Shown here one piece after another: positions 1-64,000 of a stretch of 64,000 nt of DNA. The DNA comes from Thiotrichaceae bacterium (GTDB lineage: Bacteria; Pseudomonadota; Gammaproteobacteria; Eutrophobiales; Eutrophobiaceae), in contig DUBV01000022.1 of the NCBI GenBank assembly GCA_012960105.1, positions 1 through 64,000 on the forward strand, read 5' to 3'. Position numbers and translations under genes: made by a program. How positions within the stretch are numbered: position 1 is the first letter of the stretch; each line of letters starts with the position of its first letter. The notes below the pieces were generated by a model. It did no database searches and was not told the DNA's origin. It saw nothing but the letters and a program-made list of their open reading frames with translations.

Positions 1-220
1 CTTCGTTTACAACAACCGTGTAACGCTCTGGTGGCGTAGCTGGACTTGGCTCAGGGAGCGATGTTGTTTGCTGAACTAATTCAGGAATTTTTGAATCTAT
101 TACAGCCGGCGATTCTTTAACCGTTATATGTCCTGTGGATGGTTCAAATGGTTCAGGCTCAAATTGAGCACAGCCAAAGATAAGCATCATTAAAACAAAC
201 GGAATGATTTTTTTAATCAT
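1..220 (-). CDS. Secretin-like outer-membrane lipoprotein, N-terminal part (MshL/PilQ-like), cut by window edge
   Basis: An open frame on the minus strand starts at the ATG complementary to 218-220 and runs off the left edge, giving about 73 residues. The N-terminus is a lipoprotein signal: two lysines, a hydrophobic run and a Cys near residue 17 (context LIFGC). A Pro/Glu-rich linker follows, and then a stretch reading PPERYTVVVNEV, which resembles the start of the N-terminal domain of MshL/GspD-type secretins. It follows the ATPase gene at 269-1690 by about 50 nt on the same strand, as expected for a pilus or secretion locus. The lipoprotein call is fairly firm. The secretin call rests on context and a short motif. 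Confidence 0.55.
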   Translation of the reverse strand, partial: MIKKIIPFVLMMLIFGCAQFEPEPFEPSTGHITVKESPAVIDSKIPELVQQTTSLPEPSPATPPERYTVVVNE

Positions 221-268
221 TATAAATATTGTCCCCAAATATCAAATTTGTTTTTATAAGTCATTAAA

Positions 269-1690
269 TTACAGGCTTTTGTTATCTCTTAATGGTCGAT
301 AAATTATTGTACTACAGAGCTTACAAGTAAGCCCACTTGCTACTGTTTTATGGTTTATTGCCGTTTCTGATGGCAAAACCGTTAATTGATTCAATAATTC
401 CTCATCATCTTCGCCACGCTCCCTCACTGCACTTGCTAAATTTCGTATTTCAAGCACTTCGTTATCACTCATTCTTTCTTCCGTCTCTGTCACAACTGTT
501 TGTGCTGTATCATCAGGTTTATGTTCGGGTTCATAAATCGACTCGGGATAGAAATAAACACTCTGCTCAGCTGACTGCCATTGAGCCGTTTCCAACTCAG
601 ATAGAGCTGGCTTAGGAACATATACTTTTGCCACCGAATTAATGGGTTCTGTAACAGAAAAACGTTTGGCACTTTCATTCACGACCACACTTTCACGCGC
701 TTCTTCTATCAACATCAATGAAGCATTAGCCGCTTTTGACGATTCACTATTCTTAACTATATCTGCAAAATGATTTTGTTCTGAAGAATTTTTATAAGAC
801 AGAAACACAATCATAATTACAGCAACCATAATGACCGCCGTACTAATCAGTCCCCATCGGGGTATAGAAAAGTCTTGCTTATCAACAAACTCCGTTTCAT
901 CCGCAGCCAACTCCACATGTTTTACCGAAACCTTATTTTGATTACCTGCATAACTCGCTAATAAAGCCTTATCAGCCAAAATATTAATCCGGCGTAATAA
1001 ACCATTTGAGTACTTTGAAATCAACTTAATTGCTTTTACGTCGAACAATTCAACCGAACGATATCCACATGCCCGCAATCGTGAATTAATGTAATCCTTC
1101 ACTTCTTCAGATTTAAAAGGAGATAAATAAAAACTGTATGTAATCCTTTCTTTTAACTGCCTGATTTCAGGTTTAGAAATCATGGTGTCCAATTCTGGCT
1201 GACCGAAAATTACAATTTGTAATAATTTATTTTGAGCTGTTTCGAGGTTACTGAGCAAGCGAATTTCTTCTAACGTCGCTATAGGCATGCTTTGCGCTTC
1301 TTCCACAAAGACAACAACCTGTTTATTTTCTGCATGACGTTCAAGAAGATAGTTTTGTAACGCATGCATCACTTTTAGATGACTGTCATCCTGAGCCACT
1401 TTTAAATCAAGCTCAAAAGCAATGGCATGCAAAATATGATCGGGGGAAAGGCTAGGGTTTGCTAAATATACAATTTCAACATTTACGGGTAATTCTTTTT
1501 CCAACATACGACATATGGTTGTTTTGCCACTACCTACTTCACCGACCAGTTTGACAATACCCTCGCCACTAACAATGGCGTAAATCAATGCATCTAAAAT
1601 TGCACCACGATCACCACCAGGAAAAAACAAACTCGTATCGGGAGTTATTTTAAAGGGCGGTTGTTTTAAGCCAAAATATTCGTAATACAT
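269..1690 (-). CDS. ExeA/MshM-family AAA ATPase with one membrane segment
   Basis: This 473-residue protein opens with the YYEYFGLKQPPF-type N-terminus typical of ExeA, MshM and the ATPases of PEP-CTERM loci. Walker A (GEVGSGKT) is at residues 50-57 and Walker B (VVVFVEEAQ) at about 125-133. A single hydrophobic segment lies near residues 281-300, so the ATPase domain should be cytoplasmic and the acidic C-terminal part periplasmic. In related systems such ATPases help assemble or localise a secretin, which fits the lipoprotein gene just downstream. The C-terminus ends in an unusual CKLC motif. Upstream lies a sigma54-type regulator only 26 nt away, suggesting one operon. MshM-like and XrtA-associated ATPases cannot be told apart from this window. 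Confidence 0.8.
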   Translation of the reverse strand: MYYEYFGLKQPPFKITPDTSLFFPGGDRGAILDALIYAIVSGEGIVKLVGEVGSGKTTICRMLEKELPVNVEIVYLANPSLSPDHILHAIAFELDLKVAQDDSHLKVMHALQNYLLERHAENKQVVVFVEEAQSMPIATLEEIRLLSNLETAQNKLLQIVIFGQPELDTMISKPEIRQLKERITYSFYLSPFKSEEVKDYINSRLRACGYRSVELFDVKAIKLISKYSNGLLRRINILADKALLASYAGNQNKVSVKHVELAADETEFVDKQDFSIPRWGLISTAVIMVAVIMIVFLSYKNSSEQNHFADIVKNSESSKAANASLMLIEEARESVVVNESAKRFSVTEPINSVAKVYVPKPALSELETAQWQSAEQSVYFYPESIYEPEHKPDDTAQTVVTETEERMSDNEVLEIRNLASAVRERGEDDEELLNQLTVLPSETAINHKTVASGLTCKLCSTIIYRPLRDNKSL

Positions 1691-1716
1691 TATTATTTAC
1701 CTATCGGAACCTATAC

Positions 1717-3159
1717 TCATTCCGAACTGCTAGATTCTATGTTTAATCGCTGCAGCCTGCTATATAGTGTAGTTCGATTTACACCTAACAACCGCGCTGC
1801 TTTACTTAAATTACCATTACATTTTTTCAAGGCATAGCTTACATATCTTCGCTCCCACTCAGAGATTTTATTATCCAGATTGAAGTTTTTATCTTTTAAT
1901 TCTTGTGCCACGAAATCATTTTCATCAAGATTAATAACATCGATATCAAAGTCACTTTCTAATTCGTCTTGCAGAGCGGTCACCGACACTGGCTTACCAG
2001 AATATTTTGCCGAGAGACGAATGGCAATATTACGTAATTCTCTGATATTGCCAGGGAAACTGTATTGTTCGAGTAATAATTTAGCATCATCTGTTAACTC
2101 AAATAACGGATTTCCTGCAGCATACATGCCTTTGAAATACTCCATTAAGATCAATGCATCATGTTCGCGTTCTCTTAATTCAGGAACGTGAATTACTAAC
2201 ACACAAAGTCGATGATACAAATCTTGTCGAAAAGTACCTGCGCGTATCTCTTCTTTTAAATCACGATTTGTCGCTGCAATAATTCTTGCCTTGGACAAAC
2301 GTGGTTTGGTTTCACCAATTCGATAAAACTCACCATTCTCTAATACGCGTAATAACTTGGATTGTAATGACAATGGCAGTTCACTAACCTCGTCCAGAAA
2401 CAGTGAGCCTTCACCCGCTGCTTCAAAAAAACCAACGCGATCATTCGAGGCTCCAGTAAAAGCACCTTTAATGTAACCAAATAATTGCGCTTCTAATAAT
2501 TCTGGTGTAAACGCAGCGCAATTGATCGTAATAAATGGTAACTCAGAGCGACTACTTGAACTATGTAATTCTTCCGCAACCAGTTCCTTGCCTGTACCCG
2601 ATTCTCCTTCGACCAATACTGGAAATGCTGTATCTGCAAATTGCGAAATCAAATCACGTAAAGTTTTTAGTCCGACACTTTCACCAAGTAATTTTGTTTC
2701 ATTAAGTATTAATTCTTTTTCTGAAGATTCCGCTTGCAACATCGTCATTTGATATTCCAAACGGGATACCAATAAAGACATATCACAAGGTTTTGAAATA
2801 AAGTCGACGGCACCCAAAGTTAGAGCATGGTGAATATTAATATCTTCGTTCTGACCTGACAGAATCAGAATTTTGAAACTGTTATTCACAGCCATCAATT
2901 CTTCAATCAGCTTAAAACCTTCTTCCGGTGAGTGTGGTTTTGGAGGCAAGCCAAGGTCAACTAAAGCAAGAGCAGGTTTAACAGATAAATCCTGTAATAA
3001 CGACTTAACCTGCTTTCTAGACTCGGCGGTAATTACTTCAAAATCTTTAGCTAGAACAATAGAAAGCGCATCAACAATGATGGGATCATCATCAACAAAT
3101 AGTAGTAAGGGCTTTTCCTCGCTTACTGGCATATTTAAACTTAGAGAACTCGATGACAA
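1717..3159 (-). CDS. Sigma54-dependent response regulator, PrsR/NtrC-like
   Basis: The 480 residues fall into three parts. A receiver domain (about 18-140) has acidic residues at 23-25, a phosphoacceptor Asp near 68 followed by LGLPP, and a Lys in ISKP near 123. A sigma54-activation AAA+ domain has Walker A GESGTGKE (about 185-192), GAFTGA (about 232-237) and LFLDEV. A Fis-type helix-turn-helix follows near 440-470. The DLGLPP signature and overall architecture resemble PrsR regulators of PEP-CTERM/exopolysaccharide loci. No histidine kinase gene is visible beside it, so the partner lies elsewhere or beyond the edge. It probably heads a transcript with the ExeA-like ATPase. The call as a sigma54 activator is secure. 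The PrsR subfamily is inferred. Confidence 0.85.
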   Translation of the reverse strand: MSSSSLSLNMPVSEEKPLLLFVDDDPIIVDALSIVLAKDFEVITAESRKQVKSLLQDLSVKPALALVDLGLPPKPHSPEEGFKLIEELMAVNNSFKILILSGQNEDINIHHALTLGAVDFISKPCDMSLLVSRLEYQMTMLQAESSEKELILNETKLLGESVGLKTLRDLISQFADTAFPVLVEGESGTGKELVAEELHSSSSRSELPFITINCAAFTPELLEAQLFGYIKGAFTGASNDRVGFFEAAGEGSLFLDEVSELPLSLQSKLLRVLENGEFYRIGETKPRLSKARIIAATNRDLKEEIRAGTFRQDLYHRLCVLVIHVPELREREHDALILMEYFKGMYAAGNPLFELTDDAKLLLEQYSFPGNIRELRNIAIRLSAKYSGKPVSVTALQDELESDFDIDVINLDENDFVAQELKDKNFNLDNKISEWERRYVSYALKKCNGNLSKAARLLGVNRTTLYSRLQRLNIESSSSE

Positions 3160-3271
3160 GGTATTGATTCCTAAATACTTTCACATCAAACATACAAGCT
3201 AAAACATGCTACGGCAAGAACAATTGCAGCAAATATGAGACAAGAAAGACAGGATAATTGAGATCAATAAG

Positions 3272-3291
3272 CCAGACTGCGACCAGTCTGG
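3272..3291 (-). terminator. Hairpin downstream of metF, possible terminator
   Basis: The arms CCAGACTG and CAGTCTGG form a perfect 8-bp stem around a CGAC loop, 18 nt after the metF stop on the minus strand. Only a weak T-rich stretch follows, so it may be a modest terminator or a transcript-end hairpin. Confidence 0.5.
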
Positions 3292-3308
3292 TCTATCAGA
3301 AGCTTAAC

Positions 3309-4163
3309 TTATTGATCTATACCGAGATTTTTCCAAATAGCGACACAGGCAGCAGATAAGTTCATGCTATAGAAATGTATGCCAGGAGCGCCATTAGCAA
3401 GTAACTGTTCACACAGCTCCGTCGTCACATCGATACCAAATTCACGGATAGAAACACGATCATCACCAAACTCTTGTAAACGTTTCAGAATCCAACGCGG
3501 AATTTCCGCGCCACAAGCGTCGGAAAACCGCTGCAGTTGTGTGCAAGTCACAATCGGCATGACGCCGGCAATGATAGGTGTTTCGATTCCCAGTTTTTCG
3601 CAACTATCAATAAAACGGTAATAAGCGAAAGGATTGTAGAAATACTGCGTTATCGCACCGTTGGCACCCGCATCAATCTTCCTTTTGAAATTCTCAATAT
3701 CTGTTTGGGCGTTCTTCGCCTGAGGATGAAACTCAGGGTAACAAGCTACTTCAATTTCGAAATGGTCACCGGTTTCCTTACGAATGAAATCAACTAATTC
3801 ATTTGCATAACGGAATTCGCCATAACCAACAGAACCCGACGGTAAATCACCACGCAATGCAACAATCCGAGTAATACCACTTTCAATATATTTATCTAAG
3901 ATGGCTTTTATTTCGTCAGCCTGACTACCAATACAAGAAAGATGTGGCGCTGCTTCAATTCCGGTTTTCTCTTTAATATCCATGACTGTTTCAAATGTCA
4001 TGTCACGAGTACTACCGCCAGCACCAAATGTCACCGAGAAAAAATTCGGATTCAACTTGGCTAATTCCACTTGCGTTGTTTGCAGCTTTGCCACCGCTTC
4101 CGGTGTTTTCGGCGGATAGAACTCAAAACTAAAAGTAGGCTTATATTTCTTTTGCGATTCCAT
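3309..4163 (-). CDS. metF: 5,10-methylenetetrahydrofolate reductase
   Basis: MetF reduces 5,10-methylene-THF to 5-methyl-THF, supplying the methyl group for methionine synthesis, with FAD as cofactor in the cytoplasm. The 284-residue length is normal. Visible landmarks are FSFEFYPPKTPEA near the start, FFSVTFGAGGSTRD, the ALRGDLP motif and the AGANGAITQYFYN segment that lines the flavin site. The start ATG has AGGA about 8 nt upstream. It follows ahcY on the same strand. The 250-nt gap between them holds a stop-abutting repeat element and a perfect 28-bp palindrome 29 nt before this ATG. If co-transcribed, it falls under the SAH riboswitch upstream of ahcY. Confidence 0.96.
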   Translation of the reverse strand: MESQKKYKPTFSFEFYPPKTPEAVAKLQTTQVELAKLNPNFFSVTFGAGGSTRDMTFETVMDIKEKTGIEAAPHLSCIGSQADEIKAILDKYIESGITRIVALRGDLPSGSVGYGEFRYANELVDFIRKETGDHFEIEVACYPEFHPQAKNAQTDIENFKRKIDAGANGAITQYFYNPFAYYRFIDSCEKLGIETPIIAGVMPIVTCTQLQRFSDACGAEIPRWILKRLQEFGDDRVSIREFGIDVTTELCEQLLANGAPGIHFYSMNLSAACVAIWKNLGIDQ

Positions 4164-4192
4164 AATTAGATCCTGTCATCCGTATAACTAAT

Positions 4193-4220
4193 GAGGACAG
4201 ACTTAATTAAGTCTGTCCTC
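4193..4220. promoter_or_regulatory. 28-bp perfect palindrome before metF
   Basis: Two 14-bp arms (GAGGACAGACTTAA and its exact complement) meet with no loop, 29 nt upstream of the metF start. It could be an operator, or an RNA hairpin acting as attenuator or terminator between ahcY and metF. No long T-run follows on the minus strand. The function is not known from the sequence. Confidence 0.6.
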
Positions 4221-4271
4221 AAAATATTAACAATAGCTTATTAAAATTAAAAACTACTTAACAAACAATTT

Positions 4272-4416
4272 TAAAGAGGTTTGCACGCAAAATAGTTTTC
4301 GTCAGAACAAGGCAAAAGAGGGCGAAAAAGCGCAGTTTACACAAAGTAAATGAGCATTTTGAGTTCTCTTTTAACGCAGTTATGGCGGAAAATATGCCGC
4401 GTGCAGGACTCTTTTA
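4272..4416 (-). repeat. Stop-codon-abutting inverted-repeat element, ahcY copy
   Basis: An element of about 145 bp fills most of the ahcY-metF gap. Read on the minus strand it begins TAAAAGAGTCCTGCACGC, where TAA is the ahcY stop codon itself. It ends with a partial complement of that start (GCGTGCAAACCTCTTTA). The interior has CTGCG near the ahcY side and an inner hairpin with TTTAC and GTAAA arms. The layout and orientation match the copies after purH, fis, hisB and sixA. It is the most diverged member in sequence. Confidence 0.65.
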
Positions 4417-5820
4417 GTAGCGATAGCGATCTGGTTTATATGGGCCATCAACCGTTACGTTAATATAGCTCGCTTGTTCTTCGGTAAGTTCAGTCAACTT
4501 CGCACCGATACGATCAAGATGTAAACGTGCTACCTTTTCATCCAGATGTTTTGGTAAGACATAAACATCTTTTTCATAATTTTCACCACTGGTAAATAAC
4601 TCAATTTGAGCCAACACCTGATTGGTGAATGAATTAGACATGACAAAACTAGGGTGACCTGTTGCACAACCCAAGTTAACCAAACGTCCTTTTGCTAAAA
4701 GAATAATACGTGTGCCATCAGGAAAAATAACATGATCAACTTGTGGTTTGATTTCGTCCCATTCATATTTTTCCAGACTGGCAACATCGATTTCATTATC
4801 AAAGTGACCGATATTAGAAACAATAGCCTGATCTTTCATCTTCACCATATGATCATGTTGAATCACATTGAAGTTACCGGTTGTGGTAACAAAGATATCG
4901 ACTTGGTCACATACATCATCCATCTTAACAACGCGATAACCTTCCATAGAAGCTTGTAGTGCACAAATCGGATCAACTTCAGTGACCCACACGGTAGCAC
5001 CTAGGCCACGTAGAGATTGCGCACAACCTTTACCAACATCGCCGTAACCCAATACCAATGTGACTTTACCCGCGATCATTACGTCTGTTGCACGCTTGAT
5101 ACCATCAACTAATGATTCGCGACAACCATAAAGATTATCGAATTTAGATTTTGTTACAGAGTCATTCACATTGATTGCAGGGAAAGGTAAATCTCCTTTC
5201 TCTTTCAATTGATACAGACGTTGAACACCGGTGGTTGTTTCTTCGGTAACGCCTTGAATACATGCCAAAGTGCGAGAATAGAAAGTACTGTCTTCTGCGA
5301 GCTTTTTCTTCATCGCATTAAACATGCAGATCTCTTCTTCTGAACCTGGATTGTCTAAAACAGAAATATCTTTTTCAGCTTTAGTACCGAGGATTAATAA
5401 TATGGTTGCATCGCCACCATCATCAAGAATCATATTTGGTGAACCGCCATCATCCCATCTCATCATGCGATGGGTGAAATCCCAGTACTCATCAAGGGTT
5501 TCACCCTTATGAGCAAACACAGGAATGTTCTGATCGGCAATTGCTGCTGCAGCATGATCTTGTGTGGAAAAAATATTACATGATACCCAACGAACTTCCG
5601 CGCCAAGGGCGCGTAAAGTTTCGATAAGAACCGCAGTTTGTATGGTCATGTGTAATGAACCGGCAATGCGTGCGCCTTTCAAAGGTTGCTCACTGCCATA
5701 TTCTTCACGAATAGACATTAGGCCAGGCATTTCAGTTTCAGCGATACGAATTTCTTTATGACCCCATCCGGCCAGAGAAATGTCCGCAATTTGGTAATCA
5801 GGTGTTTCAGCTACGCTCAT
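4414..5820 (-). CDS. ahcY: Adenosylhomocysteinase (SAH hydrolase)
   Basis: AhcY splits S-adenosylhomocysteine into adenosine and homocysteine, clearing the inhibitor left by methyltransferases. The protein uses tightly bound NAD. The 468-residue length fits the bacterial form. Landmarks are the [16 protein letters not shown] region near residues 54-69, the NAD site GYGDVGKG, and a C-terminal [11 protein letters not shown] tail of the family type. An AGGAG site lies 6 nt before the ATG. A SAH riboswitch occupies the leader, so high SAH should turn the gene on. The stop codon coincides with the edge of a repeat element. metF lies downstream on the same strand. Confidence 0.98.
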
Positions 5821-5842
5821 GTTGTTCTCCTATTTAACAATA

Positions 5843-5927
5843 TAAGCGAGCGTCGTTGTTCTTTTCCGTGTTTGTTCTGAGCCTAGCGGATATCTACTTC
5901 TATCCGTCGCAACGCTCCTCAGAACTA
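5843..5927 (-). promoter_or_regulatory. SAH riboswitch in the ahcY leader
   Basis: On the minus strand the leader reads GTTCTGAGGAGCGTTGCGAC, then a CGGATA/TATCCG hairpin, then GGCTCAGAAC, and later CAACGACGCTCGCTTATA just before the Shine-Dalgarno site. P1 pairs GTTCTGAG (5918-5925) with CTCAGAAC (5874-5881). The distal ACGCTC/CAACG segment near 5849-5860 can form the pseudoknot with AGCGTTG (5910-5916). The GAGGAGCG, GGCTC and ACGCUCGC signatures and the position before ahcY fit the known proteobacterial SAH riboswitch class, an ON switch. The closeness to the ribosome site suggests control of translation initiation. Confidence 0.93.
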
Positions 5928-6032
5928 CGGTTGTGTGAAAAAGCGGGAGTATAATCCTGCTTCAGCATTCCAACAAGCTTAGCGTCAGAATGTAATAAAA
6001 CTTTAGTAAAAATGCTTTGTGAATGCTGTTAT

Positions 6033-7190
6033 TTAGGCATCACGCAAGGCATCGGCCTTATCGGTTTTTTCCCAAGGCAAATCAATGTCGTTACGACCAA
6101 AATGACCATAAGCCGCTGTTTGTCGATAAATAGGCCGTAATAGATCAAGCATATTGATAATCCCTTTTGGTCTGAGATCAAAATGCTCACGTATTAATTC
6201 GACCAATTTCGCTTCTTCCATTTTGCCAGTACCGAAAGTTTCAACACTAATTGAAGTCGGTTCTGCGACACCAATGGCATAAGACAGTTGTAATTCACAA
6301 CGGTCAGCAAGACCTGCAGCAACCACATTTTTAGCAACATAACGTGCAGCATAAGCAGCAGAACGATCCACTTTAGAAGGATCTTTGCCAGAAAAAGCGC
6401 CGCCACCATGACGCGCCATGCCACCATAAGTATCAACAATAATCTTACGACCGGTAAGACCACAATCGCCAACAGGACCACCAATGACAAATCGCCCAGT
6501 AGGGTTAACCAGATAACGAGTTTTATCGGTAATCATATTTGCAGGAAGAACCGGTTTAATGATTTCTTCAATGACCGCTTCTTCTAAATCTTTGTGTTCT
6601 ATTTCAGGATTATGCTGAGTCGACAATACAACCGTATCTATAGATACCGGTTTGCCACCTTCATAAACTACCGTAACTTGTGATTTTGCGTCAGGTCGCA
6701 ACCAATCAAGCTTGCCGCTCTTACGCACTTCGGCTTGTTTCTTGACCAGTAAATGTGAATAAGTAATGGGGAACGGCATCAGTACATCGGTCTCGTTACA
6801 AGCGTAACCAAACATCAAACCCTGATCGCCTGCGCCTTGATTTAAATCCAGACCTTCGCCTTCATTAACACCCTGTGCAATATCGGGTGATTGCTTATCG
6901 ATAGAGATCAAGACGGCACAAGATTCCCAGTCAAAACCCATATCAGAATGGTTATAACCAATTTCACGGATGGTCTTACGCGCAGCTTCCTGCATATCAA
7001 CATATGTCGATGTGGTAATTTCACCGGAAAGTACCACCATGCCTGTATTAACCATGGTCTCACAGGCAATGCGTGCCTTTGAATCATCCGTGAGAATTGC
7101 ATCAACTACAGCATCAGAAATTTGATCTGCTACCTTGTCCGGGTGTCCTTCAGAAACAGATTCTGAAGTGAATAAATAATTGTCAGCCAT
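6033..7190 (-). CDS. metK: S-adenosylmethionine synthetase
   Basis: MetK makes S-adenosylmethionine from methionine and ATP. The 385 residues match the usual length. Seen are the N-terminal [13 protein letters not shown] motif, [12 protein letters not shown] near residues 118-129 and the glycine-rich phosphate loop [16 protein letters not shown]. It sits upstream of ahcY with about 210 nt between them. That gap contains the SAH riboswitch, so ahcY can be controlled separately from metK. The leader before metK contains a GACTAAATTTAGTC palindrome (7264-7277) but no MetJ-box-like repeat that I can see. The assignment is secure. Confidence 0.98.
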
Positions 7191-7327
7191 GAATCATCCG
7201 TCATTTTTAGAATTTTAAACGCGCGCATTCTATCCTCATTAGCAACGTTGCGCACGAAAATATGACTAAATTTAGTCTAAAAGCGATAATATTCAGACAT
7301 TAATTATGTAAGTACAGGTAAAAGAAC

Positions 7328-7879
7328 ATGATCTTAATGGAAAGCCCGATTTGTGACTTTGGCAAAAAAGCCTTTGATTTCAAACTAGCCGGTGTTGATG
7401 GTAAAGAATGGACATTGGCAGACTGCGCCGGCGAAAACGGCACATTGATCATGTTTCTGTCTAACCACTGCCCTTATGTCAAAGCAATACAGACAAGGTT
7501 AGTCGAAGACACATTACAGCTATTAGATTTGGGAATTAATAGTGTTGCCGTCATGTCGAATGATGCCAGCGAATACCCTGAAGACTCTTTCGAAAATATG
7601 AAAAAAGTCTCTGAAAACTATAACTACCCTTTCCCATTCCTTTATGACGAAACTCAGGAAATTGCCAAAGCCTATAACGCTATTTGCACCCCCGACTTTT
7701 TTGGTTACAACAGTTCACTAGAATTACAGTACCGCGGACGTCTTGATAACAGTGGCATGAAAGTTCCAACAATCGAGTCAAAACGTGACTTGCTTGAAGC
7801 CATGACCGAGGTTGCCAAGACCGGATCAGGGCCACGCGAACAATTTAATAGTATTGGATGTTCGATAAAATGGAAGTAA
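7328..7879 (+). CDS. Thioredoxin-fold peroxiredoxin-like protein
   Basis: A 183-residue protein of the AhpC/TSA-like thioredoxin-fold group. The expected active-site region reads SNHCPYVKAI, so one Cys (about residue 48) stands where a CxxC would be in a thioredoxin. This is typical of the PRX-like subgroup of unclear substrate. There is no signal peptide, so it is probably cytoplasmic. It stands alone between divergent metK and the tkt operon. Two in-frame starts are possible: the first ATG (7328) and one three codons later. An AGGT stretch lies upstream of the first. The specific reaction is unknown. Confidence 0.8.
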   Translation: MILMESPICDFGKKAFDFKLAGVDGKEWTLADCAGENGTLIMFLSNHCPYVKAIQTRLVEDTLQLLDLGINSVAVMSNDASEYPEDSFENMKKVSENYNYPFPFLYDETQEIAKAYNAICTPDFFGYNSSLELQYRGRLDNSGMKVPTIESKRDLLEAMTEVAKTGSGPREQFNSIGCSIKWK

Positions 7880-8095
7880 AAGAGTGTTAATTCAAGCTAA
7901 TATCTTGCTCAAAACCTGCCTTTAAGCGACAATACGCGGCTAAATTTTGGGGTGACACCCTGTCTGTATCACCGTATATATACGGATATTAAGCTTTGCA
8001 CATTGTTCACATCTTTGCTGACATAACACCTAGCTTCGTACTCGACATAACGAAAAATCAATTTCATGGGCGGCAAGCCTATTTGGGAGAAAAAA
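7880..8095. other. Leader region of the tkt operon with a short palindrome
   Basis: The 216 nt before tkt hold GGGTGACACCC near 7950-7960 and a 14-bp palindrome CCGTATATATACGG at 7972-7985, possible operator sites. I see no convincing sigma70 promoter or small gene here. Confidence 0.35.
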
Positions 8096-10093
8096 ATGCT
8101 TTCAAAGCGTGATCTAGCCAATGCGATTCGTGCATTAAGTATGGATGCGGTTCAACGCGCCAATTCAGGACATCCGGGTGCGCCGATGGGTATGGCTGAT
8201 ATTGCCGAAGTCCTATGGAATGATTTCCTAAAACATAATCCTGCTAATCCAGATTGGGATAATCGTGATCGATTCGTTATGTCGAATGGACACGGCTCAA
8301 TGTTGGTTTACTCACTATTACATTTGTCCGGTTATGACCTGTCGATTGATGAGCTTAAAAATTTCCGTCAATTGCATTCAAAAACTCCTGGTCATCCTGA
8401 ATATGGCTATGCCCCAGGTATAGAAACAACCACCGGCCCGCTCGGACAAGGGATTACCAATGCTGTCGGTATGGCCATTGCTGAGTCAGTGCTTGCCGCA
8501 AAATTTAATAAAGACGATTTTAACATAGTCGACCACCATACTTATGTCACTGTCGGTGACGGCTGTTTAATGGAAGGCATCTCACATGAAGCCTGTTCGC
8601 TTGCGGGCACTTTAGGCTTAGGTAAGTTAATCACCTTTTATGATAGCAATCAGATTTCTATCGATGGTGATATCGAAGGTTGGTTTGCTGAAGATGTTGC
8701 TGCGCGCTTTGAAGCCTACGGCTGGCAGGTGATTCGTGATATCGACGGCCACAATCCAGACTCAATCAAAAAAGCTATAGAAGAAGCTGTTGCTAATGAA
8801 TCACAACCAAGCATGCTGGTTTGCAAAACTACTATCGGTTGCGGCTCTCCAAATAAAGAAGGCAAGGCCGCAAGTCATGGTGCACCGTTAGGTGAAGATG
8901 AAATAAAACTCACTCGCGAAAACATCGGCTGGAAACATGACGCATTTGTTATTCCTGATGATATTTATTCTGCATGGAATGCGAAAGCTCGCGGTAGTGA
9001 ACTGGAAAACTCATGGAATGAAAAATTATCTGCTTATGCCTCAGCACATCCTGAATTGGCTGCGGAATATAAACGTCGCATGAAAGGCGAGCTTCCAGAT
9101 AACTGGGAGAGTATTGCAACCGACTACATTGCTGCAACGAATGAAAAAGCAGAAACGATTGCATCGCGTAAAGCATCGCAAAATTCTATTGAAACGTTTG
9201 CACAACAATTACCCGAATTGATTGGCGGTTCAGCTGACCTCGCTTGTTCCAACTTAACTACTTGGTCAGGTACCGTTGCTATCAGCCATGGAAACAAAAA
9301 TGGTAATACCATTAATTATGGTGTGCGTGAATTTGCAATGTCTGCCATCAATACTGGCATTTCATTGCATGGTGGATTTATCCCGTACTCAGCTACTTTC
9401 TTAATGTTCTCCGAATATGCAAGAAATGCTTTACGTATGTCAGCGTTAATGAAGAAACAAAATATTTTTATCTATACTCATGATTCAATTGGTCTTGGCG
9501 AAGATGGCCCTACCCATCAGGCAGTAGAACAAACAGCAACATTACGTTTAATGCCGAACATGTCGCTATGGCGTCCTTGTGATGCTGTAGAATCTACTAT
9601 CGCCTGGAAGACTGCTATTGAAAGACGCGATGGCCCAACAAGTTTATTGTTCTCTCGTCAGAACCTTGCACACATGCAACGTGATGAATCACAACTTAGT
9701 AACATTCAACGTGGTGGTTATGTATTACTCGACGCGGGCAATAATCCTGACGCGATTATTATTGCAACCGGCTCTGAAGTTGAAATGGCAATGAACGTTG
9801 CAACGCAATTAAATTCAAATGGTCACAAGGTGCGTGTTGTCTCTATGCCTTGTACTGATATATACGATCAACAAGACGATGATTATAAAGAATCTGTCTT
9901 ACCAAACGCTTGTCGCAATCGTATCTCCGTAGAAGCGGGTATTACCGAGTATTGGAGAAAGTATATTGGTCTGGACGGAAAAGCGTTGGGTGTTGATACC
10001 TTTGGTGAGTCCGCACCGGCTAAAGAAGTTTATAAGCATTTCGGTTTAACTGAAGAGAAGTTGACCGAAACAGTTCGTGAATTAATTAAATAG
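8096..10093 (+). CDS. tkt: Transketolase
   Basis: Transketolase moves two-carbon ketol units between sugar phosphates using thiamine diphosphate, linking glycolysis and the pentose-phosphate or Calvin pathways. The chosen ATG gives 665 residues, the usual size, with GGGAGA 5 nt upstream. The longer frame from 8066 lacks such a site. Motifs include [22 protein letters not shown], the ThDP site [13 protein letters not shown] and the pyrimidine-domain segment [17 protein letters not shown]. It heads a run of carbon-metabolism genes on the plus strand (gap, pgk, pyk, fba). That order is common in autotrophic and other gammaproteobacteria, but no RuBisCO is in view, so autotrophy is not shown. Confidence 0.97.
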
Positions 10094-10148
10094 AAACAAT
10101 TTTGAAATTATTTATAAATAAAAACATATTGAAAACTGGAGTATAAGA

Positions 10149-11162
10149 ATGGCAATTAAGGTAGGTATTAATGGTTATGGGCGTATCGGTCGCAATATCT
10201 TGCGTGCAGTATATGAAGCAGGTCGCACAGATGAAATTCAGATCGTCGCTATTAATGATTTAGGTGATGCAAACACTAACGCGCACTTAACCCAATATGA
10301 TACCGCTCATGGAAAATTTCCTGGCACTATCAGTGTCGAAGGTGAGAACATGATTGTTAACGGCGATAAAATACGCGTCTTATCAGAACGTGACCCAGCT
10401 AACTTACCTTGGGGTAAATTAGGTGTTGATGTTGTACTTGAATCTACCGGCTTCTTTGCCAGTAAAGCAAAAGCCAGTGCTCATATAACTGGCGGTGCCA
10501 AGAAAGTTATTATCTCAGCACCGGGTGGTAGTGATGTTGATGCAACCGTTGTTTACGGCGTTAACCATGAAGTACTCAAATCTAGCGACACGGTTATTTC
10601 AAATGCATCATGCACAACCAACTGTCTTGCACCTGTTGCAAAAGTAATCGATGAAAACATCGGTATGGTTGCTGGCATCATGACAACAATTCATGCTTAT
10701 ACCAATGATCAAGTATTAACCGATGTTTATCACTCTGACTTACGTCGTGCACGTTCGGCAACCATGTCGATGATTCCAACCAAGACTGGTGCTGCAGCAG
10801 CAGTTGGTTTGGTTCTGCCACAACTGAATGGCAAGCTCGATGGTTTCTCAGTACGTGTACCAACGATCAATGTTTCTATGGTTGATTTAAGCTTTACCGC
10901 AGCACGTGATACATCAATTGAAGAAATTAACGACTTAATGAAAGCTGCGGCAGTAGGCCCACTTAAGGGTGTACTTGCTTACAATGAAGCGCCTTTGGTC
11001 TCTATTGATTTTAATCATGACCCGGCATCATCAACTTTTGACTCTACATTAACAAAAGTTATTGAGGGCAAACTGGTTAAAGTTGTTGCCTGGTATGACA
11101 ATGAGTGGGGCTTTTCTAACCGTATGTTAGATACAACCGTAGCATTAATGAACGCTAAATAA
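10149..11162 (+). CDS. gap: Glyceraldehyde-3-phosphate dehydrogenase
   Basis: This protein interconverts glyceraldehyde-3-phosphate and 1,3-bisphosphoglycerate with NAD(P). At 337 residues it has [11 protein letters not shown] at the N-terminus, the catalytic motif [12 protein letters not shown] with Cys at residue 155, and the C-terminal [16 protein letters not shown] site precedes the ATG. It lies 55 nt after tkt and 3 nt before pgk, clearly one operon. Cofactor choice and whether it works in glycolysis or gluconeogenesis cannot be read with certainty. Confidence 0.97.
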
Positions 11163-11165
11163 ACC

Positions 11166-12377
11166 ATGTCAGTTTTAGTAAAAATCGCGGATCTGGATTT
11201 GTCGGGTAAGACTGTGCTTATCCGTGAGGATTATAACGTCCCGATTAAAGATGGCGTTGTCACCAGTGATGTTCGTATTCGTGCAACGTTGCCTACTTTA
11301 AAGCAGGTACTTGAAGCAGGTGCGAAAATAATTCTGGTTTCTCATTTTGGTCGCCCTGTTGCTGGCAAATATAATGACGCTTTTTCTCTAGCACCTGTTG
11401 CAAAATGCTTAAGTGATTTTCTTGAGGTAGATGTTCCTGTCATTAAAGACTGGGTCGATGGTATCGATATGGAAGATCACCAAGTCGTACTTTGCGAGAA
11501 TGTACGTTTTGAAGCAGGTGAAACAAAAAATGATGATGAACTTGCTCGTAAAATGGCACAGCTTTGTCAGGTTTATATTAACGATGCGTTTGCCACGGCA
11601 CACCGCGCACAAGCATCTACTCACGGCGTTGCTAAATATGCAGCGGTATCTGCAGCAGGACCATTGCTCATTAATGAATTAAAATCATTATCTAAAGCAC
11701 TTCGAGAACCCGCTCAACCTATCATAGCAATTGTCGGTGGCGCAAAAGTATCGAGCAAACTCACTGTACTTGAAACGCTGTCTGAAAAAGTGGACCAACT
11801 CATTGTTGGCGGCGGTATTGTTAATACATTTTTAAAAGCAGCGGGATATGAAGTAGGCAAATCACTTTATGAACCAGACCTGATTGAAACAGCTAGTAAA
11901 CTAATAAAACAAGCGGAAGAAAATGGTTGTCAGATTCCTTTGCCTGTTGATGTTATCTGCGGAAAAGAATTTAATGAGAATACCAAAGCGGTAACAAAAT
12001 CAATTAATGATGTTGAAGCCGATGACATGATTATGGATGTTGGCCCAGAAACTTCGAAACAGCTAAATGAGATAATCGCTAAAGCAAAAACCATCGTTTG
12101 GAATGGGCCTCTTGGTGTTTTTGAGTTTGACCAATTTAGTCAAGGTACAGAAAGTCTTGCTAAGGCAATTGCTAATAGCGAAGCTTATTCTATCGCCGGT
12201 GGTGGCGATACTATTGCAGCCATTTCCAAATTTGATGTAGAAGATAAAATTTCTTACATCTCAACTGGTGGCGGCGCTTTTCTTGAATTTCTTGAAGGAA
12301 AAAAACTCCCTGCTGTCGATATACTTGAAGAAGCTGCACGAGCTTGGACAGCAATGGAAAAAGCCAGAGAATTATAA
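11166..12377 (+). CDS. pgk: Phosphoglycerate kinase
   Basis: Pgk transfers phosphate between 1,3-bisphosphoglycerate and ADP. The protein has 403 residues, slightly longer than many bacterial forms. Family landmarks are REDYNVP near residue 20, SHFGRP near 61, the [12 protein letters not shown] segment, the nucleotide-site WNGPLGVFE and the C-terminal [14 protein letters not shown]. The start codon lies 3 nt after the gap stop, so translation is probably coupled. pyk starts 38 nt after the stop. Confidence 0.97.
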
Positions 12378-12415
12378 TAAACAATAAACATTATACGGAT
12401 ACACTAAAAAAACAG

Positions 12416-13858
12416 ATGAGAAGAACCAAAATTATTGCAACCTTGGGTCCTGCGACGGACGAACCCGGCATGTTAGAAAAATTAATTGATGCCGGTGTTG
12501 ATGTCTTTCGATTAAATTATTCTCATCAGACTCATGCCGATCATGAAAGACGCATGAATGAAATTCGCGAGATTTCACATGCACACAAACATGCGGTTGC
12601 AGTTATTGCCGATTTACAAGGTCCTAAAATTCGTATCGAACATTTTAAAGATGGCAAGATTCAATTACCTGAAGGCGCTAACTTTAAAATCAACACGGCT
12701 CTAGCTACTGAAGACGGTGATGAATCTCAGGTTGGTGTCACTTATAAAGAACTCGCTAAAGATGTAAAAGCAGAAGACAACTTATTAATCGACGATGGCA
12801 AGATTGTTTTACATGTTAACTCTGTCGAGGGAACTATTATTGATTGCGAAGTTATTACCGGTGGAGAATTAAGTAATAACAAAGGTATTAACCTTCAAGG
12901 CGGGGGCTTATCGGCAAGCGCTGTTACCGAAAAAGATATTGTAGACATGAAACATGCGGCTAAAATTAAAGTCGACTTTATTGCTATCTCATTTCCGAGA
13001 GATGGGAATGATGTAAAAAATGCTCGAAAGATGATGGACGATTGTGGTTCTAACGCACAATTAATTTCAAAAATTGAACGTGCTGAGGCATTAAACCATA
13101 TAGAAGAAATCATTGAGGCTTCTGATGCCATTATGATTGCTCGTGGCGATTTGGGTGTTGAGATTGGAGATGCATCATTGCCACCAGTACAAAAGAGTTT
13201 AATTAAAATGGCTCGAGATATGGATCGTGCTGTTATTACGGCAACACAGATGATGGAATCCATGATTGAACATAAAATTCCAACTCGAGCGGAAGTGTTT
13301 GATGTTGCCAATGCCGTTATTGATGGAACCGATGCCGTGATGTTATCTGGCGAGACCAGTATTGGTCATTATCCAGACAAAGTGGTTGAGGCGATGTCAC
13401 GTGTTTGTGAAGAAGCAGAAAAACAACGTAGCGTGCGTATTTCAGATCACCGCATCAATCAACGCTTTGAAACGATTTCAGAAGCAGTTGCCATGTCGAG
13501 TATGTACTCAGCAAATCATATTGGCGCTAAAGCAATATGTGCACTAACAGAAACCGGTGGTACTTGTTTATGGATGTCACGTATTAGTTCAGGCTTACCT
13601 ATCTTTGCCTTTACTCGACATACATCAACACGACGACGCATCGCAATGTATCGTGGTGTTTATCCTATGAAATTTGATATTACTCATACTGATCCATTGG
13701 AAGCGAATAAGCAGATGATTGACAAACTTATTGAAGATGGCGTCGTTGAAGATGGTGACTTTGTCATCATTACTAAAGGTGATCTACGTGGTAAGCGTGG
13801 CGGCACCAATAATATGAAGATCATTCAAGTGGGGCAAGCACTGGGACATACTCTTTAA
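12416..13858 (+). CDS. pyk: Pyruvate kinase
   Basis: Pyruvate kinase makes pyruvate and ATP from phosphoenolpyruvate. The ATG beginning MRRTKIIATLGPATD was chosen because the family starts here. The longer frame from 12344 overlaps pgk and adds 24 unrelated residues. The 480-residue product shows VFRLNYSH, DLQGPKIR, the active-site block LISKIERAEAL, and MIARGDLGVEIG. Its place between pgk and aldolase makes this a compact glycolytic operon. The Shine-Dalgarno site is weak, so coupling or a strong upstream promoter may be needed. Confidence 0.97.
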   Translation: MRRTKIIATLGPATDEPGMLEKLIDAGVDVFRLNYSHQTHADHERRMNEIREISHAHKHAVAVIADLQGPKIRIEHFKDGKIQLPEGANFKINTALATEDGDESQVGVTYKELAKDVKAEDNLLIDDGKIVLHVNSVEGTIIDCEVITGGELSNNKGINLQGGGLSASAVTEKDIVDMKHAAKIKVDFIAISFPRDGNDVKNARKMMDDCGSNAQLISKIERAEALNHIEEIIEASDAIMIARGDLGVEIGDASLPPVQKSLIKMARDMDRAVITATQMMESMIEHKIPTRAEVFDVANAVIDGTDAVMLSGETSIGHYPDKVVEAMSRVCEEAEKQRSVRISDHRINQRFETISEAVAMSSMYSANHIGAKAICALTETGGTCLWMSRISSGLPIFAFTRHTSTRRRIAMYRGVYPMKFDITHTDPLEANKQMIDKLIEDGVVEDGDFVIITKGDLRGKRGGTNNMKIIQVGQALGHTL

Positions 13859-13904
13859 AACATACATTACTTAATAATAAAACAGCAGGAACGAGGCAAA
13901 TATA

Positions 13905-14927
13905 ATGAGCGCAGCAGAACTCGAAGCAACAGCAAAAGCAATGGTTGAAAACGGCAAAGGAATTCTTGCTATAGATGAGAGTACACCAACCATAGGTAAA
14001 CGTTTTGATACAATTAATCTTGAATCAACCGAAGAAAATCGCAGAGCCTATCGTGATTTATTAATCACCAACCCGGGTGGCAAAGAATATATCAGCGGCA
14101 TGATTTTGTTTGACGAAACAATTCGTCAAGCTACTAGCGATGGCGTTCCTTTTGCAAAAGCATTAATTGATCAAGGCATCATGCCTGGCATTAAAGTTGA
14201 TACCGGGGCAAAAGAATTTGCCTTACATGCTAATGAAAAGATTACTGAAGGTCTGGATGGTTTACGTGATCGTCTAGCTGAATATAAAGAATTAGGTGCA
14301 AAATTTGCCAAATGGCGCGCAGTTATAACCATTGGCGACAATATTCCAAGTCAGGCTTGTATTGATGCTAATGCACATGCGCTAGCTCGTTATGCTGGTC
14401 TTTGTCAGGAAGCGGGTATCGTTCCTATGGTAGAACCTGAAGTTTTAATGGATGCAGATAATACAATTGATCGTTGTTATGAAGTAACTGAGCAAACTTT
14501 AACTGCTTTGTTTGCTGCACTCAAAAGTCAGGATGTCAGTATTGAACATACCATTTTAAAAATTAACATGGTGGTCTCTGGTAAACAGTGTTCTACACAA
14601 GCTGATGTTCAGGAAGTTGCTGACCAAACAGTACGTTGTTTAGTTAAGAATGTACCTGCTGAACTTCCCGGTATCGTTTTTCTTTCTGGTGGACAAATCG
14701 AAGAATTGGCAACAGCACATCTCAATGCAATGAATGCCAATAACTCTGATCTACCTTGGCCATTAAGCTTTTCTTATGGACGTGCATTACAAGCACCTTG
14801 TATTAAAGCATGGGGCGGCAAAACTGAAAATGTTAGCGCAGCACAAGCAGCATTATTACATCGTTCTAAGTGTAATAGTCTGGCTTGCAAAGGTGAGTAC
14901 AGTGCTGATATGGAAAACGTGTCTTAA
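13905..14927 (+). CDS. Fructose-bisphosphate aldolase, class I
   Basis: This 340-residue protein is the eukaryote-like class I aldolase that cleaves fructose-1,6-bisphosphate through a Schiff base. The markers are KGILAIDESTPTIGKRF at residues 18-34, KFAKWRAV, the lysine segment ILKINMVVSGK near residue 220, FLSGGQ and a C-terminal PWPLSFSYGRALQ. Class II metal aldolases lack these. It follows pyk by 46 nt with a GGAACGAGG stretch upstream. A small unknown gene and a terminator follow, so this is the last enzyme of the operon. Confidence 0.95.
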   Translation: MSAAELEATAKAMVENGKGILAIDESTPTIGKRFDTINLESTEENRRAYRDLLITNPGGKEYISGMILFDETIRQATSDGVPFAKALIDQGIMPGIKVDTGAKEFALHANEKITEGLDGLRDRLAEYKELGAKFAKWRAVITIGDNIPSQACIDANAHALARYAGLCQEAGIVPMVEPEVLMDADNTIDRCYEVTEQTLTALFAALKSQDVSIEHTILKINMVVSGKQCSTQADVQEVADQTVRCLVKNVPAELPGIVFLSGGQIEELATAHLNAMNANNSDLPWPLSFSYGRALQAPCIKAWGGKTENVSAAQAALLHRSKCNSLACKGEYSADMENVS

Positions 14928-14959
14928 TCGTATTAACCCATTAACAAATCATAAGTAGA

Positions 14960-15223
14960 ATGCCTGAATCCCAACTAACTGCAGAGGCAAGTATTGCCTA
15001 TCAATCTTTCCAGAAAATGCGTGAAAGCAAACAAGTATATTTTACATTCCTGCAAGAGATAGACGTTAAATATAAATCAGATGGCGAAGCAACTAGTACA
15101 GAAACAGAAGAGTTGGGAGAACTACTCGCTGCGCATGACAAGAATGTCGCGGCATTCAATGAGGCCATGAATGCAGTTGAAGACTTTGAAGCAAGAGATG
15201 CCTTGATCAAGTTAATGTCTTGA
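14960..15223 (+). CDS. Small helical protein of unknown function at the end of the glycolytic operon
   Basis: An 87-residue acidic, mostly helical protein with no signal peptide, membrane segment or metal-binding motif that I recognise. It starts 32 nt after the aldolase stop and ends just before the operon terminator, so it is very likely co-transcribed with the glycolytic genes. Alternating charged residues and the ELGELLAAHDKNVAAFNEAM stretch suggest an amphipathic helical hairpin. I do not recognise the family and give no function. Confidence 0.7.
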   Translation: MPESQLTAEASIAYQSFQKMRESKQVYFTFLQEIDVKYKSDGEATSTETEELGELLAAHDKNVAAFNEAMNAVEDFEARDALIKLMS

Positions 15224-15227
15224 AAAT

Positions 15228-15256
15228 AGCACCTCGAATTTATCAGAGGTGCTTTT
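15228..15256 (+). terminator. Rho-independent terminator of the tkt-fba operon
   Basis: A perfect 8-bp stem, AGCACCTC (15228-15235) with GAGGTGCT (15246-15253), is followed by a short T-run. It lies 5 nt after the stop codon of the small gene. A convergent gene ends at 15280, so it may act in both directions. Confidence 0.85.
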
Positions 15257-15279
15257 CGAAGACAGCAATAATCGTTAGC

Positions 15280-15567
15280 CTATTTATGCGCTATAGACTT
15301 ATCAGTAAATAGATAATCTTTTAATTCTTTATCAAAAGCCGGATCCTTTCTGCGTATCCACTCTAAAACCATAGCAGCATGTTCTTTTTCTTCATCTCGA
15401 TTATGCGCAAGAATAGCTTTCAGATCATCATCTTTACATGCATCAACTCTCTGGTTATACCAGTCAACCGCCTCTAACTCTTCCATTAGTGATGTGATTG
15501 CACGATGCATATCACGCGTGCTATCAGATAATTCTTCTATTGGTTCATGATAACCTTCGTTGGACAT
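15280..15567 (-). CDS. Encapsulated-ferritin-like (EncFtn family) protein without targeting tail
   Basis: The 95 residues closely resemble encapsulated ferritins: MEELEAVDWYNQRVDA at 28-43 and ILAHNRDEEKEHAAMVLEW at 52-70. The ferroxidase ligands known from the Rhodospirillum protein (Glu32, Glu62, His65) map to Glu30, Glu60 and His63 here. Such proteins form rings of dimers and oxidise iron. The classical versions carry a C-terminal peptide that loads them into an encapsulin shell. This one stops shortly after DYLFTDKS, with no such peptide, and no encapsulin gene is in the window. A small lipoprotein gene lies just upstream on the same strand. Family call strong, role inferred. Confidence 0.88.
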   Translation of the reverse strand: MSNEGYHEPIEELSDSTRDMHRAITSLMEELEAVDWYNQRVDACKDDDLKAILAHNRDEEKEHAAMVLEWIRRKDPAFDKELKDYLFTDKSIAHK

Positions 15568-15591
15568 TAGCTCTCTCCTACAAGTTAATTG

Positions 15592-15789
15592 TTATTCGCT
15601 CTGATGCTCAATCGTTCTCTGAGTATTTGCAGCTGAATCCAGAATCATACTCTCTACTGCTTTTGCTCGATCAATTGTCTCTGTAGTTTCTTTCCATACA
15701 TGATCTTTTTTGTTCTCGGTATCATCTGAACAAGCAATGAATAATGAAAATGAGATTAATAACAGGAATACTTTAATACTGCTTTGCAT
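15592..15789 (-). CDS. Small lipoprotein
   Basis: A 65-residue protein with a classic lipoprotein signal: a short basic start, a hydrophobic run and Cys at about residue 20 (LFIAC followed by SDD). Asp residues after the Cys may favour inner-membrane retention under the E. coli rule. The mature part is a short charged helix containing the stretch TIDRAKAVE. It lies 24 nt upstream of the ferritin-like gene on the same strand and probably shares its transcript. I do not know its function. Confidence 0.75.
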   Translation of the reverse strand: MQSSIKVFLLLISFSLFIACSDDTENKKDHVWKETTETIDRAKAVESMILDSAANTQRTIEHQSE

Positions 15790-15825
15790 AACACTTACCT
15801 CACTATTAATAACAGGAAACTCTGA

Positions 15826-16719
15826 TTATTTAATAAGTTTATCGCGGGCTTCCTCATATTTTGCCGCTGTGGTATTCATCACTTCATCTGGCAAACTGGG
15901 GCCAGGTGCAGTTTTATCCCAATCTAATGTTTCCAAATAATCTCGAATATATTGCTTATCAAAACTGGGAGGACTAGTTCCGACCTTATAAGACTCTACT
16001 GGCCAGAAACGAGAAGAATCCGGCGTTAATACTTCATCGATTAAAACAAGCTGATCGTTTTCATCTAAACCAAACTCAAATTTAGTATCAGCAATAATAA
16101 TATCGCGTTCCAATGCATACTCTACTGCCTGCGTATAAATCTTTAGACTTATATCTCGAACCTGTTCAGCCAGCTCCTGCCCAATTAATTTAACCGTTGC
16201 ATCAAAATCTATATTCTCATCATGATCGCCCACATCCGCTTTTGTTGCCGGAGTGAAAATAGCTTCAGGCAATTTTTCTGCTTGCTGTAAACCTTCAGGT
16301 AGTCTAATCCCACAAACAGAACCCGTTGCTTGATAATCTTTCCAACCAGAACCAATAAGATAGCCGCGTATAACTGCTTCTATTGGCAATGGTCTTAATT
16401 TACGTACTACAATAGCGCGACCATCTAATGCTTCTATATCGTCTGTATCTTTAATGACATCTTTAAGAGCAATATCCGTCAGATGGTTTGGAATAATATT
16501 TTCACAACGTTTAAACCAGAAATTTGATACTTCCGTTAAAACACGACCTTTACCGGGAACAGGATCAGGCAAGATCACATCAAAAGCGGAGAGTCGATCA
16601 CTGGTGACTATCAACATGTGTTGATCATCAATACCATAGATATCTCGGACCTTACCTTCATTGATCAATGGTAAACTTTTTATATTAGAACGATAAAGTG
16701 CGTCTGATTTGGATTGCAT
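15826..16719 (-). CDS. purC: SAICAR synthetase (phosphoribosylaminoimidazole-succinocarboxamide synthase)
   Basis: PurC joins CAIR and aspartate with ATP in purine synthesis. The start at 16719 gives 297 residues, the longer PurC type also found in yeast, as opposed to the roughly 237-residue E. coli type. The frame extends 12 codons upstream to 16755, but an AAAGG site fits the inner ATG better. Motifs are [36 protein letters not shown] and [12 protein letters not shown]. It is unlinked to the purH-purD pair 17 kb away. No PurR-type operator is obvious. Confidence 0.95.
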
Positions 16720-16876
16720 AATGTAAAAAATGAGCCTTTCTTTGTAAAGAATCATTCTCCCATATTCGCTTAATCTCGGCTATTGTTAGCTGTGGAAAGT
16801 AACATACTATGGTTGAATCATGTCCGGCCAATGCTCTACCCAACAACAATTATGGTTAAATTCAGGGATAGTAATC

Positions 16877-18565
16877 TTACTTGTTTAATTTTGCCCAGGA
16901 ATCTCGCAGCGTCACGGTACGATTAAAGATGGGTTTACCATCAAGACTATCTTTATTATCTACACAAAAATATCCGGTTCGTTCAAATTGATATATGTCT
17001 TCGCTCTTAGCATCAATCAACGAGGGTTCTAGATAAGCATTATCAAGAATAGTCATAGAATCAGGATTAAGAAAGCTTTTCCAATCTTGTTCATGTTTAT
17101 TACTATCTGGTTTCGCATCGTTGAATAAACGATCATATAAACGCACTTCTGTTTTTAAAGCATGCTCCGCTGATACCCAATGCATGGTTCCTTTAACTTT
17201 ACGGCCATCCGGTGCATTACCACCTTTTGTTTCAGGGTCATACGTACAACGTAATTCTATTACCTCACCGGCATCATTCTTAATAACATCGGTACAGGTT
17301 ATAAAGTATGCATAACGTAAACGCACTTCACGACCAGGGCCTAAACGAAAGAATTTTTTTGGAGGTTCTTCCATAAAATCACTTTGTTCAATATAAAGTA
17401 TGTTTGAAAAAGGTAACTGACGCTGCCCCATATCCGGATCATTTGGATGATAAGGCGCATCTAGTAATTCAGTTTCACCCTCTGGATAATTTTCAATGAC
17501 GACTTTCAACGGGTCCAATACAGCAAGGACTCGACGTGTACGTTTGTCCAAATCTTCTCGTACGCAATTCTCTAATACACCGACATCAATAATTGTATCT
17601 GTTTTAGTTACACCTATACGACTACAAAAATCACGCATTGCTTCTGGTGTATAACCACGACGTCGCATGCCAACTATGGTTGGTAATCGAGGATCATCCC
17701 AGGATGAAACTTGGCCTTCAACGACAAGTTCATTTAACTTGCGTTTACTGGTAACCGTATAACTTAAGTTTAAACGAGCAAACTCTATTTGTTGGGGATG
17801 ACATTCAATAGGTAACTGATCCAAAAACCAGTCATATAAAGGACGATGATCTTCAAACTCTAACGTACATAAAGAATGCGTAATACCTTCCAATGCATCA
17901 GAAACACAATGCGTATAATCATACATCGGATAAATACACCACTCATCACCTGTTCGATGATGGCTCGCTTTCTTAATTCTATAAACTGCAGGATCACGCA
18001 TATTCATATTCGGTGAAGCCATATCTATCTTCGCTCGCAATAAACATTCACCTTCATTAAATTCACCGGCACGCATGCGGTCAAACAAATCCAGATTTTC
18101 TTCAACACTACGACTACGATGCGGACTTTCCTTGCCCGGCTTAGTCAATGCACCGCGATACTCGCGTATTTCATCCGCAGATAAATTATCGACATAGGCT
18201 TTTCCATCGCGAATCAGTTGCTGGGCAAATTCAAATAATTTTTCAAAATAATCTGATGAAAAATAAAGACGATCTTCCCAATCAAAACCTAACCATTTAA
18301 CATCATTTTGAATGGAATCAGAATATTCGACATTTTCTTTATCGGGATTAGTGTCATCAAAACGTAGATTACATATACCGCCTTGATAATCTTGCGCAAT
18401 ACCAAAATTTAAACATATCGATTTCGCGTGACCGATATGCAAATAGCCATTAGGCTCAGGTGGAAAACGTGTATGCACACGGCCATCATTTTTATTATTC
18501 TTTAAATCATCATTAATGATGTTGCGAATAAAGTTACTCGTTTCCGTAGTTGAATTTTCAGACAT
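16877..18565 (-). CDS. glnS: Glutaminyl-tRNA synthetase
   Basis: GlnS charges tRNA(Gln) with glutamine in the cytoplasm. The 562-residue class I enzyme shows the HIGH-type motif [15 protein letters not shown] near residues 35-49, the KMSKS equivalent VTSKRKL near 271, and the C-terminal anticodon-binding beta-barrels with the [12 protein letters not shown] segment. An AGGA stretch precedes the ATG. purC lies downstream on the same strand with about 160 nt between, so they may be separate units. A direct GlnS means no need for the GatCAB route for glutamine. Confidence 0.98.
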
Positions 18566-18637
18566 GAACTATCCTAAAGTGACAGATTATTATTGTTAAT
18601 CGTTAATACGATTAAATATTTATTCTAATAGGCATTA

Positions 18638-19861
18638 TCATAAATGCCCACGCGCTGCGTCTGGAAGATTGCCTTTCAATCCCATCGCTCGTTTCATAAT
18701 TGCGTGTTTGGCGACAGGCAAACTATCAACCATATCCAGACCAAAATTGCGTGCCCATTGTACAGATTGAGACTGATTTTCAAAGAGCTGTTTAAAGCCG
18801 TCCATCAAATACATCATGCCCTGATTTTCTCCCTTACGCTGACGTTCATAACGACGTAATACTTGTAAACGCCCAGGATCTCTTCCGCGCTGGTTTGCAT
18901 CAATAACTACTTCAGCCAAAGCTGCAGCATCCAGCAAACCTAAATTGGCGCCTAAGCCCGCTAAAGGATGAACGGTATGCGCACTATCACCAATTAAAGC
19001 CATTCTTGATTGAATATAATGATCTGCCTGCGCACGACTTAAGGGAAAGACCAGTCGCTCGGTACTATTTTTAATTTCACCTAATTCATTTGCAAAAGCT
19101 TCTGCTAACTCAAAATGGAATGCAGATTGTTCCATTTCTTTAAGTCGCTGAATATGATCCGGTGCACTTGACCACACAATGGCAGACTGATGCGGATCTT
19201 TCATCGGTAAAAAAGCCAAAGGGCCACGTTTTAAAAAACGTTGTCGTGCTACTTCAACATGCGGGAATTCGCTAGTAACAACGCAGGCTAAGGCTGACTG
19301 CTTATAATCATGTTTTTGATAGTGAATATTGGCTAATGATCTCAATCTTGAATTACTGCCATCGGCAGCAACAACCAACTTTGATCTGAACTGCAAGCCA
19401 TCCTCTGTCTCCAACAATATGGCATCAGCTTGCTCTTTTATAAAGGCGGCAGAAACTGACCAAAGACAACGAACATTATCCATGTCTAATAATTTTTCCT
19501 GTAAGGCATCGACGATAGCTTGATGAGAAATTATATAACCCATCGTAGACTGACATATTGACGCGCTATCGAATTGAACTTCGCCCAATCCATTTTCATC
19601 CCAAACATGCATCTTACGAAAATAGGCAATATCATTTTCGTGTAAACGACGCCAGGCACCAGATTTTTTTAGTATTTGTTCAGAAGCTCGTGTTATGGCA
19701 AAAACACGCGCATCAACTTTTTTAAGTGAGTTAACTTGTCTAACGCTTGCATCAAGTAAAATAACTTTGAGTCCAGCCTGTCCTAATAAACAAGCAAAGG
19801 TGCCGCCAATAATACCACCGCCGACAACGACAACATCGGCATCAAGTTTTTCTAATGACAT
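18638..19861 (-). CDS. FAD-dependent ubiquinone-biosynthesis hydroxylase, UbiI/VisC-like
   Basis: A 407-residue flavoprotein monooxygenase of the UbiH/UbiF/COQ6 family, which hydroxylates ring positions of ubiquinone intermediates. It has the dinucleotide-binding start VVVVGGGIIGG, the middle motif AADGSNSRLRSLA and the FAD motif IGDSAHTVHPLAGLGANLG near residue 290. It lies 2 nt after ubiH on the minus strand, in the ygfB-pepP-ubiH-ubiI order seen in E. coli, which favours UbiI (C5 hydroxylase). The paralog cannot be fixed from sequence alone. Confidence 0.88.
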   Translation of the reverse strand: MSLEKLDADVVVVGGGIIGGTFACLLGQAGLKVILLDASVRQVNSLKKVDARVFAITRASEQILKKSGAWRRLHENDIAYFRKMHVWDENGLGEVQFDSASICQSTMGYIISHQAIVDALQEKLLDMDNVRCLWSVSAAFIKEQADAILLETEDGLQFRSKLVVAADGSNSRLRSLANIHYQKHDYKQSALACVVTSEFPHVEVARQRFLKRGPLAFLPMKDPHQSAIVWSSAPDHIQRLKEMEQSAFHFELAEAFANELGEIKNSTERLVFPLSRAQADHYIQSRMALIGDSAHTVHPLAGLGANLGLLDAAALAEVVIDANQRGRDPGRLQVLRRYERQRKGENQGMMYLMDGFKQLFENQSQSVQWARNFGLDMVDSLPVAKHAIMKRAMGLKGNLPDAARGHL

Positions 19862-19863
19862 TG

Positions 19864-21084
19864 TTACAAGACCTCCCCTCTTACTAGTCGAGGTTGTAAA
19901 CCAGCAATGCCCATTGTTTTTTCTACAAAAGATGTTTTCAAGTCAGGCATAAAATCCAGTAACAACATTGCCATATTTCTGGTCGAACTTAACAAAGGTA
20001 ATTCATTATAAAAACTACTTGCGAGTCTATTAGTAAAATTCATAACTCGTTGCTGATCCGCTATACGTAACTTTATATAGTTTTCCAAAATACTAATGTC
20101 ACCCGTAGCCTGTCCTTTTTCAATACCGGTGAAGATGCATTCCGCCAAACCGGCAACATCGCGCAAACCTAAATTAAAACCCTGAGCCGCATTAGGATGA
20201 ATACTGTGCGCGGCATTACCTAATAAAATTAATTGCTCTTGATACTGCTCAACGGCTTCTATAAATAAGATAGGATAAGATCGTCGTTGACCCACTTGTT
20301 CAATCTTACCCAAACGACGACCAAACTCATTTTCTACCGCTTTAATATAATGTTCATCAGACATACTCAAATAACGATCTGTATTTTCCTTATCGACAGT
20401 AAACACCAACACTGAACGATTTGTATCTATAGGCAATAGAGCGACGGGGCCATGTGATGTAAATCGTTCATAGGCGGTAGCATTATTTGGTTTTTGCGTT
20501 GTCACGTTAGCAACAATAGCCGTTTGTTTAAAATCATTTTCTTTGGTATTAATTCCGGCTAATCGTCTCACTAATGAACGGCTACCGTCTGCACCAACTA
20601 ATAATCCGGCAGTAATAGATTCAGTTTTATTATCACGCGTTATTTCCAGAGTTATCGCCGAATCTGTTTTCTGAAAATGTTTTAATTCGGCAGGACAAAT
20701 TAAATCGACATTATCGAAGCTAGACATTTGCCTGTGTAATGCTTGCCCCAAAGAACGCGCAACAACAACATGGCCTAACTCAGAGCGTCCTAATTCAGCA
20801 GCATCTAAATGCGTAAAACCAAAACGACCTTGATCTGAGATATGTATTTTTTTTATTGCAGTCGTAGTTGATTGCATCTGTTGCCAAACATTAATACGTT
20901 CAAGAATACGTTTCGAAGAAGGTGAAAGGGTAATTCCCCTATCATCATAACTAGGCTGTTGATCGCTACCTAATGCAATCGATTCGATAATACCAATACG
21001 CAAACCTGATGGTGCGATAGCACAAGCTAGACTCGCACCAACCATGCCCGCGCCAATAATAACAACATCATAGTCAGGCGACAT
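19864..21084 (-). CDS. ubiH: 2-octaprenyl-6-methoxyphenol hydroxylase
   Basis: Second member of the UbiH/COQ6 monooxygenase family, 406 residues. Landmarks are VVIIGAGMVGASLA at the N-terminus, GADGSRSLVRRLAG and LGNAAHSIHPNAAQGFNLGLRD. Synteny with pepP upstream and the second hydroxylase downstream supports UbiH. The start overlaps the end of pepP by 11 nt, indicating translational coupling. Presence of both hydroxylases implies aerobic ubiquinone synthesis. Confidence 0.92.
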   Translation of the reverse strand: MSPDYDVVIIGAGMVGASLACAIAPSGLRIGIIESIALGSDQQPSYDDRGITLSPSSKRILERINVWQQMQSTTTAIKKIHISDQGRFGFTHLDAAELGRSELGHVVVARSLGQALHRQMSSFDNVDLICPAELKHFQKTDSAITLEITRDNKTESITAGLLVGADGSRSLVRRLAGINTKENDFKQTAIVANVTTQKPNNATAYERFTSHGPVALLPIDTNRSVLVFTVDKENTDRYLSMSDEHYIKAVENEFGRRLGKIEQVGQRRSYPILFIEAVEQYQEQLILLGNAAHSIHPNAAQGFNLGLRDVAGLAECIFTGIEKGQATGDISILENYIKLRIADQQRVMNFTNRLASSFYNELPLLSSTRNMAMLLLDFMPDLKTSFVEKTMGIAGLQPRLVRGEVL

Positions 21085-22390
21085 TTGTCATCAATTCCTC
21101 AATTTCATCAGCCGTCTTCGGTGCATGCTTGCTTAAGACTTCATAACCGTCTTTAGTCACCAACACATCGTCCTCTATACGAATACCTATATTCCACCAT
21201 TTCTTCGGCAGACCTTTGGTTCCTGCTGGCATATAAAGACCTGGCTCTACCGTCAACACCATGCCTGCTTCGAGCATGCGCCATTCCCCATCAAGTTTAT
21301 AATCACCGACATCATGCACATCCATGCCGATCCAGTGTCCGGTACGATGCATATAATATTTTGTATAAGTCTGATCATTAATTAACTCATCGACATCACC
21401 TTTCAATATGCCAAGTTCGATCATACCTTCCGTTAAAACTCTGACGGCGGCATCATGCGGATCATTCCAGTGATTACCTGGCTTAACTTGTTCTATCGCC
21501 GCAAGTTGTGAGGCTAAAACCAAATCATAGGCCTGACGTTGTGCTGTAGAAAATTTACCATTTGCAGGAAAGGTCCGGGTGATATCACTGGCATAACCCT
21601 GATACTCAGCGCCGGCATCAATTAATAATAAATCACCATCATCAATCTCATCTCGATTCTCGGTGTAATGCAAAATACAGCCATTTTCACCTGAGCCAAC
21701 AATCGAAGGATAAGCCGCAGCACGTGCGCCGTTCTGCATAAACTCATGTACCAATTCGGCTTCAAGCTGAAACTCATGCATCCCGGGTTTACAGTATTGC
21801 ATCACGCGCTTATGCGCTCCTGATGAAATCTTTGCAGCTTGGCGCATTAATTTAATTTCATGCCGACTCTTATAAAGCCGCATGTCATGCAAGAAATGAT
21901 TGAGTGAAATAAACTCATCTGGAGCAACGACACCAGCTCGAGATTTACCCCGAATCTGCTTAACCCAACTGAGTACTCTTTGATCAAAGTTTTGATCATT
22001 ACCCATATTATAAAAAATACGTTCATGACCCTCGATTAGGCCGGGAAGAATGTCATCCATATCTTCTATAGGAAAAGCATCATCCGCATCATATAAATCT
22101 AACGCACCCTCAAGACCCGCGCGTCGACCATGCCAGGTTTCCATTTCTGCATCACTTTCTCGGCAAAACAAAATATATTCACCCTCAACACGATCTGGAA
22201 TTAAAACCGCCACAGCCTCAGGTTCGGGATACGCTGTTAAATAGAAAAAATCACTATCCGGACGAAAAGGAAACTCAACATCACGATTGCGAATATAGAC
22301 CGACGATGTTGGCAAAATGGCAATACTGTCTGAGCCAATCATATCCATCAGCCGTTTACGCCGACGCTGACACTCTTTTTTATTTATCAC
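21074..22390 (-). CDS. pepP: Xaa-Pro aminopeptidase
   Basis: PepP removes the N-terminal residue before proline using two manganese ions. The 438 residues include an N-terminal domain (IAILPTSSVYIRNRDVEFPF) and the pita-bread metallopeptidase domain. Likely metal ligands are the Asp residues in LLIDAGAEYQGYASDITR, the His in HRTGHWIGMDVHD, and the Glu residues in LTVEPGLY and IRIEDDVLV. It belongs to the ygfB-pepP-ubiH-ubiI operon and overlaps ubiH. Confidence 0.96.
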   Translation of the reverse strand: MINKKECQRRRKRLMDMIGSDSIAILPTSSVYIRNRDVEFPFRPDSDFFYLTAYPEPEAVAVLIPDRVEGEYILFCRESDAEMETWHGRRAGLEGALDLYDADDAFPIEDMDDILPGLIEGHERIFYNMGNDQNFDQRVLSWVKQIRGKSRAGVVAPDEFISLNHFLHDMRLYKSRHEIKLMRQAAKISSGAHKRVMQYCKPGMHEFQLEAELVHEFMQNGARAAAYPSIVGSGENGCILHYTENRDEIDDGDLLLIDAGAEYQGYASDITRTFPANGKFSTAQRQAYDLVLASQLAAIEQVKPGNHWNDPHDAAVRVLTEGMIELGILKGDVDELINDQTYTKYYMHRTGHWIGMDVHDVGDYKLDGEWRMLEAGMVLTVEPGLYMPAGTKGLPKKWWNIGIRIEDDVLVTKDGYEVLSKHAPKTADEIEELMTNVA

Positions 22391-22408
22391 CCGAAAATCT
22401 CCATGGGA

Positions 22409-22966
22409 TTAGTGCAGAACCTTAGGTTTTTCACTATTAATATTCACTTGATGCCATTCCTGATGCAGCATAATGGTGCCGACGCGGATATATTCAACTA
22501 TTTCAAAGAATGCGGACTCAGATTCCTCATTATCTTCAACCATTGTTTCCATACGCGAAATCGAGACCAAATCCTTAATAAATTCATCACATTCTTCAAT
22601 TAATGGTGGTTTTTCACCCAACCCACCTATTCCCAGACCGCTAACAAAACCGGCACACCATTCTGCCAGTGCAGCAGAACGCTGACTGATCGTAGATGTA
22701 TCATCCGGCAAGAGTAAATTGAAAGAAATCTCCTCAGCCAAAATCTCTTCTTTCACCTGATTTGCCAGGCGAGTAAGAACAGCGGAACAATCTTCCAAAT
22801 CCACAGCATCATCAATGCCCGCTAGCAAATGATCCTGCCAAGACTCAGCGACAACAGTATTGCTGGTACAAAAATGCCCGCAGAAGAAACCGTGGCATTC
22901 TGAAGCTCGCACACCTGCATGCACCGCGCCCAATTCAGCGTTCATTTCATCATAATCAACTTTCAT
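22409..22966 (-). CDS. ygfB: YgfB/UPF0149 family protein
   Basis: A 185-residue all-helical protein of the UPF0149 family. Typical traits are AECHGFFCG-like text near residues 22-30 (here SECHGFFCGH), LAEWCAGFVSGLG near 125-137 and an acidic helix EECDEFIKDL. In Pseudomonas the homolog affects the beta-lactamase regulator AmpD; a role here is unknown. It is the first gene of the operon with pepP and the ubi genes, 18 nt before pepP, and is divergent from the zapA cluster. Confidence 0.88.
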   Translation of the reverse strand: MKVDYDEMNAELGAVHAGVRASECHGFFCGHFCTSNTVVAESWQDHLLAGIDDAVDLEDCSAVLTRLANQVKEEILAEEISFNLLLPDDTSTISQRSAALAEWCAGFVSGLGIGGLGEKPPLIEECDEFIKDLVSISRMETMVEDNEESESAFFEIVEYIRVGTIMLHQEWHQVNINSEKPKVLH

Positions 22967-23155
22967 AGCTTTTTTCTTATCCGACTCACTACTAAATGAT
23001 AGTTTTTAGTGCACAATAATAACAGGAAGCGGCACACAGCATCTTCTATTTGTCATCACTGGTTGACCAGTTTATTCAGGCACTTTATATTGATGATATT
23101 ATGATAAATCAACTATAACGCTGGTTCACAGCAGAACGAGTATCAGGACACGATC

Positions 23156-23380
23156 ATGAGCAATGAAGACAACGAAAATACCGACCTAGCAGCACTCGAA
23201 TCACGTGTTGATGAGTTAATTAGTACTGTCAGCCAGTTAAAAACCGAAAATTCTGCCCTGCGTAACCAGCAAAACAGCTTGGTTACTGAACGCGCTGTCT
23301 TGATTGAAAAAACGGAACTCGCCAGAACTCGAATCGAATCAATGATTTCACGATTACGCTCTATGGAAACGCGTTCATGA
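23156..23380 (+). CDS. Small coiled-coil protein, ZapB-like (TIGR02449-type)
   Basis: A 74-residue coiled coil with regular leucines (LESRVDELISTVSQLKTENSAL), like the small protein encoded before zapA in many gammaproteobacteria. AGGA lies about 8 nt before the ATG. Its last codons overlap zapA in an ATGA junction, so the two are coupled. Cell-division involvement is inferred from this position; direct evidence is lacking. Confidence 0.85.
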   Translation: MSNEDNENTDLAALESRVDELISTVSQLKTENSALRNQQNSLVTERAVLIEKTELARTRIESMISRLRSMETRS

Positions 23381-23718
23381 GCAAAGATAGTTCTCCAATA
23401 AGCGTCACGGTCCTTGAAAAAGAATATCTGATTAATTGTGAGGCCGGCGAAAGAGAATCTCTGCGTAGAGCTGCTGATTTCCTAAATCAGAAGATGGACG
23501 AAATGAAAAACAGCGGCGTCATCATCGGAGCCGAACGTATTGCAATTATGACCGCACTAAATATCACCAATGAATTACTCGCATACAAAAGAGATAATCA
23601 GGACTATACTTCTAGTGTAGACAATACCCTGAAACGATTACAAAACAAGATTAATGACGCCTTGGCTAGGGATACTCAACTGGACATGGTAGACGCTTCA
23701 GTTTCTCAAGGCGAATAA
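23377..23718 (+). CDS. zapA: Cell division protein ZapA
   Basis: ZapA bundles FtsZ filaments at the division site. The 113-residue protein has the N-terminal globular part with VTVLEKEYLINCEAGERESL and the AADFLNQKMDEM stretch, then a C-terminal coiled coil. The gene overlaps the upstream coiled-coil gene by 4 nt and is followed directly by 6S RNA, the arrangement conserved in gammaproteobacteria. Confidence 0.95.
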   Translation: MSKDSSPISVTVLEKEYLINCEAGERESLRRAADFLNQKMDEMKNSGVIIGAERIAIMTALNITNELLAYKRDNQDYTSSVDNTLKRLQNKINDALARDTQLDMVDASVSQGE

Positions 23719-23731
23719 GTAAGAATCAAAC

Positions 23732-23922
23732 TTGGGTATCTTCTGTGATGCTCGTTATCATATTCGTGGTAACTTGAGCCGATAAGATATTATACAGGGA
23801 GTCTGAAAGCAGTGTTGTTGTGCCATCCATCCACGTGGACAGCCTGATACGCCGCCTAAGATGCCCACTTGAACCTCTGGTTCAAGTTCAATGTATGAGA
23901 CGACGTCATGGTTGATACCTTC
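23732..23922 (+). ncRNA. ssrS: 6S RNA
   Basis: The segment right after zapA folds as 6S RNA. The ends GGTATC (23735-23740) and GATACC (23914-23919) pair, and GTGATG next to them pairs with CGTCAT allowing G-U pairs. The text TTGAGCCGATA near the 5' side and CTTGAACCTCTGGTTCAAG on the 3' side match conserved parts of enterobacterial 6S RNA. 6S RNA binds sigma70 polymerase in stationary phase. Length is about 190 nt and the ends are approximate. Unlike E. coli, no 5-formyl-THF cyclo-ligase gene follows. Confidence 0.92.
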
Positions 23923-23997
23923 CATTCTTTGAATTTGATCTGGGTAGGTCTTTAGATCAATATTTTTCTTCACCTTTATTTCGTCTGAAGACGAGCT

Positions 23998-24025
23998 ACT
24001 TCTTTTTGCGTGGCCAAAAAGAAGT
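23998..24025. terminator. Long hairpin between ssrS and ilvA, possible two-way terminator
   Basis: ACTTCTTTTTG (23998-24008) and CAAAAAGAAGT (24015-24025) form an 11-bp perfect stem around CGTGGC. It lies 39 nt beyond the ilvA stop on the ilvA strand and about 75 nt beyond 6S RNA on the other. The stem and its flank (translating as LNGELLLFGHAK on the minus strand) resemble a short dispersed sequence I have seen in other gammaproteobacteria, so it may also be a repeat. Confidence 0.55.
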
Positions 24026-24063
24026 AACTCGCCATTAAGCGAAACCAAAGTAAAAAATAACCT

Positions 24064-25590
24064 CTAACTCAAAAACTTCTGATATGCAGGATTCTCAGTC
24101 TCCTTCCAAAACGTAATTCCTAAGCCATCAACAAACTCTTGAAACTGATCGCGTTCATCTTCTTTAACTTGAAAGCCCATAAGTACACGCCCATAGGCTG
24201 CACCATGGTTTCTATAATGAAATAAACTGATATTCCAACGTTCTCCCATTTCCGTTAAAAAATGTAATAACGCGCCGGAGCGTTCGGGGAATTCAAAGCG
24301 ATAGAGCACTTCATTGTCAGCTTGTGGTGCATGGCCACCGACCATGTAGCGAATATGCATCTTGGCGATCACATCGTTACTTAAATCAGTAACGTCATAA
24401 CCTTTTTCTGTTAGCTGATTTATTAATGCATCTTTTTCTTCTACACCATTTTTTAATTGCACACCGACAAACACATTTGCATCGTTGTCATCTGAATAAC
24501 GATAGTTAAATTCGGTGATCAAACGCGGACCAAGATCGTGGCATAGATGACGGAAACTTCCAGGGCGTTCTGGAATACCTATTACTAATAAGCCTTCTCG
24601 GTTTTCACCCAAAGCAGAAAGCTCGGCGATATGACGTAAACGATCGAAGTTGACATTAGCACCACTGAAAATAGCTACCAATTCTTTGTCGTTTAAATTT
24701 TCTCTGACGACATATTGTTTTAATCCTGCAAGCGCTAATGCACCGGCAGGCTCAGGAATAGAACGTGTATCTTCAAAGATATCTTTTACTGCTGCGCAGA
24801 TATCATCAATGCTGACTAATAAAATTTCATCAACTAACTCTTTTGCTATGCGATAGTTTTCTTCACCAACTTGTCTCACTGCAGCACCATCGGCAAAGAT
24901 TCCTATTTGATCCAGCACAACACGCTCATTAGCTGCGAAGGCAGCATGCATGCTTGGTGCTTCGTCGTGTTCTACTCCAATTATTTTAATATCTGGATAG
25001 TTTGCTTTTACATAGGCAGCGAGACCAGCAATTAAGCCGCCACCACCGACAGGCACAAAAATAATATCTGGTGTGCTTGGGTGTTGCTCAAGTAACTCAA
25101 CAGCAACCGTCGCTTGTCCGGCAATAACCAGGGGATGATCAAATGGCGGGATGTAACACATGGCAGATTCTTCTGACATCTTTAGCGCATGATCTTTAGC
25201 TTCATCATAGGTATTACCATGCAAGACGACTTCGGCATTCATGCGTTTTACGGAACCTATCTTAATATCAGGCGTAGTTTTAGGCATGACGATGACTGCT
25301 TTCATGTTCAGGCCTTGTGCTGACATTGCTACGCCTTGCGCATGATTGCCCGCTGATGCAGTGATAACACCGAGTTTACGCTCATATTCTGTTAAAGAGG
25401 CGATCATGTTGTAAGCGCCACGCAACTTATAGGAAAAAACCGGCTGTTGGTCTTCTCGCTTTAACCAGATATTATTATTATGGCGTTGTGACAGTTGCGG
25501 TGCGTGGTCAAGATCGGTTCGTTTTGCGACCGTATAGATCCGCTGACCCGCTTCTTCAATTAATTTTTTGTATTCATCAAACATTCGCAT
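24064..25590 (-). CDS. ilvA: Threonine ammonia-lyase, biosynthetic form
   Basis: IlvA deaminates threonine to 2-oxobutanoate, the first step to isoleucine. The 508-residue length, with two ACT-like regulatory domains in the C-terminal third (about 325-505), marks the isoleucine-feedback form and excludes the short catabolic form. The PLP lysine lies in SYKLRGAYNM, and the phosphate loop is GGGGLIAGLAAY. The gene is divergent from rpiA across 50 nt. No leader attenuator is seen in that short gap. Confidence 0.96.
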   Translation of the reverse strand: MRMFDEYKKLIEEAGQRIYTVAKRTDLDHAPQLSQRHNNNIWLKREDQQPVFSYKLRGAYNMIASLTEYERKLGVITASAGNHAQGVAMSAQGLNMKAVIVMPKTTPDIKIGSVKRMNAEVVLHGNTYDEAKDHALKMSEESAMCYIPPFDHPLVIAGQATVAVELLEQHPSTPDIIFVPVGGGGLIAGLAAYVKANYPDIKIIGVEHDEAPSMHAAFAANERVVLDQIGIFADGAAVRQVGEENYRIAKELVDEILLVSIDDICAAVKDIFEDTRSIPEPAGALALAGLKQYVVRENLNDKELVAIFSGANVNFDRLRHIAELSALGENREGLLVIGIPERPGSFRHLCHDLGPRLITEFNYRYSDDNDANVFVGVQLKNGVEEKDALINQLTEKGYDVTDLSNDVIAKMHIRYMVGGHAPQADNEVLYRFEFPERSGALLHFLTEMGERWNISLFHYRNHGAAYGRVLMGFQVKEDERDQFQEFVDGLGITFWKETENPAYQKFLS

Positions 25591-25640
25591 AAGATAACAC
25601 TATTAGAGCCTATCTCACATACTGATTAATCGGAGCATTT

Positions 25641-26294
25641 ATGTCTCAAGATGACAAAAAAAGAGAAGTTGCCAAAGCCGCTGTTAGCTATATTGAAGAT
25701 GATACAATCGTCGGCGTAGGAACTGGTAGTACCGTTAATTTCTTCATTGAGGAGCTTGCCAAAATAAAAGGTCGAATAGATGGTGCCGTCTCTAGCTCGG
25801 TTGCCAGCGAAAAATTACTCAAACAACTTCATATCCCAGTACTACAATTAAATAGCGTAATAGAGATTCCTGTCTACGTGGATGGTGCCGATGAAGCAAC
25901 CGAACATAGACATTTGATTAAAGGCGGCGGCGGCGCGCTGACACGAGAAAAAATTGTGGCGGCAGCAAGCAAGCAATTTGTTTGTATTATTGACGATAGC
26001 AAAATGGTGCCCATGCTAGGCGAGTTTCCTTTACCGGTTGAAGTCATCCCTATGGCACAGAGCTATGTTGCTCGACAAATAAGCAAACTGGGCGGTCAGC
26101 CTGTATTACGTGAAGGGTTTACTACTGATAATGGCAATATCATTCTCGATATCCAAAATATGAAGATTGATGACCCAGTTGAATTTGAACACAATCTTAA
26201 TCAGATAGTCGGTGTAGTGACGAATGGGCTGTTTGCTCATAGACCCGCTGATATATTGTTAATTGCCAGCGATGAGGGCGTAAAAAAACTGTAA
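25641..26294 (+). CDS. rpiA: Ribose-5-phosphate isomerase A
   Basis: RpiA interconverts ribose-5-phosphate and ribulose-5-phosphate. The 217-residue protein shows [25 protein letters not shown], the catalytic-region DGADEAT and [14 protein letters not shown] motifs, all diagnostic. A CGGAG site precedes the ATG. The ilvA-rpiA divergent pair is common in gammaproteobacteria. No operon partner downstream is required, though a tiny membrane ORF follows. Confidence 0.97.
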
Positions 26295-26408
26295 TCTGTG
26301 AAGTTTGTCGCTAAATTGATACATTTAATATTGGCTTATTAGCTATAGTTTAGCTTAGAATACGAAACAGAATGAAAAGTCATACCTTTGAATATAGGAA
26401 ATAAATAG

Positions 26409-26561
26409 ATGCTCTTTTATATAGTTTATATCTTGTCGGTTATTGTACTTGTTTTGCACTTTACCGGTTTTCTTGCTCGTAGAAACATGGATTGGGTTGT
26501 ACTACTAGCTGCCGTTGCAATTTTTGCTGTCAATATCCTCGACTTTCTCAAGGTAATTTAA
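26409..26561 (+). CDS. Tiny membrane protein, 50 residues
   Basis: A short ORF with a good Shine-Dalgarno site (AGGA about 10 nt upstream) encodes 50 residues: a hydrophobic segment (2-22), the charged turn ARRNMDW, then a second hydrophobic segment (30-47). It sits between rpiA and dtd on the same strand. I recognise no family. The well-placed ribosome site and two-helix layout argue that it is real. Confidence 0.55.
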   Translation: MLFYIVYILSVIVLVLHFTGFLARRNMDWVVLLAAVAIFAVNILDFLKVI

Positions 26562-26633
26562 CCCTCTTTTATTTTCATAAATCATTTATTGTTAGGCGCT
26601 AGCTTTGTGCTTGATTTGAATTACTGATAATAA

Positions 26634-27071
26634 ATGATTGGACTCCTGCAACGCGTTACTCAGGCCTCTGTCACTATCAATGGTGATATTGTATCTTCAA
26701 TTAATACTGGGCTTTTAGTATTGATTGCTATTGAAAAAAATGATTCAGAAAAAAATGCTGAACGTTTATTTGAAAAATTAATTGCTTACCGTGTCTTTGC
26801 TGATAACGAAGACAAAATGAACCTCAGTCTGCAAGATATTCAAGCTGGTTTATTACTTGTACCTCAATTTACTTTGGCAGCTGATACTAAAAAAGGTTTA
26901 CGACCTAGTTTTTCTGATGCTGCACCACCTAAACTGGCAAAACAATTATTTGATTTTTTAGTCCACTATGCGCGGGAAAAATATACGTCGGTTGAAACAG
27001 GTGTGTTTGGTGCAGATATGCAGGTTAATTTAAATAATGATGGGCCGGTTACTTTCTGGTTACAGAGCTAA
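26634..27071 (+). CDS. dtd: D-aminoacyl-tRNA deacylase
   Basis: Dtd removes D-amino acids from mischarged tRNA, acting as a chiral proofreader in the cytoplasm. The 145 residues are standard. Landmarks are MIGLLQRVTQASV at the start, LLLVPQFTLAADTKKGLRPSFSDAA containing the SQFTL-type catalytic motif, and the NDGPVTFWL motif at the end with the Gly-cis-Pro pair. No Shine-Dalgarno site is obvious. A GGGTT/AACCC hairpin follows the stop. Confidence 0.96.
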   Translation: MIGLLQRVTQASVTINGDIVSSINTGLLVLIAIEKNDSEKNAERLFEKLIAYRVFADNEDKMNLSLQDIQAGLLLVPQFTLAADTKKGLRPSFSDAAPPKLAKQLFDFLVHYAREKYTSVETGVFGADMQVNLNNDGPVTFWLQS

Positions 27072-27079
27072 AAGGGTTT

Positions 27080-27256
27080 TTAACCCATATAGACAATAGC
27101 AATTAGTATTGAAATTATAAAAATAACGACTCCTACGAGACGCTGTTTACCTTGCATTATATTTGTTTTAAAACGTGTCTTATAGAAATAGCGTAACGAT
27201 AGAAAAATTATCATTGCAGATATCGTACTAAGAAAACCAACTAATTCATTTCTCAC
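27080..27256 (-). CDS. Small two-helix membrane protein, GTG start
   Basis: A minus-strand frame begins at a GTG 10 nt after the hemF stop and encodes 58 residues: a hydrophobic segment (about 5-21), a basic loop with RYFYKTRFKTN and QGKQR, and a second hydrophobic segment (about 41-57). Position, spacing and residue pattern suggest a gene co-transcribed with hemF. I do not recognise the family. The layout is loosely like the small DUF2909 proteins, but I cannot confirm that. No strong Shine-Dalgarno site is seen. Confidence 0.5.
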   Translation of the reverse strand: MRNELVGFLSTISAMIIFLSLRYFYKTRFKTNIMQGKQRLVGVVIFIISILIAIVYMG

Positions 27257-27266
27257 GTTTCTAATC

Positions 27267-28175
27267 TCACTTTTTTAGCCAGTCCTGTGGTTTAAGAAAC
27301 ACATCATATAATTCCGCTTCAGCTGAACCCGGCTCAACTTGATGATCATATTGCCAACGAACCAGAGGCGGTAAAGACATCAATATAGATTCTGTTCGAC
27401 CTCCCGACTGCAAACCAAATAAAGTGCCACGATCATAAACTAGGTTGAATTCAACATAGCGGCCACGCCGATACAACTGAAAGTCGCGCTCGCGTTCACC
27501 GTACTCCGTGTCTTTACGTCGCTCTACAATCGGTAAATAGGCTTTTAAAAAGTGGTCGCCGATACTTTGCATAAACTTAAAACAAGACTCAAAACCCGGT
27601 TCATTCAAATCATCATAAAATAAACCACCTATGCCGCGCGGTTCCTGACGGTGCTTAAGATAAAAGTATTCGTCACACCATTTTTTATATTTTGCATAAC
27701 TATCATCATCAAAACCATCACATGCTAGCTTCGCAGTTTCATGCCAATGACGCGCATCTTCTTTAAATCCGTAATAAGGGGTTAAATCAAAACCACCACC
27801 AAACCACCAAATCGGTTCTTCGCCTTCTTTCTCGGCAACAAAGAAACGCACATTCATATGCGTCGTCGGCACATACGGGTTTAATGGATGAATTACTAAT
27901 GAATCACCCAAAGCTTGAAATGTTCTACCGGCTAATTCTGGTCGATTTGCAGTAGCTGAAGGAGGCAAGGCATCACCAAATACATGCGAAAAATTAATTC
28001 CACCTTGCTCAAATAGTTTGCCGCCCTGCATCACTCGAGTACGACCGCCACCACCGGCCTCACGTTGCCATTCATCTTCCGTCAGTACCAATTTGTCATC
28101 CACTTGCATCAATGCATCAGAAATCTGGCCTTGTAGGCCCAGTAAATACTGTTTGATGCTATCAATATCAATCAT
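27267..28175 (-). CDS. hemF: Oxygen-dependent coproporphyrinogen III oxidase
   Basis: HemF converts coproporphyrinogen III to protoporphyrinogen IX using oxygen, in heme synthesis. The 302 residues show [61 protein letters not shown] and [14 protein letters not shown], all strongly conserved. It is divergent from hisB across 74 nt. Together with ubiH it points to aerobic growth; an anaerobic HemN may exist outside the window. Confidence 0.98.
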
Positions 28176-28249
28176 TTTGGCTCCCTTTGTTGGTAATAAC
28201 GCTGCTAGAGGTTATCCTATCACGCAAATTTTTCTAGGTAACAAAGATA

Positions 28250-28843
28250 ATGAGTAATCGTAGCGCGACAATTAAACGTGACACTAAAGAAACACAAATA
28301 GAAGTGTCAATTAACCTTGATGGAACGGGTAAGGTCGATCTTGATGTTGGCGTTCCTTTTCTTGAACACATGCTGGATCAGATTGCCCGACATGGCATGT
28401 TTGATCTAACGGTTAAAGCCAAAGGCGATTTGGAAATCGATGCACACCACACTGTAGAAGATGTAGGCATTACTCTCGGACAAGCGTTCACTGAAGCCTT
28501 AGCCGATAAGAAAGGTATACGTCGTTATGCACATGCCTATGTGCCTCTTGATGAAGCTTTATCTCGCGTCGTAATAGATTGCTCTGGTCGTCCAGGTCTT
28601 GAATACAACGTCAATTATCCTCGGGCTAGAGTCGGTGATTTTGATGTGGATTTAATCTTTGAATTCTTCCAGGGCTTTATTAATCACGCGATGATGACAC
28701 TACACATTGATAGTCTACGTGGGCGTAATTCACACCACATAGCGGAAACCATCTTTAAAGCATTTGGTCGTGCTTTACGAGTTGCTGTGGAACAAGATCC
28801 GCGTATGGAAGGGATTCTACCTTCTACTAAAGGCGCCTTATAA
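28250..28843 (+). CDS. hisB: Imidazoleglycerol-phosphate dehydratase
   Basis: HisB dehydrates imidazoleglycerol phosphate in histidine synthesis. At 197 residues it is the single-function form without the phosphatase domain. The metal-binding motifs are [36 protein letters not shown] and a closing PSTKGAL. AGGT lies upstream of the ATG. The stop codon abuts a repeat element of about 240 bp that separates it from hisH, where many relatives have only a short gap. Confidence 0.97.
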
Positions 28844-28888
28844 AAACACTTTAAAAATGCACTTTTTCCGCGATCGCTGCGTCAGCTC

Positions 28889-28935
28889 GGCAACAGCTCC
28901 ATGCGTTGCACTACCTCCTGCATCCATGCAGTCGT
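28889..28935 (+). repeat. Nested repeat module 1 (CTGCATCCATGCAG type)
   Basis: This segment interrupts the element core between CAGCTC and CGTGCTC. It contains the hairpin CTGCATCCATGCAG (28918-28931) preceded by GCACTACCTC. A near-identical module lies at 28975-29027, and a related one is after rlmH. Confidence 0.65.
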
Positions 28936-28974
28936 CCGTGCTCAAATACTCATGTATAATTTTATACACTGCGT

Positions 28975-29027
28975 TTCTCGGCTTTGGCTTCCTGCGACGC
29001 TCTACCCCCTGCGTCCATGCAGTCGTG
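28975..29027 (+). repeat. Nested repeat module 2 (CTGCGTCCATGCAG type)
   Basis: It contains CTCTACCCCCTGCGTCCATG with CTGCGTCCATGCAG at 29009-29022, in the same orientation as module 1. The fis copy of the host element lacks both modules, which shows they are insertions. Confidence 0.65.
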
Positions 29028-29096
29028 CGCGCGGTGCTTTCTTACACTCACGAAAAAATCACTATTTTTAAAAGTGTTTTAGGAATATGAAAAAGA

Positions 29097-29738
29097 ATGT
29101 CTAAAGTCGTCGTTCTCGATTACGGCAGCAGTAATCTACGTTCTGTTGCCAAAGCACTTGAAGCTGTTGCTAACAATGATCATACGATTATTGTCAGTAA
29201 TGTTTCTGAAACAATTCTAAATGCCGACAAGGTTGTTTTTCCTGGTCAAGGCGCTATGGGACAGTGCATGGCCAATTTGAAGGAGCAGGAACTGGACGAA
29301 GTTATTCGTGAGTGTATTTTGAATAAACCCTTTCTAGGTATATGCCTAGGCTTGCAATCGCTAATGGATCATAGTGATGAAGATGGTGGCATAAAGGGCT
29401 TAGGTATATTGCCCGGTAATGTTATGCGTTTCGAAGATAACGTGAAAGACGAAGAAGGTAATGCTTATAAAATTCCCTCTATGGGCTGGAATCAAGTCTA
29501 TCAATCTAAACCACATCCATTATGGAATAGCATAGAAGATGGTAGCCGTTTTTATTTCGTTCACAGTTATTATGTGAAACCGGAACTTGAGTCAGATGTT
29601 GCAGGTAGCACCGATTATATTTGTCGTTATGCTTCCGCTGCTGCAAGAGATAATTTATTTGCGACGCAATTCCATCCAGAAAAAAGCCAACACGCTGGTT
29701 TGGCTTTATTAAAGAACTTTATTAACTGGAAGGTTTAG
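29097..29738 (+). CDS. hisH: Imidazole glycerol phosphate synthase, glutaminase subunit
   Basis: HisH releases ammonia from glutamine for HisF. The 213 residues hold the class I glutaminase triad: Cys in FLGICLGLQSL, and His and Glu in FATQFHPEKSQ. Upstream is hisB. Downstream, where hisA and hisF usually follow, the convergent helicase gene starts at once and the two coding ends overlap by 17 nt. The histidine cluster is therefore broken here and the partner HisF must be encoded elsewhere. Confidence 0.96.
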   Translation: MSKVVVLDYGSSNLRSVAKALEAVANNDHTIIVSNVSETILNADKVVFPGQGAMGQCMANLKEQELDEVIRECILNKPFLGICLGLQSLMDHSDEDGGIKGLGILPGNVMRFEDNVKDEEGNAYKIPSMGWNQVYQSKPHPLWNSIEDGSRFYFVHSYYVKPELESDVAGSTDYICRYASAAARDNLFATQFHPEKSQHAGLALLKNFINWKV

Positions 29739-31542
29739 GCTTATTACGTTTACGCGAACGTTTTTCTTCAGCCTTTGCACGTTTCTTTCTTTCAGAAGGC
29801 GAACGTTTTTCTTTTTTCTTGCCCGGTTTAGAATCACTACGTCTTGGCGCTTCGCTTCTTTCTTCCAGACGACTAATATTTAGCTGTTGACCAGAAACCC
29901 AAATTTTCTTCAAAGCTCGAAATAAATCACGAGGCATTCCTAATGGTAGATCAACTGTAGCGTATTTATCATGAATCGTTACGTTACGAATATTTTGCCC
30001 ATCGACACCGGCTTCATTAGCAATAGCACCAACGATATTATTAATCTGCACATCATGATCAGTACCAACTTCAATACGAAAACGTTCCATATCTCGATCT
30101 GGGCTTGATTGTCTTGGTCTTCTTTCTTTTGTATTGCTGCGAGACCTGTCGTTATTTCTAGAAGGTCGATCTCTATCTCTTGAGCGGTCATTTCGATTAT
30201 CTCTTTTGGGTTTTGGCTTAACCAAAAAGGGTTCTGTACCTTGTGAAAGTTTTGCTAGAGCGGTGGCGATCTCCATTGCTGATCGTCCCGTTTCAGTTTG
30301 ATACTCTTCTATGATGTTATGAAATAATTCATTTTCTTCATGCTCAAGGGTATCGGTAATACTTTGCTTAAAACGCTGTATGCGTTCCTGGTTGATTGTA
30401 TCCGCCGTTGGCATGTGCATGCGTTCTATCTGCTTGCCGGTGGTTTTTTCTATCATACGTAACAAACGTTGTTCACGATTCGTGACAAATAATATTGCTT
30501 CACCTTCTCTACCTGCGCGACCTGTACGTCCGATACGATGTGTATACGATTCAGGATCACTAGGAATATCGTAATTGATGACATGACTGATACGTTCAAC
30601 ATCAAGACCACGTGCCGCCACATCGGTCGCAATCAACATATCCAGTTTGCCTGCTTTTAAGCGATTAATCGTTTGTTCGCGTATTCTTTGCGTTAGATCG
30701 CCATTCAATGCGGTACTGGCATAACCACGCGCAGCTAATTTTTCTGCAAGTTCTATAGTTAAAACTTTGGTACGTACAAAGATAAGAATAGCGTTGAAGG
30801 TCATACTTTCAAGGATAGTGGTCAATGCTTCCAGCTTTTCACGACCATTTACGACCATATAACGCTGACGGATGGTATCAGCGGTAATATTTTTTGTTTT
30901 TATGGTGACTTGTTCAGGATTGTTTAAATATCTTTTAGATATCTTTCTGATTTCTGTCGGCATTGTTGCCGAAAACAATGCAATTTGACGTTGCTCAGGT
31001 AATTGTTCCAACACCCATTCAACATCATCAATAAAGCCCATACGTAACATTTCATCGGCTTCATCCAGAACCAATGTGGTTAATTTTTCTAGTTTTAACG
31101 TACCACGACGCATGTGATCCATCACTCGCCCAGGCGTCCCAACAACCACATGCACTCCACGTTTAAGTTGACGTAATTGCACACCATATTCCTGACCACC
31201 ATAGATAGGCAAAACATGGAAACCTTTCAAAAAAGTCGCATATTGTTGGAATGCTTCCGCAACTTGAATAGCCAGCTCTCTAGTCGGCGCTAAAACCAGA
31301 ACTTGAGGTGTACTAATTTTGAGATCAATTTTTGATAATATTGGTAACGCAAAAGCCGCTGTCTTACCCGTACCTGTTTGAGCTTGTCCGATAACATCTC
31401 TGCCTTCCAAAACATGAGGAATAATCTCTGCTTGAATCGGAGATGGCGTTTCATAACCTACCTTTTTGACGGCTTTCATTACAGACGCAGAAAGCGATAA
31501 ATCATCAAAAGACAGATCTGGGGCGTTGTCAGTTTTGCTCAT
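29722..31542 (-). CDS. deaD: DEAD-box RNA helicase, DeaD/CsdA-type
   Basis: A 606-residue ATP-dependent RNA helicase. Motifs in order: the Q motif region (YETPSPIQAEIIP), AQTGTGKT, PTRELAIQ, GTPGRVMDH, LDEADEML, SAT, the HRIGRTGR motif, then a C-terminal RNA-binding domain (RFRIEVGTDHDVQINNIVGAI) flanked by Arg/Ser/Lys-rich tails. This build is that of DeaD/CsdA, which helps ribosome assembly in the cold. A possible -10 TATAAT is at 31591-31596 on the minus strand, without a good -35. The 3' end overlaps hisH. Confidence 0.95.
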   Translation of the reverse strand: MSKTDNAPDLSFDDLSLSASVMKAVKKVGYETPSPIQAEIIPHVLEGRDVIGQAQTGTGKTAAFALPILSKIDLKISTPQVLVLAPTRELAIQVAEAFQQYATFLKGFHVLPIYGGQEYGVQLRQLKRGVHVVVGTPGRVMDHMRRGTLKLEKLTTLVLDEADEMLRMGFIDDVEWVLEQLPEQRQIALFSATMPTEIRKISKRYLNNPEQVTIKTKNITADTIRQRYMVVNGREKLEALTTILESMTFNAILIFVRTKVLTIELAEKLAARGYASTALNGDLTQRIREQTINRLKAGKLDMLIATDVAARGLDVERISHVINYDIPSDPESYTHRIGRTGRAGREGEAILFVTNREQRLLRMIEKTTGKQIERMHMPTADTINQERIQRFKQSITDTLEHEENELFHNIIEEYQTETGRSAMEIATALAKLSQGTEPFLVKPKPKRDNRNDRSRDRDRPSRNNDRSRSNTKERRPRQSSPDRDMERFRIEVGTDHDVQINNIVGAIANEAGVDGQNIRNVTIHDKYATVDLPLGMPRDLFRALKKIWVSGQQLNISRLEERSEAPRRSDSKPGKKKEKRSPSERKKRAKAEEKRSRKRNKPKPSS

Positions 31543-31679
31543 GGGGCTACCTTTAGGTATGGAAACGATAAAAATCGTCTGAATATCAACATTATAGACT
31601 ACCGGACAGCAAGCGACCGCGCAGTATACGGGCTTGCTAGCGCGTTACAAGCCAAATGTTTGCGATTGGGAGAAGCTAT

Positions 31680-32531
31680 TTAATGTGTGAAGTGTTGATA
31701 ATACGTTCCATGGTTGGATAAATCAGTAAATTCCAGCTTTTTATTATTATGGTTCATGATGGTCATGTGAACACGGGATATACCTGTTGGCCCGTCATCA
31801 AATTTAACGGTACAGCCCTGACTTCGACCAATTTTGTTCTTACCTATTAATACTGGGTATTCAATATTATTGTAATCTATAAACTTAATCCCATCTTCAA
31901 TTAGTAATTCGCATTTATAATTCGATAATGATAGTTCTATTCTCTCACCTTTTTTAATCCTAATAACGACAGACTTACCTTTCGGTATACTTTTCATTTT
32001 TCTATCCGTACTGTCATACATAGCTTCAGGTTGATCTTTAATATCAAAAGATGATGTACTTGATAGAGAGGTAACATTATCTTCCATTGATTCCGAGTCA
32101 TAATTTTTATCTTGAACAGTCTTAATCAAACCCAGACGATTTGATAAATAACGCAAATACATTTTCAAGGCAATTTGCTTATATTGGCACAACTGAAGTG
32201 ACTCACTACCGTTCAAAGCAACAATAATATCTCGCCAACCATTATCTTTAGAAAAGATAGCTGAATTAGTGGACTTTAGACGCATGGTGATACCGCTAGA
32301 TGTTTCTGGGGATTGGCTAACTAACTTTGAAAGAGTTTCTTTGGCGAAATCTATTGCATCCGATTCTTCTTGTAATGCACCTTTTGATGCTTTTACAGTA
32401 TCGTTAATTTTTTCTAAAGGGATCGCCGTACGCGCATCAAGTGCAAACTCGAAATCATCAAGTGAATTAAAAAGAACCACCCTATTATTAATAGTCAGTT
32501 CAACAGTATTTGTGAATAATCTTTGTAACAT
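31680..32531 (-). CDS. FHA-domain protein with unknown N-terminal region
   Basis: The 283-residue protein ends in a forkhead-associated domain (about 215-283) with GRSQGC, SRVHMTI and DLSNHGT, the phosphothreonine-binding signature. The first 150 residues are unlike any domain I can name and are mostly helical. A Ser/Asp-rich linker follows (about 145-180). No signal peptide or membrane segment is visible. No Ser/Thr kinase, phosphatase or secretion gene is nearby, so its partner is unknown. It lies upstream of deaD on the same strand, with a 137-nt gap. Confidence 0.75.
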   Translation of the reverse strand: MLQRLFTNTVELTINNRVVLFNSLDDFEFALDARTAIPLEKINDTVKASKGALQEESDAIDFAKETLSKLVSQSPETSSGITMRLKSTNSAIFSKDNGWRDIIVALNGSESLQLCQYKQIALKMYLRYLSNRLGLIKTVQDKNYDSESMEDNVTSLSSTSSFDIKDQPEAMYDSTDRKMKSIPKGKSVVIRIKKGERIELSLSNYKCELLIEDGIKFIDYNNIEYPVLIGKNKIGRSQGCTVKFDDGPTGISRVHMTIMNHNNKKLEFTDLSNHGTYYQHFTH

Positions 32532-32691
32532 GAAGACACCTAAAGTATTTACTTATCTTTAAGCGAACATTAACATTTATAGCCCGATCCCTATTGTGAT
32601 GAAGTTCACAAATCATAGAGAATCCGTAATTTGTATAGTGATAAATTTAAAATTATTTCTATAACAAATACTTTATTAGTATGCGGCTCTT

Positions 32692-33126
32692 CTAAGTGAC
32701 CCAGCCTTTATTCTTAGCTCCCTTGGCATACCAAATCAATAATGCAGCAATAATCAGCGGCATTAAAATCATCATCACTATCTCGCCAAAATTATACTCA
32801 ATCGCTGAAGCAGCGATGTTAATTGTATGAATCATGGTAACAACGGTACCAATTAGCGATGCAACAAATAGATAGTAGGCAAGTGACTTTTTGAGAAGAA
32901 GTAAAATACCAGCAAACGTGCCACCAAAAACAGCTATGGCAAAACCACCCGTTGCCCATAATGGCCGACCTTCGATAATAGCTCGATGTGATTCAGGAAA
33001 CGAAGCGACCATCTCTACATTCATTTGCATAAAATAATTCATGACGCCCATGACATTCCAGATCAGAGCAACTACGCTTATCGCCCAGAAACCCTAGTGA
33101 ATATTACTAACAGTTTTATCGTTCAT
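32692..33126 (-). pseudogene. Small multi-pass membrane protein interrupted by an in-frame amber codon
   Basis: An ATG at 33126 with a strong AAGGA site 7 nt upstream opens a frame whose 11th codon is TAG (33094-33096). The same frame then continues without break to 32692. Beyond the stop the text reads GFWAISVVALIWNVMGVMNYFM, a first membrane helix, followed by three more helices. A restart at the inner ATG (33051) would give 119 residues but lacks a ribosome site and the first helix. The stop therefore looks like a nonsense mutation, or else a sequencing error. The family is a small membrane protein of unknown role. It lies 18 nt after purD on the same strand. Confidence 0.75.
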
Positions 33127-33144
33127 TATATTTCCTTAAAAAAG

Positions 33145-34428
33145 TTATTGCTCTCTCTTAACAGCTCTATAACCAATATCCTTTCTATAGAACATACCCT
33201 CATAGTTAATTTGTTTTAATGCCTGATATGCCTCTTGTTGAGCTTGCGTTACTGTTTCGCCCAGAGAAGTAACGCAAAGTACGCGACCACCTGCCGTGAC
33301 GATATCATCATCATTGTTTGATGTGCCGGCATGGAATACTTTCACACTATCAGGAAGTTCTATATCAAGACCTTTTATTACATCACCTTTACTTGCGCTT
33401 TCGGGATATCCTGCTGATGCAGTTACCACACCTAACGCAGCACGCTCATCCCATTCAGCAGAACATTTGTCTAGCGTTTTGTTTGTAGCAGCTAGACATA
33501 GAGAAACTAAATCACTTTTTAAACGCATCATGATCGGTTGTGTTTCTGGATCACCAAAACGACAGTTAAACTCTAATACTTTTGGCGTTCCATCTTTTGT
33601 AATCATCACGCCAGCATAAAGAAAACCAGTATAGATTCTGTCTTCGCTTTCCATACCTTTTATCGTGGGCATGATTACCCCATTCATTATGCGATCATGC
33701 ATTGCTGCATCTACTATCGGTGCAGGAGAGTACGCACCCATACCACCCGTGTTTGGACCTTTATCACCTTCATCTCGTGCTTTATGATCTTGTGAACTAG
33801 CAAGACTCAATACATGCTCACCATCAGACATAACAATGAAGCTGGCTTCTTCGCCTTGCATGAACTCTTCTATAACAACACGATGACCAGCGTCACCAAA
33901 TTTATTACCTGATAACATATCGTTAATGGCTGTAATTGCATCTTCTTCAGTTTCAGCAATAACAACGCCTTTCCCCGCAGCTAAACCATCAGCTTTGATA
34001 ACAATAGGAGCAGGCTTAGATTTTACGTATTCAATAGCAGGCTCAACTTCGGTAAAGACATCATATTCCGCTGTAGGAATGTTATGACGTTTTAGAAAAT
34101 CTTTGCTAAATGATTTGGAACCTTCAAGAATAGCGCCCGCTTTTGTAGGACCAAAACAAGCAAGACCTGCTTGTTGAAATTCATCAACAATACCCGCGCA
34201 TAATGGTGCTTCAGGGCCAATGATAGTGAGATCAATACTTTCTTTTTCCGCAAAGGCCTTTAATGCAACAATATCTTCGGCACCAATAGCAATATTCTCA
34301 AGTTTATCCTCAGTCGCTGTTCCTGCATTGCCGGGGGCAACATAAACTATTTCAACTTGATCAGATTGCGCTGCTTTCCAAGCCAAAGCATGTTCACGAC
34401 CACCACCACCGACTATAAGTATTTTCAT
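33145..34428 (-). CDS. purD: Phosphoribosylamine-glycine ligase
   Basis: PurD (GAR synthetase) joins phosphoribosylamine and glycine with ATP. The 427 residues are normal. Landmarks are MKILIVGGGGREHALAWK, the ATP-grasp segment PIVIKADGLAAGKGVVIA, EEFMQGEEASF, GPNTGGMGAYSPAP and EFNCRFGDPETQ. It follows purH on the minus strand across a 160-nt gap that holds a repeat element. The purH-purD pairing is widespread in gammaproteobacteria. Confidence 0.98.
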   Translation of the reverse strand: MKILIVGGGGREHALAWKAAQSDQVEIVYVAPGNAGTATEDKLENIAIGAEDIVALKAFAEKESIDLTIIGPEAPLCAGIVDEFQQAGLACFGPTKAGAILEGSKSFSKDFLKRHNIPTAEYDVFTEVEPAIEYVKSKPAPIVIKADGLAAGKGVVIAETEEDAITAINDMLSGNKFGDAGHRVVIEEFMQGEEASFIVMSDGEHVLSLASSQDHKARDEGDKGPNTGGMGAYSPAPIVDAAMHDRIMNGVIMPTIKGMESEDRIYTGFLYAGVMITKDGTPKVLEFNCRFGDPETQPIMMRLKSDLVSLCLAATNKTLDKCSAEWDERAALGVVTASAGYPESASKGDVIKGLDIELPDSVKVFHAGTSNNDDDIVTAGGRVLCVTSLGETVTQAQQEAYQALKQINYEGMFYRKDIGYRAVKREQ

Positions 34429-34464
34429 TTAAAACTCTTATTTATTTTATTAAATTGTTTAACG

Positions 34465-34589
34465 TTTTAAGCCGTCAGTTTTGCGCGCAGACGCGGCGCG
34501 GCGCTTTCGAGAAGCGGAGCTTACTATAGTAAGTGAGCATCGCAGAAAGTGGAAGCAACGAAGTATCCGCGTAAATCTGATGCTTAAAA
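34465..34589 (-). repeat. Stop-codon-abutting inverted-repeat element, purH copy
   Basis: The element directly follows the purH TGA (34590-34592). Terminal repeats are TTTTAAGCATCAGATTTACGCG on the purH side and the complement of TTTTAAGCCGTCAGTTTTGCG on the far side. The core contains CTGCGATGCTCACTTAC and a CTTACTATAGTAAG palindrome. It lies between purH and purD, in the same orientation to its gene as the other copies. Confidence 0.7.
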
Positions 34590-36152
34590 TCAGTGGAGAA
34601 AGTGGCGGATGCTGGTAAACACCATTGCTATGTTGTGTTCATCTGCTGCGGCAATTACTTCTTCATCTCTAACAGAACCACCAGGTTGAATTACTGCGGT
34701 AATACCAACCTCTGCCGCTGAATCGAGTCCATCTCTAAAGGGGAAGAATGCATCAGAAGCCATGACGGAACCTGCGACTTTTAGATTTTCATCCGCTGCT
34801 TTAATCGCGGCTATACGTGCACTATAAATACGACTCATTTGTCCTGCGCCTATGCCTATAGTTTGATTATCTCTCGCATAGATTATTGCATTAGATTTAA
34901 CGTACTTAACAACATGCCATGCAAATACGAGATCGTTTATTTCCTGCTCTGTCGGTGTTCTTTTCGTAACAACTTTTAAATCATCTTTTGTTATTATGCC
35001 GCGATCATTATCCTGAACTAGTAAACCACCACTGACACGCTTCATATTTAATTGTTGAATTATCCCATCACGTTGGCCTGCTTCTAATAAACGCACGCCT
35101 TTTTTGGTTGCGATAATTTCTATGCACTCTGCTGCAATTGACGGAGCAATAATCACTTCAACAAACTGACGTTCAACAATAGCTTTTGCTGTGGCTACAT
35201 CAAGCTCTCTATTAAACGCGATAATCCCACCAAAGGCAGAAGTTGGATCTGTTGCATAAGCACGTTCATAAGCTTCAAGAACTGAACCACCTATGGCAAC
35301 ACCGCATGGGTTTGCATGTTTAACGATGACACAAGCTGTTTCATCAAAAGATAAAACACATTCGAGTGCGGCATCGGTGTCACTAATATTATTATAGGAA
35401 AGCTCTTTGCCTTGAATCTGTTTTGCGCTGGCTAATGTTCCTGCAGGTGGATTCGGTTCTACATAAAACGCGGCTGTTTGATGTGGATTTTCCCCATAAC
35501 GTAATTCCTGTTTTTTCTTAAATTGAGTGGAATAGCTTAAAGGATAATTTACCGGTTCTTTTTCTTCATTCATTGCGCCAAGATAATTTGAAACGTTGGC
35601 ATCATAATTCGCCGTGTGTGCAAAAACTTTTTGCGCTAAACGAAAACGTGTTTCGTTACTTACGTTTTTCTCGTTTTCTTTCAGCTCAGTAAGTACAAGA
35701 TTATAATCGACCGTATCGACAATAACTGTAACCGAGGCATGGTTCTTGGCAGAAGAACGTAACATAGCGGGACCACCGATATCGATATTTTCTATGGCAT
35801 CTTCAAATGTGCAATCAGGCTTACTCACTGTTTGTTCGAACGGGTATAGATTAACAACCACCAAATCAATTTCATCTATACCATGTTCCTGCATTACTTC
35901 ACTATCTTTTCCGCGTCGCCCTAAAAGCCCACCATGAATTTTTGGATGCAAGGTTTTAACACGTCCATCCATCATCTCCGGGAAACCGGTATAGTCAGAA
36001 ACTTCAATAACATTAATATTGTTATCCGCTAACAACTTTGCCGTACCGCCGGTGGAAAGAATTTCTATGCCTAATTCGTTTATTTGTTTACAGAATTCAA
36101 CAATACCAGATTTATCAGAAACGCTGACTAGAGCGCGTTTAACTATTGTCAT
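34590..36152 (-). CDS. purH: Bifunctional AICAR transformylase/IMP cyclohydrolase
   Basis: PurH performs the last two steps to IMP. The 520 residues contain the N-terminal cyclohydrolase domain ([36 protein letters not shown]) and the C-terminal transformylase domain with the Lys-His pair in [12 protein letters not shown] and the closing IRHFLH. An AAGGA site precedes the ATG. It sits between fis and purD, with repeat elements in both gaps (36190-36330 and 34465-34589). Confidence 0.98.
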
Positions 36153-36189
36153 TTAAGGGGTCCTTTGATTCACAAAATATACTGAAGTT

Positions 36190-36330
36190 TAAGAGCTTCT
36201 AAAAATAGTGATTTTTTGTGTGAGCGTGAAAGCTTCGCGCGCAAGACCTGAGTGTATAAATAATACATGAAGGTCTGAGTACGGAGCTGACGCTGCTATC
36301 GTGAAAAATGTGCATTTTTAGGAGTTCTTA
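36190..36330 (-). repeat. Stop-codon-abutting inverted-repeat element, fis copy
   Basis: The element begins one base after the fis stop codon (36332-36334). The ends TAAGAACTCCTAAAAATGCA and TAAGAGCTTCTAAAAATAGT are clear terminal inverted repeats of about 30 bp. The core reads GCAGCGTCAGCTCCGTACTC, then an AGACCT/AGGTCT stem with TGTATTATTTATACA inside. This compact copy is the best template of the family. It fills most of the fis-purH gap. Confidence 0.78.
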
Positions 36331-36331
36331 A

Positions 36332-36613
36332 TTAGCCTAGGCCGTATTTCTTTAATCGATTTCGTACCGTTACTCGATTTAAACCAAGCATTTTTGCTGC
36401 GTGAGTGATATTGCCTTTTGTGTAATTCATTACAACATCAAAGAAAGGCTTTTCTACTTCTTCTAAAAACAGGGCGTGAAGGTCGCTCGCTTGATGCCCA
36501 TCTAAATCTTCAAAATAAGCTTCCATCGATTTTTGTACATTCTCAGCCAAACTTCTTTCTTCTACGTCCACCTTTTCAGCTATTTCTTCCACTAGCTGAT
36601 TCGTGCTAATCAT
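36332..36613 (-). CDS. fis: DNA-binding protein Fis
   Basis: Fis is a nucleoid protein that bends DNA and adjusts growth-rate-dependent promoters. The 93-residue protein ends in the diagnostic helix-turn-helix GNITHAAKMLGLNRVTVRNRLKKYG. Its start overlaps the dusB stop by 4 nt (ATGA), the conserved dusB-fis arrangement of gammaproteobacteria. A stop-abutting repeat follows it and purH comes next. Confidence 0.95.
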   Translation of the reverse strand: MISTNQLVEEIAEKVDVEERSLAENVQKSMEAYFEDLDGHQASDLHALFLEEVEKPFFDVVMNYTKGNITHAAKMLGLNRVTVRNRLKKYGLG

Positions 36614-37587
36614 GCTGCTAGTGCCTGCTGTTCGCTAAAGAAATGTTTAAGTGCAAATAATTGTTCATTTGCTGATTCAATCTGGTTTACTACTGCACGA
36701 AATTTATTCGCATTATTTTGTTGCTTGCAGTACCAGCCAATGTGTTTACGAGCGATACGCACACCCTGATATTCTCCGTAAAACTCATGGAGATTTGATA
36801 CGTGCTTAATCAATACTTTACAAATTTCTTTGACATCAGGTAACCCAAGTTTTTCACCTGTATTTAAATAATGATTTATTTCACGAAAGATCCATGGATT
36901 ACCCTGTGCGGCTCGGCCTATCATTATTCCATCTACATTATATGTTTTAAGAATCTCCGCCGCTTTTTCTGGTGTAGTGATATCACCATTAGCAATAATA
37001 GGTATCCCTACTTTTGCTTTAATTTCTCCTGCCGTTTCATGTTCCGCTACACCAGTAAAGGCGCAGGCGCGTGTTCGGCCATGAATAGTCAGTGCCTGAA
37101 TACCAGACGATTCTGCAATCTGCGCAATCTTCAATGCATTACGGTTTTCTTTATCCCAACCTGTTCTAATTTTTAACGTTACTGGGACATCAACAGCATT
37201 GACCACAGATGTCAGAATATTAGAGACTAATTGCTCATCTCTTAATAAGGCAGATCCAGCCATGAGATTACAGACTTTTTTCGCAGGGCAGCCCATATTG
37301 ATATCAATAATTTGTGCGCCATGTTCTACATTAAATTTGGCGGCCTCTGCCATTTGTTCGGGAACTGCACCGGCAATTTGTATGGCTCTAGGCTCAGCTT
37401 CGCCAGTGTGATTTAAACGAAGCTGTGTCTTGCGAGTCTTAAATAAGGCAGGATTCGATGTGACCATTTCAGAAATAACCAGACCCGCACCAAGCTCACG
37501 ACAAAGCAACCTGAACGGTTGATCCGTGACACCAGCCATTGGTGCAAGCACCAAATTGTTTTTAAGTATATAAGTCCCTATAAACAT
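36610..37587 (-). CDS. dusB: tRNA-dihydrouridine synthase B
   Basis: DusB reduces a uridine in the tRNA D-loop with FMN and NADPH. The 325 residues are standard. Visible are LAPMAGVTDQPFR near the start, DINMGCPAKKVC with the active-site Cys, LTIHGRTRAC, IIANGDI and GIMIGRAAQGNPW. It is coupled to fis by a 4-nt overlap. The zinc-ribbon/DUF3426 gene lies 118 nt upstream on the same strand. Confidence 0.96.
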   Translation of the reverse strand: MFIGTYILKNNLVLAPMAGVTDQPFRLLCRELGAGLVISEMVTSNPALFKTRKTQLRLNHTGEAEPRAIQIAGAVPEQMAEAAKFNVEHGAQIIDINMGCPAKKVCNLMAGSALLRDEQLVSNILTSVVNAVDVPVTLKIRTGWDKENRNALKIAQIAESSGIQALTIHGRTRACAFTGVAEHETAGEIKAKVGIPIIANGDITTPEKAAEILKTYNVDGIMIGRAAQGNPWIFREINHYLNTGEKLGLPDVKEICKVLIKHVSNLHEFYGEYQGVRIARKHIGWYCKQQNNANKFRAVVNQIESANEQLFALKHFFSEQQALAA

Positions 37588-37705
37588 GAATCCGCTACGC
37601 TTGAAAAAGGAAAAACAAAATATTTTCGTCTTATAATAACGGACTGCTATTACTTGTAAAGCGACTTATTTTATACGAATGATATCAGTGACTTTGTCAT
37701 CGATT

Positions 37706-38743
37706 CTAGAGGAAACGAAACTCGAAACTGACAGCTCCAGCTGTTGGGCCACTGACTTCAAGCACAAAGTATACCGGTGAATCGATAGGCATACCCTCGT
37801 CTATTTCAATACTGCTATCCAGATAATCATCGGGCACAAATTCTCGGTGACCTAACAAAGAACCTGAGGTATCAAATAAAGTAAGTTGCACTCGTGGATA
37901 AGGTTGGCGAACAGATAATTCATTTTTCATTGCTGCATTTACCAGTAATGAATCCTGATAATCGGGATGCAAACGGACATCACGATTAACTAATGTAATC
38001 GCCCGAACATCGCGTTCTCGAATAATTCTGCATCCCAATTCCTGACACATTTGTTTTGCGTAAGGCACGAATTGAGGATATTCCATAAAAACCTTGTCGC
38101 GACTAAACCAAGCTAGTTGAGCAATAAGTATTAACAATGTAATAACACTGCCCGTAGTCCAGAAAAAAGGGCTTATCCAGCTCCAATTCTTTTTAACAGC
38201 TGTCTCTTCCAAAAGCACCTCTGGAATATTCGGAAAATCATAATGCGCTTTTATAATAGAATCTTCGAGAGGCTCTGCTTCTAACTCCGGTTTGGCCTCA
38301 AGTTTGGATTTGAATTCAGGTTCTAAGTTAGATTGAGCTTCTTTAACTTCAGAGATCTCTTTCTTTAACTTGGTTTTTATTTCGTATACTGATGGCCGAA
38401 TTCCAATTTCACTTATCGCTGTTTCCAGTTCCTGACCTGTATCAGTTTCTTGTGTATTTATTAGGACATCTTCTACAGGAGCCGGAATATCGAACTGAGG
38501 TTCTTCTTCCAAAGTCTGTTCAGGCTCAGGCTGAAGTTCACCATCCGCTTTCTGAACAACATCAAAATCAGGGCCAAGTTGATCGCTTAGTATTTTTTCA
38601 TTCGACAATGGCGCATCATGCAAACGTTCCATCGCATTAAACAACTCATGACAAAAACCACAACGAACCTGTCCTGATGCAGCGGCGAGATGCTCCTCAT
38701 GAATCTCAAACTGTCGTGTACAACCCGGACAAATTGTATACAT
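37706..38743 (-). CDS. Zinc-ribbon (MJ0042-type) DUF3426 membrane protein
   Basis: A 345-residue protein with an N-terminal zinc ribbon (CPGC near residue 5 and CGFC near residue 25), a long acidic Glu/Pro-rich linker, one membrane segment (about 190-212), and a C-terminal DUF3426 domain. The ATG overlaps the prmA stop as TAATG and has AAGGA upstream, so the 12 extra residues of the longer frame are rejected. The prmA-DUF3426-dusB-fis order is common in gammaproteobacteria. Function unknown; the ribbon would be cytoplasmic and the C-terminal domain periplasmic. Confidence 0.85.
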   Translation of the reverse strand: MYTICPGCTRQFEIHEEHLAAASGQVRCGFCHELFNAMERLHDAPLSNEKILSDQLGPDFDVVQKADGELQPEPEQTLEEEPQFDIPAPVEDVLINTQETDTGQELETAISEIGIRPSVYEIKTKLKKEISEVKEAQSNLEPEFKSKLEAKPELEAEPLEDSIIKAHYDFPNIPEVLLEETAVKKNWSWISPFFWTTGSVITLLILIAQLAWFSRDKVFMEYPQFVPYAKQMCQELGCRIIRERDVRAITLVNRDVRLHPDYQDSLLVNAAMKNELSVRQPYPRVQLTLFDTSGSLLGHREFVPDDYLDSSIEIDEGMPIDSPVYFVLEVSGPTAGAVSFEFRFL

Positions 38744-39627
38744 TATTCTTTTTTCCTTATCCCATGAAGACGCGTCCACTCCTGATTAAAAACAGGTTCG
38801 CCCATCTTAAAATAAGGTACGTATTCCGCAACGCATTCTTCTGCCTGAACATGTAACAAACCAGACAAAATAATATCGCCATCTGATTTTGTAAGTTCTG
38901 CAAATTTTCCCGTTAAACCTTTCAATGGGTTCATCAATATATTGGCAACTAATATATCTGCAACAGGAAGAGAAATATTATCAACATGATCGATAATAAT
39001 TTTTTCAAATAAATTGTTTCGTTCTATATTTTCTCTTGCAGCCTGCAATGCCTGATTATCTATATCAACGCCATAGACTTGTTTCGCACCAAGTAACGCT
39101 GCAACCATAGCAAGTATTCCTGAGCCGCAACCATAATCGATAACAATCTTGTCTGATAAATCATTTTCAGCAAGCCACTCTATACATAGCAAAGTGGTTG
39201 GATGCGAACCGGTACCGAAAGCTAAACCGGGGTCCAGAATAAGTGTCGGAAGGTTATTATCTGGTGGTTCACACCAGCTTGGGCAAATACAAACGCGGTC
39301 GGAAAAAACTAGTGGATTGTGTGAAGACTTGAACTCACTGACCCAGTCTTTATCTTTTAGTAATTCAATCTTGTGACTAAAAATGTTCTCGCCACCAATA
39401 CGGTCGCGCAAACAAACTAATATAATATCGAGATCAGAATCAGGATGGAGTAAAGCAATGAGTCGTGTTTTATCCCAGAGCTTTTTAGTCTCACTTTCGG
39501 CATCAAATACAGGTTCATCACTTGATGCGGTTAACGTAACGGAAACCGCACCAAACTGTTCCAGTAAATCTGACAGCTCTTCAGCTTGGGCTTGATGGGT
39601 TTCAAGTTCCAGTTGCAGCCAGCTCAT
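38743..39627 (-). CDS. prmA: Ribosomal protein L11 methyltransferase
   Basis: PrmA trimethylates ribosomal protein L11. The 294 residues include an N-terminal substrate-recognition domain (SWLQLELETHQAQAEELSDLLEQ) and the SAM-binding part with DPGLAFGTGSHPTT, VIDYGCGSGILA and VANILMNPL. It directly follows accC (stop and start share a base) and overlaps the next gene by one base. The accC-prmA link is conserved in gammaproteobacteria. Confidence 0.96.
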   Translation of the reverse strand: MSWLQLELETHQAQAEELSDLLEQFGAVSVTLTASSDEPVFDAESETKKLWDKTRLIALLHPDSDLDIILVCLRDRIGGENIFSHKIELLKDKDWVSEFKSSHNPLVFSDRVCICPSWCEPPDNNLPTLILDPGLAFGTGSHPTTLLCIEWLAENDLSDKIVIDYGCGSGILAMVAALLGAKQVYGVDIDNQALQAARENIERNNLFEKIIIDHVDNISLPVADILVANILMNPLKGLTGKFAELTKSDGDIILSGLLHVQAEECVAEYVPYFKMGEPVFNQEWTRLHGIRKKE

Positions 39628-40970
39628 TACTTTATTCCTAACTTCGCCTCCAGATAATGGATATCCGTCCCGCCCGTTATAAAGTTAGCATCTTTCACAA
39701 GTTTTCGATGTAACGGAATATTGGTTTTAATCCCATCAATCACGATTTCGGTTAATGCCATCGACATTCTCGTTAACGCTAGATCTCTTGTTTCAGCATG
39801 CGCTATTAATTTACCAATCATCGAATCATAATGCGGTGGCACTTTATAACCTTGATAAACATGAGTATCCACACGGATACCAAAGCCACCCGGCGGGTGA
39901 TAATGATCAATCGTTCCTGGAGAAGGCATAAAGTTATCGGGATCTTCTGCATTCAAACGACATTCAATTGCATGACCGGTTATTTTTATATCTTCTTGTT
40001 TGTAGCTTAAAGGTAAACCACTGGCGATACGCAATTGTTCTTTAACAATATCAACACCGGTAATCATTTCCGTAACTGGATGCTCAACCTGAACACGGGT
40101 ATTCATTTCTATAAAATAAAACTCACCGTCTTGATATAGAAACTCAAAGGTGCCAGCACCACGATAAGAAATTTTCTTACATGCTTCGACACAACGTTCA
40201 CCAATTTTCTTACGGGTTTCTTCATCCAGACCGGGTGCCGGTGCTTCTTCAATTACTTTTTGATGACGTCGTTGCATAGAGCAATCACGTTCACCTAAAT
40301 AAATAACATTGCCGTGCTCATCTGCAAGTATTTGTATTTCGATATGGCGCGGATGCTCAAGAAACTTCTCCATGTAGATCATATCATTGCCAAAGGTAAC
40401 ACCTGCTTCTGTACGGGTTAATGAAACTGATTTAAGTAAGTTAGCTTCGCTATGGACAACGCGCATACCACGACCACCACCACCACCCGATGCTTTAATA
40501 ATGATCGGGTAACCAATACGTTTTGCTGTCTTTTTTAATGTCTCTGGATCCTCGCCTAACGGCCCATCTGATCCAGGCACACAGGGAATACCTGCTTTTT
40601 TCATTGCATTGATCGCGGAGACCTTATCCCCCATTAAACGAATGGTCTCAGCTTTAGGACCGATAAAAACAAAACCACTTTGTTCAACACGTTCAGCAAA
40701 GTCAGCGTTCTCTGAGAGGAAACCATAACCAGGGTGAATACCAACAGCATCAGTTACTTCAGCAGCACTAATGACGGCAGGAACATTTAAATAACTGTCT
40801 GTTGATGAGGCAGGACCAATACAAACAGATTCATCAGAAAGGAAAACATGTTTTAAGTCACGATCAGCTTCAGAATAAGCGGCCACCGTTTTAATACCTA
40901 GTTCTTTACACGCTCGCAAAATTCGAAGAGCAATCTCGCCCCGGTTTGCAATAACAACTTTATCTAACAT
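39627..40970 (-). CDS. accC: Acetyl-CoA carboxylase, biotin carboxylase subunit
   Basis: AccC carboxylates the biotin on AccB with ATP and bicarbonate, the first half of malonyl-CoA synthesis. The 447 residues show [22 protein letters not shown], the ATP-grasp glycine loop [38 protein letters not shown] and [16 protein letters not shown]. It is 60 nt downstream of accB, in the usual accB-accC order. Confidence 0.98.
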
Positions 40971-41030
40971 TAATAAAAATACTCTATGAAATTCGGTTTA
41001 TATAAGTTTGTCTTTTAAACAGGTGTAATT

Positions 41031-41498
41031 CTATTCAGAAGCAACGACAAATAATGGCTGGCCATACTCAACAGCATCACCATTCTCAACTAATATACGC
41101 AGTAGCTTTCCGCTGGTATCAGCTTCGATTTGATTCATAATCTTCATTGCTTCAATAATACAAATTACATCGCCGGTTTTAATATCCCGTCCTTTACTTA
41201 CAAACGCCGGTTCTTCAGGTGAAGGAGAAGTATAAAAGATTCCGACCATAGGCGAAGTGATAACATGACCTTCGCTAGAATAATCATCACCTGATGCTCT
41301 CCCAGCTGCGGCGACATGTGAGCCGACCGGTGGTGCAGAAACAGGCAATGGCGCTTGAGGAATCTGGTGCATTACTGGTGCTGCAATGGTTGATCCGCGA
41401 CTAATGCGAACTGATTCTTCGCCTTCGTGAATTTCGATTTCAGACATGCCTGATTCATCAAGCAACTCAATTAATTTTTTTACTTTTCTAATATCCAT
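41031..41498 (-). CDS. accB: Biotin carboxyl carrier protein of acetyl-CoA carboxylase
   Basis: AccB carries the biotin between carboxylase subunits. The 155 residues consist of an N-terminal part, a Pro/Ala-rich flexible linker (about 37-68), and a biotinyl domain whose biotinylated Lys lies in IEAMKIMNQIEAD near residue 120. It is 27 nt after aroQ, in the order aroQ-accB-accC found in many gammaproteobacteria. Confidence 0.97.
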   Translation of the reverse strand: MDIRKVKKLIELLDESGMSEIEIHEGEESVRISRGSTIAAPVMHQIPQAPLPVSAPPVGSHVAAAGRASGDDYSSEGHVITSPMVGIFYTSPSPEEPAFVSKGRDIKTGDVICIIEAMKIMNQIEADTSGKLLRILVENGDAVEYGQPLFVVASE

Positions 41499-41525
41499 AG
41501 CTAATTATTTCTTCTTTAAAATTAT

Positions 41526-41969
41526 TTAAGAGTTCTTATTAAAGTGATGAACTGCACCTTGTAGAGCAAGTTCATAACCATATGCACCCAAACCGCTAAC
41601 GACTGCGACTGCGATATCGGATAAGTAAGAATGTTTTCTAAAATCTTCACGTGAAAATACATTTGAAAGATGTACTTCTATAAAGGGTAACTGTGTTCCT
41701 AGCAGCGCATCTCGTAATGCAATACTGGTATGTGTGAATGCGCCCGGGTTGAAAAGAATAAAATCAACAGTCGATTTTTTTGCCGCATGTATTTGATCTA
41801 CCAACTCATGCTCAGCATTACTTTGAAATGTAGACAGTTCATGGCCTAATTCTTTGGCCGCTTCAACAAGCCTTGCATCAATTTCAGTAAGCGTCGTTGT
41901 ACCGTAAACTTCTGGTTCGCGTTCACCTAATAGATTCAGATTTGGGCCATTTAAGACTAAGAATTTCAA
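41526..41969 (-). CDS. aroQ: 3-dehydroquinate dehydratase, type II
   Basis: AroQ dehydrates 3-dehydroquinate in the shikimate pathway. The 147 residues have [19 protein letters not shown] at the start, [31 protein letters not shown] and [15 protein letters not shown] with the catalytic-site residues. It sits before accB on the minus strand, with about 100 nt separating it from the TlpA-like gene. Confidence 0.97.
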
Positions 41970-42071
41970 AGTTATCCCCGATTTTGTATTTTCAGCGACT
42001 TTAGAGACTGTTTTGGAGATGTTAGCAGTGTTTTACTGGGAATACGAATACAGAATTTTAGGTTTCTGGAA

Positions 42072-42635
42072 CTAAAGAAGTGCTTTTATGGCCAATTCTG
42101 CCTCGGATTTAGACAACGGACCACGTCGTGTAAAGGAGATTACTCCATTCCTATCGATAATCACAGTATATGGCAGGGCTCCGATATCATTTCCTAATTT
42201 TTTGGCAGCTTTGATGACATCATCATCCCCCACTAGAGAAGGGTAATTCACATTAAATTCATCAATAAACTCACGAACCTCTTCCGCTTGTTGCAATGCA
42301 ATCCCGATAAACTGTAACCCATCGCTGGCATATTGCTGCTGCAGTTCAATAAATGCAGGGATTTCTTCGCGACAAGGTGAACACCATGTTGCCCAGAAGT
42401 TAATAACCATCACTTTTCCTTGCCACTCAGATAAATGGCGTTGTACACCATCCACATCAGACAAACTGAAATCCTCAAACTTTGTGCCTATGACTTCTTT
42501 CGGAGCGATAGGATTTTTAACGACAATCGCTGGTTCAAGTTTATCCGCTTGTATGTTTTGTTGTAATTGGTAGCCGCCGATACTCGAGAGTAACGCAAGC
42601 ACAATGATGATGATTATTAATTGCCACTTCTTCAT
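42072..42635 (-). CDS. TlpA/ResA-like membrane-anchored thioredoxin
   Basis: A 187-residue periplasmic-facing thioredoxin. An N-terminal membrane anchor (about residues 4-22) precedes a TlpA-like domain with VINFWATWCSPCREEIPAF, whose CSPC is the redox centre. It lies 9 nt after dsbD on the same strand, so DsbD is a likely electron donor. Typical jobs are reduction of apocytochrome c or of disulfides in other envelope proteins. The target cannot be read here. Confidence 0.9.
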   Translation of the reverse strand: MKKWQLIIIIIVLALLSSIGGYQLQQNIQADKLEPAIVVKNPIAPKEVIGTKFEDFSLSDVDGVQRHLSEWQGKVMVINFWATWCSPCREEIPAFIELQQQYASDGLQFIGIALQQAEEVREFIDEFNVNYPSLVGDDDVIKAAKKLGNDIGALPYTVIIDRNGVISFTRRGPLSKSEAELAIKALL

Positions 42636-42644
42636 AAGGTTGTT

Positions 42645-44486
42645 TTAAAGTGATATTGCTTGTTTTATATGTTCAACGAATGCCTCTGCTTTTACAAAAC
42701 CAACCAAACGGTGCGATTTTATTTCTACAGAATTTTTATTGAAGAATATAATGGCAGGTGGGCCAAATATATCAAATTGTTTTAAAAAAGCTTTATCATT
42801 ATCGTTATTCTTTGTCACGTCGATTTTTATTAAGACAAGCTGTTGCAATGTTCTTTGCACAGCAGGATCAATAAACGTATAGGCTTCCATCTCATCGCAG
42901 GTAACACACCAGTCGGCATAAAAATCCAGCATAACGGACTTGCCTTCTGCTTTTGCTTGCTCTAATTCCTTATCCAGATCTTCAAGATTCGCAATAGTTT
43001 TAAATGAAAGCGTTTCTGCCGATACGACACTACTTTGATTATTGAATGGTTTTAAAACTGTCCCGCCACCATTCGCTGTAGCAACAATTAATATTATGCC
43101 GTAAACCAATAAGACTATGCCTAATGCTTTGCATAAACGTTGACTCGATGTCGAAGCTGTTTCTAAACGATCTAATGCACCAACAAACATTGCCGTAGCA
43201 ACAAATAAAGCTGCCCATAAAATTAAGGTTACTGATTCTGGTAAGACGCGTTCAAGAAACCAGATGGCAACACCCAACATAACTACTCCGAAAACACGTT
43301 TAATGTTTTCCATCCATAATCCTGCGCGCGGTAATAATTCACCCGACGTAGCACCAACAATTAATAAAGGCACACCAAAACCTAAACCCATTGCGAACAA
43401 GGCAAAACCACCTAATACGGCATCACCAGTTTGACTGATATAAAGCAACGCTCCGGCTAATGGTGGTGCAACACATGGTCCGACAATAACAGCGGATAAC
43501 ACACCCATAACCGCTGCGCCTTTTAATGTGCCACTGCCTGCTTCACTCTGACTTGAAGATAGTTTGCTTTGCCAACTTGATGGCAATTGCAATTCATAAA
43601 ATCCAAACATGGATAAAGCAAGAAAGACAAAGACGCCGCTAAAAAAACTTAAGACCCAAACATTTTGTGAAGCCACTTGTAAATTAAGACTAAATAAACC
43701 GGCAACTAGTCCTAGTACAGAATAGGTTAATGCCATAGCAATGACGTAGCTTATTGATAACATCATCGCTCTAGCACGGGTTATGCTTTCACCTTCACCA
43801 ACAAGGATTCCAGACAAAATAGGAATCATAGGAAAGACACAAGGCGTAAATGCCAACAATAGTCCGAACACAAAGAAAGAAAGAATATTAATCAATAAAC
43901 TCTTATCTTTTAACTTTTGTGTAATTGAATCTTGCTCAGAAACTAATGTAATTGGAGCGGATGTATTCGATGAACTATTGCTTATTACTTGTGTGGCAAA
44001 AGAAGCAGGGATTGAAACAGTTAAGCTTTTCTTGATAGGCGGATAACAAACAGAATCTTCCTTGCAGCCTTGATAGGCAACATTAAGATTAAACTCTTTT
44101 ATATTCGAGTCTGTTAACGCTAAAGGAATCGAGACACTATTTTGATCATAATAAACTTCAACCTCACCAAAGGCAGGATCTTGTTTGACCTTTCCTTTAG
44201 GAAATTCATGAACCCCAAGTTTTATAGCCGAGTTTTGTGAGCCAACTGAGAATTTATTCTTATATAAATAATAACCCGAGACGATTTCCCAACTGAGGAC
44301 TAATTGTTTGTTAGAGTCTATATCCGCAAATACACGAAAAGCAATGTCAGGGTCGAGTATTTCATCTGACGCAGACGCAGCTTGAGACGAAAACAGATCA
44401 CTAAATTTATTTGCTATCTCACCAGCATTAACGGATAGAGAAAATACTAAGAGATAAAGGTATAACGCGTGTCGAACAAGAATCAT
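42645..44486 (-). CDS. dsbD: Thiol:disulfide interchange protein DsbD
   Basis: DsbD carries electrons from cytoplasmic thioredoxin to the periplasm. The 613 residues show a signal peptide (1-21), the N-terminal alpha domain with a Cys pair (GCKEDSVCYP), the membrane core of about eight helices with Cys in FTPCVFPMIP and GPCVAPPLAG, and the C-terminal gamma domain with YADWCVTCDEMEAYTF. It overlaps cutA by 4 nt (ATGA) and is followed by the thioredoxin-like gene. Such cutA-dsbD pairs are common. Confidence 0.97.
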   Translation of the reverse strand: MILVRHALYLYLLVFSLSVNAGEIANKFSDLFSSQAASASDEILDPDIAFRVFADIDSNKQLVLSWEIVSGYYLYKNKFSVGSQNSAIKLGVHEFPKGKVKQDPAFGEVEVYYDQNSVSIPLALTDSNIKEFNLNVAYQGCKEDSVCYPPIKKSLTVSIPASFATQVISNSSSNTSAPITLVSEQDSITQKLKDKSLLINILSFFVFGLLLAFTPCVFPMIPILSGILVGEGESITRARAMMLSISYVIAMALTYSVLGLVAGLFSLNLQVASQNVWVLSFFSGVFVFLALSMFGFYELQLPSSWQSKLSSSQSEAGSGTLKGAAVMGVLSAVIVGPCVAPPLAGALLYISQTGDAVLGGFALFAMGLGFGVPLLIVGATSGELLPRAGLWMENIKRVFGVVMLGVAIWFLERVLPESVTLILWAALFVATAMFVGALDRLETASTSSQRLCKALGIVLLVYGIILIVATANGGGTVLKPFNNQSSVVSAETLSFKTIANLEDLDKELEQAKAEGKSVMLDFYADWCVTCDEMEAYTFIDPAVQRTLQQLVLIKIDVTKNNDNDKAFLKQFDIFGPPAIIFFNKNSVEIKSHRLVGFVKAEAFVEHIKQAISL

Positions 44487-44815
44487 GGCTTTTTGGAATT
44501 TTTACTAACCCAGTCTAGATATGCAGAAAAGCCTGCCTCTATAGAGACAGCAATAATTTCCGGAAGTTCATAAGGATGTAATTTAACAATACGCTTTTCC
44601 AGCGCATCATACACATCATCCGTCGTCTTGATAATCAGCATATATTCATTGGCCGTATCAACCTTACCTACCCAGCTAAAGTAAGACTGCACCCCGGGAA
44701 TAATATTGACACACGCGGCCAATTTTTCCGTAACCAAATCCTGAGCAATTTTCTTCGCCGAAATAGAGCCCGGACAAGTACTAATAACTAATATGTGTTT
44801 TGCAGCGTCACTCAT
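44483..44815 (-). CDS. cutA: CutA-type divalent-cation tolerance protein
   Basis: CutA1 is a small trimeric protein linked to copper tolerance in E. coli; its molecular role is unclear. The chosen ATG gives 110 residues beginning MSDAAKHILVIST, close to the family start. The longer frame from 44860 adds 15 unlikely residues. Motifs are EKLAACVNIIPGVQSYFSWVGK and KLHPYELPEIIAVSIEAG. It overlaps dsbD by 4 nt. The start has no clear Shine-Dalgarno site, so 44860 is not excluded. Confidence 0.92.
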   Translation of the reverse strand: MSDAAKHILVISTCPGSISAKKIAQDLVTEKLAACVNIIPGVQSYFSWVGKVDTANEYMLIIKTTDDVYDALEKRIVKLHPYELPEIIAVSIEAGFSAYLDWVSKNSKKP

Positions 44816-44910
44816 GAATATGCGCTTTTTTAGTTGTAAAATAGTATTTTGCCCATACATCTATAATAATGCCACCCTGACAAGTCAATATAGCTCCGAG
44901 GTCACATCTT

Positions 44911-45348
44911 TTGTTTAGAATATTATTCATACTTTTCCTAACCATTCCCCTAGTCGAGATCACCATCTTGATAGAAATAGGCCAAATGTTTGGCGTGGGC
45001 TACACAATAGCACTAGTTATAGGCACAGCCGCTTTGGGCGCAGCACTATTACGCCAACAGGGTGTTTCAACACTAGCTAAAGTTCAGATGAGCATAAATC
45101 AGGGGAATCTGCCGGCAACAGAAATGATAGAAGGTTTGATGTTATTGATTGCCGGAGCCCTATTACTAACGCCGGGTTTTTTCACCGACGTATTCGGTTT
45201 TCTCGTTTTGATTCCGGCATTACGTCAGCGAATAGCACAACGTTTCTTAATCAATTTCTTTCAGTCGCACATAAAAACTCACCAAGCTACATCCGGTAAT
45301 ATTATCGATGCCGAACATTGGGAATCATCTGACGTCGAAGAAAAATAA
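44911..45348 (+). CDS. fxsA: FxsA-family membrane protein
   Basis: FxsA is a small membrane protein whose overproduction relieves phage T7 exclusion by the F plasmid in E. coli; the native role is unclear. The 145-residue protein has hydrophobic segments at about 1-20 and 25-45 and a further pair near 75-110, with PLVEITILIEIG at the start. The start is TTG with GAGG about 10 nt upstream. It lies divergent from cutA and 3 nt before trmH. Confidence 0.9.
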   Translation: MFRILFILFLTIPLVEITILIEIGQMFGVGYTIALVIGTAALGAALLRQQGVSTLAKVQMSINQGNLPATEMIEGLMLLIAGALLLTPGFFTDVFGFLVLIPALRQRIAQRFLINFFQSHIKTHQATSGNIIDAEHWESSDVEEK

Positions 45349-45351
45349 ATC

Positions 45352-46035
45352 GTGAACACCGAACAACGTTCAAACATCATCTCCAGACTATCCAAGATCA
45401 TAAATGACGATCGTATCGCACGATTAAATAAAGTAATCGAACAACGTAGTCGTTATCTCACCGTTGTTCTCGATGACATCTACATACCGCAAAATGCCAG
45501 CGCCGTAATACGTACCAGCGAATGCATAGGTCTACAATATGTTCATATCATCGAAGAGAGAAACAAACACAAAACCAATCGTGATGTAGTCAAAGGTTCA
45601 GCAAAATGGATCAATCTAAATCGTTACGAAAATGAAACTGGCAGAATCGAATGCATAGAAAAATTAAAACAGCAAGACTACAAAGTAGCCGCTATGACAT
45701 TAAACGAAAAAAGTATTCCCTTAGAAGAACTGCCCGTTAACGAAAAACTCGCCCTCTGCTTCGGTTGCGAAGAAACAGGATTAAATAAAGAGATAGAAGA
45801 CAACGCCGACTACCAAGTACAAATCCCCATCACCGGATTCACCCAAAGCTACAACATCTCCGTCAGCGCCGGTATCAGTATTTATTATTTAATGAACAAA
45901 ATAAAAGACACAAAACAAAACTGGCAACTCAACAAAGAAGAAAAAGAAAAGCTACTTATAGATTGGTTAAGTAAATCCACACCAACAGGTAGTGCGTTAC
46001 TAGATAGATACAAAGAAGAATCTGAAAAAGTTTAA
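45352..46035 (+). CDS. trmH: tRNA (guanosine-2'-O-)-methyltransferase TrmH
   Basis: TrmH methylates Gm18 of tRNA. The 227-residue SPOUT enzyme has the N-terminal helix RLNKVIEQRSRYLTVVLDDIYIPQNASAVIRTSE, then CFGCEETGLNKEI and the knot motif IPITGFTQSYNISVSAGISIYYL, which binds SAM. The length equals the E. coli TrmH class. The GTG start lies 3 nt after fxsA, suggesting coupling. Confidence 0.93.
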   Translation: MNTEQRSNIISRLSKIINDDRIARLNKVIEQRSRYLTVVLDDIYIPQNASAVIRTSECIGLQYVHIIEERNKHKTNRDVVKGSAKWINLNRYENETGRIECIEKLKQQDYKVAAMTLNEKSIPLEELPVNEKLALCFGCEETGLNKEIEDNADYQVQIPITGFTQSYNISVSAGISIYYLMNKIKDTKQNWQLNKEEKEKLLIDWLSKSTPTGSALLDRYKEESEKV

Positions 46036-46110
46036 AGTCTGCTATCGGCTGCCATTTCAACCGGTCGATGCAACATCTATTCTCTAACTATATAGAGGAG
46101 GATGTGAAAA

Positions 46111-46278
46111 ATGAAACAACGACCAAGAATATATTACACCGAAGAACAAAAATCGTTGATGTGGGATCGATGGCAAAAAGGTGAGTCTCTTAATGAAATC
46201 GCTCGTCTCTTTGATCGGCATCATCCGTCTATACAGCGCATCTTGTCAGAGACAGGCGGAATCACTATTTCAAGTTAA
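46111..46278 (+). pseudogene. IS30-family transposase N-terminal fragment
   Basis: A 55-codon frame translates as the N-terminal helix-turn-helix region of IS30 transposases (PRIYYTEEQKSLMWDRWQKG, then SLNEIARLFDRHHPSIQRIL). A stop follows at once and the catalytic DDE domain is absent. The leader CCATTTCAACCGGTCGATGCAAC resembles the left end of IS30-type elements. No right end is seen. A perfect GAGGAGG ribosome site remains, so a short DNA-binding peptide could still be made. It sits between trmH and the DUF3579 gene. Confidence 0.75.
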
Positions 46279-46384
46279 ACACTGAAATATAAAAATGATT
46301 ATAAATTTACTAACACAAATCCCCTCTCTCCCTTATACTCCCGCCTTATTAGCCCCACAGACTACAAAATCAGATTTATTCATA

Positions 46385-46672
46385 ATGACTATTAAGAAAA
46401 TAATGCTTCGAGGTACCACCAAAGACGGGAATAAGTTTCGTCCTAGCGATTGGGCGGAGCGACTTTATTATGCATTGGCTACTTATGGGCCAAACGGTCG
46501 ATTGGTGTTTAATCCGCTGGTGAATATCAAGCAGGGTAAGAAATTTAAGTGTTTCGTGATTAAGCCGAAGCTTAAGGAGTCTGATCCGATGACTTATGAC
46601 TTTCTAATCGATTTTGCCAAGGGAAATAATCTGGTAGTGACCGATCAGGACGATAATCCTATAGAATTATAA
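46385..46672 (+). CDS. DUF3579-family protein
   Basis: A 95-residue protein with SDWAERLYYALATYGPNGRLVFNP and a C-terminal acidic tail, features I associate with the DUF3579 family common in beta- and gammaproteobacteria. The inner ATG was chosen; the longer frame from 46295 adds 30 residues unlike the family. No membrane segment. Function unknown. The region upstream is an IS30 remnant. Confidence 0.75.
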   Translation: MTIKKIMLRGTTKDGNKFRPSDWAERLYYALATYGPNGRLVFNPLVNIKQGKKFKCFVIKPKLKESDPMTYDFLIDFAKGNNLVVTDQDDNPIEL

Positions 46673-46723
46673 TTTACTTCGTAAGGGCGATTTGTAATCT
46701 ACTGCGTAAAGTCGACGTATAAC

Positions 46724-47185
46724 TTACTTCACTAACTCCGACTTACCGTCTTCAGGCCAATCCTTAATATAACGCTTCATCAATTCATTCTGGAAGGTGG
46801 ATTCATCTAACGAAGCATAGATAATGTCTCCAATAGACAGCACACCAACGACTTTATCTGACTCGACAACTGGCATGTGACGTACACGATGCTTGGTCAT
46901 GCGAGACATGACTGCGTCCAAGGTCTCATCAGCAGTTGCAGTTAATACTTTCTTAATCATGACATCATCAATACGAACGGTTTCCCAACTATCCGCATTC
47001 TTGACGACATTATGTAAAAAATCGCGTTCGGTAATAATTCCGGCAAGTGAACCGTCATCATGTAATACTAATAAAGAGCCAATACTTCGCCCAAGCATTT
47101 CCTTTACCATGTCTTTCAGCGTGTCATCTGCTGAAATGCTGTAAACGTCACTGCCTTTTTTCTCGAGTATTGATTTTATTTTCAT
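46724..47185 (-). CDS. CBS-domain-pair protein
   Basis: The 153 residues consist almost only of two CBS domains (about 1-65 and 70-140), with GSLLVLHDDGSLAGIITERD and VRHMPVVESDKVVGVLSIGDII. Such pairs bind adenine nucleotides and usually act as a sensor for a partner protein. None is obvious beside it. It stands alone, 93 nt from djlA, which is also on the minus strand and lies upstream. Confidence 0.85.
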   Translation of the reverse strand: MKIKSILEKKGSDVYSISADDTLKDMVKEMLGRSIGSLLVLHDDGSLAGIITERDFLHNVVKNADSWETVRIDDVMIKKVLTATADETLDAVMSRMTKHRVRHMPVVESDKVVGVLSIGDIIYASLDESTFQNELMKRYIKDWPEDGKSELVK

Positions 47186-47278
47186 GGATTTATCGCTCTA
47201 TGTTCTTTCTGAATTCTTATTAACCTGTGCGCAGTATAACCTAACTGGCGGCTGGCTAGCATTAAAGAATTTTTATGA

Positions 47279-48070
47279 TTATTTGAATTGTTTAGCTTTC
47301 TTGATAACCTCATACGCCTTTCTTATTTCATGCGTACGGTCTGTAGCTATTTTCATCATCTCTTCCGGTAAACCTTTTGCGACTAGTTTATCTGGATGAT
47401 GCTGGCTCAATAATCGACGATAGGCTCTCTTTATTTCACTCTTGTTAGCTGACTCATCTATATCCAGTACCGCATAGGCTTGTTTTAATGAAGGCGAACC
47501 ATCATTGCGACCGGCTTGTGATGAACCGCTATGCATGCCACTAATCATGGCGCAAAGGTGTTCAAACTCATGTTGCGATATTCTCAGTATCTGACAGATA
47601 TTCAATAAGACCGTACGTTCAGCAGGATCCATCACGCCATCAGCGTAAGCTGCCATGATTTGTACTTCGATAAACATACGTAACAAATTTGCTCGAAAAC
47701 CGATCTCTTGGCGAAATTGTCTGACTACATCATTTAAAGGAAAGGAGTCTTTCTTACCTTCATTAAATAAATTAATGGCGCCTTTACGTTGCTCCGCATC
47801 CATATCCATTTGTTGCATAACCTGTTTGGCAAGCGCAATTTCATCTGCGGTTACTTGGCCATCGGCTTTACACACATGCCCCATTACCGAGAAGGTTGCG
47901 GTATAGAACATTGTTTGTGCACGTTCTTGCCTGCCAAAGCCTGACTGACCTGCCGGTTGCTCCATGCCCTTATCAAAGTTGTGACCCAAAGCTGCGCCTA
48001 GTACAGCGCCTATAGGACCACCAAACATCATGCCGAAGGTACCGCCGAGTATTTTTCCCCACCAATTCAT
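47279..48070 (-). CDS. djlA: Membrane-anchored DnaJ-like co-chaperone DjlA
   Basis: DjlA stimulates DnaK from the inner membrane. The 263 residues contain a glycine-rich N-terminal membrane segment (WWGKILGGTFGMMFGGPIG), a central TerB-like helical domain with KADGQVTADEIALAKQVM, and a C-terminal J domain with HPD in LLSQHHPDKLVAKG. The three-part build and length agree with DjlA. It is divergent from the methyltransferase gene across about 110 nt. Confidence 0.93.
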   Translation of the reverse strand: MNWWGKILGGTFGMMFGGPIGAVLGAALGHNFDKGMEQPAGQSGFGRQERAQTMFYTATFSVMGHVCKADGQVTADEIALAKQVMQQMDMDAEQRKGAINLFNEGKKDSFPLNDVVRQFRQEIGFRANLLRMFIEVQIMAAYADGVMDPAERTVLLNICQILRISQHEFEHLCAMISGMHSGSSQAGRNDGSPSLKQAYAVLDIDESANKSEIKRAYRRLLSQHHPDKLVAKGLPEEMMKIATDRTHEIRKAYEVIKKAKQFK

Positions 48071-48181
48071 TGTTCTTTATTACCTACCTTATGTTTAAAA
48101 ACAAATATGACTTGATTCATAACTATTCGTTATAATCATGCTTCAAATAAACAACATTACACTATCTTAACGGTAAATATC

Positions 48182-49009
48182 ATGGCTTCAACAAATAAGA
48201 AAAATAAAGAACTATCTGGCCCCACAATGGCTGAGCTAGCAGACCGCCATGTTTGTTATGAAGATTCTGTTCAATGTGTTGAATCCGAAATAGATTTTGT
48301 TGATGCCACCTATAAAAAGCTACGCAAGCGTAATGCGATAACTCTAAGAGAAGATTTTTGCGGCACTACCAATACTTCCTGCGAATGGATAAGACGTCGT
48401 AAAACCAATACCGCACTTAGTATTGATCTTGATGAAGAAGTACTGGAATGGGGCAAGAAAAATAAAATATCAAAACTGAAACCAGAGCAGGCCAAACGCT
48501 TAACCGTTATCAATGATAACGTCATCACCGTAAAAACCGAGCCTGTAGATATTGTTTTGGCAATGAATTTTAGTTACTGGCTACTATTGGAACGCGAACT
48601 CACCATCGATTATTTCAAGAGCGTCTATATCGCATTAGTCGATGACGGCATCTTTTTTCTTGATGCTTATGGTGGCTATGAAGCTTTTCAGGAATTAAAA
48701 GAAAAAACCAAACATAAAAATTTCACCTACATATGGCATCAAAGTAGATACAACCCGATAAATGGTATCGCCAAGAATCATATCCACTTTAAATTTAAAG
48801 ATGGTTCAAAAATGAAGAATGCATTCAGCTATGAGTGGCGAGTCTGGACCATGCCAGAAATAGTAAATATGTTAAGCGAAGCAGGCTTTAAACCAACAGT
48901 TTACTGGGAGCAGGCTGATGAAGATGGAGAAGGTAATGGCGTATTCATTCCGGAGACTGTAGGCGATGCGGATGCGGGTTGGATAGCGTACATTGTTGCT
49001 GAAAAATAA
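48182..49009 (+). CDS. Class I SAM-dependent methyltransferase of unknown substrate
   Basis: A 275-residue soluble protein with a class I methyltransferase layout: motif I region (LREDFCGTTNTSCEWI), then ALSIDLDEEVLEWGKK with the acidic ribose-binding residue, DIVLAMNFSYWLL as motif IV, and GIFFLDAYGGYEAFQEL. It lacks the GxGxG form of motif I, having DFCGTTN instead. A repeat element and convergent sixA lie downstream. The substrate cannot be predicted. Confidence 0.82.
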   Translation: MASTNKKNKELSGPTMAELADRHVCYEDSVQCVESEIDFVDATYKKLRKRNAITLREDFCGTTNTSCEWIRRRKTNTALSIDLDEEVLEWGKKNKISKLKPEQAKRLTVINDNVITVKTEPVDIVLAMNFSYWLLLERELTIDYFKSVYIALVDDGIFFLDAYGGYEAFQELKEKTKHKNFTYIWHQSRYNPINGIAKNHIHFKFKDGSKMKNAFSYEWRVWTMPEIVNMLSEAGFKPTVYWEQADEDGEGNGVFIPETVGDADAGWIAYIVAEK

Positions 49010-49024
49010 CCTTTCTTAATTTTA

Positions 49025-49166
49025 AAATACGCTTCAGAAAATAGAATATTTTTGCAAGTACAAGAATTCACCGCGCGCAGAACCGCAGTGTCTGTGTGAT
49101 ACATGAGGATTTGAGCACGGAGCTGACGCAGTAATTGTGAAAATAAGAATTTTCGGTAGTGTATTT
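49025..49166 (-). repeat. Stop-codon-abutting inverted-repeat element, sixA copy
   Basis: The minus-strand end AAATACACTACCGAAAATTC overlaps the sixA stop codon (49165-49167). The other end, AAATACGCTTCAGAAAATAG, is its imperfect inverted partner. The core ACTGCGTCAGCTCCGTGCTC, then AAATCCTCATGTATC, matches the hisB and fis copies closely. This is the only copy at a convergent junction, between the methyltransferase gene and sixA. Confidence 0.75.
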
Positions 49167-49665
49167 AATCTAGTTCTTTCGGTTTAATAAACTTAATTAA
49201 CTTTCCTTTATCAGAGACCGGATCGAACTGATTATCTTGATATTCAAATATCGCCAGGTTTGCCGTTGTCATACTTTCGTATTCCTTCTCTAAACCATCA
49301 GACAGAAAGTGAACTAATTGCTCCAAACCTGGATTATGTGCAACAAGCATTAAACTACTAACACCATCTTTATATAACTGAATATATTCTATCAGTGTCT
49401 CTGGACCGGCTAGATACAGATCTTTTTCATAAATAATCTTTTCCGAACCAGCAAACTGTTCTGCAACTAATGCTATCGTTTGTTTTGCCCTTACAGCAGA
49501 AGATGAAATGATTTTCTCTGGCACTCGATTATTGTCTGTCATCCATTGCCCGACACGAATGGAATTTTTTTCGCCGCGTGTCGTAATCGCACGTTCAAAA
49601 TCTGGAGTGCCTGCAACAGCCCAATCAGATTTTGCATGACGCATAATGTATAAGTGAAATGTCAT
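49165..49665 (-). CDS. sixA: Phosphohistidine phosphatase SixA
   Basis: SixA is a histidine-phosphatase-superfamily enzyme that removes phosphate from phosphohistidine in signalling proteins. The catalytic motif is LYIMRHAKSDW at the N-terminus, and the second His is in LMLVAHNPGLEQLVHFL. The ATG for MTFHLYIM was chosen, giving 166 residues; an upstream in-frame start adds four. No Shine-Dalgarno site is visible at either. It is divergent from ppx, next to phosphate-metabolism genes. The stop codon overlaps a repeat element. Confidence 0.9.
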   Translation of the reverse strand: MTFHLYIMRHAKSDWAVAGTPDFERAITTRGEKNSIRVGQWMTDNNRVPEKIISSSAVRAKQTIALVAEQFAGSEKIIYEKDLYLAGPETLIEYIQLYKDGVSSLMLVAHNPGLEQLVHFLSDGLEKEYESMTTANLAIFEYQDNQFDPVSDKGKLIKFIKPKELD

Positions 49666-49757
49666 AAATAAATACAATAATATTTTATATAATTATGCTA
49701 CATTTCAATGAAGTATGTCGCATATAAAAATATAAAAAGCATTAATCAATTTCATAT

Positions 49758-51269
49758 TTGTGGGCTATTCAAATCTTGTCAAACTCTAACGAAACCTTTG
49801 CCGCTGTCGATTTAGGATCAAACAGTTTTCATATGATTGTTGCTAATGTGGTTGATGGCCGAGCACTTATTGTTGACCGTATCAAAGAAATGGTTCGTCT
49901 TGCTGGCGGTCTTGATGAGCACCTGCAATTATCTGATGAGGCAATGGAAACCGCATTACAATGTCTGGAAAAATTTGCTCAACGTATAAAAAATATTCCT
50001 GCTGCAAATATACGTGCTGTTGGTACTAATGCTTTGCGTCAGGCAAGAAACGGTGTGGAATTTCTTGCTCGTGCCAATGTTGCTCTAGGACACAATATAG
50101 AAATTATTTCTGGTCGCGAAGAAGCTCGGCTGGTTTATCTTGGCGTCGCAAATACAATGTTCAATGATAAAGACAAACGTCTTGTCATTGATATTGGTGG
50201 CGGCAGTACCGAACTCATCATTGGCAAAGGATTCGATACTGATTTAACAGAAAGCCTGTTTATGGGTTGCGTTAACATTAGCCAACAATTTTTCAAAGAT
50301 GGCGAAATAACGGCTAAACGTTGTCGTAAAGCTCGTATTGCGGCTCTTCAAGAGTTGGAAAATATTCAAGACCTATATCGAGACTATGGCTGGGATAAAG
50401 TCATCGGCACATCTGGCAGTATTCGTGCAATTCTTGATGTTGTTATTGCTCATGGTTGGCACGAATCCCTGATTACAGCAGGGTCTTTAGCTGAATTTAG
50501 AAAAGAACTTATTGCTATAGGCCATATAAACAAAATTAAATTTGAAGAGATTTCCTCAAATCGCATTCCTATTTTAGTTGGTGGCGTTGTTATTTTATCA
50601 GCCGTGTTTGAGGCGCTGAAAATTGAATCTATGGATTTTTCAGATGGCGCGCTTCGTGAAGGCTTGCTATATGACCAGATTGGTCGACAACATGATCTGG
50701 ATATTCGTGACAAAACGGTCGACCGTTTAATGAATCGTTACAGTGTTGATAATGATCATGCGACAGGGGTAGAGAATATAACTCGGCACATATTTAAAAA
50801 TGTGAAGTCCGAGTGGCAATTAGAAAAAAAAGAAGACTTAAAAATGATTCGTTGGGCTGCGCGTTTACATGGTGTTGGTTTAGCGATTGCACATAGTCAA
50901 TACCATAAGCACGGCGCCTATCTATTAAGTAATTCAGACATGCCCGGCTTTTCCCGACACGAACAAAACTTGTTAAGTATTCTTGTTCGATTACATCGAC
51001 GAAAAATCACACTCGAAAGCTTTGAACAGGTAACGGAAGAAATAAAAAACAAGCTTGTTAAACTAACTATTATTTTAAGACTGGCAATTATTTTAAGTCG
51101 TAGTCGAAAATCAACAACTAAACCGACTGTTGATGTAAAAATAAATAAGAGAAAAATTGAATTAACATTTCAGGAGGGCTGGCTGGAAGAACACCCGCTT
51201 ACCGAAGCCGATCTTGAAACAGAAGCGAACTACCTTTCAGTTACTGACTACAAACTCAGTTTCAATTAA
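49758..51269 (+). CDS. ppx: Exopolyphosphatase
   Basis: Ppx (and related GppA) hydrolyse polyphosphate or pppGpp. The 503 residues have the ASKHA-fold motifs TFAAVDLGSNSFHMIVA, RLVIDIGGGSTELIIG and SGSIRAILDV, with a C-terminal HD-like helical part (ARLHGVGLAIAHSQYHKHGAYLL). The frame begins at a TTG (49758); a second TTG at 49776 also fits, and neither has a clear ribosome site. ppk1 is convergent downstream, the usual pairing. Ppx against GppA cannot be settled, but the length and neighbourhood favour Ppx. Confidence 0.93.
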   Translation: MWAIQILSNSNETFAAVDLGSNSFHMIVANVVDGRALIVDRIKEMVRLAGGLDEHLQLSDEAMETALQCLEKFAQRIKNIPAANIRAVGTNALRQARNGVEFLARANVALGHNIEIISGREEARLVYLGVANTMFNDKDKRLVIDIGGGSTELIIGKGFDTDLTESLFMGCVNISQQFFKDGEITAKRCRKARIAALQELENIQDLYRDYGWDKVIGTSGSIRAILDVVIAHGWHESLITAGSLAEFRKELIAIGHINKIKFEEISSNRIPILVGGVVILSAVFEALKIESMDFSDGALREGLLYDQIGRQHDLDIRDKTVDRLMNRYSVDNDHATGVENITRHIFKNVKSEWQLEKKEDLKMIRWAARLHGVGLAIAHSQYHKHGAYLLSNSDMPGFSRHEQNLLSILVRLHRRKITLESFEQVTEEIKNKLVKLTIILRLAIILSRSRKSTTKPTVDVKINKRKIELTFQEGWLEEHPLTEADLETEANYLSVTDYKLSFN

Positions 51270-51280
51270 TGTTAAATAAC

Positions 51281-53350
51281 TTAACTGCAGTATTGATCTA
51301 GTAATACCTGCTGCGCCGCTCTCGGTTTAGCATTGCCGGCTTTAGCCCGACGATAACTTCCACCTTCTTGTAAGATCCATGCCTGAGTATTATCAGAGAG
51401 ATAATTCAGCAAACCGAATTTAATAAGTTTGTCGCGCGGTCGTTTTTCTTCGATTGGGAAACAAGCTTCAACACGATGAAATAAATTGCGTTGCATCCAG
51501 TCTGCGCTGGAACAATAAACATTTGGTTCACCATCATTATGAAAATAATAAATACGCGTGTGTTCAAGAAAGCGTCCAATAATTGAACGTACCTTAATAT
51601 TTTCCGAGATACCTTTAACACCCGGTCGCAAACAACAGATTCCTCGAATAATCAGATCAACTTTTACACCAGCAATGGAGGCTTTATATAAAGCGCGAAT
51701 AATTTCAGGTTCAACCAGCGCATTCATCTTGGCAATAATTCGCGCTTCCTTTCCGGCCTTGGCATTGTTCGTTTCTTGTGTAATAAAATCGAGCATGCCT
51801 TTATGTAACGTAAAAGGGGACTGCAATAATTTTTTCAACTTTGTCGCGCGGCCCAAGCCGGTCATTTGATGAAATAATTTATTAACATCTTCGCCTACAG
51901 CCTGATCAGCAGTTAGTAAACCATAGTCCGTATAAAGTCTTGCAGTACGCGCATGATAATTTCCTGTGCCAAGATGAACATAGCGACGCAATGAACGACC
52001 TTCTCTTCTTACTACCATGATCATCTTTGCATGGGTTTTAAAGCCAACAACACCATAAACAACATGTGCACCAGCTTCTTGTAATTTATTCGCTAGCTCA
52101 ATATTTGCTTCTTCATCAAAACGCGCAAGTAATTCAATAACGACGGTCACTTCTTTCCCTGCACGCGCGGCATCTTTAAGTGCACTTACAATCGCTGAAT
52201 CCGCACCGGTTCGATATAAAGTTTGTTTTATAGATAAGACCGCCGGATCGTTTGCTGCTTGTCTAACAAAATCAACAATTGGCGCAAATGACTGAAATGG
52301 ATGTAATAATAAAATATCACCATTATGTAAGATATCAAAAATACTTGCTGTCTTTAGCAATCGAGGTGGTATGCCTGGCGTAAAACCATGGAAGACAAGC
52401 TCAGGTCGATCGACTAAATCATGAAGTTGTAACAAACGATTCAGGTTTACTGGCCCATGCACTTTATACAATGCATCATCTGATAATTTAAACTGATCAA
52501 GTAAAAAGTCACTGATCTCTTTCGAACAATTATCGGCTACTTCCAAACGAACAGCATCATTATAACGTCGAGATGGCAACTCACCTTCCAATGCACGTAA
52601 CAAGTCACCCACTTCTTCGTCGTCAACAAATAGATCACTATTTCGAGTCACACGAAATTGATAACAACCTTTCACCTTCATGCCAGGAAATAATTCACTC
52701 ACATGCGCATGCAATACAGAAGACAATAAAATAAAATCATGAGTTCTGGTTGAATACTCTTTGGGTACTTCTATTACGCGTGGCAAAGAACGCGGCGCTT
52801 GCACAATAGCAAAGCCTCCTTCTCGACCAAAAGCATCTTTACCTTCAAGCGTAACAATGAAATATAAATTCTTGTTTAACACCCGTGGAAAAGGATGAGT
52901 GGGATCCAGACCAATGGGACTAAGAATGGGAATCAACTCACGATTGAAATAACGTTTAACCCAGCGTGCTAATTTTGGCTTCCACTGTGCGCGTCGCAGG
53001 ATACGAATCTTTTCTTTGGACAATTCGGGAATAAGCACATCATTCAATATTTTATATTGCTCTTCTACCAATTCGTGCGCGACTTCACTTATCTTCTTTA
53101 AAACTTCAACAGGAGTCAGATTATCTTCACCTGTTTGTACCGATCCGTATTTAACCTGTTGATTCAGACCGGCAACACGAATCTCAAAAAATTCATCCAG
53201 ATTAGTACTGGCAATACAAAGAAAACGTAAGCGCTCCAAAAGAGGGTTGCTTTCATCTTTGGCCTGTTCAAAAACACGGCGATTAAACTCTAATAGACTC
53301 AATTCTCGATTGAGATAAAGTTCAGATAATTTTAAATTTAGTGCGACCAT
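51281..53350 (-). CDS. ppk1: Polyphosphate kinase 1
   Basis: Ppk1 builds polyphosphate from ATP. The ATG at 53350 starts MVALNLKLSELYLNRELSLLEFNRR, with AAGG 8 nt upstream, giving 689 residues; the frame from 53449 adds 33 residues of no family likeness. Landmarks are LLHPFQSFAPIVDFV, IKQTLYRTGADSAIV, the autophosphorylated-His region HLGTGNYHARTARLYTDYG, and VYCSSADWMQRNL. Convergent with ppx and divergent from the DUF47-pit pair, it forms a polyphosphate/phosphate neighbourhood. Confidence 0.97.
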   Translation of the reverse strand: MVALNLKLSELYLNRELSLLEFNRRVFEQAKDESNPLLERLRFLCIASTNLDEFFEIRVAGLNQQVKYGSVQTGEDNLTPVEVLKKISEVAHELVEEQYKILNDVLIPELSKEKIRILRRAQWKPKLARWVKRYFNRELIPILSPIGLDPTHPFPRVLNKNLYFIVTLEGKDAFGREGGFAIVQAPRSLPRVIEVPKEYSTRTHDFILLSSVLHAHVSELFPGMKVKGCYQFRVTRNSDLFVDDEEVGDLLRALEGELPSRRYNDAVRLEVADNCSKEISDFLLDQFKLSDDALYKVHGPVNLNRLLQLHDLVDRPELVFHGFTPGIPPRLLKTASIFDILHNGDILLLHPFQSFAPIVDFVRQAANDPAVLSIKQTLYRTGADSAIVSALKDAARAGKEVTVVIELLARFDEEANIELANKLQEAGAHVVYGVVGFKTHAKMIMVVRREGRSLRRYVHLGTGNYHARTARLYTDYGLLTADQAVGEDVNKLFHQMTGLGRATKLKKLLQSPFTLHKGMLDFITQETNNAKAGKEARIIAKMNALVEPEIIRALYKASIAGVKVDLIIRGICCLRPGVKGISENIKVRSIIGRFLEHTRIYYFHNDGEPNVYCSSADWMQRNLFHRVEACFPIEEKRPRDKLIKFGLLNYLSDNTQAWILQEGGSYRRAKAGNAKPRAAQQVLLDQYCS

Positions 53351-53487
53351 TGAAAGCCTTGTTTTTGTATTAAATATCCTGCATACATATAGTATAGGTA
53401 TCGGAAATATATCGATTTGATATGAATCAATATTATTCAGAAAAATCATGCGTTAAACAAAAAAAGACTGTTTAAAGCATACAATCG

Positions 53488-53499
53488 TGTAATATTACA
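53488..53499. promoter_or_regulatory. Short palindrome in the ppk1/DUF47 divergent promoter region
   Basis: TGTAATATTACA is a perfect 12-bp palindrome in the 240-nt gap between the ppk1 and DUF47 starts. It is a candidate operator. It does not resemble a Pho box, which consists of direct repeats of CTGTCAT. Confidence 0.3.
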
Positions 53500-53590
53500 G
53501 TTTAGCTTTTTTATATTACATGTTCATGAAAGACTCTGTATTTGTTAAATAATATATGAATGCTTGTATAACAATCAGGACGCACGACTA

Positions 53591-54271
53591 ATGGCTCAAT
53601 CCAACTATTTTTCCCGTATATTTGCCAGTTCACCAGTAACTCCCCTACAAAAACACATCGACAAGGTTGTTTTATGTGTCGAGGAATTAATTCCTTACTT
53701 TGAAGCGGTCATTAAGGATGACTGGGATCAGGCCACCAAGACTCAGGCAAAGCTGGTTGAGCTTGAGAATGAAGCGGACGAGATCAAAAACGAATTACGT
53801 ATGAGCATCCCTTCCAGCCTGTTTATGCCTATCGATCGCAGAGATGTACTTGAAGTCCTAGACTTGCAAGATCAAATTGCAAATAAAGCCAAAGATATTT
53901 CCGGATTAACACTGGGCAGAAAAATGTCTCTGCCTGAGAGTATTAGTGCTCCCTATATGGAGTTCCTTAAACGCTGTATCGATGCGACTCAACAAGCACA
54001 AGTTGCTATTAACGAACTAGATGAATTAGTTGTCACCGGTTTTCGCGGAGATGAAGCCATTCGCGTTAAAAAAATGATAGAAGAATTGCATGCGATTGAA
54101 GGTGAGACCGATGAAATTCAAATCACAGTACGCGCAGGACTTTATAAAGTTGAACAGGAGCTATCTCCTATCGATGTTATGTTTATCTACAAAATAATCG
54201 AATGGACAGGTGATCTTGCTGATACAGCACAAAGCACCGGTAACCGTCTCCAGTTAATGCTAGCCAAATAA
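53591..54271 (+). CDS. DUF47/PhoU-like phosphate-transport accessory protein
   Basis: A 226-residue all-helical protein of the DUF47 (TIGR00153) family, related to PhoU, often encoded just before a Pit phosphate permease. Features are LVELENEADEIKNELR near residue 55 and MFIYKIIEWTGDLADTAQSTGNRL at the C-terminus. The ATG MAQSNYF has CAGGA upstream; a TTG nine codons earlier is less likely. pit follows after 23 nt. It probably modulates phosphate uptake through Pit. Confidence 0.9.
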   Translation: MAQSNYFSRIFASSPVTPLQKHIDKVVLCVEELIPYFEAVIKDDWDQATKTQAKLVELENEADEIKNELRMSIPSSLFMPIDRRDVLEVLDLQDQIANKAKDISGLTLGRKMSLPESISAPYMEFLKRCIDATQQAQVAINELDELVVTGFRGDEAIRVKKMIEELHAIEGETDEIQITVRAGLYKVEQELSPIDVMFIYKIIEWTGDLADTAQSTGNRLQLMLAK

Positions 54272-54294
54272 CAATAAAATAAACTTTTTTAATT

Positions 54295-55548
54295 ATGGAC
54301 CATTCAATAATATATCTCGTATTGGCGGGCTGTTTCGGCCTATTCATGGCTTGGGGCATCGGTGCAAACGATGTCGCTAATGCGATGGCAACATCGGTTG
54401 GCTCTAAAGCTTTAACACTTAGAAATGCCGTTATCATTGCAGCAATTTTTGAATTCGCTGGTGCTTTTCTTGCTGGTGGACAAGTTACCGCGACAATACG
54501 CAAAGGTATTATCGACGCTAGCCTCTTATCAAACTCTCCGGAACTACTAGTCTACGGTATGTTGGCCGCCTTATTGTCCGCCGGTATTTGGTTATTAGTT
54601 GCAACACAGTATGGCTTACCGGTTTCAACCACTCATTCTATTGTCGGCGCGATTGTTGGTTTTGCTGCAGTTGGTATCGGTATGGAAGCGGTTAACTGGG
54701 GTAAAGTTGGTTCTATTGCTGCGAGCTGGGTGGTGTCGCCGGTGATAGCGGGAGCATTAGCCTATGCCTTATTTCGTAGTGTGCAAATTTTAATACTCGA
54801 TACGTCAAACCCGATGAAAAACGCAAAACGTTTTGTGCCGTTTTATATTTTTCTAACGGGAGCAATGATCTCATTAGTCACTATGTTTAAGGGTTTAAAA
54901 CATATTGGTCTAGACTTAACTAACCTCGAGTGTTACGGAATCAGCGTTATTATCGGTGCCTTATGTGCCATTATTGGTTCATATTTAATCAAAAGATTAT
55001 CGTTTAAAAAACGTGAGGTACATTCCTACCAGTTCCATGATGTTGAACTGGTCTTTGGTGTATTAATGATTTTTACCGCATGCGCTATGGCGTTTGCTCA
55101 CGGTTCTAATGATGTCGCTAATGCGGTGGGGCCAGTTGCGGCTATTGTTAGCATCGTTACTAATAATGGTGTCATTGCACAAAATTCAATTATGCCTATC
55201 TGGATTTTACTACTCGGCGCAGTCGGTATCGTCGCTGGTTTGATGATGTATGGTCACAAGGTTATTGCCACCGTAGGTTCGGGCATTACCGATCTAACAC
55301 CAAGCCGCGGTTTCTGTTGCAACCTTGCGGCTTCAACAACCGTTGTTATTGCTTCTGGAACCGGCCTACCAATTTCAACAACGCATACGCTCGTCGGTGC
55401 AGTATTAGGTGTAGGTTTTGCACGTGGTATCTCAGCGTTGAATTTACGCGTGATTGGTTCGATATTTATGTCGTGGGTTATTACCTTGCCGGCAGGCGCA
55501 ATACTGGCAATTATCTTCTTCTATATCTTGAAAACAATATTTGCCTAA
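54295..55548 (+). CDS. pit: Inorganic phosphate transporter, PiT family
   Basis: A low-affinity phosphate permease of the inner membrane, 417 residues, with about ten hydrophobic segments. The two family signatures are GIGANDVANAMATSVGSKALT near residue 22 and AHGSNDVANAVGPVAAI near 268, the inverted duplicated halves of PiT proteins. Two further repeat motifs, GLPVSTTHSIVGAIVG and GLPISTTHTLVGAVLG, also fit. It is co-oriented with the DUF47 gene and close to ppk1 and ppx. Confidence 0.95.
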   Translation: MDHSIIYLVLAGCFGLFMAWGIGANDVANAMATSVGSKALTLRNAVIIAAIFEFAGAFLAGGQVTATIRKGIIDASLLSNSPELLVYGMLAALLSAGIWLLVATQYGLPVSTTHSIVGAIVGFAAVGIGMEAVNWGKVGSIAASWVVSPVIAGALAYALFRSVQILILDTSNPMKNAKRFVPFYIFLTGAMISLVTMFKGLKHIGLDLTNLECYGISVIIGALCAIIGSYLIKRLSFKKREVHSYQFHDVELVFGVLMIFTACAMAFAHGSNDVANAVGPVAAIVSIVTNNGVIAQNSIMPIWILLLGAVGIVAGLMMYGHKVIATVGSGITDLTPSRGFCCNLAASTTVVIASGTGLPISTTHTLVGAVLGVGFARGISALNLRVIGSIFMSWVITLPAGAILAIIFFYILKTIFA

Positions 55549-55696
55549 GAATTAGCTATAAAACCCTAAAACACACTCATCTAGATGATGATTAGGTAGG
55601 GAACGAATGGAACAGAACCTTCTTCATTCTCTTTGCGCGCTCAAGTTTACTGGTAAGTAATAGTTAAGCGTTTTTATTCCCATGGATGGGAAGTAT

Positions 55697-55726
55697 GTCG
55701 CGAGAGGGCAGGACGCCCGTAGCGAC
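55697..55726 (+). repeat. GGGCAGGACGCCCGTAGCGAC hairpin repeat, copy 1
   Basis: GTCGC (55697-55701) pairs with GCGAC (55722-55726), enclosing a GGGC/GCCC stem. Copies 2 and 3 lie at about 55804-55830 and 56873-56910. The unit ends in CGTAGCGAC in copies 1 and 3. Confidence 0.6.
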
Positions 55727-55803
55727 GCGGTGATGTGACTGAGTTTTTAATCCTTGGCAAACAGCAGGAGCGGCTGCTTCAGTAATCTCAATTTAATAAC
55801 GTA

Positions 55804-55830
55804 GGCAGGACACCCGTAGCGGCGTGGTGA
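55804..55830 (+). repeat. GGCAGGACACCCGTAGCGGCG repeat, copy 2
   Basis: It differs from copy 1 at a few positions, shares the following GGTG and is followed by a similar TTGAGTTTTAA stretch (copy 1: CTGAGTTTTTAA). The two units are therefore an imperfect direct repeat about 97 nt apart. Confidence 0.55.
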
Positions 55831-55870
55831 ATAGCTTGAGTTTTAACTTAGATCTTATATATTCTGCACC

Positions 55871-56269
55871 ATGACTGAAGAACAAAGAAATAATCCGCTA
55901 CACGGCATTAAGTTAGAAGCGCTGCTAACCGAGTTGCTGGAACATTACGACTGGGAAGACTTGGCCGAGGCGATAAATCTCAATTGTTTCAAGAGTAACC
56001 CCAGTATCAAGTCTTCATTAAAGTTTCTTCGTAAATTTCCCTGGGCTAGAGAAAAAGTAGAAAGTTTTTATTTGTATAGATATAAACGTCTGCTTCGACC
56101 CAATGACGAGCAATACGAGTTGCCACCAAGAGAGCGAACCATTCTTCCTAAAAAAGAATCACATGCATCAGAAATAAACCCTAGCAATGAACCAGCAGAA
56201 GATGTCTGGGGCAATTGGAAGAAAAAGAATAACGACGTCGACTCTGAACCTGAATCTAATGATGACTAG
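55871..56269 (+). CDS. VF530-type (DUF2132) protein with acidic-basic tail
   Basis: The first 65 residues match the small VF530 DNA-binding-like family: [26 protein letters not shown] and [33 protein letters not shown]. The whole protein has 132 residues, with an extra tail from about residue 75 rich in Glu, Lys and Asp that ends DSEPESNDD. No membrane segment is seen. Its role is unknown. Confidence 0.85.
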
Positions 56270-56414
56270 ATAACATCATTGCCTGTTTTACTAATCGTAA
56301 TTAATGATTAGCTTCTTAACTTAATTTACCCAATCGAGAGAATTGTTAGTTTGCTAGAGTCGCACTACTATTAACCCGCTTAAAGTTAAATAATATTTAT
56401 ATGGAGATTTTATT

Positions 56415-56681
56415 ATGAAACTAATCAATACAATTGTTTTAACCTTACTATTGGCCTTACCTATTATCGGCTTCAGCGCCGAAGCTATTAATATAAATAC
56501 AGCCGATAAAGAGACCTTGATGTCTGTTATCAAAGGTGTTGGTGAAAAGAAAGCAGATGCCATCATTGCCTACCGTACAGAAAACGGTAACTTTAAATCT
56601 ATAGACGAATTGACCAATGTTAAAGGCATCGGTCAAGGCACAATTGATAAGCACAGGGAGCAGTTATCAACTTCTGAGTAA
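56415..56681 (+). CDS. ComEA-like helix-hairpin-helix protein
   Basis: An 88-residue exported protein. Residues 1-22 form a signal peptide (basic start, hydrophobic run, GFSAEA). The mature part is a ComEA-type helix-hairpin-helix domain, with AININTADKETLMSVIKGVGEKKADAIIAYR and SIDELTNVKGIGQGTIDK. Such proteins bind DNA in the periplasm and can aid DNA uptake. A GGAG site precedes the ATG, and a strong terminator follows. No other competence gene is nearby. Confidence 0.9.
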   Translation: MKLINTIVLTLLLALPIIGFSAEAININTADKETLMSVIKGVGEKKADAIIAYRTENGNFKSIDELTNVKGIGQGTIDKHREQLSTSE

Positions 56682-56707
56682 TTCTTCTCCTCTTTTTACC
56701 CTCTATT

Positions 56708-56733
56708 AAGGCCTCTTCATGAGGCCTTTTTTT
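56708..56733 (+). terminator. Strong rho-independent terminator after the ComEA-like gene
   Basis: AAGGCCTC (56708-56715) and GAGGCCTT (56721-56728) form an 8-bp stem with a TTCAT loop, followed by a run of T to 56733, 27 nt after the stop codon. Confidence 0.93.
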
Positions 56734-56872
56734 ATGTTCAGGATGAACTGTATGCTGAGGGCGCATGGACGCGCAGGAGCAGCGATTTACAAGGACGTAA
56801 TGTCAGGATTTTGTTCCCGACACCAACAGTAGGCGCTTTAGGCGAACCATAAGTACCTACATCCCTGTAGGC

Positions 56873-56910
56873 AATATCGCGAGGGCGAGGATGCCCGTAG
56901 CGACGATATT
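56873..56910 (+). repeat. GGGCGAGGATGCCCGTAGCGAC hairpin repeat, copy 3
   Basis: AATATCG (56873-56879) pairs with CGATATT (56904-56910) and encloses GAGGGCGAGGATGCCCGTAG, the same core as copies 1 and 2. This copy has the longest outer stem and lies about 80 nt before leuS. Confidence 0.6.
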
Positions 56911-56988
56911 TATCACATCATTTCTTGTCCCAATACTCCACGCTACTGTATATTGCTCACATTTTACAAATCGACATAGATAATCAGC

Positions 56989-59442
56989 ATGGATAATGAA
57001 TACAAGCCGGATCAAATAGAATCAGAAGTTCAAAAAAAGTGGGAAGATAATAATGCTTTCCATGCAACCGAAGATCCGAATAAAGAGAAGTTTTACTGCC
57101 TCTCCATGTTCCCTTACCCCAGTGGCAAGCTACATATGGGACATGTCCGAAATTACGCGATTGGTGATGTCATCAGCCGTTATCAACGTATGCAAGGCAA
57201 GAATGTCATGCAACCCATGGGTTGGGATGCGTTTGGTTTGCCTGCTGAAGGTGCCGCTATTAAAAATAATGTGCCGCCGGCAAAATGGACTTACGACAAT
57301 ATCGATTACATGCGCAAGCAATTAAAGCGTCTTGGTTTTGCTTATGACTGGGATCGGGAATTAGCGACCTGTAGTCCGGATTACTATCGCTGGGAACAAT
57401 GGTTTTTCACACAACTTTATGAAAAAGGTCTGGTTTATAAGAAAACCTCTGTCGTGAACTGGGATCCAGTTGATCAAACCGTATTGGCTAATGAACAAGT
57501 TATCGATGGTAAAGGCTGGCGCTCCGGCGCTGTCGTTGAACGCCGTGAAATACCACAATGGTTTTTGAGAATTACCGATTATGCCGATGAATTATTAGAC
57601 GATTTAGAAAAACTTCCGGGCTGGCCTGATGCCGTGCGCACTATGCAAGCAAACTGGATAGGCCGATCTGAAGGTGTTGAAGTTGATTTCAAAGTTGAAG
57701 ATTCAGACGACGTTTTACGTATCTACACCACACGTCCCGATACCATTATGGGTATCACTTATATGGCTGTGGCCGCAGAACATCCGCTAGCCAAACTCGC
57801 TTCTGAAAATGATGTCCATCTACGTGCTTTTATAGAAGAGTGTAAAAGTGGCGGCACCACTGAGGTCGAAATGGAGACCATGGAAAAGAAGGGCCTGCCG
57901 CTTAATATTAATGTGCGCCATCCTGTCAGCGGTGAATTGATCCCATTGTGGGTATCGAACTTTGTATTGATGAGTTATGGCACCGGTGCGGTAATGTCTG
58001 TGCCTGGCCATGATCAACGTGATTGGGAATTTGCCCATAAATACGATATCCCGATTAAACAAGTGATCTACCCCGCAGATGATAGCGAACATGATTTAAT
58101 CGAATCTGCTTTTACTAATAAAGGTGTATTAAAGAACTCAGCTCAATTTGATGGCTTAAGTTCAAAAAAAGCTTTCGATGCTATTGCTGATTTCGTTGAA
58201 GAGAATAACTGCGGTAATCGTAAAGTGAATTACCGTTTAAGAGACTGGGGTATATCTCGTCAACGTTATTGGGGTTGCCCTATTCCCATCATTAATTCGA
58301 AAGATGGCAAAGCGCATGCAGTACCTGCGGATCAATTACCGGTGGTATTACCCGAAGATATCGAGTTTGAAGGTATTAACTCACCTATCAAATCCATGCC
58401 GGAATTTATTAATGTAGATTCACCTGATGGTAGTGGACCTGCAGAAAGAGAAACCGATACCTTTGATACTTTCTTTGAATCGTCCTGGTATTTCGCGCGT
58501 TATTGTTGTCCGGATAACGAAGAAGCAATGTTGGATGATCGCGCCAATTACTGGCTACCAGTAGATCAATATGTCGGCGGTATTGAACATGCCATCTTGC
58601 ATTTACTTTATGCGCGTTTTTTCCATAAATTGATGCGCGATTTAGGTTTCTTAAAAACAGATGAACCGTTCACCAATTTACTGACTCAAGGCATGGTGTT
58701 GAAAGATGGTACAAAAATGTCTAAATCAAAAGGCAATACCGTTGATCCTCAACCACTGCTGGATAAATACGGTGCTGATACCGTGCGTTTATTCATGATG
58801 TTTGCCGCACCTCCAGAACAAAGTCTGGAATGGTCCGATGCGGGTGTTGATGGTGCTTCTCGTTTCTTAAAACGTTTGTGGAAATTAGCCAGTGAACATA
58901 TTAATGAAGGTAAAGCACCGGCATTAGATACTGAGTCATTAACGGATACGCAACGAGAATTACGCCGTAAGATTCATCTGACTATAGATAAAGTAAATGA
59001 CGATATCGGTCGCCGCTATACATTCAATACCGCTATTGCTGCGATCATGGAATTAACGAATGCTTTATATAAATCTGATTCAACGGAAGATAACGATCGC
59101 GCCATTATGCGTGAAGGTATAGAAACAGCGACGCTATTATTGGCGCCTATTGTTCCGCATATTACCGATGCGTTGTGGATAGCGCTGGGACATGACGAAC
59201 CTTTAATTAATGCCAATTGGCCAAAATCTGATCCGGAAGCACTCGAACAGAACACTATTGAGATGGTGATACAGGTTAATGGCAAGCTACGCAGCAAGAT
59301 TTCGGTAGAGAAAGACACCGACAAAGAACAAATTGAAGCTTTGACACTAGCAGATGAAAACGTCAAACGTCATATCGACGGCAAAACCGTCAGAAAAGTC
59401 ATCGTAATTCCCGGACGATTAGTGAACATCGTGGTGTCATAG
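56989..59442 (+). CDS. leuS: Leucyl-tRNA synthetase
   Basis: LeuS charges tRNA(Leu) and edits errors. The 817-residue class I enzyme has the HIGH motif [15 protein letters not shown] near residues 43-57, the CP1 editing domain ([20 protein letters not shown] near 249 onward), the KMSKS motif [15 protein letters not shown] near 576, and the C-terminal domain. It begins the leuS-lptE-holA-proA-nadD-rsfS-rlmH run. Position before lptE is conserved in gammaproteobacteria. Confidence 0.98.
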
Positions 59443-59488
59443 GGTAATATACGAACTAAAACGATAAGAACTTGTACGAGGATATTTG

Positions 59489-59983
59489 ATGAAAACACGC
59501 CTATTACTAATAAGCTTGATATTATTAACAAGCGCCTGTGGCTTTCATATGCGTGGCTCGCAGCTGACTGGATTTGACGTTGCTAATATTTATATCAGTC
59601 CTTCTAGTGCACCAAAGCTGACTAAAGAAGTTACGTCTCAATTAGGTGGTGCGGGCATTAAATTAGCCCTTTCAGCAGAAAATGCATCCTACATTGTCAC
59701 TTTGAAAGAAGAATCGTTCGACAGAAACGTACTTAGTGTCTCAGCATCGACCGGTAAAGTTGAAGAGTACCAGCTAGTCTACAACGCAAAGATGGATGCG
59801 ATGAAAGCTGATGGAGAAACTATTGTCCAAAATGACAGTGTTAGATCTTCACGCGACTTCACTTTCGACGGAAATGCCGTATTAGGTAAATTCTCAGAAG
59901 AAGAATTACTTAAGGAAGATATAGTTCGTCGTGCTGCCAGTCAGGTTCTTCGTCGCCTACAGGCATTATTAACTGCCAAATAA
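59489..59983 (+). CDS. lptE: LPS-assembly lipoprotein LptE
   Basis: LptE plugs the LptD barrel that inserts lipopolysaccharide into the outer membrane. The ATG follows a GAGG site; the frame also opens one codon earlier at a TTG, which is rejected. The 164 residues begin with a lipoprotein signal (LLTSAC with Cys at about 18), followed by GFHMRG, a typical LptE start. It lies between leuS and holA, as in most gammaproteobacteria. Confidence 0.94.
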   Translation: MKTRLLLISLILLTSACGFHMRGSQLTGFDVANIYISPSSAPKLTKEVTSQLGGAGIKLALSAENASYIVTLKEESFDRNVLSVSASTGKVEEYQLVYNAKMDAMKADGETIVQNDSVRSSRDFTFDGNAVLGKFSEEELLKEDIVRRAASQVLRRLQALLTAK

Positions 59984-59996
59984 TAAACACGCATAA

Positions 59997-61028
59997 ATGC
60001 GCTTACGCCCTGATCAGCTAGCTAGTCATTTACAACGCTCAGGCCTGGCACCGATCTATTTCGTCAGTGGTGATGAACCCTTACAAAAACTCGAAAGTAT
60101 TGATCAGATTAGAATCGCTGCGCGTGCGCATGGCTATGAAGAACGTCTGGTATTTAATGTTGATAAATCGTTTGATTGGAACTCAATAAATGAAGCTTCA
60201 GCAAACCTGTCGTTGTTTTCAAGTCGCCGCATTATTGAGCTTCGTATGGCTTCACCCAAACCTGGTAAAGAAGGTGGTAAAGTTTTATTCGAATATACCG
60301 AACAGTTAAATGAAGATAATCTTCTTATCATTAGCTCAGACAAATTAGACAAGGCAGCACAAAATAATAAATGGGTTAAAGCCGTAGAAAAAGTTGGGGC
60401 ATTAATTCAAGTCTGGCCAGTTAACCCCGCGCAATTACCGGGCTGGATACAAACCCGACTACAATCTAAACAAAAACGTATCACACAAGATGCCGCTAGA
60501 TTAATTGCTTTGCGAGTAGAAGGAAACTTGCTTGCTGCACAACAAGAAATTGATAAGCTGATTTTATTAATTGATAAAGACAGCATCGATATCGAAGATG
60601 TCATCGCCGCAGTAGCAGATAGTTCGCGTTATGATGTTTTTGATTTAATCGAAAGTGCTTTTCTAGGGGATACTGATCGTACTTTGCACATGCTCCAAGG
60701 TTTACGAAGTGAAGGTACTGAGCCAATGGCATTATTCGGCGCATGGATGTGGGAATTCAGGCGCTTGTGTTCTATCAAACATCAACAAGAAGCCGGTGCA
60801 AGTCTCGAAGGGCTATATAAATCGTATCGAATCTGGGATCAAAAGAAACGACCCATGAATGCGGTACTACAACGTCATTCATGTAAATCATTTGATCATC
60901 TCTTAAAGTTTTGCGCAACGATAGATAGAACATTAAAAAGTAGTCGCAGGGATCAAGCATGGGATCAATTTAATGCGCTATTATTAGCAATAGCCGGTGC
61001 AAATACATATAAACTGCAATTAACATAA
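59997..61028 (+). CDS. holA: DNA polymerase III delta subunit
   Basis: HolA opens the beta clamp as part of the clamp loader. The 343-residue protein has the N-terminal LRPDQLASHLQRSGLAPIYFVSGDEPL, a clamp-contact region, and DVIAAVADSSRYDVFDLIESAFLGDTDRTL near residue 200. It follows lptE by 13 nt. Length agrees with E. coli HolA. Confidence 0.95.
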   Translation: MRLRPDQLASHLQRSGLAPIYFVSGDEPLQKLESIDQIRIAARAHGYEERLVFNVDKSFDWNSINEASANLSLFSSRRIIELRMASPKPGKEGGKVLFEYTEQLNEDNLLIISSDKLDKAAQNNKWVKAVEKVGALIQVWPVNPAQLPGWIQTRLQSKQKRITQDAARLIALRVEGNLLAAQQEIDKLILLIDKDSIDIEDVIAAVADSSRYDVFDLIESAFLGDTDRTLHMLQGLRSEGTEPMALFGAWMWEFRRLCSIKHQQEAGASLEGLYKSYRIWDQKKRPMNAVLQRHSCKSFDHLLKFCATIDRTLKSSRRDQAWDQFNALLLAIAGANTYKLQLT

Positions 61029-61069
61029 GTATATAAATAAACTTAAATTCTAAATAAGTAAGGTTTTTA

Positions 61070-62326
61070 ATGGACATAAAAAAATACATGTTGGGAGTTG
61101 GTCAACTTGCTAGAGCTTCGGCAGCCATGATGGCGCGCGCAACCACAGCACAAAAAAATAATGCACTTACTGCTATTGCAGAAAATATTATTAAACATCG
61201 TTCAGCTTTGTCTAAAGCGAATGAAGAAGATTTAAAAGCAGCGAAAGAAAAAAATCTTGAGCCAGCTTTGGTTGATAGATTAGAGCTTACTGATGCACGT
61301 ATTGATTCCATGGTCGAAGGCTTGAGCCAAATCGCTAGCCTAAGTGATCCTATCGGTACCATTACTGATTTAGCCATGCGCCCTAGCGGCATACAAGTCG
61401 GCAATATGCGCGTGCCTTTAGGAGTCATCGGTATTATCTATGAGTCCAGACCTAATGTTACCGCCGATGCTGCGGCACTTTGTATTAAGTCTGGTAACGC
61501 GACTATCTTACGTGGTGGCTCTGTAGCATTGAATTCAAATCAAGCAATTGCCAAGTGTATTAATATTGGCATGGTCGAAGCCGACTTACCTCAAGAAGCC
61601 GTACAAATTATTTCAACGACTGATCGCGCTGCTGTTGGTGAACTACTCACCATGCCGGAGTTTGTCGATGTCATTATACCTCGTGGCGGCAAGGGATTAA
61701 TTGAACGCATTAGTAAAGAAGCACGTATGCCTGTGATTAAACATCTCGATGGTATTTGTCATGTTTATATTGATAACGATGCTGATACAGAAAAAGCAGT
61801 AAAGGTTGCCTTGAATGCAAAAACGCAACGTTATGGCACGTGCAACACCATGGAATGTTTATTAGTCGCCGAATCTAAAGCTATCGAAGTACTGAATAAA
61901 CTTGCGCCTTTATATAAAGAAGCTGGCGTTGAAATTCGCGGTTGTAAAAAATCAGCGAAAATTATTGACGGAATTAAATTTGCGACTGATGAAGATTACG
62001 CTACAGAATATTTAGCACCGATCATGTCATTAAAGATCGTTGCCGATGTTGATGAAGCCATGCAACACATTGCTCAATACAGTTCACAACATACAGATGC
62101 GATAGTCACAGAGAACTACACAACCTCGCGCCGCTTTTTACGTGAAGTTGATTCAAGTTCAGTCATGGTCAATGCATCAACACGATTTGCTGATGGTTTT
62201 GAATATGGTTTAGGTGCAGAAATTGGTATTAGTACCGATAAATTTCATGCGCGCGGCCCAGTAGGACTAGAAGGCTTAACCTCGAAGAAATACATTGTCC
62301 TCGGAGATGGGCATATCAGAACTTAA
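61070..62326 (+). CDS. proA: Gamma-glutamyl phosphate reductase
   Basis: ProA reduces gamma-glutamyl phosphate with NADPH in proline synthesis. The 418 residues have the catalytic Cys in [14 protein letters not shown], plus [34 protein letters not shown] and [15 protein letters not shown]. It lies between holA and nadD, an order found in several gammaproteobacteria, and its stop shares a base with the nadD start (TAATG). Confidence 0.97.
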
Positions 62327-62982
62327 TGCAACTCATCGGAATCCTCGGCGGTACGTTCGACCCAATCCATAATGGACACATCCGACTTGCGCTTGAAGCA
62401 CAAGAGCAACTCAAGCTTAATCAAGTCAGGTTAATTCCGGTAAATATTCCGCCGCATCGTTCGATTCCAGTCGTATCGACAGAGCATCGGCTAGCGATGA
62501 TGCAGTTGGCAACTGAAAATGAATCCACTCTGAGTCTCGATCTTCGTGAACTAGAAAGTGAAGAGATCTCCTTTACAATCAATACACTTAAGTCATTACG
62601 GCAGGAATTTACTGACAATGCTTTATGTCTAATTGTAGGAATAGATGCCTTTAATAAAATTGATAGCTGGAAAGATTGGCAAGATCTATTAGACTACGCG
62701 CATATTATCGTTGCTAACCGTCCAGATTCATTGGCGAACAAGCCAACGAATGACATTTCACCAGTGCTACAACGCTGGATTGAAAAATACCAAATTACGG
62801 ATCACACACAACTTAAAAATAATTTATCGGGAAATATCGTTTTTATTAACATCCCCATGCTAGATATTTCATCAAGCATGATTCGACAGTTAAACTCAGA
62901 ACATAAAACCCTCGAAGACTTACTACCGAACACAATTCAAACTTACATTAAAGACAACCACCTTTACCTGGACAGCGCATGA
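62326..62982 (+). CDS. nadD: Nicotinate-nucleotide adenylyltransferase
   Basis: NadD makes deamido-NAD from nicotinate mononucleotide and ATP. The 218 residues open with IGILGGTFDPIHNGHIRLA, which holds the HxGH-type nucleotidyltransferase site, and contain LIVGIDAFNKIDSWKDWQDLL and the closing ISSSMIRQL. Overlaps with proA (TAATG) and rsfS (4 nt) indicate coupled translation. Confidence 0.96.
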   Translation: MQLIGILGGTFDPIHNGHIRLALEAQEQLKLNQVRLIPVNIPPHRSIPVVSTEHRLAMMQLATENESTLSLDLRELESEEISFTINTLKSLRQEFTDNALCLIVGIDAFNKIDSWKDWQDLLDYAHIIVANRPDSLANKPTNDISPVLQRWIEKYQITDHTQLKNNLSGNIVFINIPMLDISSSMIRQLNSEHKTLEDLLPNTIQTYIKDNHLYLDSA

Positions 62983-63347
62983 AGAAAACAAAAGAACTCC
63001 TCGATATTACCCTCGCCGCATTGGAAGACGTTAAAGCCGTCGACGTTGTAGTATTCGAAGTAAGCAAATTAACCAGCATTTCCGACTACATGGTTATCGC
63101 CAGTGGACGTTCAAAACGACAAGTTGGCGCATTAGCAGAAAGCGTTGTTGAAGCCGCAAAAACATACGGCACACAACCTTTAGGCGTAGAAGGAAAAACA
63201 GAAGGTGAATGGGTATTAGTCGATCTCGGCGATATCATTGTGCACATCATGTATCCAGATACTCGCGAATACTATCAACTAGAAAAACTCTGGAGTTCAG
63301 CAGACGACAGAAAAGAAGATCAGAAAGAAAACGTTAAAGTCAGTTAA
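62979..63347 (+). CDS. rsfS: Ribosomal silencing factor RsfS
   Basis: RsfS binds ribosomal protein L14 and blocks joining of the ribosomal subunits in poor conditions. The 122 residues have LEDVKAVDVVVFEVSKLTSISDYMVIASGRSKRQVGAL and GVEGKTEGEWVLVDLGDIIVHIM. It overlaps nadD by 4 nt and precedes rlmH by 2 nt, the standard gammaproteobacterial arrangement. Confidence 0.96.
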   Translation: MKKTKELLDITLAALEDVKAVDVVVFEVSKLTSISDYMVIASGRSKRQVGALAESVVEAAKTYGTQPLGVEGKTEGEWVLVDLGDIIVHIMYPDTREYYQLEKLWSSADDRKEDQKENVKVS

Positions 63348-63349
63348 GA

Positions 63350-63820
63350 ATGCAAATTGATTTAATAGCCGTCGGCAAACGAATACCAGCATGGATAGAA
63401 TCAGGATTTAAAGAATACACAAAACGATTACCAAAAAATATTAATTTCAAATTAATAGAAATCAATCCAGCAGTCCGCGGCAAAAGCAACAGCGCCGAAA
63501 ACTACAAACTAAAAGAAGAAGAGAACATTAATGCTGCTTTAGCAAAAGACAGCTTAATGATTATTTTTGACGAACACGGCAAATCAATAAGCAGTACATC
63601 ACTAGCAAAGAAACTACAAAGCTGGAACGATGAACAACAACACATCAGTTTAATTATCGGCGGCCCCGATGGCTTAAGTGATGAAATAAAAAAGAAAGCA
63701 AATCAAACATGGTCATTATCAGAAATGACCTTACCACATGGGTTAGTGAGGGTGATGGTTGTTGAACAACTTTATAGAGCGTGGAGCATTACGCAGAATC
63801 ATCCATACCATCGAGAGTGA
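63350..63820 (+). CDS. rlmH: 23S rRNA (pseudouridine1915-N3)-methyltransferase
   Basis: RlmH methylates pseudouridine 1915 in the 23S rRNA decoding region. The 156-residue SPOUT protein shows MQIDLIAVGKRIPAW, IIFDEHGKSISS, LIIGGPDGLSDEI and the knot-forming end MTLPHGLVRVMVVEQLYRAWSITQNHPYH. It ends the run that starts at leuS; rsfS directly precedes it. Confidence 0.97.
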   Translation: MQIDLIAVGKRIPAWIESGFKEYTKRLPKNINFKLIEINPAVRGKSNSAENYKLKEEENINAALAKDSLMIIFDEHGKSISSTSLAKKLQSWNDEQQHISLIIGGPDGLSDEIKKKANQTWSLSEMTLPHGLVRVMVVEQLYRAWSITQNHPYHRE

Positions 63821-63856
63821 ATTATATTTTAACTAGATTCCCGTTTCGGTCTCTGT

Positions 63857-63896
63857 TCCAGACTCGACTCTACCACCTACATCCATGTAGGCGTTC
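63857..63896 (+). repeat. CTACATCCATGTAG repeat module after rlmH
   Basis: The text ACTCGACTCTACCACCTACA, then TCCATGTAGGCGT, is clearly related to the modules nested in the hisB element (GACGCTCTACCCCCTGCGTC and CATGCAGTCGT). The core CCTACATCCATGTAGG is a hairpin. It lies alone about 40 nt after rlmH. Confidence 0.55.
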
Positions 63897-63919
63897 ACGG
63901 TAATGACAAATCAATATAT

Positions 63920-64000
63920 TTATGACTTCTTAATCCGAACAACATTCATAAACTCAATATCAAATCCAGCAACACTCTCCACTGATGCATAATAAGTCAA
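63920..64000 (-). CDS. C-terminal end of an unidentified gene, cut by window edge
   Basis: A minus-strand frame with no stop enters from the right edge and ends at a TAA at 63920-63922, giving 26 residues that close with EFMNVVRIKKS. It would be convergent with rlmH. Too little is visible to name a family. Confidence 0.35.
   Translation of the reverse strand: MTYYASVESVAGFDIEFMNVVRIKKS

Follow-up and report, generated by a model that had tools for sequence, protein, structure and literature searches.

Short hairpin elements that start at the stop codon of a gene, and that lie predominantly in one orientation to that gene, are spread through this genome. The preliminary description had claimed this arrangement for five elements in one window (the whole stretch of 64,000 nucleotides that was analysed), and it is confirmed genome-wide. 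What put the elements there is less certain. On balance we lean toward viewing them as non-autonomous, MITE-like mobile hairpins that survive where a strong hairpin in the message is avoided.

Elements in the window

All five elements, 125–238 bp long and each with imperfect terminal inverted repeats, are present at the positions first proposed for them (Table 1). By ORF coordinates, the ahcY stop (4414–4416) lies inside its element, the sixA stop (49165–49167) and the hisB stop (28841–28843) overlap theirs by 2 nt and 1 nt, respectively, the purH stop (from 34590) directly abuts, and the fis stop (from 36332) is 1 nt away. The claimed anchoring thus stands at every one, as does the co-directionality of the neighbours at four of the five, sixA being the convergent exception. 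NCBIfam assigns ahcY, hisB and purH above cut-off, Fis just over it (99.7 against 99) and SixA just under (71.6 against 74.5). The proposed inner plan, CTGCG…CNGCG, is shared only loosely once the details are compared: the fis element has CAGCG and CTCAG, and the purH element CTTCGTTGC and CTCCGC.

Table 1. Hairpin elements in the window, with the two cores located
Feature	Position	Strand	Neighbourhood
Family B element at ahcY stop	4272..4416	-	Between ahcY and methylenetetrahydrofolate reductase gene (both -)
Core of ahcY element, CTCATTTACTTTGTGTAAACT	4334-4354	-	
Family A element at hisB stop, extra internal modules	28843..29080	+	Between hisB and hisH (both +)
Core of hisB element, CTCATGTATAATTTTATACACT	28949-28970	+	
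Family B element directly behind purH stop	34465..34589	-	Between purH and purD (both -)
Family A element 1 nt past fis stop	36190..36330	-	Between fis and purH (both -)
Family A element at sixA stop	49025..49166	-	Other neighbour 48182-49009 (+), convergent

The elements fall into two homologous subfamilies, A and B, assigned as in Table 1. A model built from family A copies only matches the ahcY element (E 5e-11), and one built from family B copies only matches sixA (8.6e-7), fis (2.9e-4) and other A copies (best 2e-9). Because these independently built models match across the divide, the five window elements constitute one superfamily.

Placement and orientation in the genome

Genome-wide, the model search finds copies at 56 places: 35 of class ++, 7 --, 7 +-, 5 -+, and 2 at contig ends. 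Eight reverse-strand shadows were dropped before counting, and a half element (L039), five chance pattern matches (L050, L056, L065, L067 and L072) and C105:2081 (from a pattern search with 35 hits against 10 for the reversed control) were left out of the counts.

In 43 copies the upstream gene is directed toward the element, and 38 of these have a same-strand stop codon at -6 to 15 nt relative to the start of the model. That interval was chosen after the data had been seen, and the count is partly raised because an ORF that reads into an element terminates at the first stop which the element contains. In some copies, the stop codon is supplied by the element itself. Among the ++ copies, 26 of 27 are anchored where uniform placement in the gap predicts 11.8 (this omits 8 of the 35, which an ORF spans). 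Orientation is lopsided too: in co-directional gaps, sense copies outnumber antisense copies 35:7 (p = 1.5e-5). With the eight weakest family calls removed, 33 of 36 copies remain anchored, and the orientation ratio is 31:7. Neither random distances and orientations nor the lack of a common family is what the genome as a whole displays, and the claim of anchoring and orientation has survived the wider search.

Fold, covariation and strand asymmetry

Each element consists of an outer stem, an internal loop (left side ACTTCGT or CTGCGTC, right side GCCTCGT or CCTTGC), an inner stem, a second internal loop (CTCA / CTCCG) and a short terminal stem. The stems differ from copy to copy, and yet are complementary within each copy, around internal loops that are conserved. 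In an alignment of 21 copies (A5, without L147, which had been misplaced in A4), 77.0% of cells are paired against 59.1% when shuffled, both sides have changed in 73 cells against 28.2, and the covariation score is 0.421 against 0.152; none of 500 shuffles reached any of these values, and slid controls pair in 32–46% of cells. Alignment-free tests agree, with 0/2000 permutations as good for the outer stems of either family (n = 25 and n = 22) and 0/5000 for the inner stems (n = 46). The outermost bases are copy-specific in this genome, although inverted repeats are present in all five window copies.

The two strands do not fold equally well. In 54 of the 56 copies, regardless of their direction, the better fold is that of the strand opposite to the gene: -55.3 against -38.4 kcal/mol for the sense strand in the ahcY element, -60.6 against -35.7 in fis, and -42.4 against -31.5 in sixA. 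The sense strand also folds better than its shuffles (z -1.9 to -5.3), so the fold of the message strand is 'weak' only in relative terms. On that strand, A·C oppositions outnumber G·U in 38 copies, are fewer in 8 and equal in 10. In the copies folded from relatives, the opposite strand is again the better folded in G009 (16/16), G017 (17/17) and G014 (5/5); in G013 the asymmetry is weak (11/17), and G·U there outnumbers A·C, 54 to 40. The opposite strand is better folded in 13 of 13 copies of class --, and weakening of the message hairpin by changes after insertion is not supported, since these antisense-lying copies have the same asymmetry.

Five look-alikes occur in Bacteroidota; the opposite strand is better folded in all five, and none is at a stop codon. 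The preliminary description had not included the copy-specific complementary stems, the conserved internal loops, the strand asymmetry, or the near-identical set in G013, described below, that lacks sense bias. At gathering score, Rfam 15 finds only 6S and SAH in the window. Of nine loci searched at E up to 5, none gave a match on an element; the flank of the L308 element matched Thr_leader weakly, at 23.3 bits where the gathering score is 55.

Relatives, targets and ends

Copy number is uneven: R2 matches number 42 in this genome and from 0 to 22 in 11 genomes of the same genus. Those examined in relatives were 18 of 22 in G009, 22 of 26 in G017, 20 of 26 in G013 and 6 of 8 in G014. The hisB junction is occupied in 4 of 19 genomes (this one, G003, G004 and G009) and empty in 15. 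At purH, G001 carries the same element as this genome; the rnhA junction is occupied in none of six relatives; and at queE, G001 retains a scar with the arms only. Filled and empty sites are mixed among relatives at uvrD, purH, rnhA and other junctions, and at queE, uvrD and purH elements persist at one junction across several genomes. Copy number, inverted repeats, uneven distribution, and junctions variously occupied, empty or decayed support the original label 'MITE-like'. The thought that the outer arm at hisB copies the native flank in inverted form (G005 compared with G003 and G009) was dropped, since what G005 carries may be a scar left by deletion between short direct repeats, as seems to be the case at gcvR. 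In relatives without the ahcY element, other short hairpins can be seen by eye directly behind ahcY.

The suggestion that terminator hairpins are the target is not supported. Among 16 relatives, the purH stop overlaps the purD start in 5 and is 0 or 1 nt from it in 2 more, and so, at this junction, no terminator is needed as a target. A scan of 28700–37000 for a G+C-rich stem with a T run found two sites, neither of them at the hisB, purH or fis elements. A pre-existing terminator as target is not supported at purH–purD, though it may have served elsewhere.

One relative, G013, carries a set of elements that are nearly identical by eye, and on that ground presumably young. Its copies are not biased toward sense (1:6, against 35:7 here; Fisher p = 7e-4), which favours selection over targeting. 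In G017 the sense bias taken by itself (12:4, p = 0.077) is not significant. Of the left ends of the G013 elements, 8 of 9 lie at a same-strand stop, compared with 4 of 14 right ends (p = 0.009), so some placement may be built in, although the contact arises in part because the left end itself carries TGA and TAG. The G013 copies share a terminal repeat, of which there are 54 ends, some unpaired and others in facing pairs ~140–285 bp apart. No autonomous element with matching ends, and no end pairs at insertion-sequence length, were found in this one draft genome; two candidates for larger autonomous elements, L326 and L327, merely have a longer internal insert, with no transposase recognised and no distant end pairs. 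Two exact patterns searched against viral_contigs, as a sign of phage carriage, gave 0 hits each.

How the elements might move and persist

On the mobile-hairpin reading that we favour, a putative trans-acting transposase, or other hairpin-recognising enzyme, would move the elements, recognising the folded, better-paired strand. Insertions would survive mainly directly behind an ORF, ahead of the leader of the next gene, and the survivors would mainly be those whose orientation puts the less stable strand in the message. Such a filter on place and orientation could reflect the stalling of ribosomes by strong hairpins that lie within ~15 nt of a stop codon, an effect reported for REPs in E. coli (PMC12306157). 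Survival would then account for most of the anchoring and sense bias, and complementarity of the stems would be kept either by selection on the folded strand or by hairpin-templated repair.

The preliminary description had offered mRNA elements as its other explanation. A hairpin behind the stop might protect or process the upstream mRNA and set expression of the next cistron, as is reported for ERIC and Correia/NEMIS transcripts. Position at the stop and the sense bias fit this, as do the covarying stems, the other hairpins behind ahcY, and persistence at single junctions; so does the location of ERIC at gene 3′ ends and the action of RNase III at Correia, as these are described (PMC10969869, PMC2229807). 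We nevertheless consider it unlikely, for the better fold belongs to the strand that is not the message, antisense-lying copies included, the hisB junction is mostly empty and others are mixed, and none of the Bacteroidota copies is at a stop codon.

Somewhat less likely again is an element aimed at gene 3′ ends, whose enzyme would target stop triplets, or hairpins behind stops, in one polarity, somewhat like YPAL. Left ends lie on stops here and in G013, right ends less often; possible TAA…TAA flanks occur at some copies, such as rnhA compared with the empty site in G004; and the copy-specific outer stems could be target palindromes. Duplication of the stop codon as a target site, suggested by single cases by eye, is not clearly above background, however: the triplet recurs at the far end in 10 of 38 copies, against 3–9 of 38 in control windows. 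Nor does the purH–purD overlap leave room for a hairpin, and in G013 sense bias is lacking and the end itself brings stop codons. The outer arm on the dnaB side, moreover, recurs in copies ~1.4 kb past dnaB in G007 and G009, so an arm need not come from the target and can instead be inherited.

That the strand opposite to the gene might itself be the product, a structured antisense or small RNA with two conserved loops and wobble-tolerant stems, is improbable: the strand asymmetry, the excess of A·C over G·U in sense, the covariation and the Bacteroidota look-alikes would suit it, but no Rfam match comes near its cut-off, the conserved loops themselves contribute to the asymmetry, G013 displays none that is clear, and the signal is also what one would expect from a mobile hairpin of single-stranded DNA.

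A bolder proposal, for which we claim only a slim chance, is that the elements form a folded single-stranded class in this proteobacterial family and in Bacteroidota, with two conserved loops and stems that are free as long as they pair. Its active strand would lie opposite the host message, moving as a single-stranded hairpin or acting as antisense RNA, and the pattern of mismatches would hide the hairpin from the message. If true, this concealment is what would let a folded element live inside operons of core genes.

Free-but-paired stems, fixed loops and strand asymmetry suggest that a folded single strand is the form recognised. This would be uncommon among MITEs, and it gives a lead on the type of enzyme to seek. 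Because polarised sets (this genome and G009) and a near-identical unpolarised one (G013) belong to one superfamily, targeting, selection and function can be tested against each other by comparison.

Comparison with known repeats

Stop-codon adjacency is already known for small palindromic repeats (REP), and location at gene 3′ ends for ERIC. The literature searched on stop-codon-anchored elements, including the pertinent parts of PMC2267715, contained no description of the present family, and a search by motif strings gave nothing relevant among the matches listed. Likeness to YPAL, ERIC and Correia/NEMIS is judged here by published descriptions rather than by consensus sequence.

YPAL, the Yersinia palindromic sequence, overlaps stop codons. 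Also called RU-2, it is described as a miniature insertion of ~168 bp with empty and filled sites, linked to upstream transcripts and targeted to sites that span or adjoin dyad symmetry (PMC2229807). The present elements resemble it in miniature size and in their filled and empty sites, but YPAL makes target duplications of 3–26 bp, and the description of it drawn on here (PMC2229807) makes no mention of copy-specific stems with conserved loops. ERIC, or RU-1, of enterobacteria (127 bp) is co-transcribed with its neighbours and affects mRNA stability in an orientation-dependent way (PMC2229807, PMC10969869); it ends in TA with a target duplication (PMC2229807), whereas the ends here are copy-specific. 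Correia, or NEMIS, of Neisseria comes in miniature kinds of 107 and 155 bp whose hairpin transcripts are RNase III substrates (PMC2229807, PMC10969869), and is found mostly just upstream of genes (PMC10969869), unlike the present elements, which sit directly downstream of stops. REP and BIME lie near the 3′ ends of upstream ORFs and sometimes provide the stop codon, as the elements described here sometimes do, but REP sequences are 20–40 bp long with GTAG or CGTC tags, and so differ from the far longer window elements with their two internal loops (PMC3733652).

Window copies and their relatives

All five hairpin elements of the preliminary description were found as described, and its claim of stop-codon anchoring is borne out: each overlaps, touches or lies 1 nt from the stop of its gene. 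NCBIfam supports the gene names, Fis scoring just above cut-off and SixA just below. Two RNA features in the window exceed their Rfam gathering scores.

Elements and RNA features, with folding of the opposite-strand and sense RNA (kcal/mol)
Feature	Position	Strand	Family	Opposite	Sense
ahcY element	4272-4416	-	B	-55.3	-38.4
SAH riboswitch, upstream of ahcY	5841-5926	-
6S RNA gene	23737-23918	+
hisB element	28843-29080	+	A
purH element	34465-34589	-	B	-51.5	-36.5
fis element	36190-36330	-	A	-60.6	-35.7
sixA element	49025-49166	-	A	-42.4	-31.5
Copies past the window, same contig	G000 C22:90903, 101407, 108570
L016	G000 C94:9754

With the fis copy as blastn query, 31 matches are returned from the window's own genome (2.54 Mb, 116 contigs, 98.5% complete), sixA and hisB among them, ahcY and purH not; the ahcY and purH queries, with 10 and 5 matches, each retrieve other places. 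Covariance models reach across this divide: R1, built from 11 family A copies, detects the ahcY element (E 5e-11), and R2, built from 14 family B copies, detects family A copies (best 2e-9). The two families are one superfamily with two subfamilies. Of the 42 R1 hits, 34 are places and 8 are shadows of the palindrome on the reverse strand. Pooling these places with the 49 R2 hits and adding one copy at a contig end yields 56 places, of which 8 are weak calls. Optional internal modules, such as CTTCCTGCGTCGCTCTACCTCCTGCATCCATGCAGTCG, occur at recurring spots in the hisB copy and in loci L018, L019, L051, L326 and L327, and the hisB-site elements of two relatives, G003 and G009, differ by such modules.

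Stems and loops

The outermost stems are copy-specific yet complementary within a copy (family A, 6.16 within copies vs 3.70 across; family B, 7.68 vs 5.02; each 0/2000 permutations). Inner stems, in 46 copies including those of relatives and Bacteroidota, behave likewise (6.39 vs 4.01; 0/5000). Under a hand-written structure of 20 pairs, an alignment of 21 copies has 77.0% of cells paired vs 59.1% when shuffled (0/500 shuffles), 73 double changes vs 28.2 (0/500) and 17 pairs changed on both sides vs 12.5 (1/500), counts of a type that kinship of copies can inflate; slid along the alignment, the structure pairs 32-46%. Invariant columns lie largely within the internal loops. A strict loop pattern matched five stretches among GTDB species genomes, records near the window possibly left out, all titled Bacteroidota: Pricia antarctica, a Pricia MAG, a Bacteroidales MAG and, twice, one Bacteroidetes MAG. 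They share the element plan, but none of the five is at a stop codon.

Orthologous junctions

Gene names outside the window, such as rnhA, queE and uvrD, are our reading of their peptides. By their gene content, the genomes compared are probably gammaproteobacterial. At the hisB junction, 4 of 19 genomes carry an element (own, G003, G004, G009), the others having gaps of ~9-24 nt. Across the own genome and 16 relatives, the purH junction has one element common to own and G001, different copies in G007 and G016, variants in G013 and G015, overlapping stop and start in G002, G003, G004, G009 and G017, and a spacing of 0 or 1 nt in G005 and G006. Nineteen more junctions, in up to six relatives each (85 stretches), were judged by eye: occupancy is 0/6 for rnhA, 0/4 for dnaB, 2/3 for uvrD and 2/3 for dnaJ, while queE has an element in G003 and G009, a decayed copy in G005, bare arms in G001 and no element in G004. 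A copy whose outer arm matches that of the dnaB site lies ~1.4 kb beyond dnaB in G007 and G009. Presence and absence at orthologous junctions show mobility or repeated loss. At the ahcY 3' ends of five relatives (L268-L272), other short hairpins, by eye without an obvious T run, replace the element directly after the stop.

Orientation and folding

Contexts depend on a coarse gene calling in which ORFs of 50 aa or more were accepted in order of decreasing length. The 56 places comprise 35 with both neighbours in element sense, 7 with both antisense, 7 convergent, 5 divergent and 2 at contig ends, a sense bias of 35:7 (p 1.5e-5). In 38/43, the distance between the upstream same-strand stop and the start of the model is within -6 to 15 nt, a range picked after the data were seen; 26/27 are anchored vs 11.8 expected. 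Without weak calls the figures are 31:7 and 33/36. Those for G009 are 12:2 and 10/14, and for G017 12:4 (p 0.077) and 16/17, copies common to several genomes being non-independent in such counts. At L016 the upstream reading frame runs into the element and terminates there, its final residues and stop apparently encoded by element sequence; the G001 orthologue of this gene ends differently.

The opposite-strand RNA folds better than the sense RNA in 54/56 own copies, the 56 folded including hisB, 16/16 in G009, 17/17 in G017, 5/5 in G014, 5/5 in Bacteroidota and 11/17 in G013, and also in 13/13 copies with both neighbours antisense. On the sense strand of own copies, A.C oppositions outnumber G.U in 38, are fewer in 8 and equal in 10; 14 G013 copies have the reverse pattern (G.U 54 vs A.C 40). 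The asymmetry is therefore a property that the element has inherited in these lineages and does not depend on its lie relative to genes.

For the sense bias, the preferred reading is survival: beside a stop codon, the tolerated orientation would be the one that gives the weaker message hairpin. Ribosome stalling is reported for REPs that lie within 15 nt of a stop (PMC12306157). A regulatory role or true targeting may also be at work. YPAL, ERIC, Correia and REP repeats were compared by description, from PMC2229807, PMC10969869, PMC12306157 and PMC3733652.

A near-identical set in another genus

In G013, of another genus in the same family, the copies have an end in common. Among 20 inspected, one has both neighbours in element sense, 6 both antisense, 8 convergent and 5 divergent; same-strand stops are found at 8/9 left ends and 4/14 right ends. 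The sense bias is absent from this near-identical set and a left-end preference present. Because the element end often starts TGA-N-TAG, by eye, the element is able to provide the stop codon. In two copies, on contigs C41 and C47, both arms have an identical base change, a hint of sequence exchange from one arm to the other.

Follow-up and report, generated by a model that had tools for sequence, protein, structure and literature searches.

A short, tail-less EncFtn-like ferritin of a Thiotrichaceae bacterium belongs to a class that is usually shell-free and, in other genomes, often placed in a rubrerythrin cluster

The short EncFtn gene and its product

The window analysed here is a stretch of 64,000 nucleotides (positions 1 to 64,000 of contig DUBV01000022.1, assembly GCA_012960105.1) from a Thiotrichaceae bacterium, in which a gene for a short EncFtn-like ferritin lies beside a small lipoprotein gene and purC (Table 1). 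These three genes may possibly share a transcript; a scan of the locus for sigma-70 promoters yielded nothing usable.

Table 1. Genes at the short EncFtn locus, with their positions in the window
Feature	Position	Strand	Basis or remark
Short EncFtn-like ferritin (s-FLP / Non-EncFtn class), predicted ferroxidase subunit	15280..15567	-	95 aa ORF and family profiles
Predicted lipoprotein, 65 aa, with lipobox; incidental neighbour outside the EncFtn system	15592..15789	-	24 bp upstream of EncFtn
purC (SAICAR synthetase); in congeners, the ancestral neighbour of the lipoprotein gene	15826..16755	-	Named by sequence recognition, no family search
87-aa ORF without Pfam or NCBIfam family, convergent to the EncFtn gene	14960..15223	+	ORF and profile searches

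The protein matched the Pfam EncFtn-like family PF22277 with 154.5 bits (E 6e-46, against a cut-off of 27 bits) and the TIGR04535 profile with 139.5 bits (cut-off 125 bits). A first-pass annotation, made from the sequence alone, had stated that the metal ligands Glu30, Glu60 and His63 were intact, and this is confirmed by their alignment with Glu32, Glu62 and His65 of the R. rubrum EncFtn; in addition Tyr37 is the equivalent of the R. rubrum ferroxidase ligand Tyr39, and the entry-site residues Glu29, Glu32 and Trp36 are all found. Across 156 short and 17 tailed EncFtn sequences Glu29, Glu30, Glu32, Tyr37, His55, Glu59, Glu60, Glu62 and His63 are invariant and Trp36 is nearly so. The window protein ends at residue 95 with the motif LFTDKSIAHK and has no targeting peptide, and its end falls at about the residue at which the linker of the tailed EncFtns starts, so that the earlier statement that it stops about where a loading tail would begin holds in alignment with the tailed members. 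No signal peptide is visible. The AlphaFold2 model of the monomer (mean pLDDT 82) consists of a pair of long helices and a third, short helix, and its best Foldseek match was 3k6c.

That entry is also the closest solved structure by sequence (NE0167 of Nitrosomonas europaea, about 84% identity end to end); in the literature searched the protein appears in one paper only, for its structure, which is unpublished and is a decamer according to a 2024 review. Both proteins have 95 amino acids, the same ferroxidase residues, no tail and the same fold, and no functional difference between them is visible. The R. rubrum EncFtn Rru_A0973 (PDB 5da5), a tailed cargo protein, has the core, ligands and fold in common with the window protein, but at full length (140 aa) it carries a tail with the targeting peptide SLGIGSLK and works with an encapsulin, neither of which the window protein has; its truncated construct 1-96 is of nearly the same length as the window protein. 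Judged by its residues and length, the window protein is a typical representative of the short EncFtns without a tail, a type already known, which was called “Non-EncFtn” in 2016 and “s-FLP” in the 2024 review and which is characterised by an EncFtn core without a tail and a length of about 95-105 aa.

On a tree of 95 columns, which is poorly resolved, the window protein groups with other short forms; the short label requires about 5 changes on it, so that the tree does not establish one origin for the short forms. Broken copies of the short gene, with an internal stop or a split frame, were seen in two related genomes (L018 in G024; L022/L026 in G020), which suggests recurrent loss. Searches of phage records gave no match to the short EncFtn and a plasmid search gave seven matching records, mostly distant. 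A divergent tail-less EncFtn of 104 aa (about 45% identity) was observed in G423 and G403 (L264, L265), from a genus in which some members hold an encapsulin at a distant place.

Neighbouring genes and the distribution of encapsulin

The lipoprotein gene is co-oriented with the EncFtn gene, as first annotated, and had been taken as a hint of a different location or partner for the ferritin. Mapping how often the two genes stand together across genomes does not bear this out, with the lipoprotein adjoining a short EncFtn at none of the 156 other short-form loci, so that the adjacency is unique to the window genome among the loci read. Of 57 other relatives, 28 have a member of the lipoprotein family, which also occurs in genomes that have no short form. 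Congeners carry the lipoprotein at a locus without EncFtn, with purC nearby wherever the stretch extends far enough, and in those inspected a carbonic anhydrase gene stands between purC and the lipoprotein; this beta-carbonic anhydrase gene is missing from the corresponding interval of the window (15592-16755; compare L240 and L241). In the congeners G001 and G004 the lipoprotein is followed by the convergent 87-aa ORF and fba, with no EncFtn between them, and the 87-aa ORF is conserved after fba in these two congeners at about 74% identity. Most simply, this species would have gained the EncFtn gene at the end of a pre-existing purC-lipoprotein unit and lost the carbonic anhydrase gene from the site, the direction of both the gain and the loss being our inference. 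No conserved neighbour was found around the window gene, its close relatives showing differing neighbours, and the lipoprotein is an accidental neighbour of the short EncFtn.

Whether s-FLPs are encapsulated was left open in the 2024 review. No shell gene had been noticed near the window gene, and a search of the whole assembly of the organism (98.5% complete, 116 contigs) likewise detected no classical encapsulin (Linocin_M18, PF04454), with a positive search control; the family 2 encapsulin profile PF19307 also had no match in this genome, but its control likewise matched nowhere, so that the negative result covers Linocin_M18 shells alone. An even sample of 276 class genomes was then searched for encapsulin, and every EncFtn in it was assigned to a type from its C-terminus. 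The assignment used the length of the tail and reading by eye, since a strict targeting-peptide pattern missed 8 of the 18 tailed sequences, although most have a similar motif at their end. Tailed EncFtns were present in all 17 genomes with an encapsulin (18 loci, including one fused or frameshifted frame). Encapsulin was absent from 58 of the 62 genomes with a short form, and the remaining four each also hold a separate tailed EncFtn; over the 276 genomes the presence of a short form and that of encapsulin were independent (odds ratio 1.07, p=1). A further 50 named short-form genomes, picked from the closest relatives and thus not an even sample, contained no encapsulin, and a phylum sample added 19 short forms, with encapsulin in only two genomes, of one genus, where it is distantly placed. 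Short EncFtns are therefore usually not encapsulated and are mostly shell-free across genomes. The suggestion in the first-pass annotation of a ferroxidase outside an encapsulin is thus supported by genome co-occurrence, but not as a new arrangement, for the class has a name and a solved structure.

Two individual loci are of note in their own right. L202 (G102) encodes a 122-aa EncFtn with a Lys/Pro/Ala-rich tail, KPAAKPKAAPKAKKPTPKSE, in place of a targeting peptide, in a genome without encapsulin, and at L234 (G212) the frame of a tailed EncFtn, 246 aa long, runs toward a partial encapsulin match lying on the same strand (a fusion or a frameshift).

These distributions bear on two other accounts of where the short form acts. 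The last ten or so residues of the window protein (LFTDKSIAHK) could serve as a targeting peptide, so far unrecognised, that directs the protein to an encapsulin or some other shell; among putative targeting sequences the 2024 review includes LFTD(E/N)KPIAHE, and it states that the class can form decamers resembling encapsulated ones, and the C-terminus of the short forms is strongly conserved in both length and sequence. However, Leu86, Phe87, Thr/Ser88 and Ile92 are conserved in the tailed EncFtns too, upstream of the real tail, which indicates that the proposed motif is mostly common core, and this, together with the missing encapsulin in the organism itself, in 58 of 62 class-sample genomes and in 50 of 50 named ones, and with the separate tailed EncFtn that stands at the encapsulin in the exceptions, makes a cargo role very improbable. 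That the lipoprotein and the short EncFtn, encoded on the same strand 24 bp apart, form an envelope-associated iron-oxidising pair is scarcely credible, given that the pairing is confined to the window genome among the short-form loci read, that congeners keep the lipoprotein family at another locus near purC and carbonic anhydrase, that it also occurs in genomes lacking the short form, and that no signal peptide can be seen on the EncFtn.

Short EncFtns in the aerobic-type rubrerythrin cluster of other genomes

A cluster of rubrerythrin (RBR), the Fe-S oxidoreductase RFO and DUF3501 is already known (Cardenas et al. 2016, PMC5114695). We counted an EncFtn gene as linked to it when it lay on the same strand and within 1.5 kb of rubrerythrin, RFO or DUF3501, and the counts were taken from a DUF3501 genome search together with tblastn, as plain neighbour clustering undercounts the cluster. 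Linkage to the aerobic-type rubrerythrin cluster was found for 18 of 60 short-form loci of the class sample compared to 0 of 18 tailed loci. Of these 18 loci, 14 show all four genes in one constant order (rubrerythrin, RFO, short EncFtn, DUF3501), and the DUF3501 match there begins some 6-75 bp past the EncFtn stop. A fifteenth locus, near a contig end, had RFO, short EncFtn and DUF3501. The phylum sample gave one more clustered short form (L255). With one DUF3501 gene per genome of about 3 Mb, we estimate that well under one such linkage would be expected by chance. DUF3501 itself was found in 44 of 62 short-form genomes and 81 of 214 others (p=5e-6, uncorrected for relatedness). In three of the genomes that hold both types of EncFtn (G050, G212 and G254), the short one is in the rubrerythrin cluster and the tailed one at the encapsulin. 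The individual loci at which a short EncFtn was seen between RFO and DUF3501 are L167, L170, L174, L175, L178, L181, L183, L185, L199, L206, L210, L212, L213, L214 and L255.

The cluster-linked sequences are scattered on the (poorly resolved) tree, with 16 changes for 19 linked rows, and other short forms adjoin AhpC or peroxiredoxin genes. Of the 79 closest named relatives only 2 lie in the rubrerythrin cluster, so that the nearest kin of the window show the linkage less often than do more distant short forms. The text of PMC5114695 mentions neither encapsulin nor encapsulated ferritin, and our literature search, which did not extend to supplementary files or subscription journals, found no paper that brings encapsulin, rubrerythrin and DUF3501 together; the placing of a short EncFtn in the gap between RFO and DUF3501 was unexpected and is undescribed in the literature searched.

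The window genome differs from those in which the short EncFtn is inserted into this cluster. No RBR, RFO, DUF3501 or other oxidative-stress gene lies beside the window gene, DUF3501 was absent in a search of the genome, and the sole match of a rubrerythrin-family search was Coq7, which was rejected as a rubrerythrin candidate. The genome does carry one bacterioferritin. The link to peroxide is thus borrowed from relatives, and in the window organism the ring must work without the rubrerythrin module.

Proposed function of the short, shell-free ring

The short form is probably a decameric ferroxidase, free in the cytosol, which removes Fe2+ in oxidative stress, with the iron stored elsewhere. 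The predicted fold is one of two antiparallel helices, and dimerisation would build a symmetric di-iron site from Glu30, Glu60, His63 and Tyr37 of each subunit, the dimers then assembling into a decameric ring as in NE0167. Such a ring would oxidise Fe2+ in the cytosol without an encapsulin and, as it would have no mineral cavity, it would serve as a ferroxidase for iron and peroxide detoxification and not as a store, the Fe3+ being stored or handled elsewhere, for which the organism has its one bacterioferritin. Membership of the rubrerythrin, Fe-S oxidoreductase and DUF3501 cluster elsewhere would place the short form in the peroxide response. For the window protein a decamer with ferroxidase activity is most likely, both being known for relatives only; the peroxide role and the hand-off to bacterioferritin in this organism are, like the ring assembly and the activity, what we would infer from those relatives.

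Truncated to residues 1-96, the R. rubrum EncFtn still forms a decamer, is active as a ferroxidase and binds some 48 Fe; in vitro the truncated ring precipitates excess Fe3+ unless it is inside a shell (PMC5012862). The analogous expectation for the short form is Fe2+ oxidation without storage, and the in vitro precipitation suggests that an unshelled ferroxidase needs an iron acceptor. The analogy with this ring, taken together with the rubrerythrin linkage, favours a lowering of cytosolic Fe2+ during peroxide stress. A different view is that the main role of the short form is that of a peroxidase or an electron-transfer di-iron protein, acting on H2O2 in a rubrerythrin-like manner, or else of an iron chaperone, and not of an O2-using ferroxidase. 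Its frequent place in the rubrerythrin, RFO and DUF3501 cluster and near peroxiredoxins in relatives would fit such a protein, as would the finding that free EncFtn is slower than apoferritin and that its reaction stops short of completion (PMC5012862). However, the ferroxidase and entry-site residues are invariant and shared with the tailed EncFtns, and Fe2+ oxidation is seen with the truncated R. rubrum ring (PMC5012862), which leaves a primary peroxidase or chaperone role unlikely.

More tentatively, and with rather less confidence than in the ferroxidase reading, the short shell-free EncFtn may belong to the aerobic-type rubrerythrin system as a fourth component of general occurrence, the open-ring ferroxidase removing Fe2+ and rubrerythrin the peroxide. 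The window organism would then be among those that keep the ring alone, and where a genome has both types, the tailed ring would serve the encapsulin and the short ring the peroxide response.

What this analysis adds to a known class is a genome-scale case for shell-free short EncFtns and a linkage to the rubrerythrin cluster that had not been expected. The relatives of the window protein answer at genome scale the question, raised in the 2024 review, of whether short EncFtns are encapsulated, the answer being mostly no; the label “encapsulin-associated” mislabels a large class of these proteins, and the rubrerythrin peroxide module is a suggested place to look for the function of short EncFtns.
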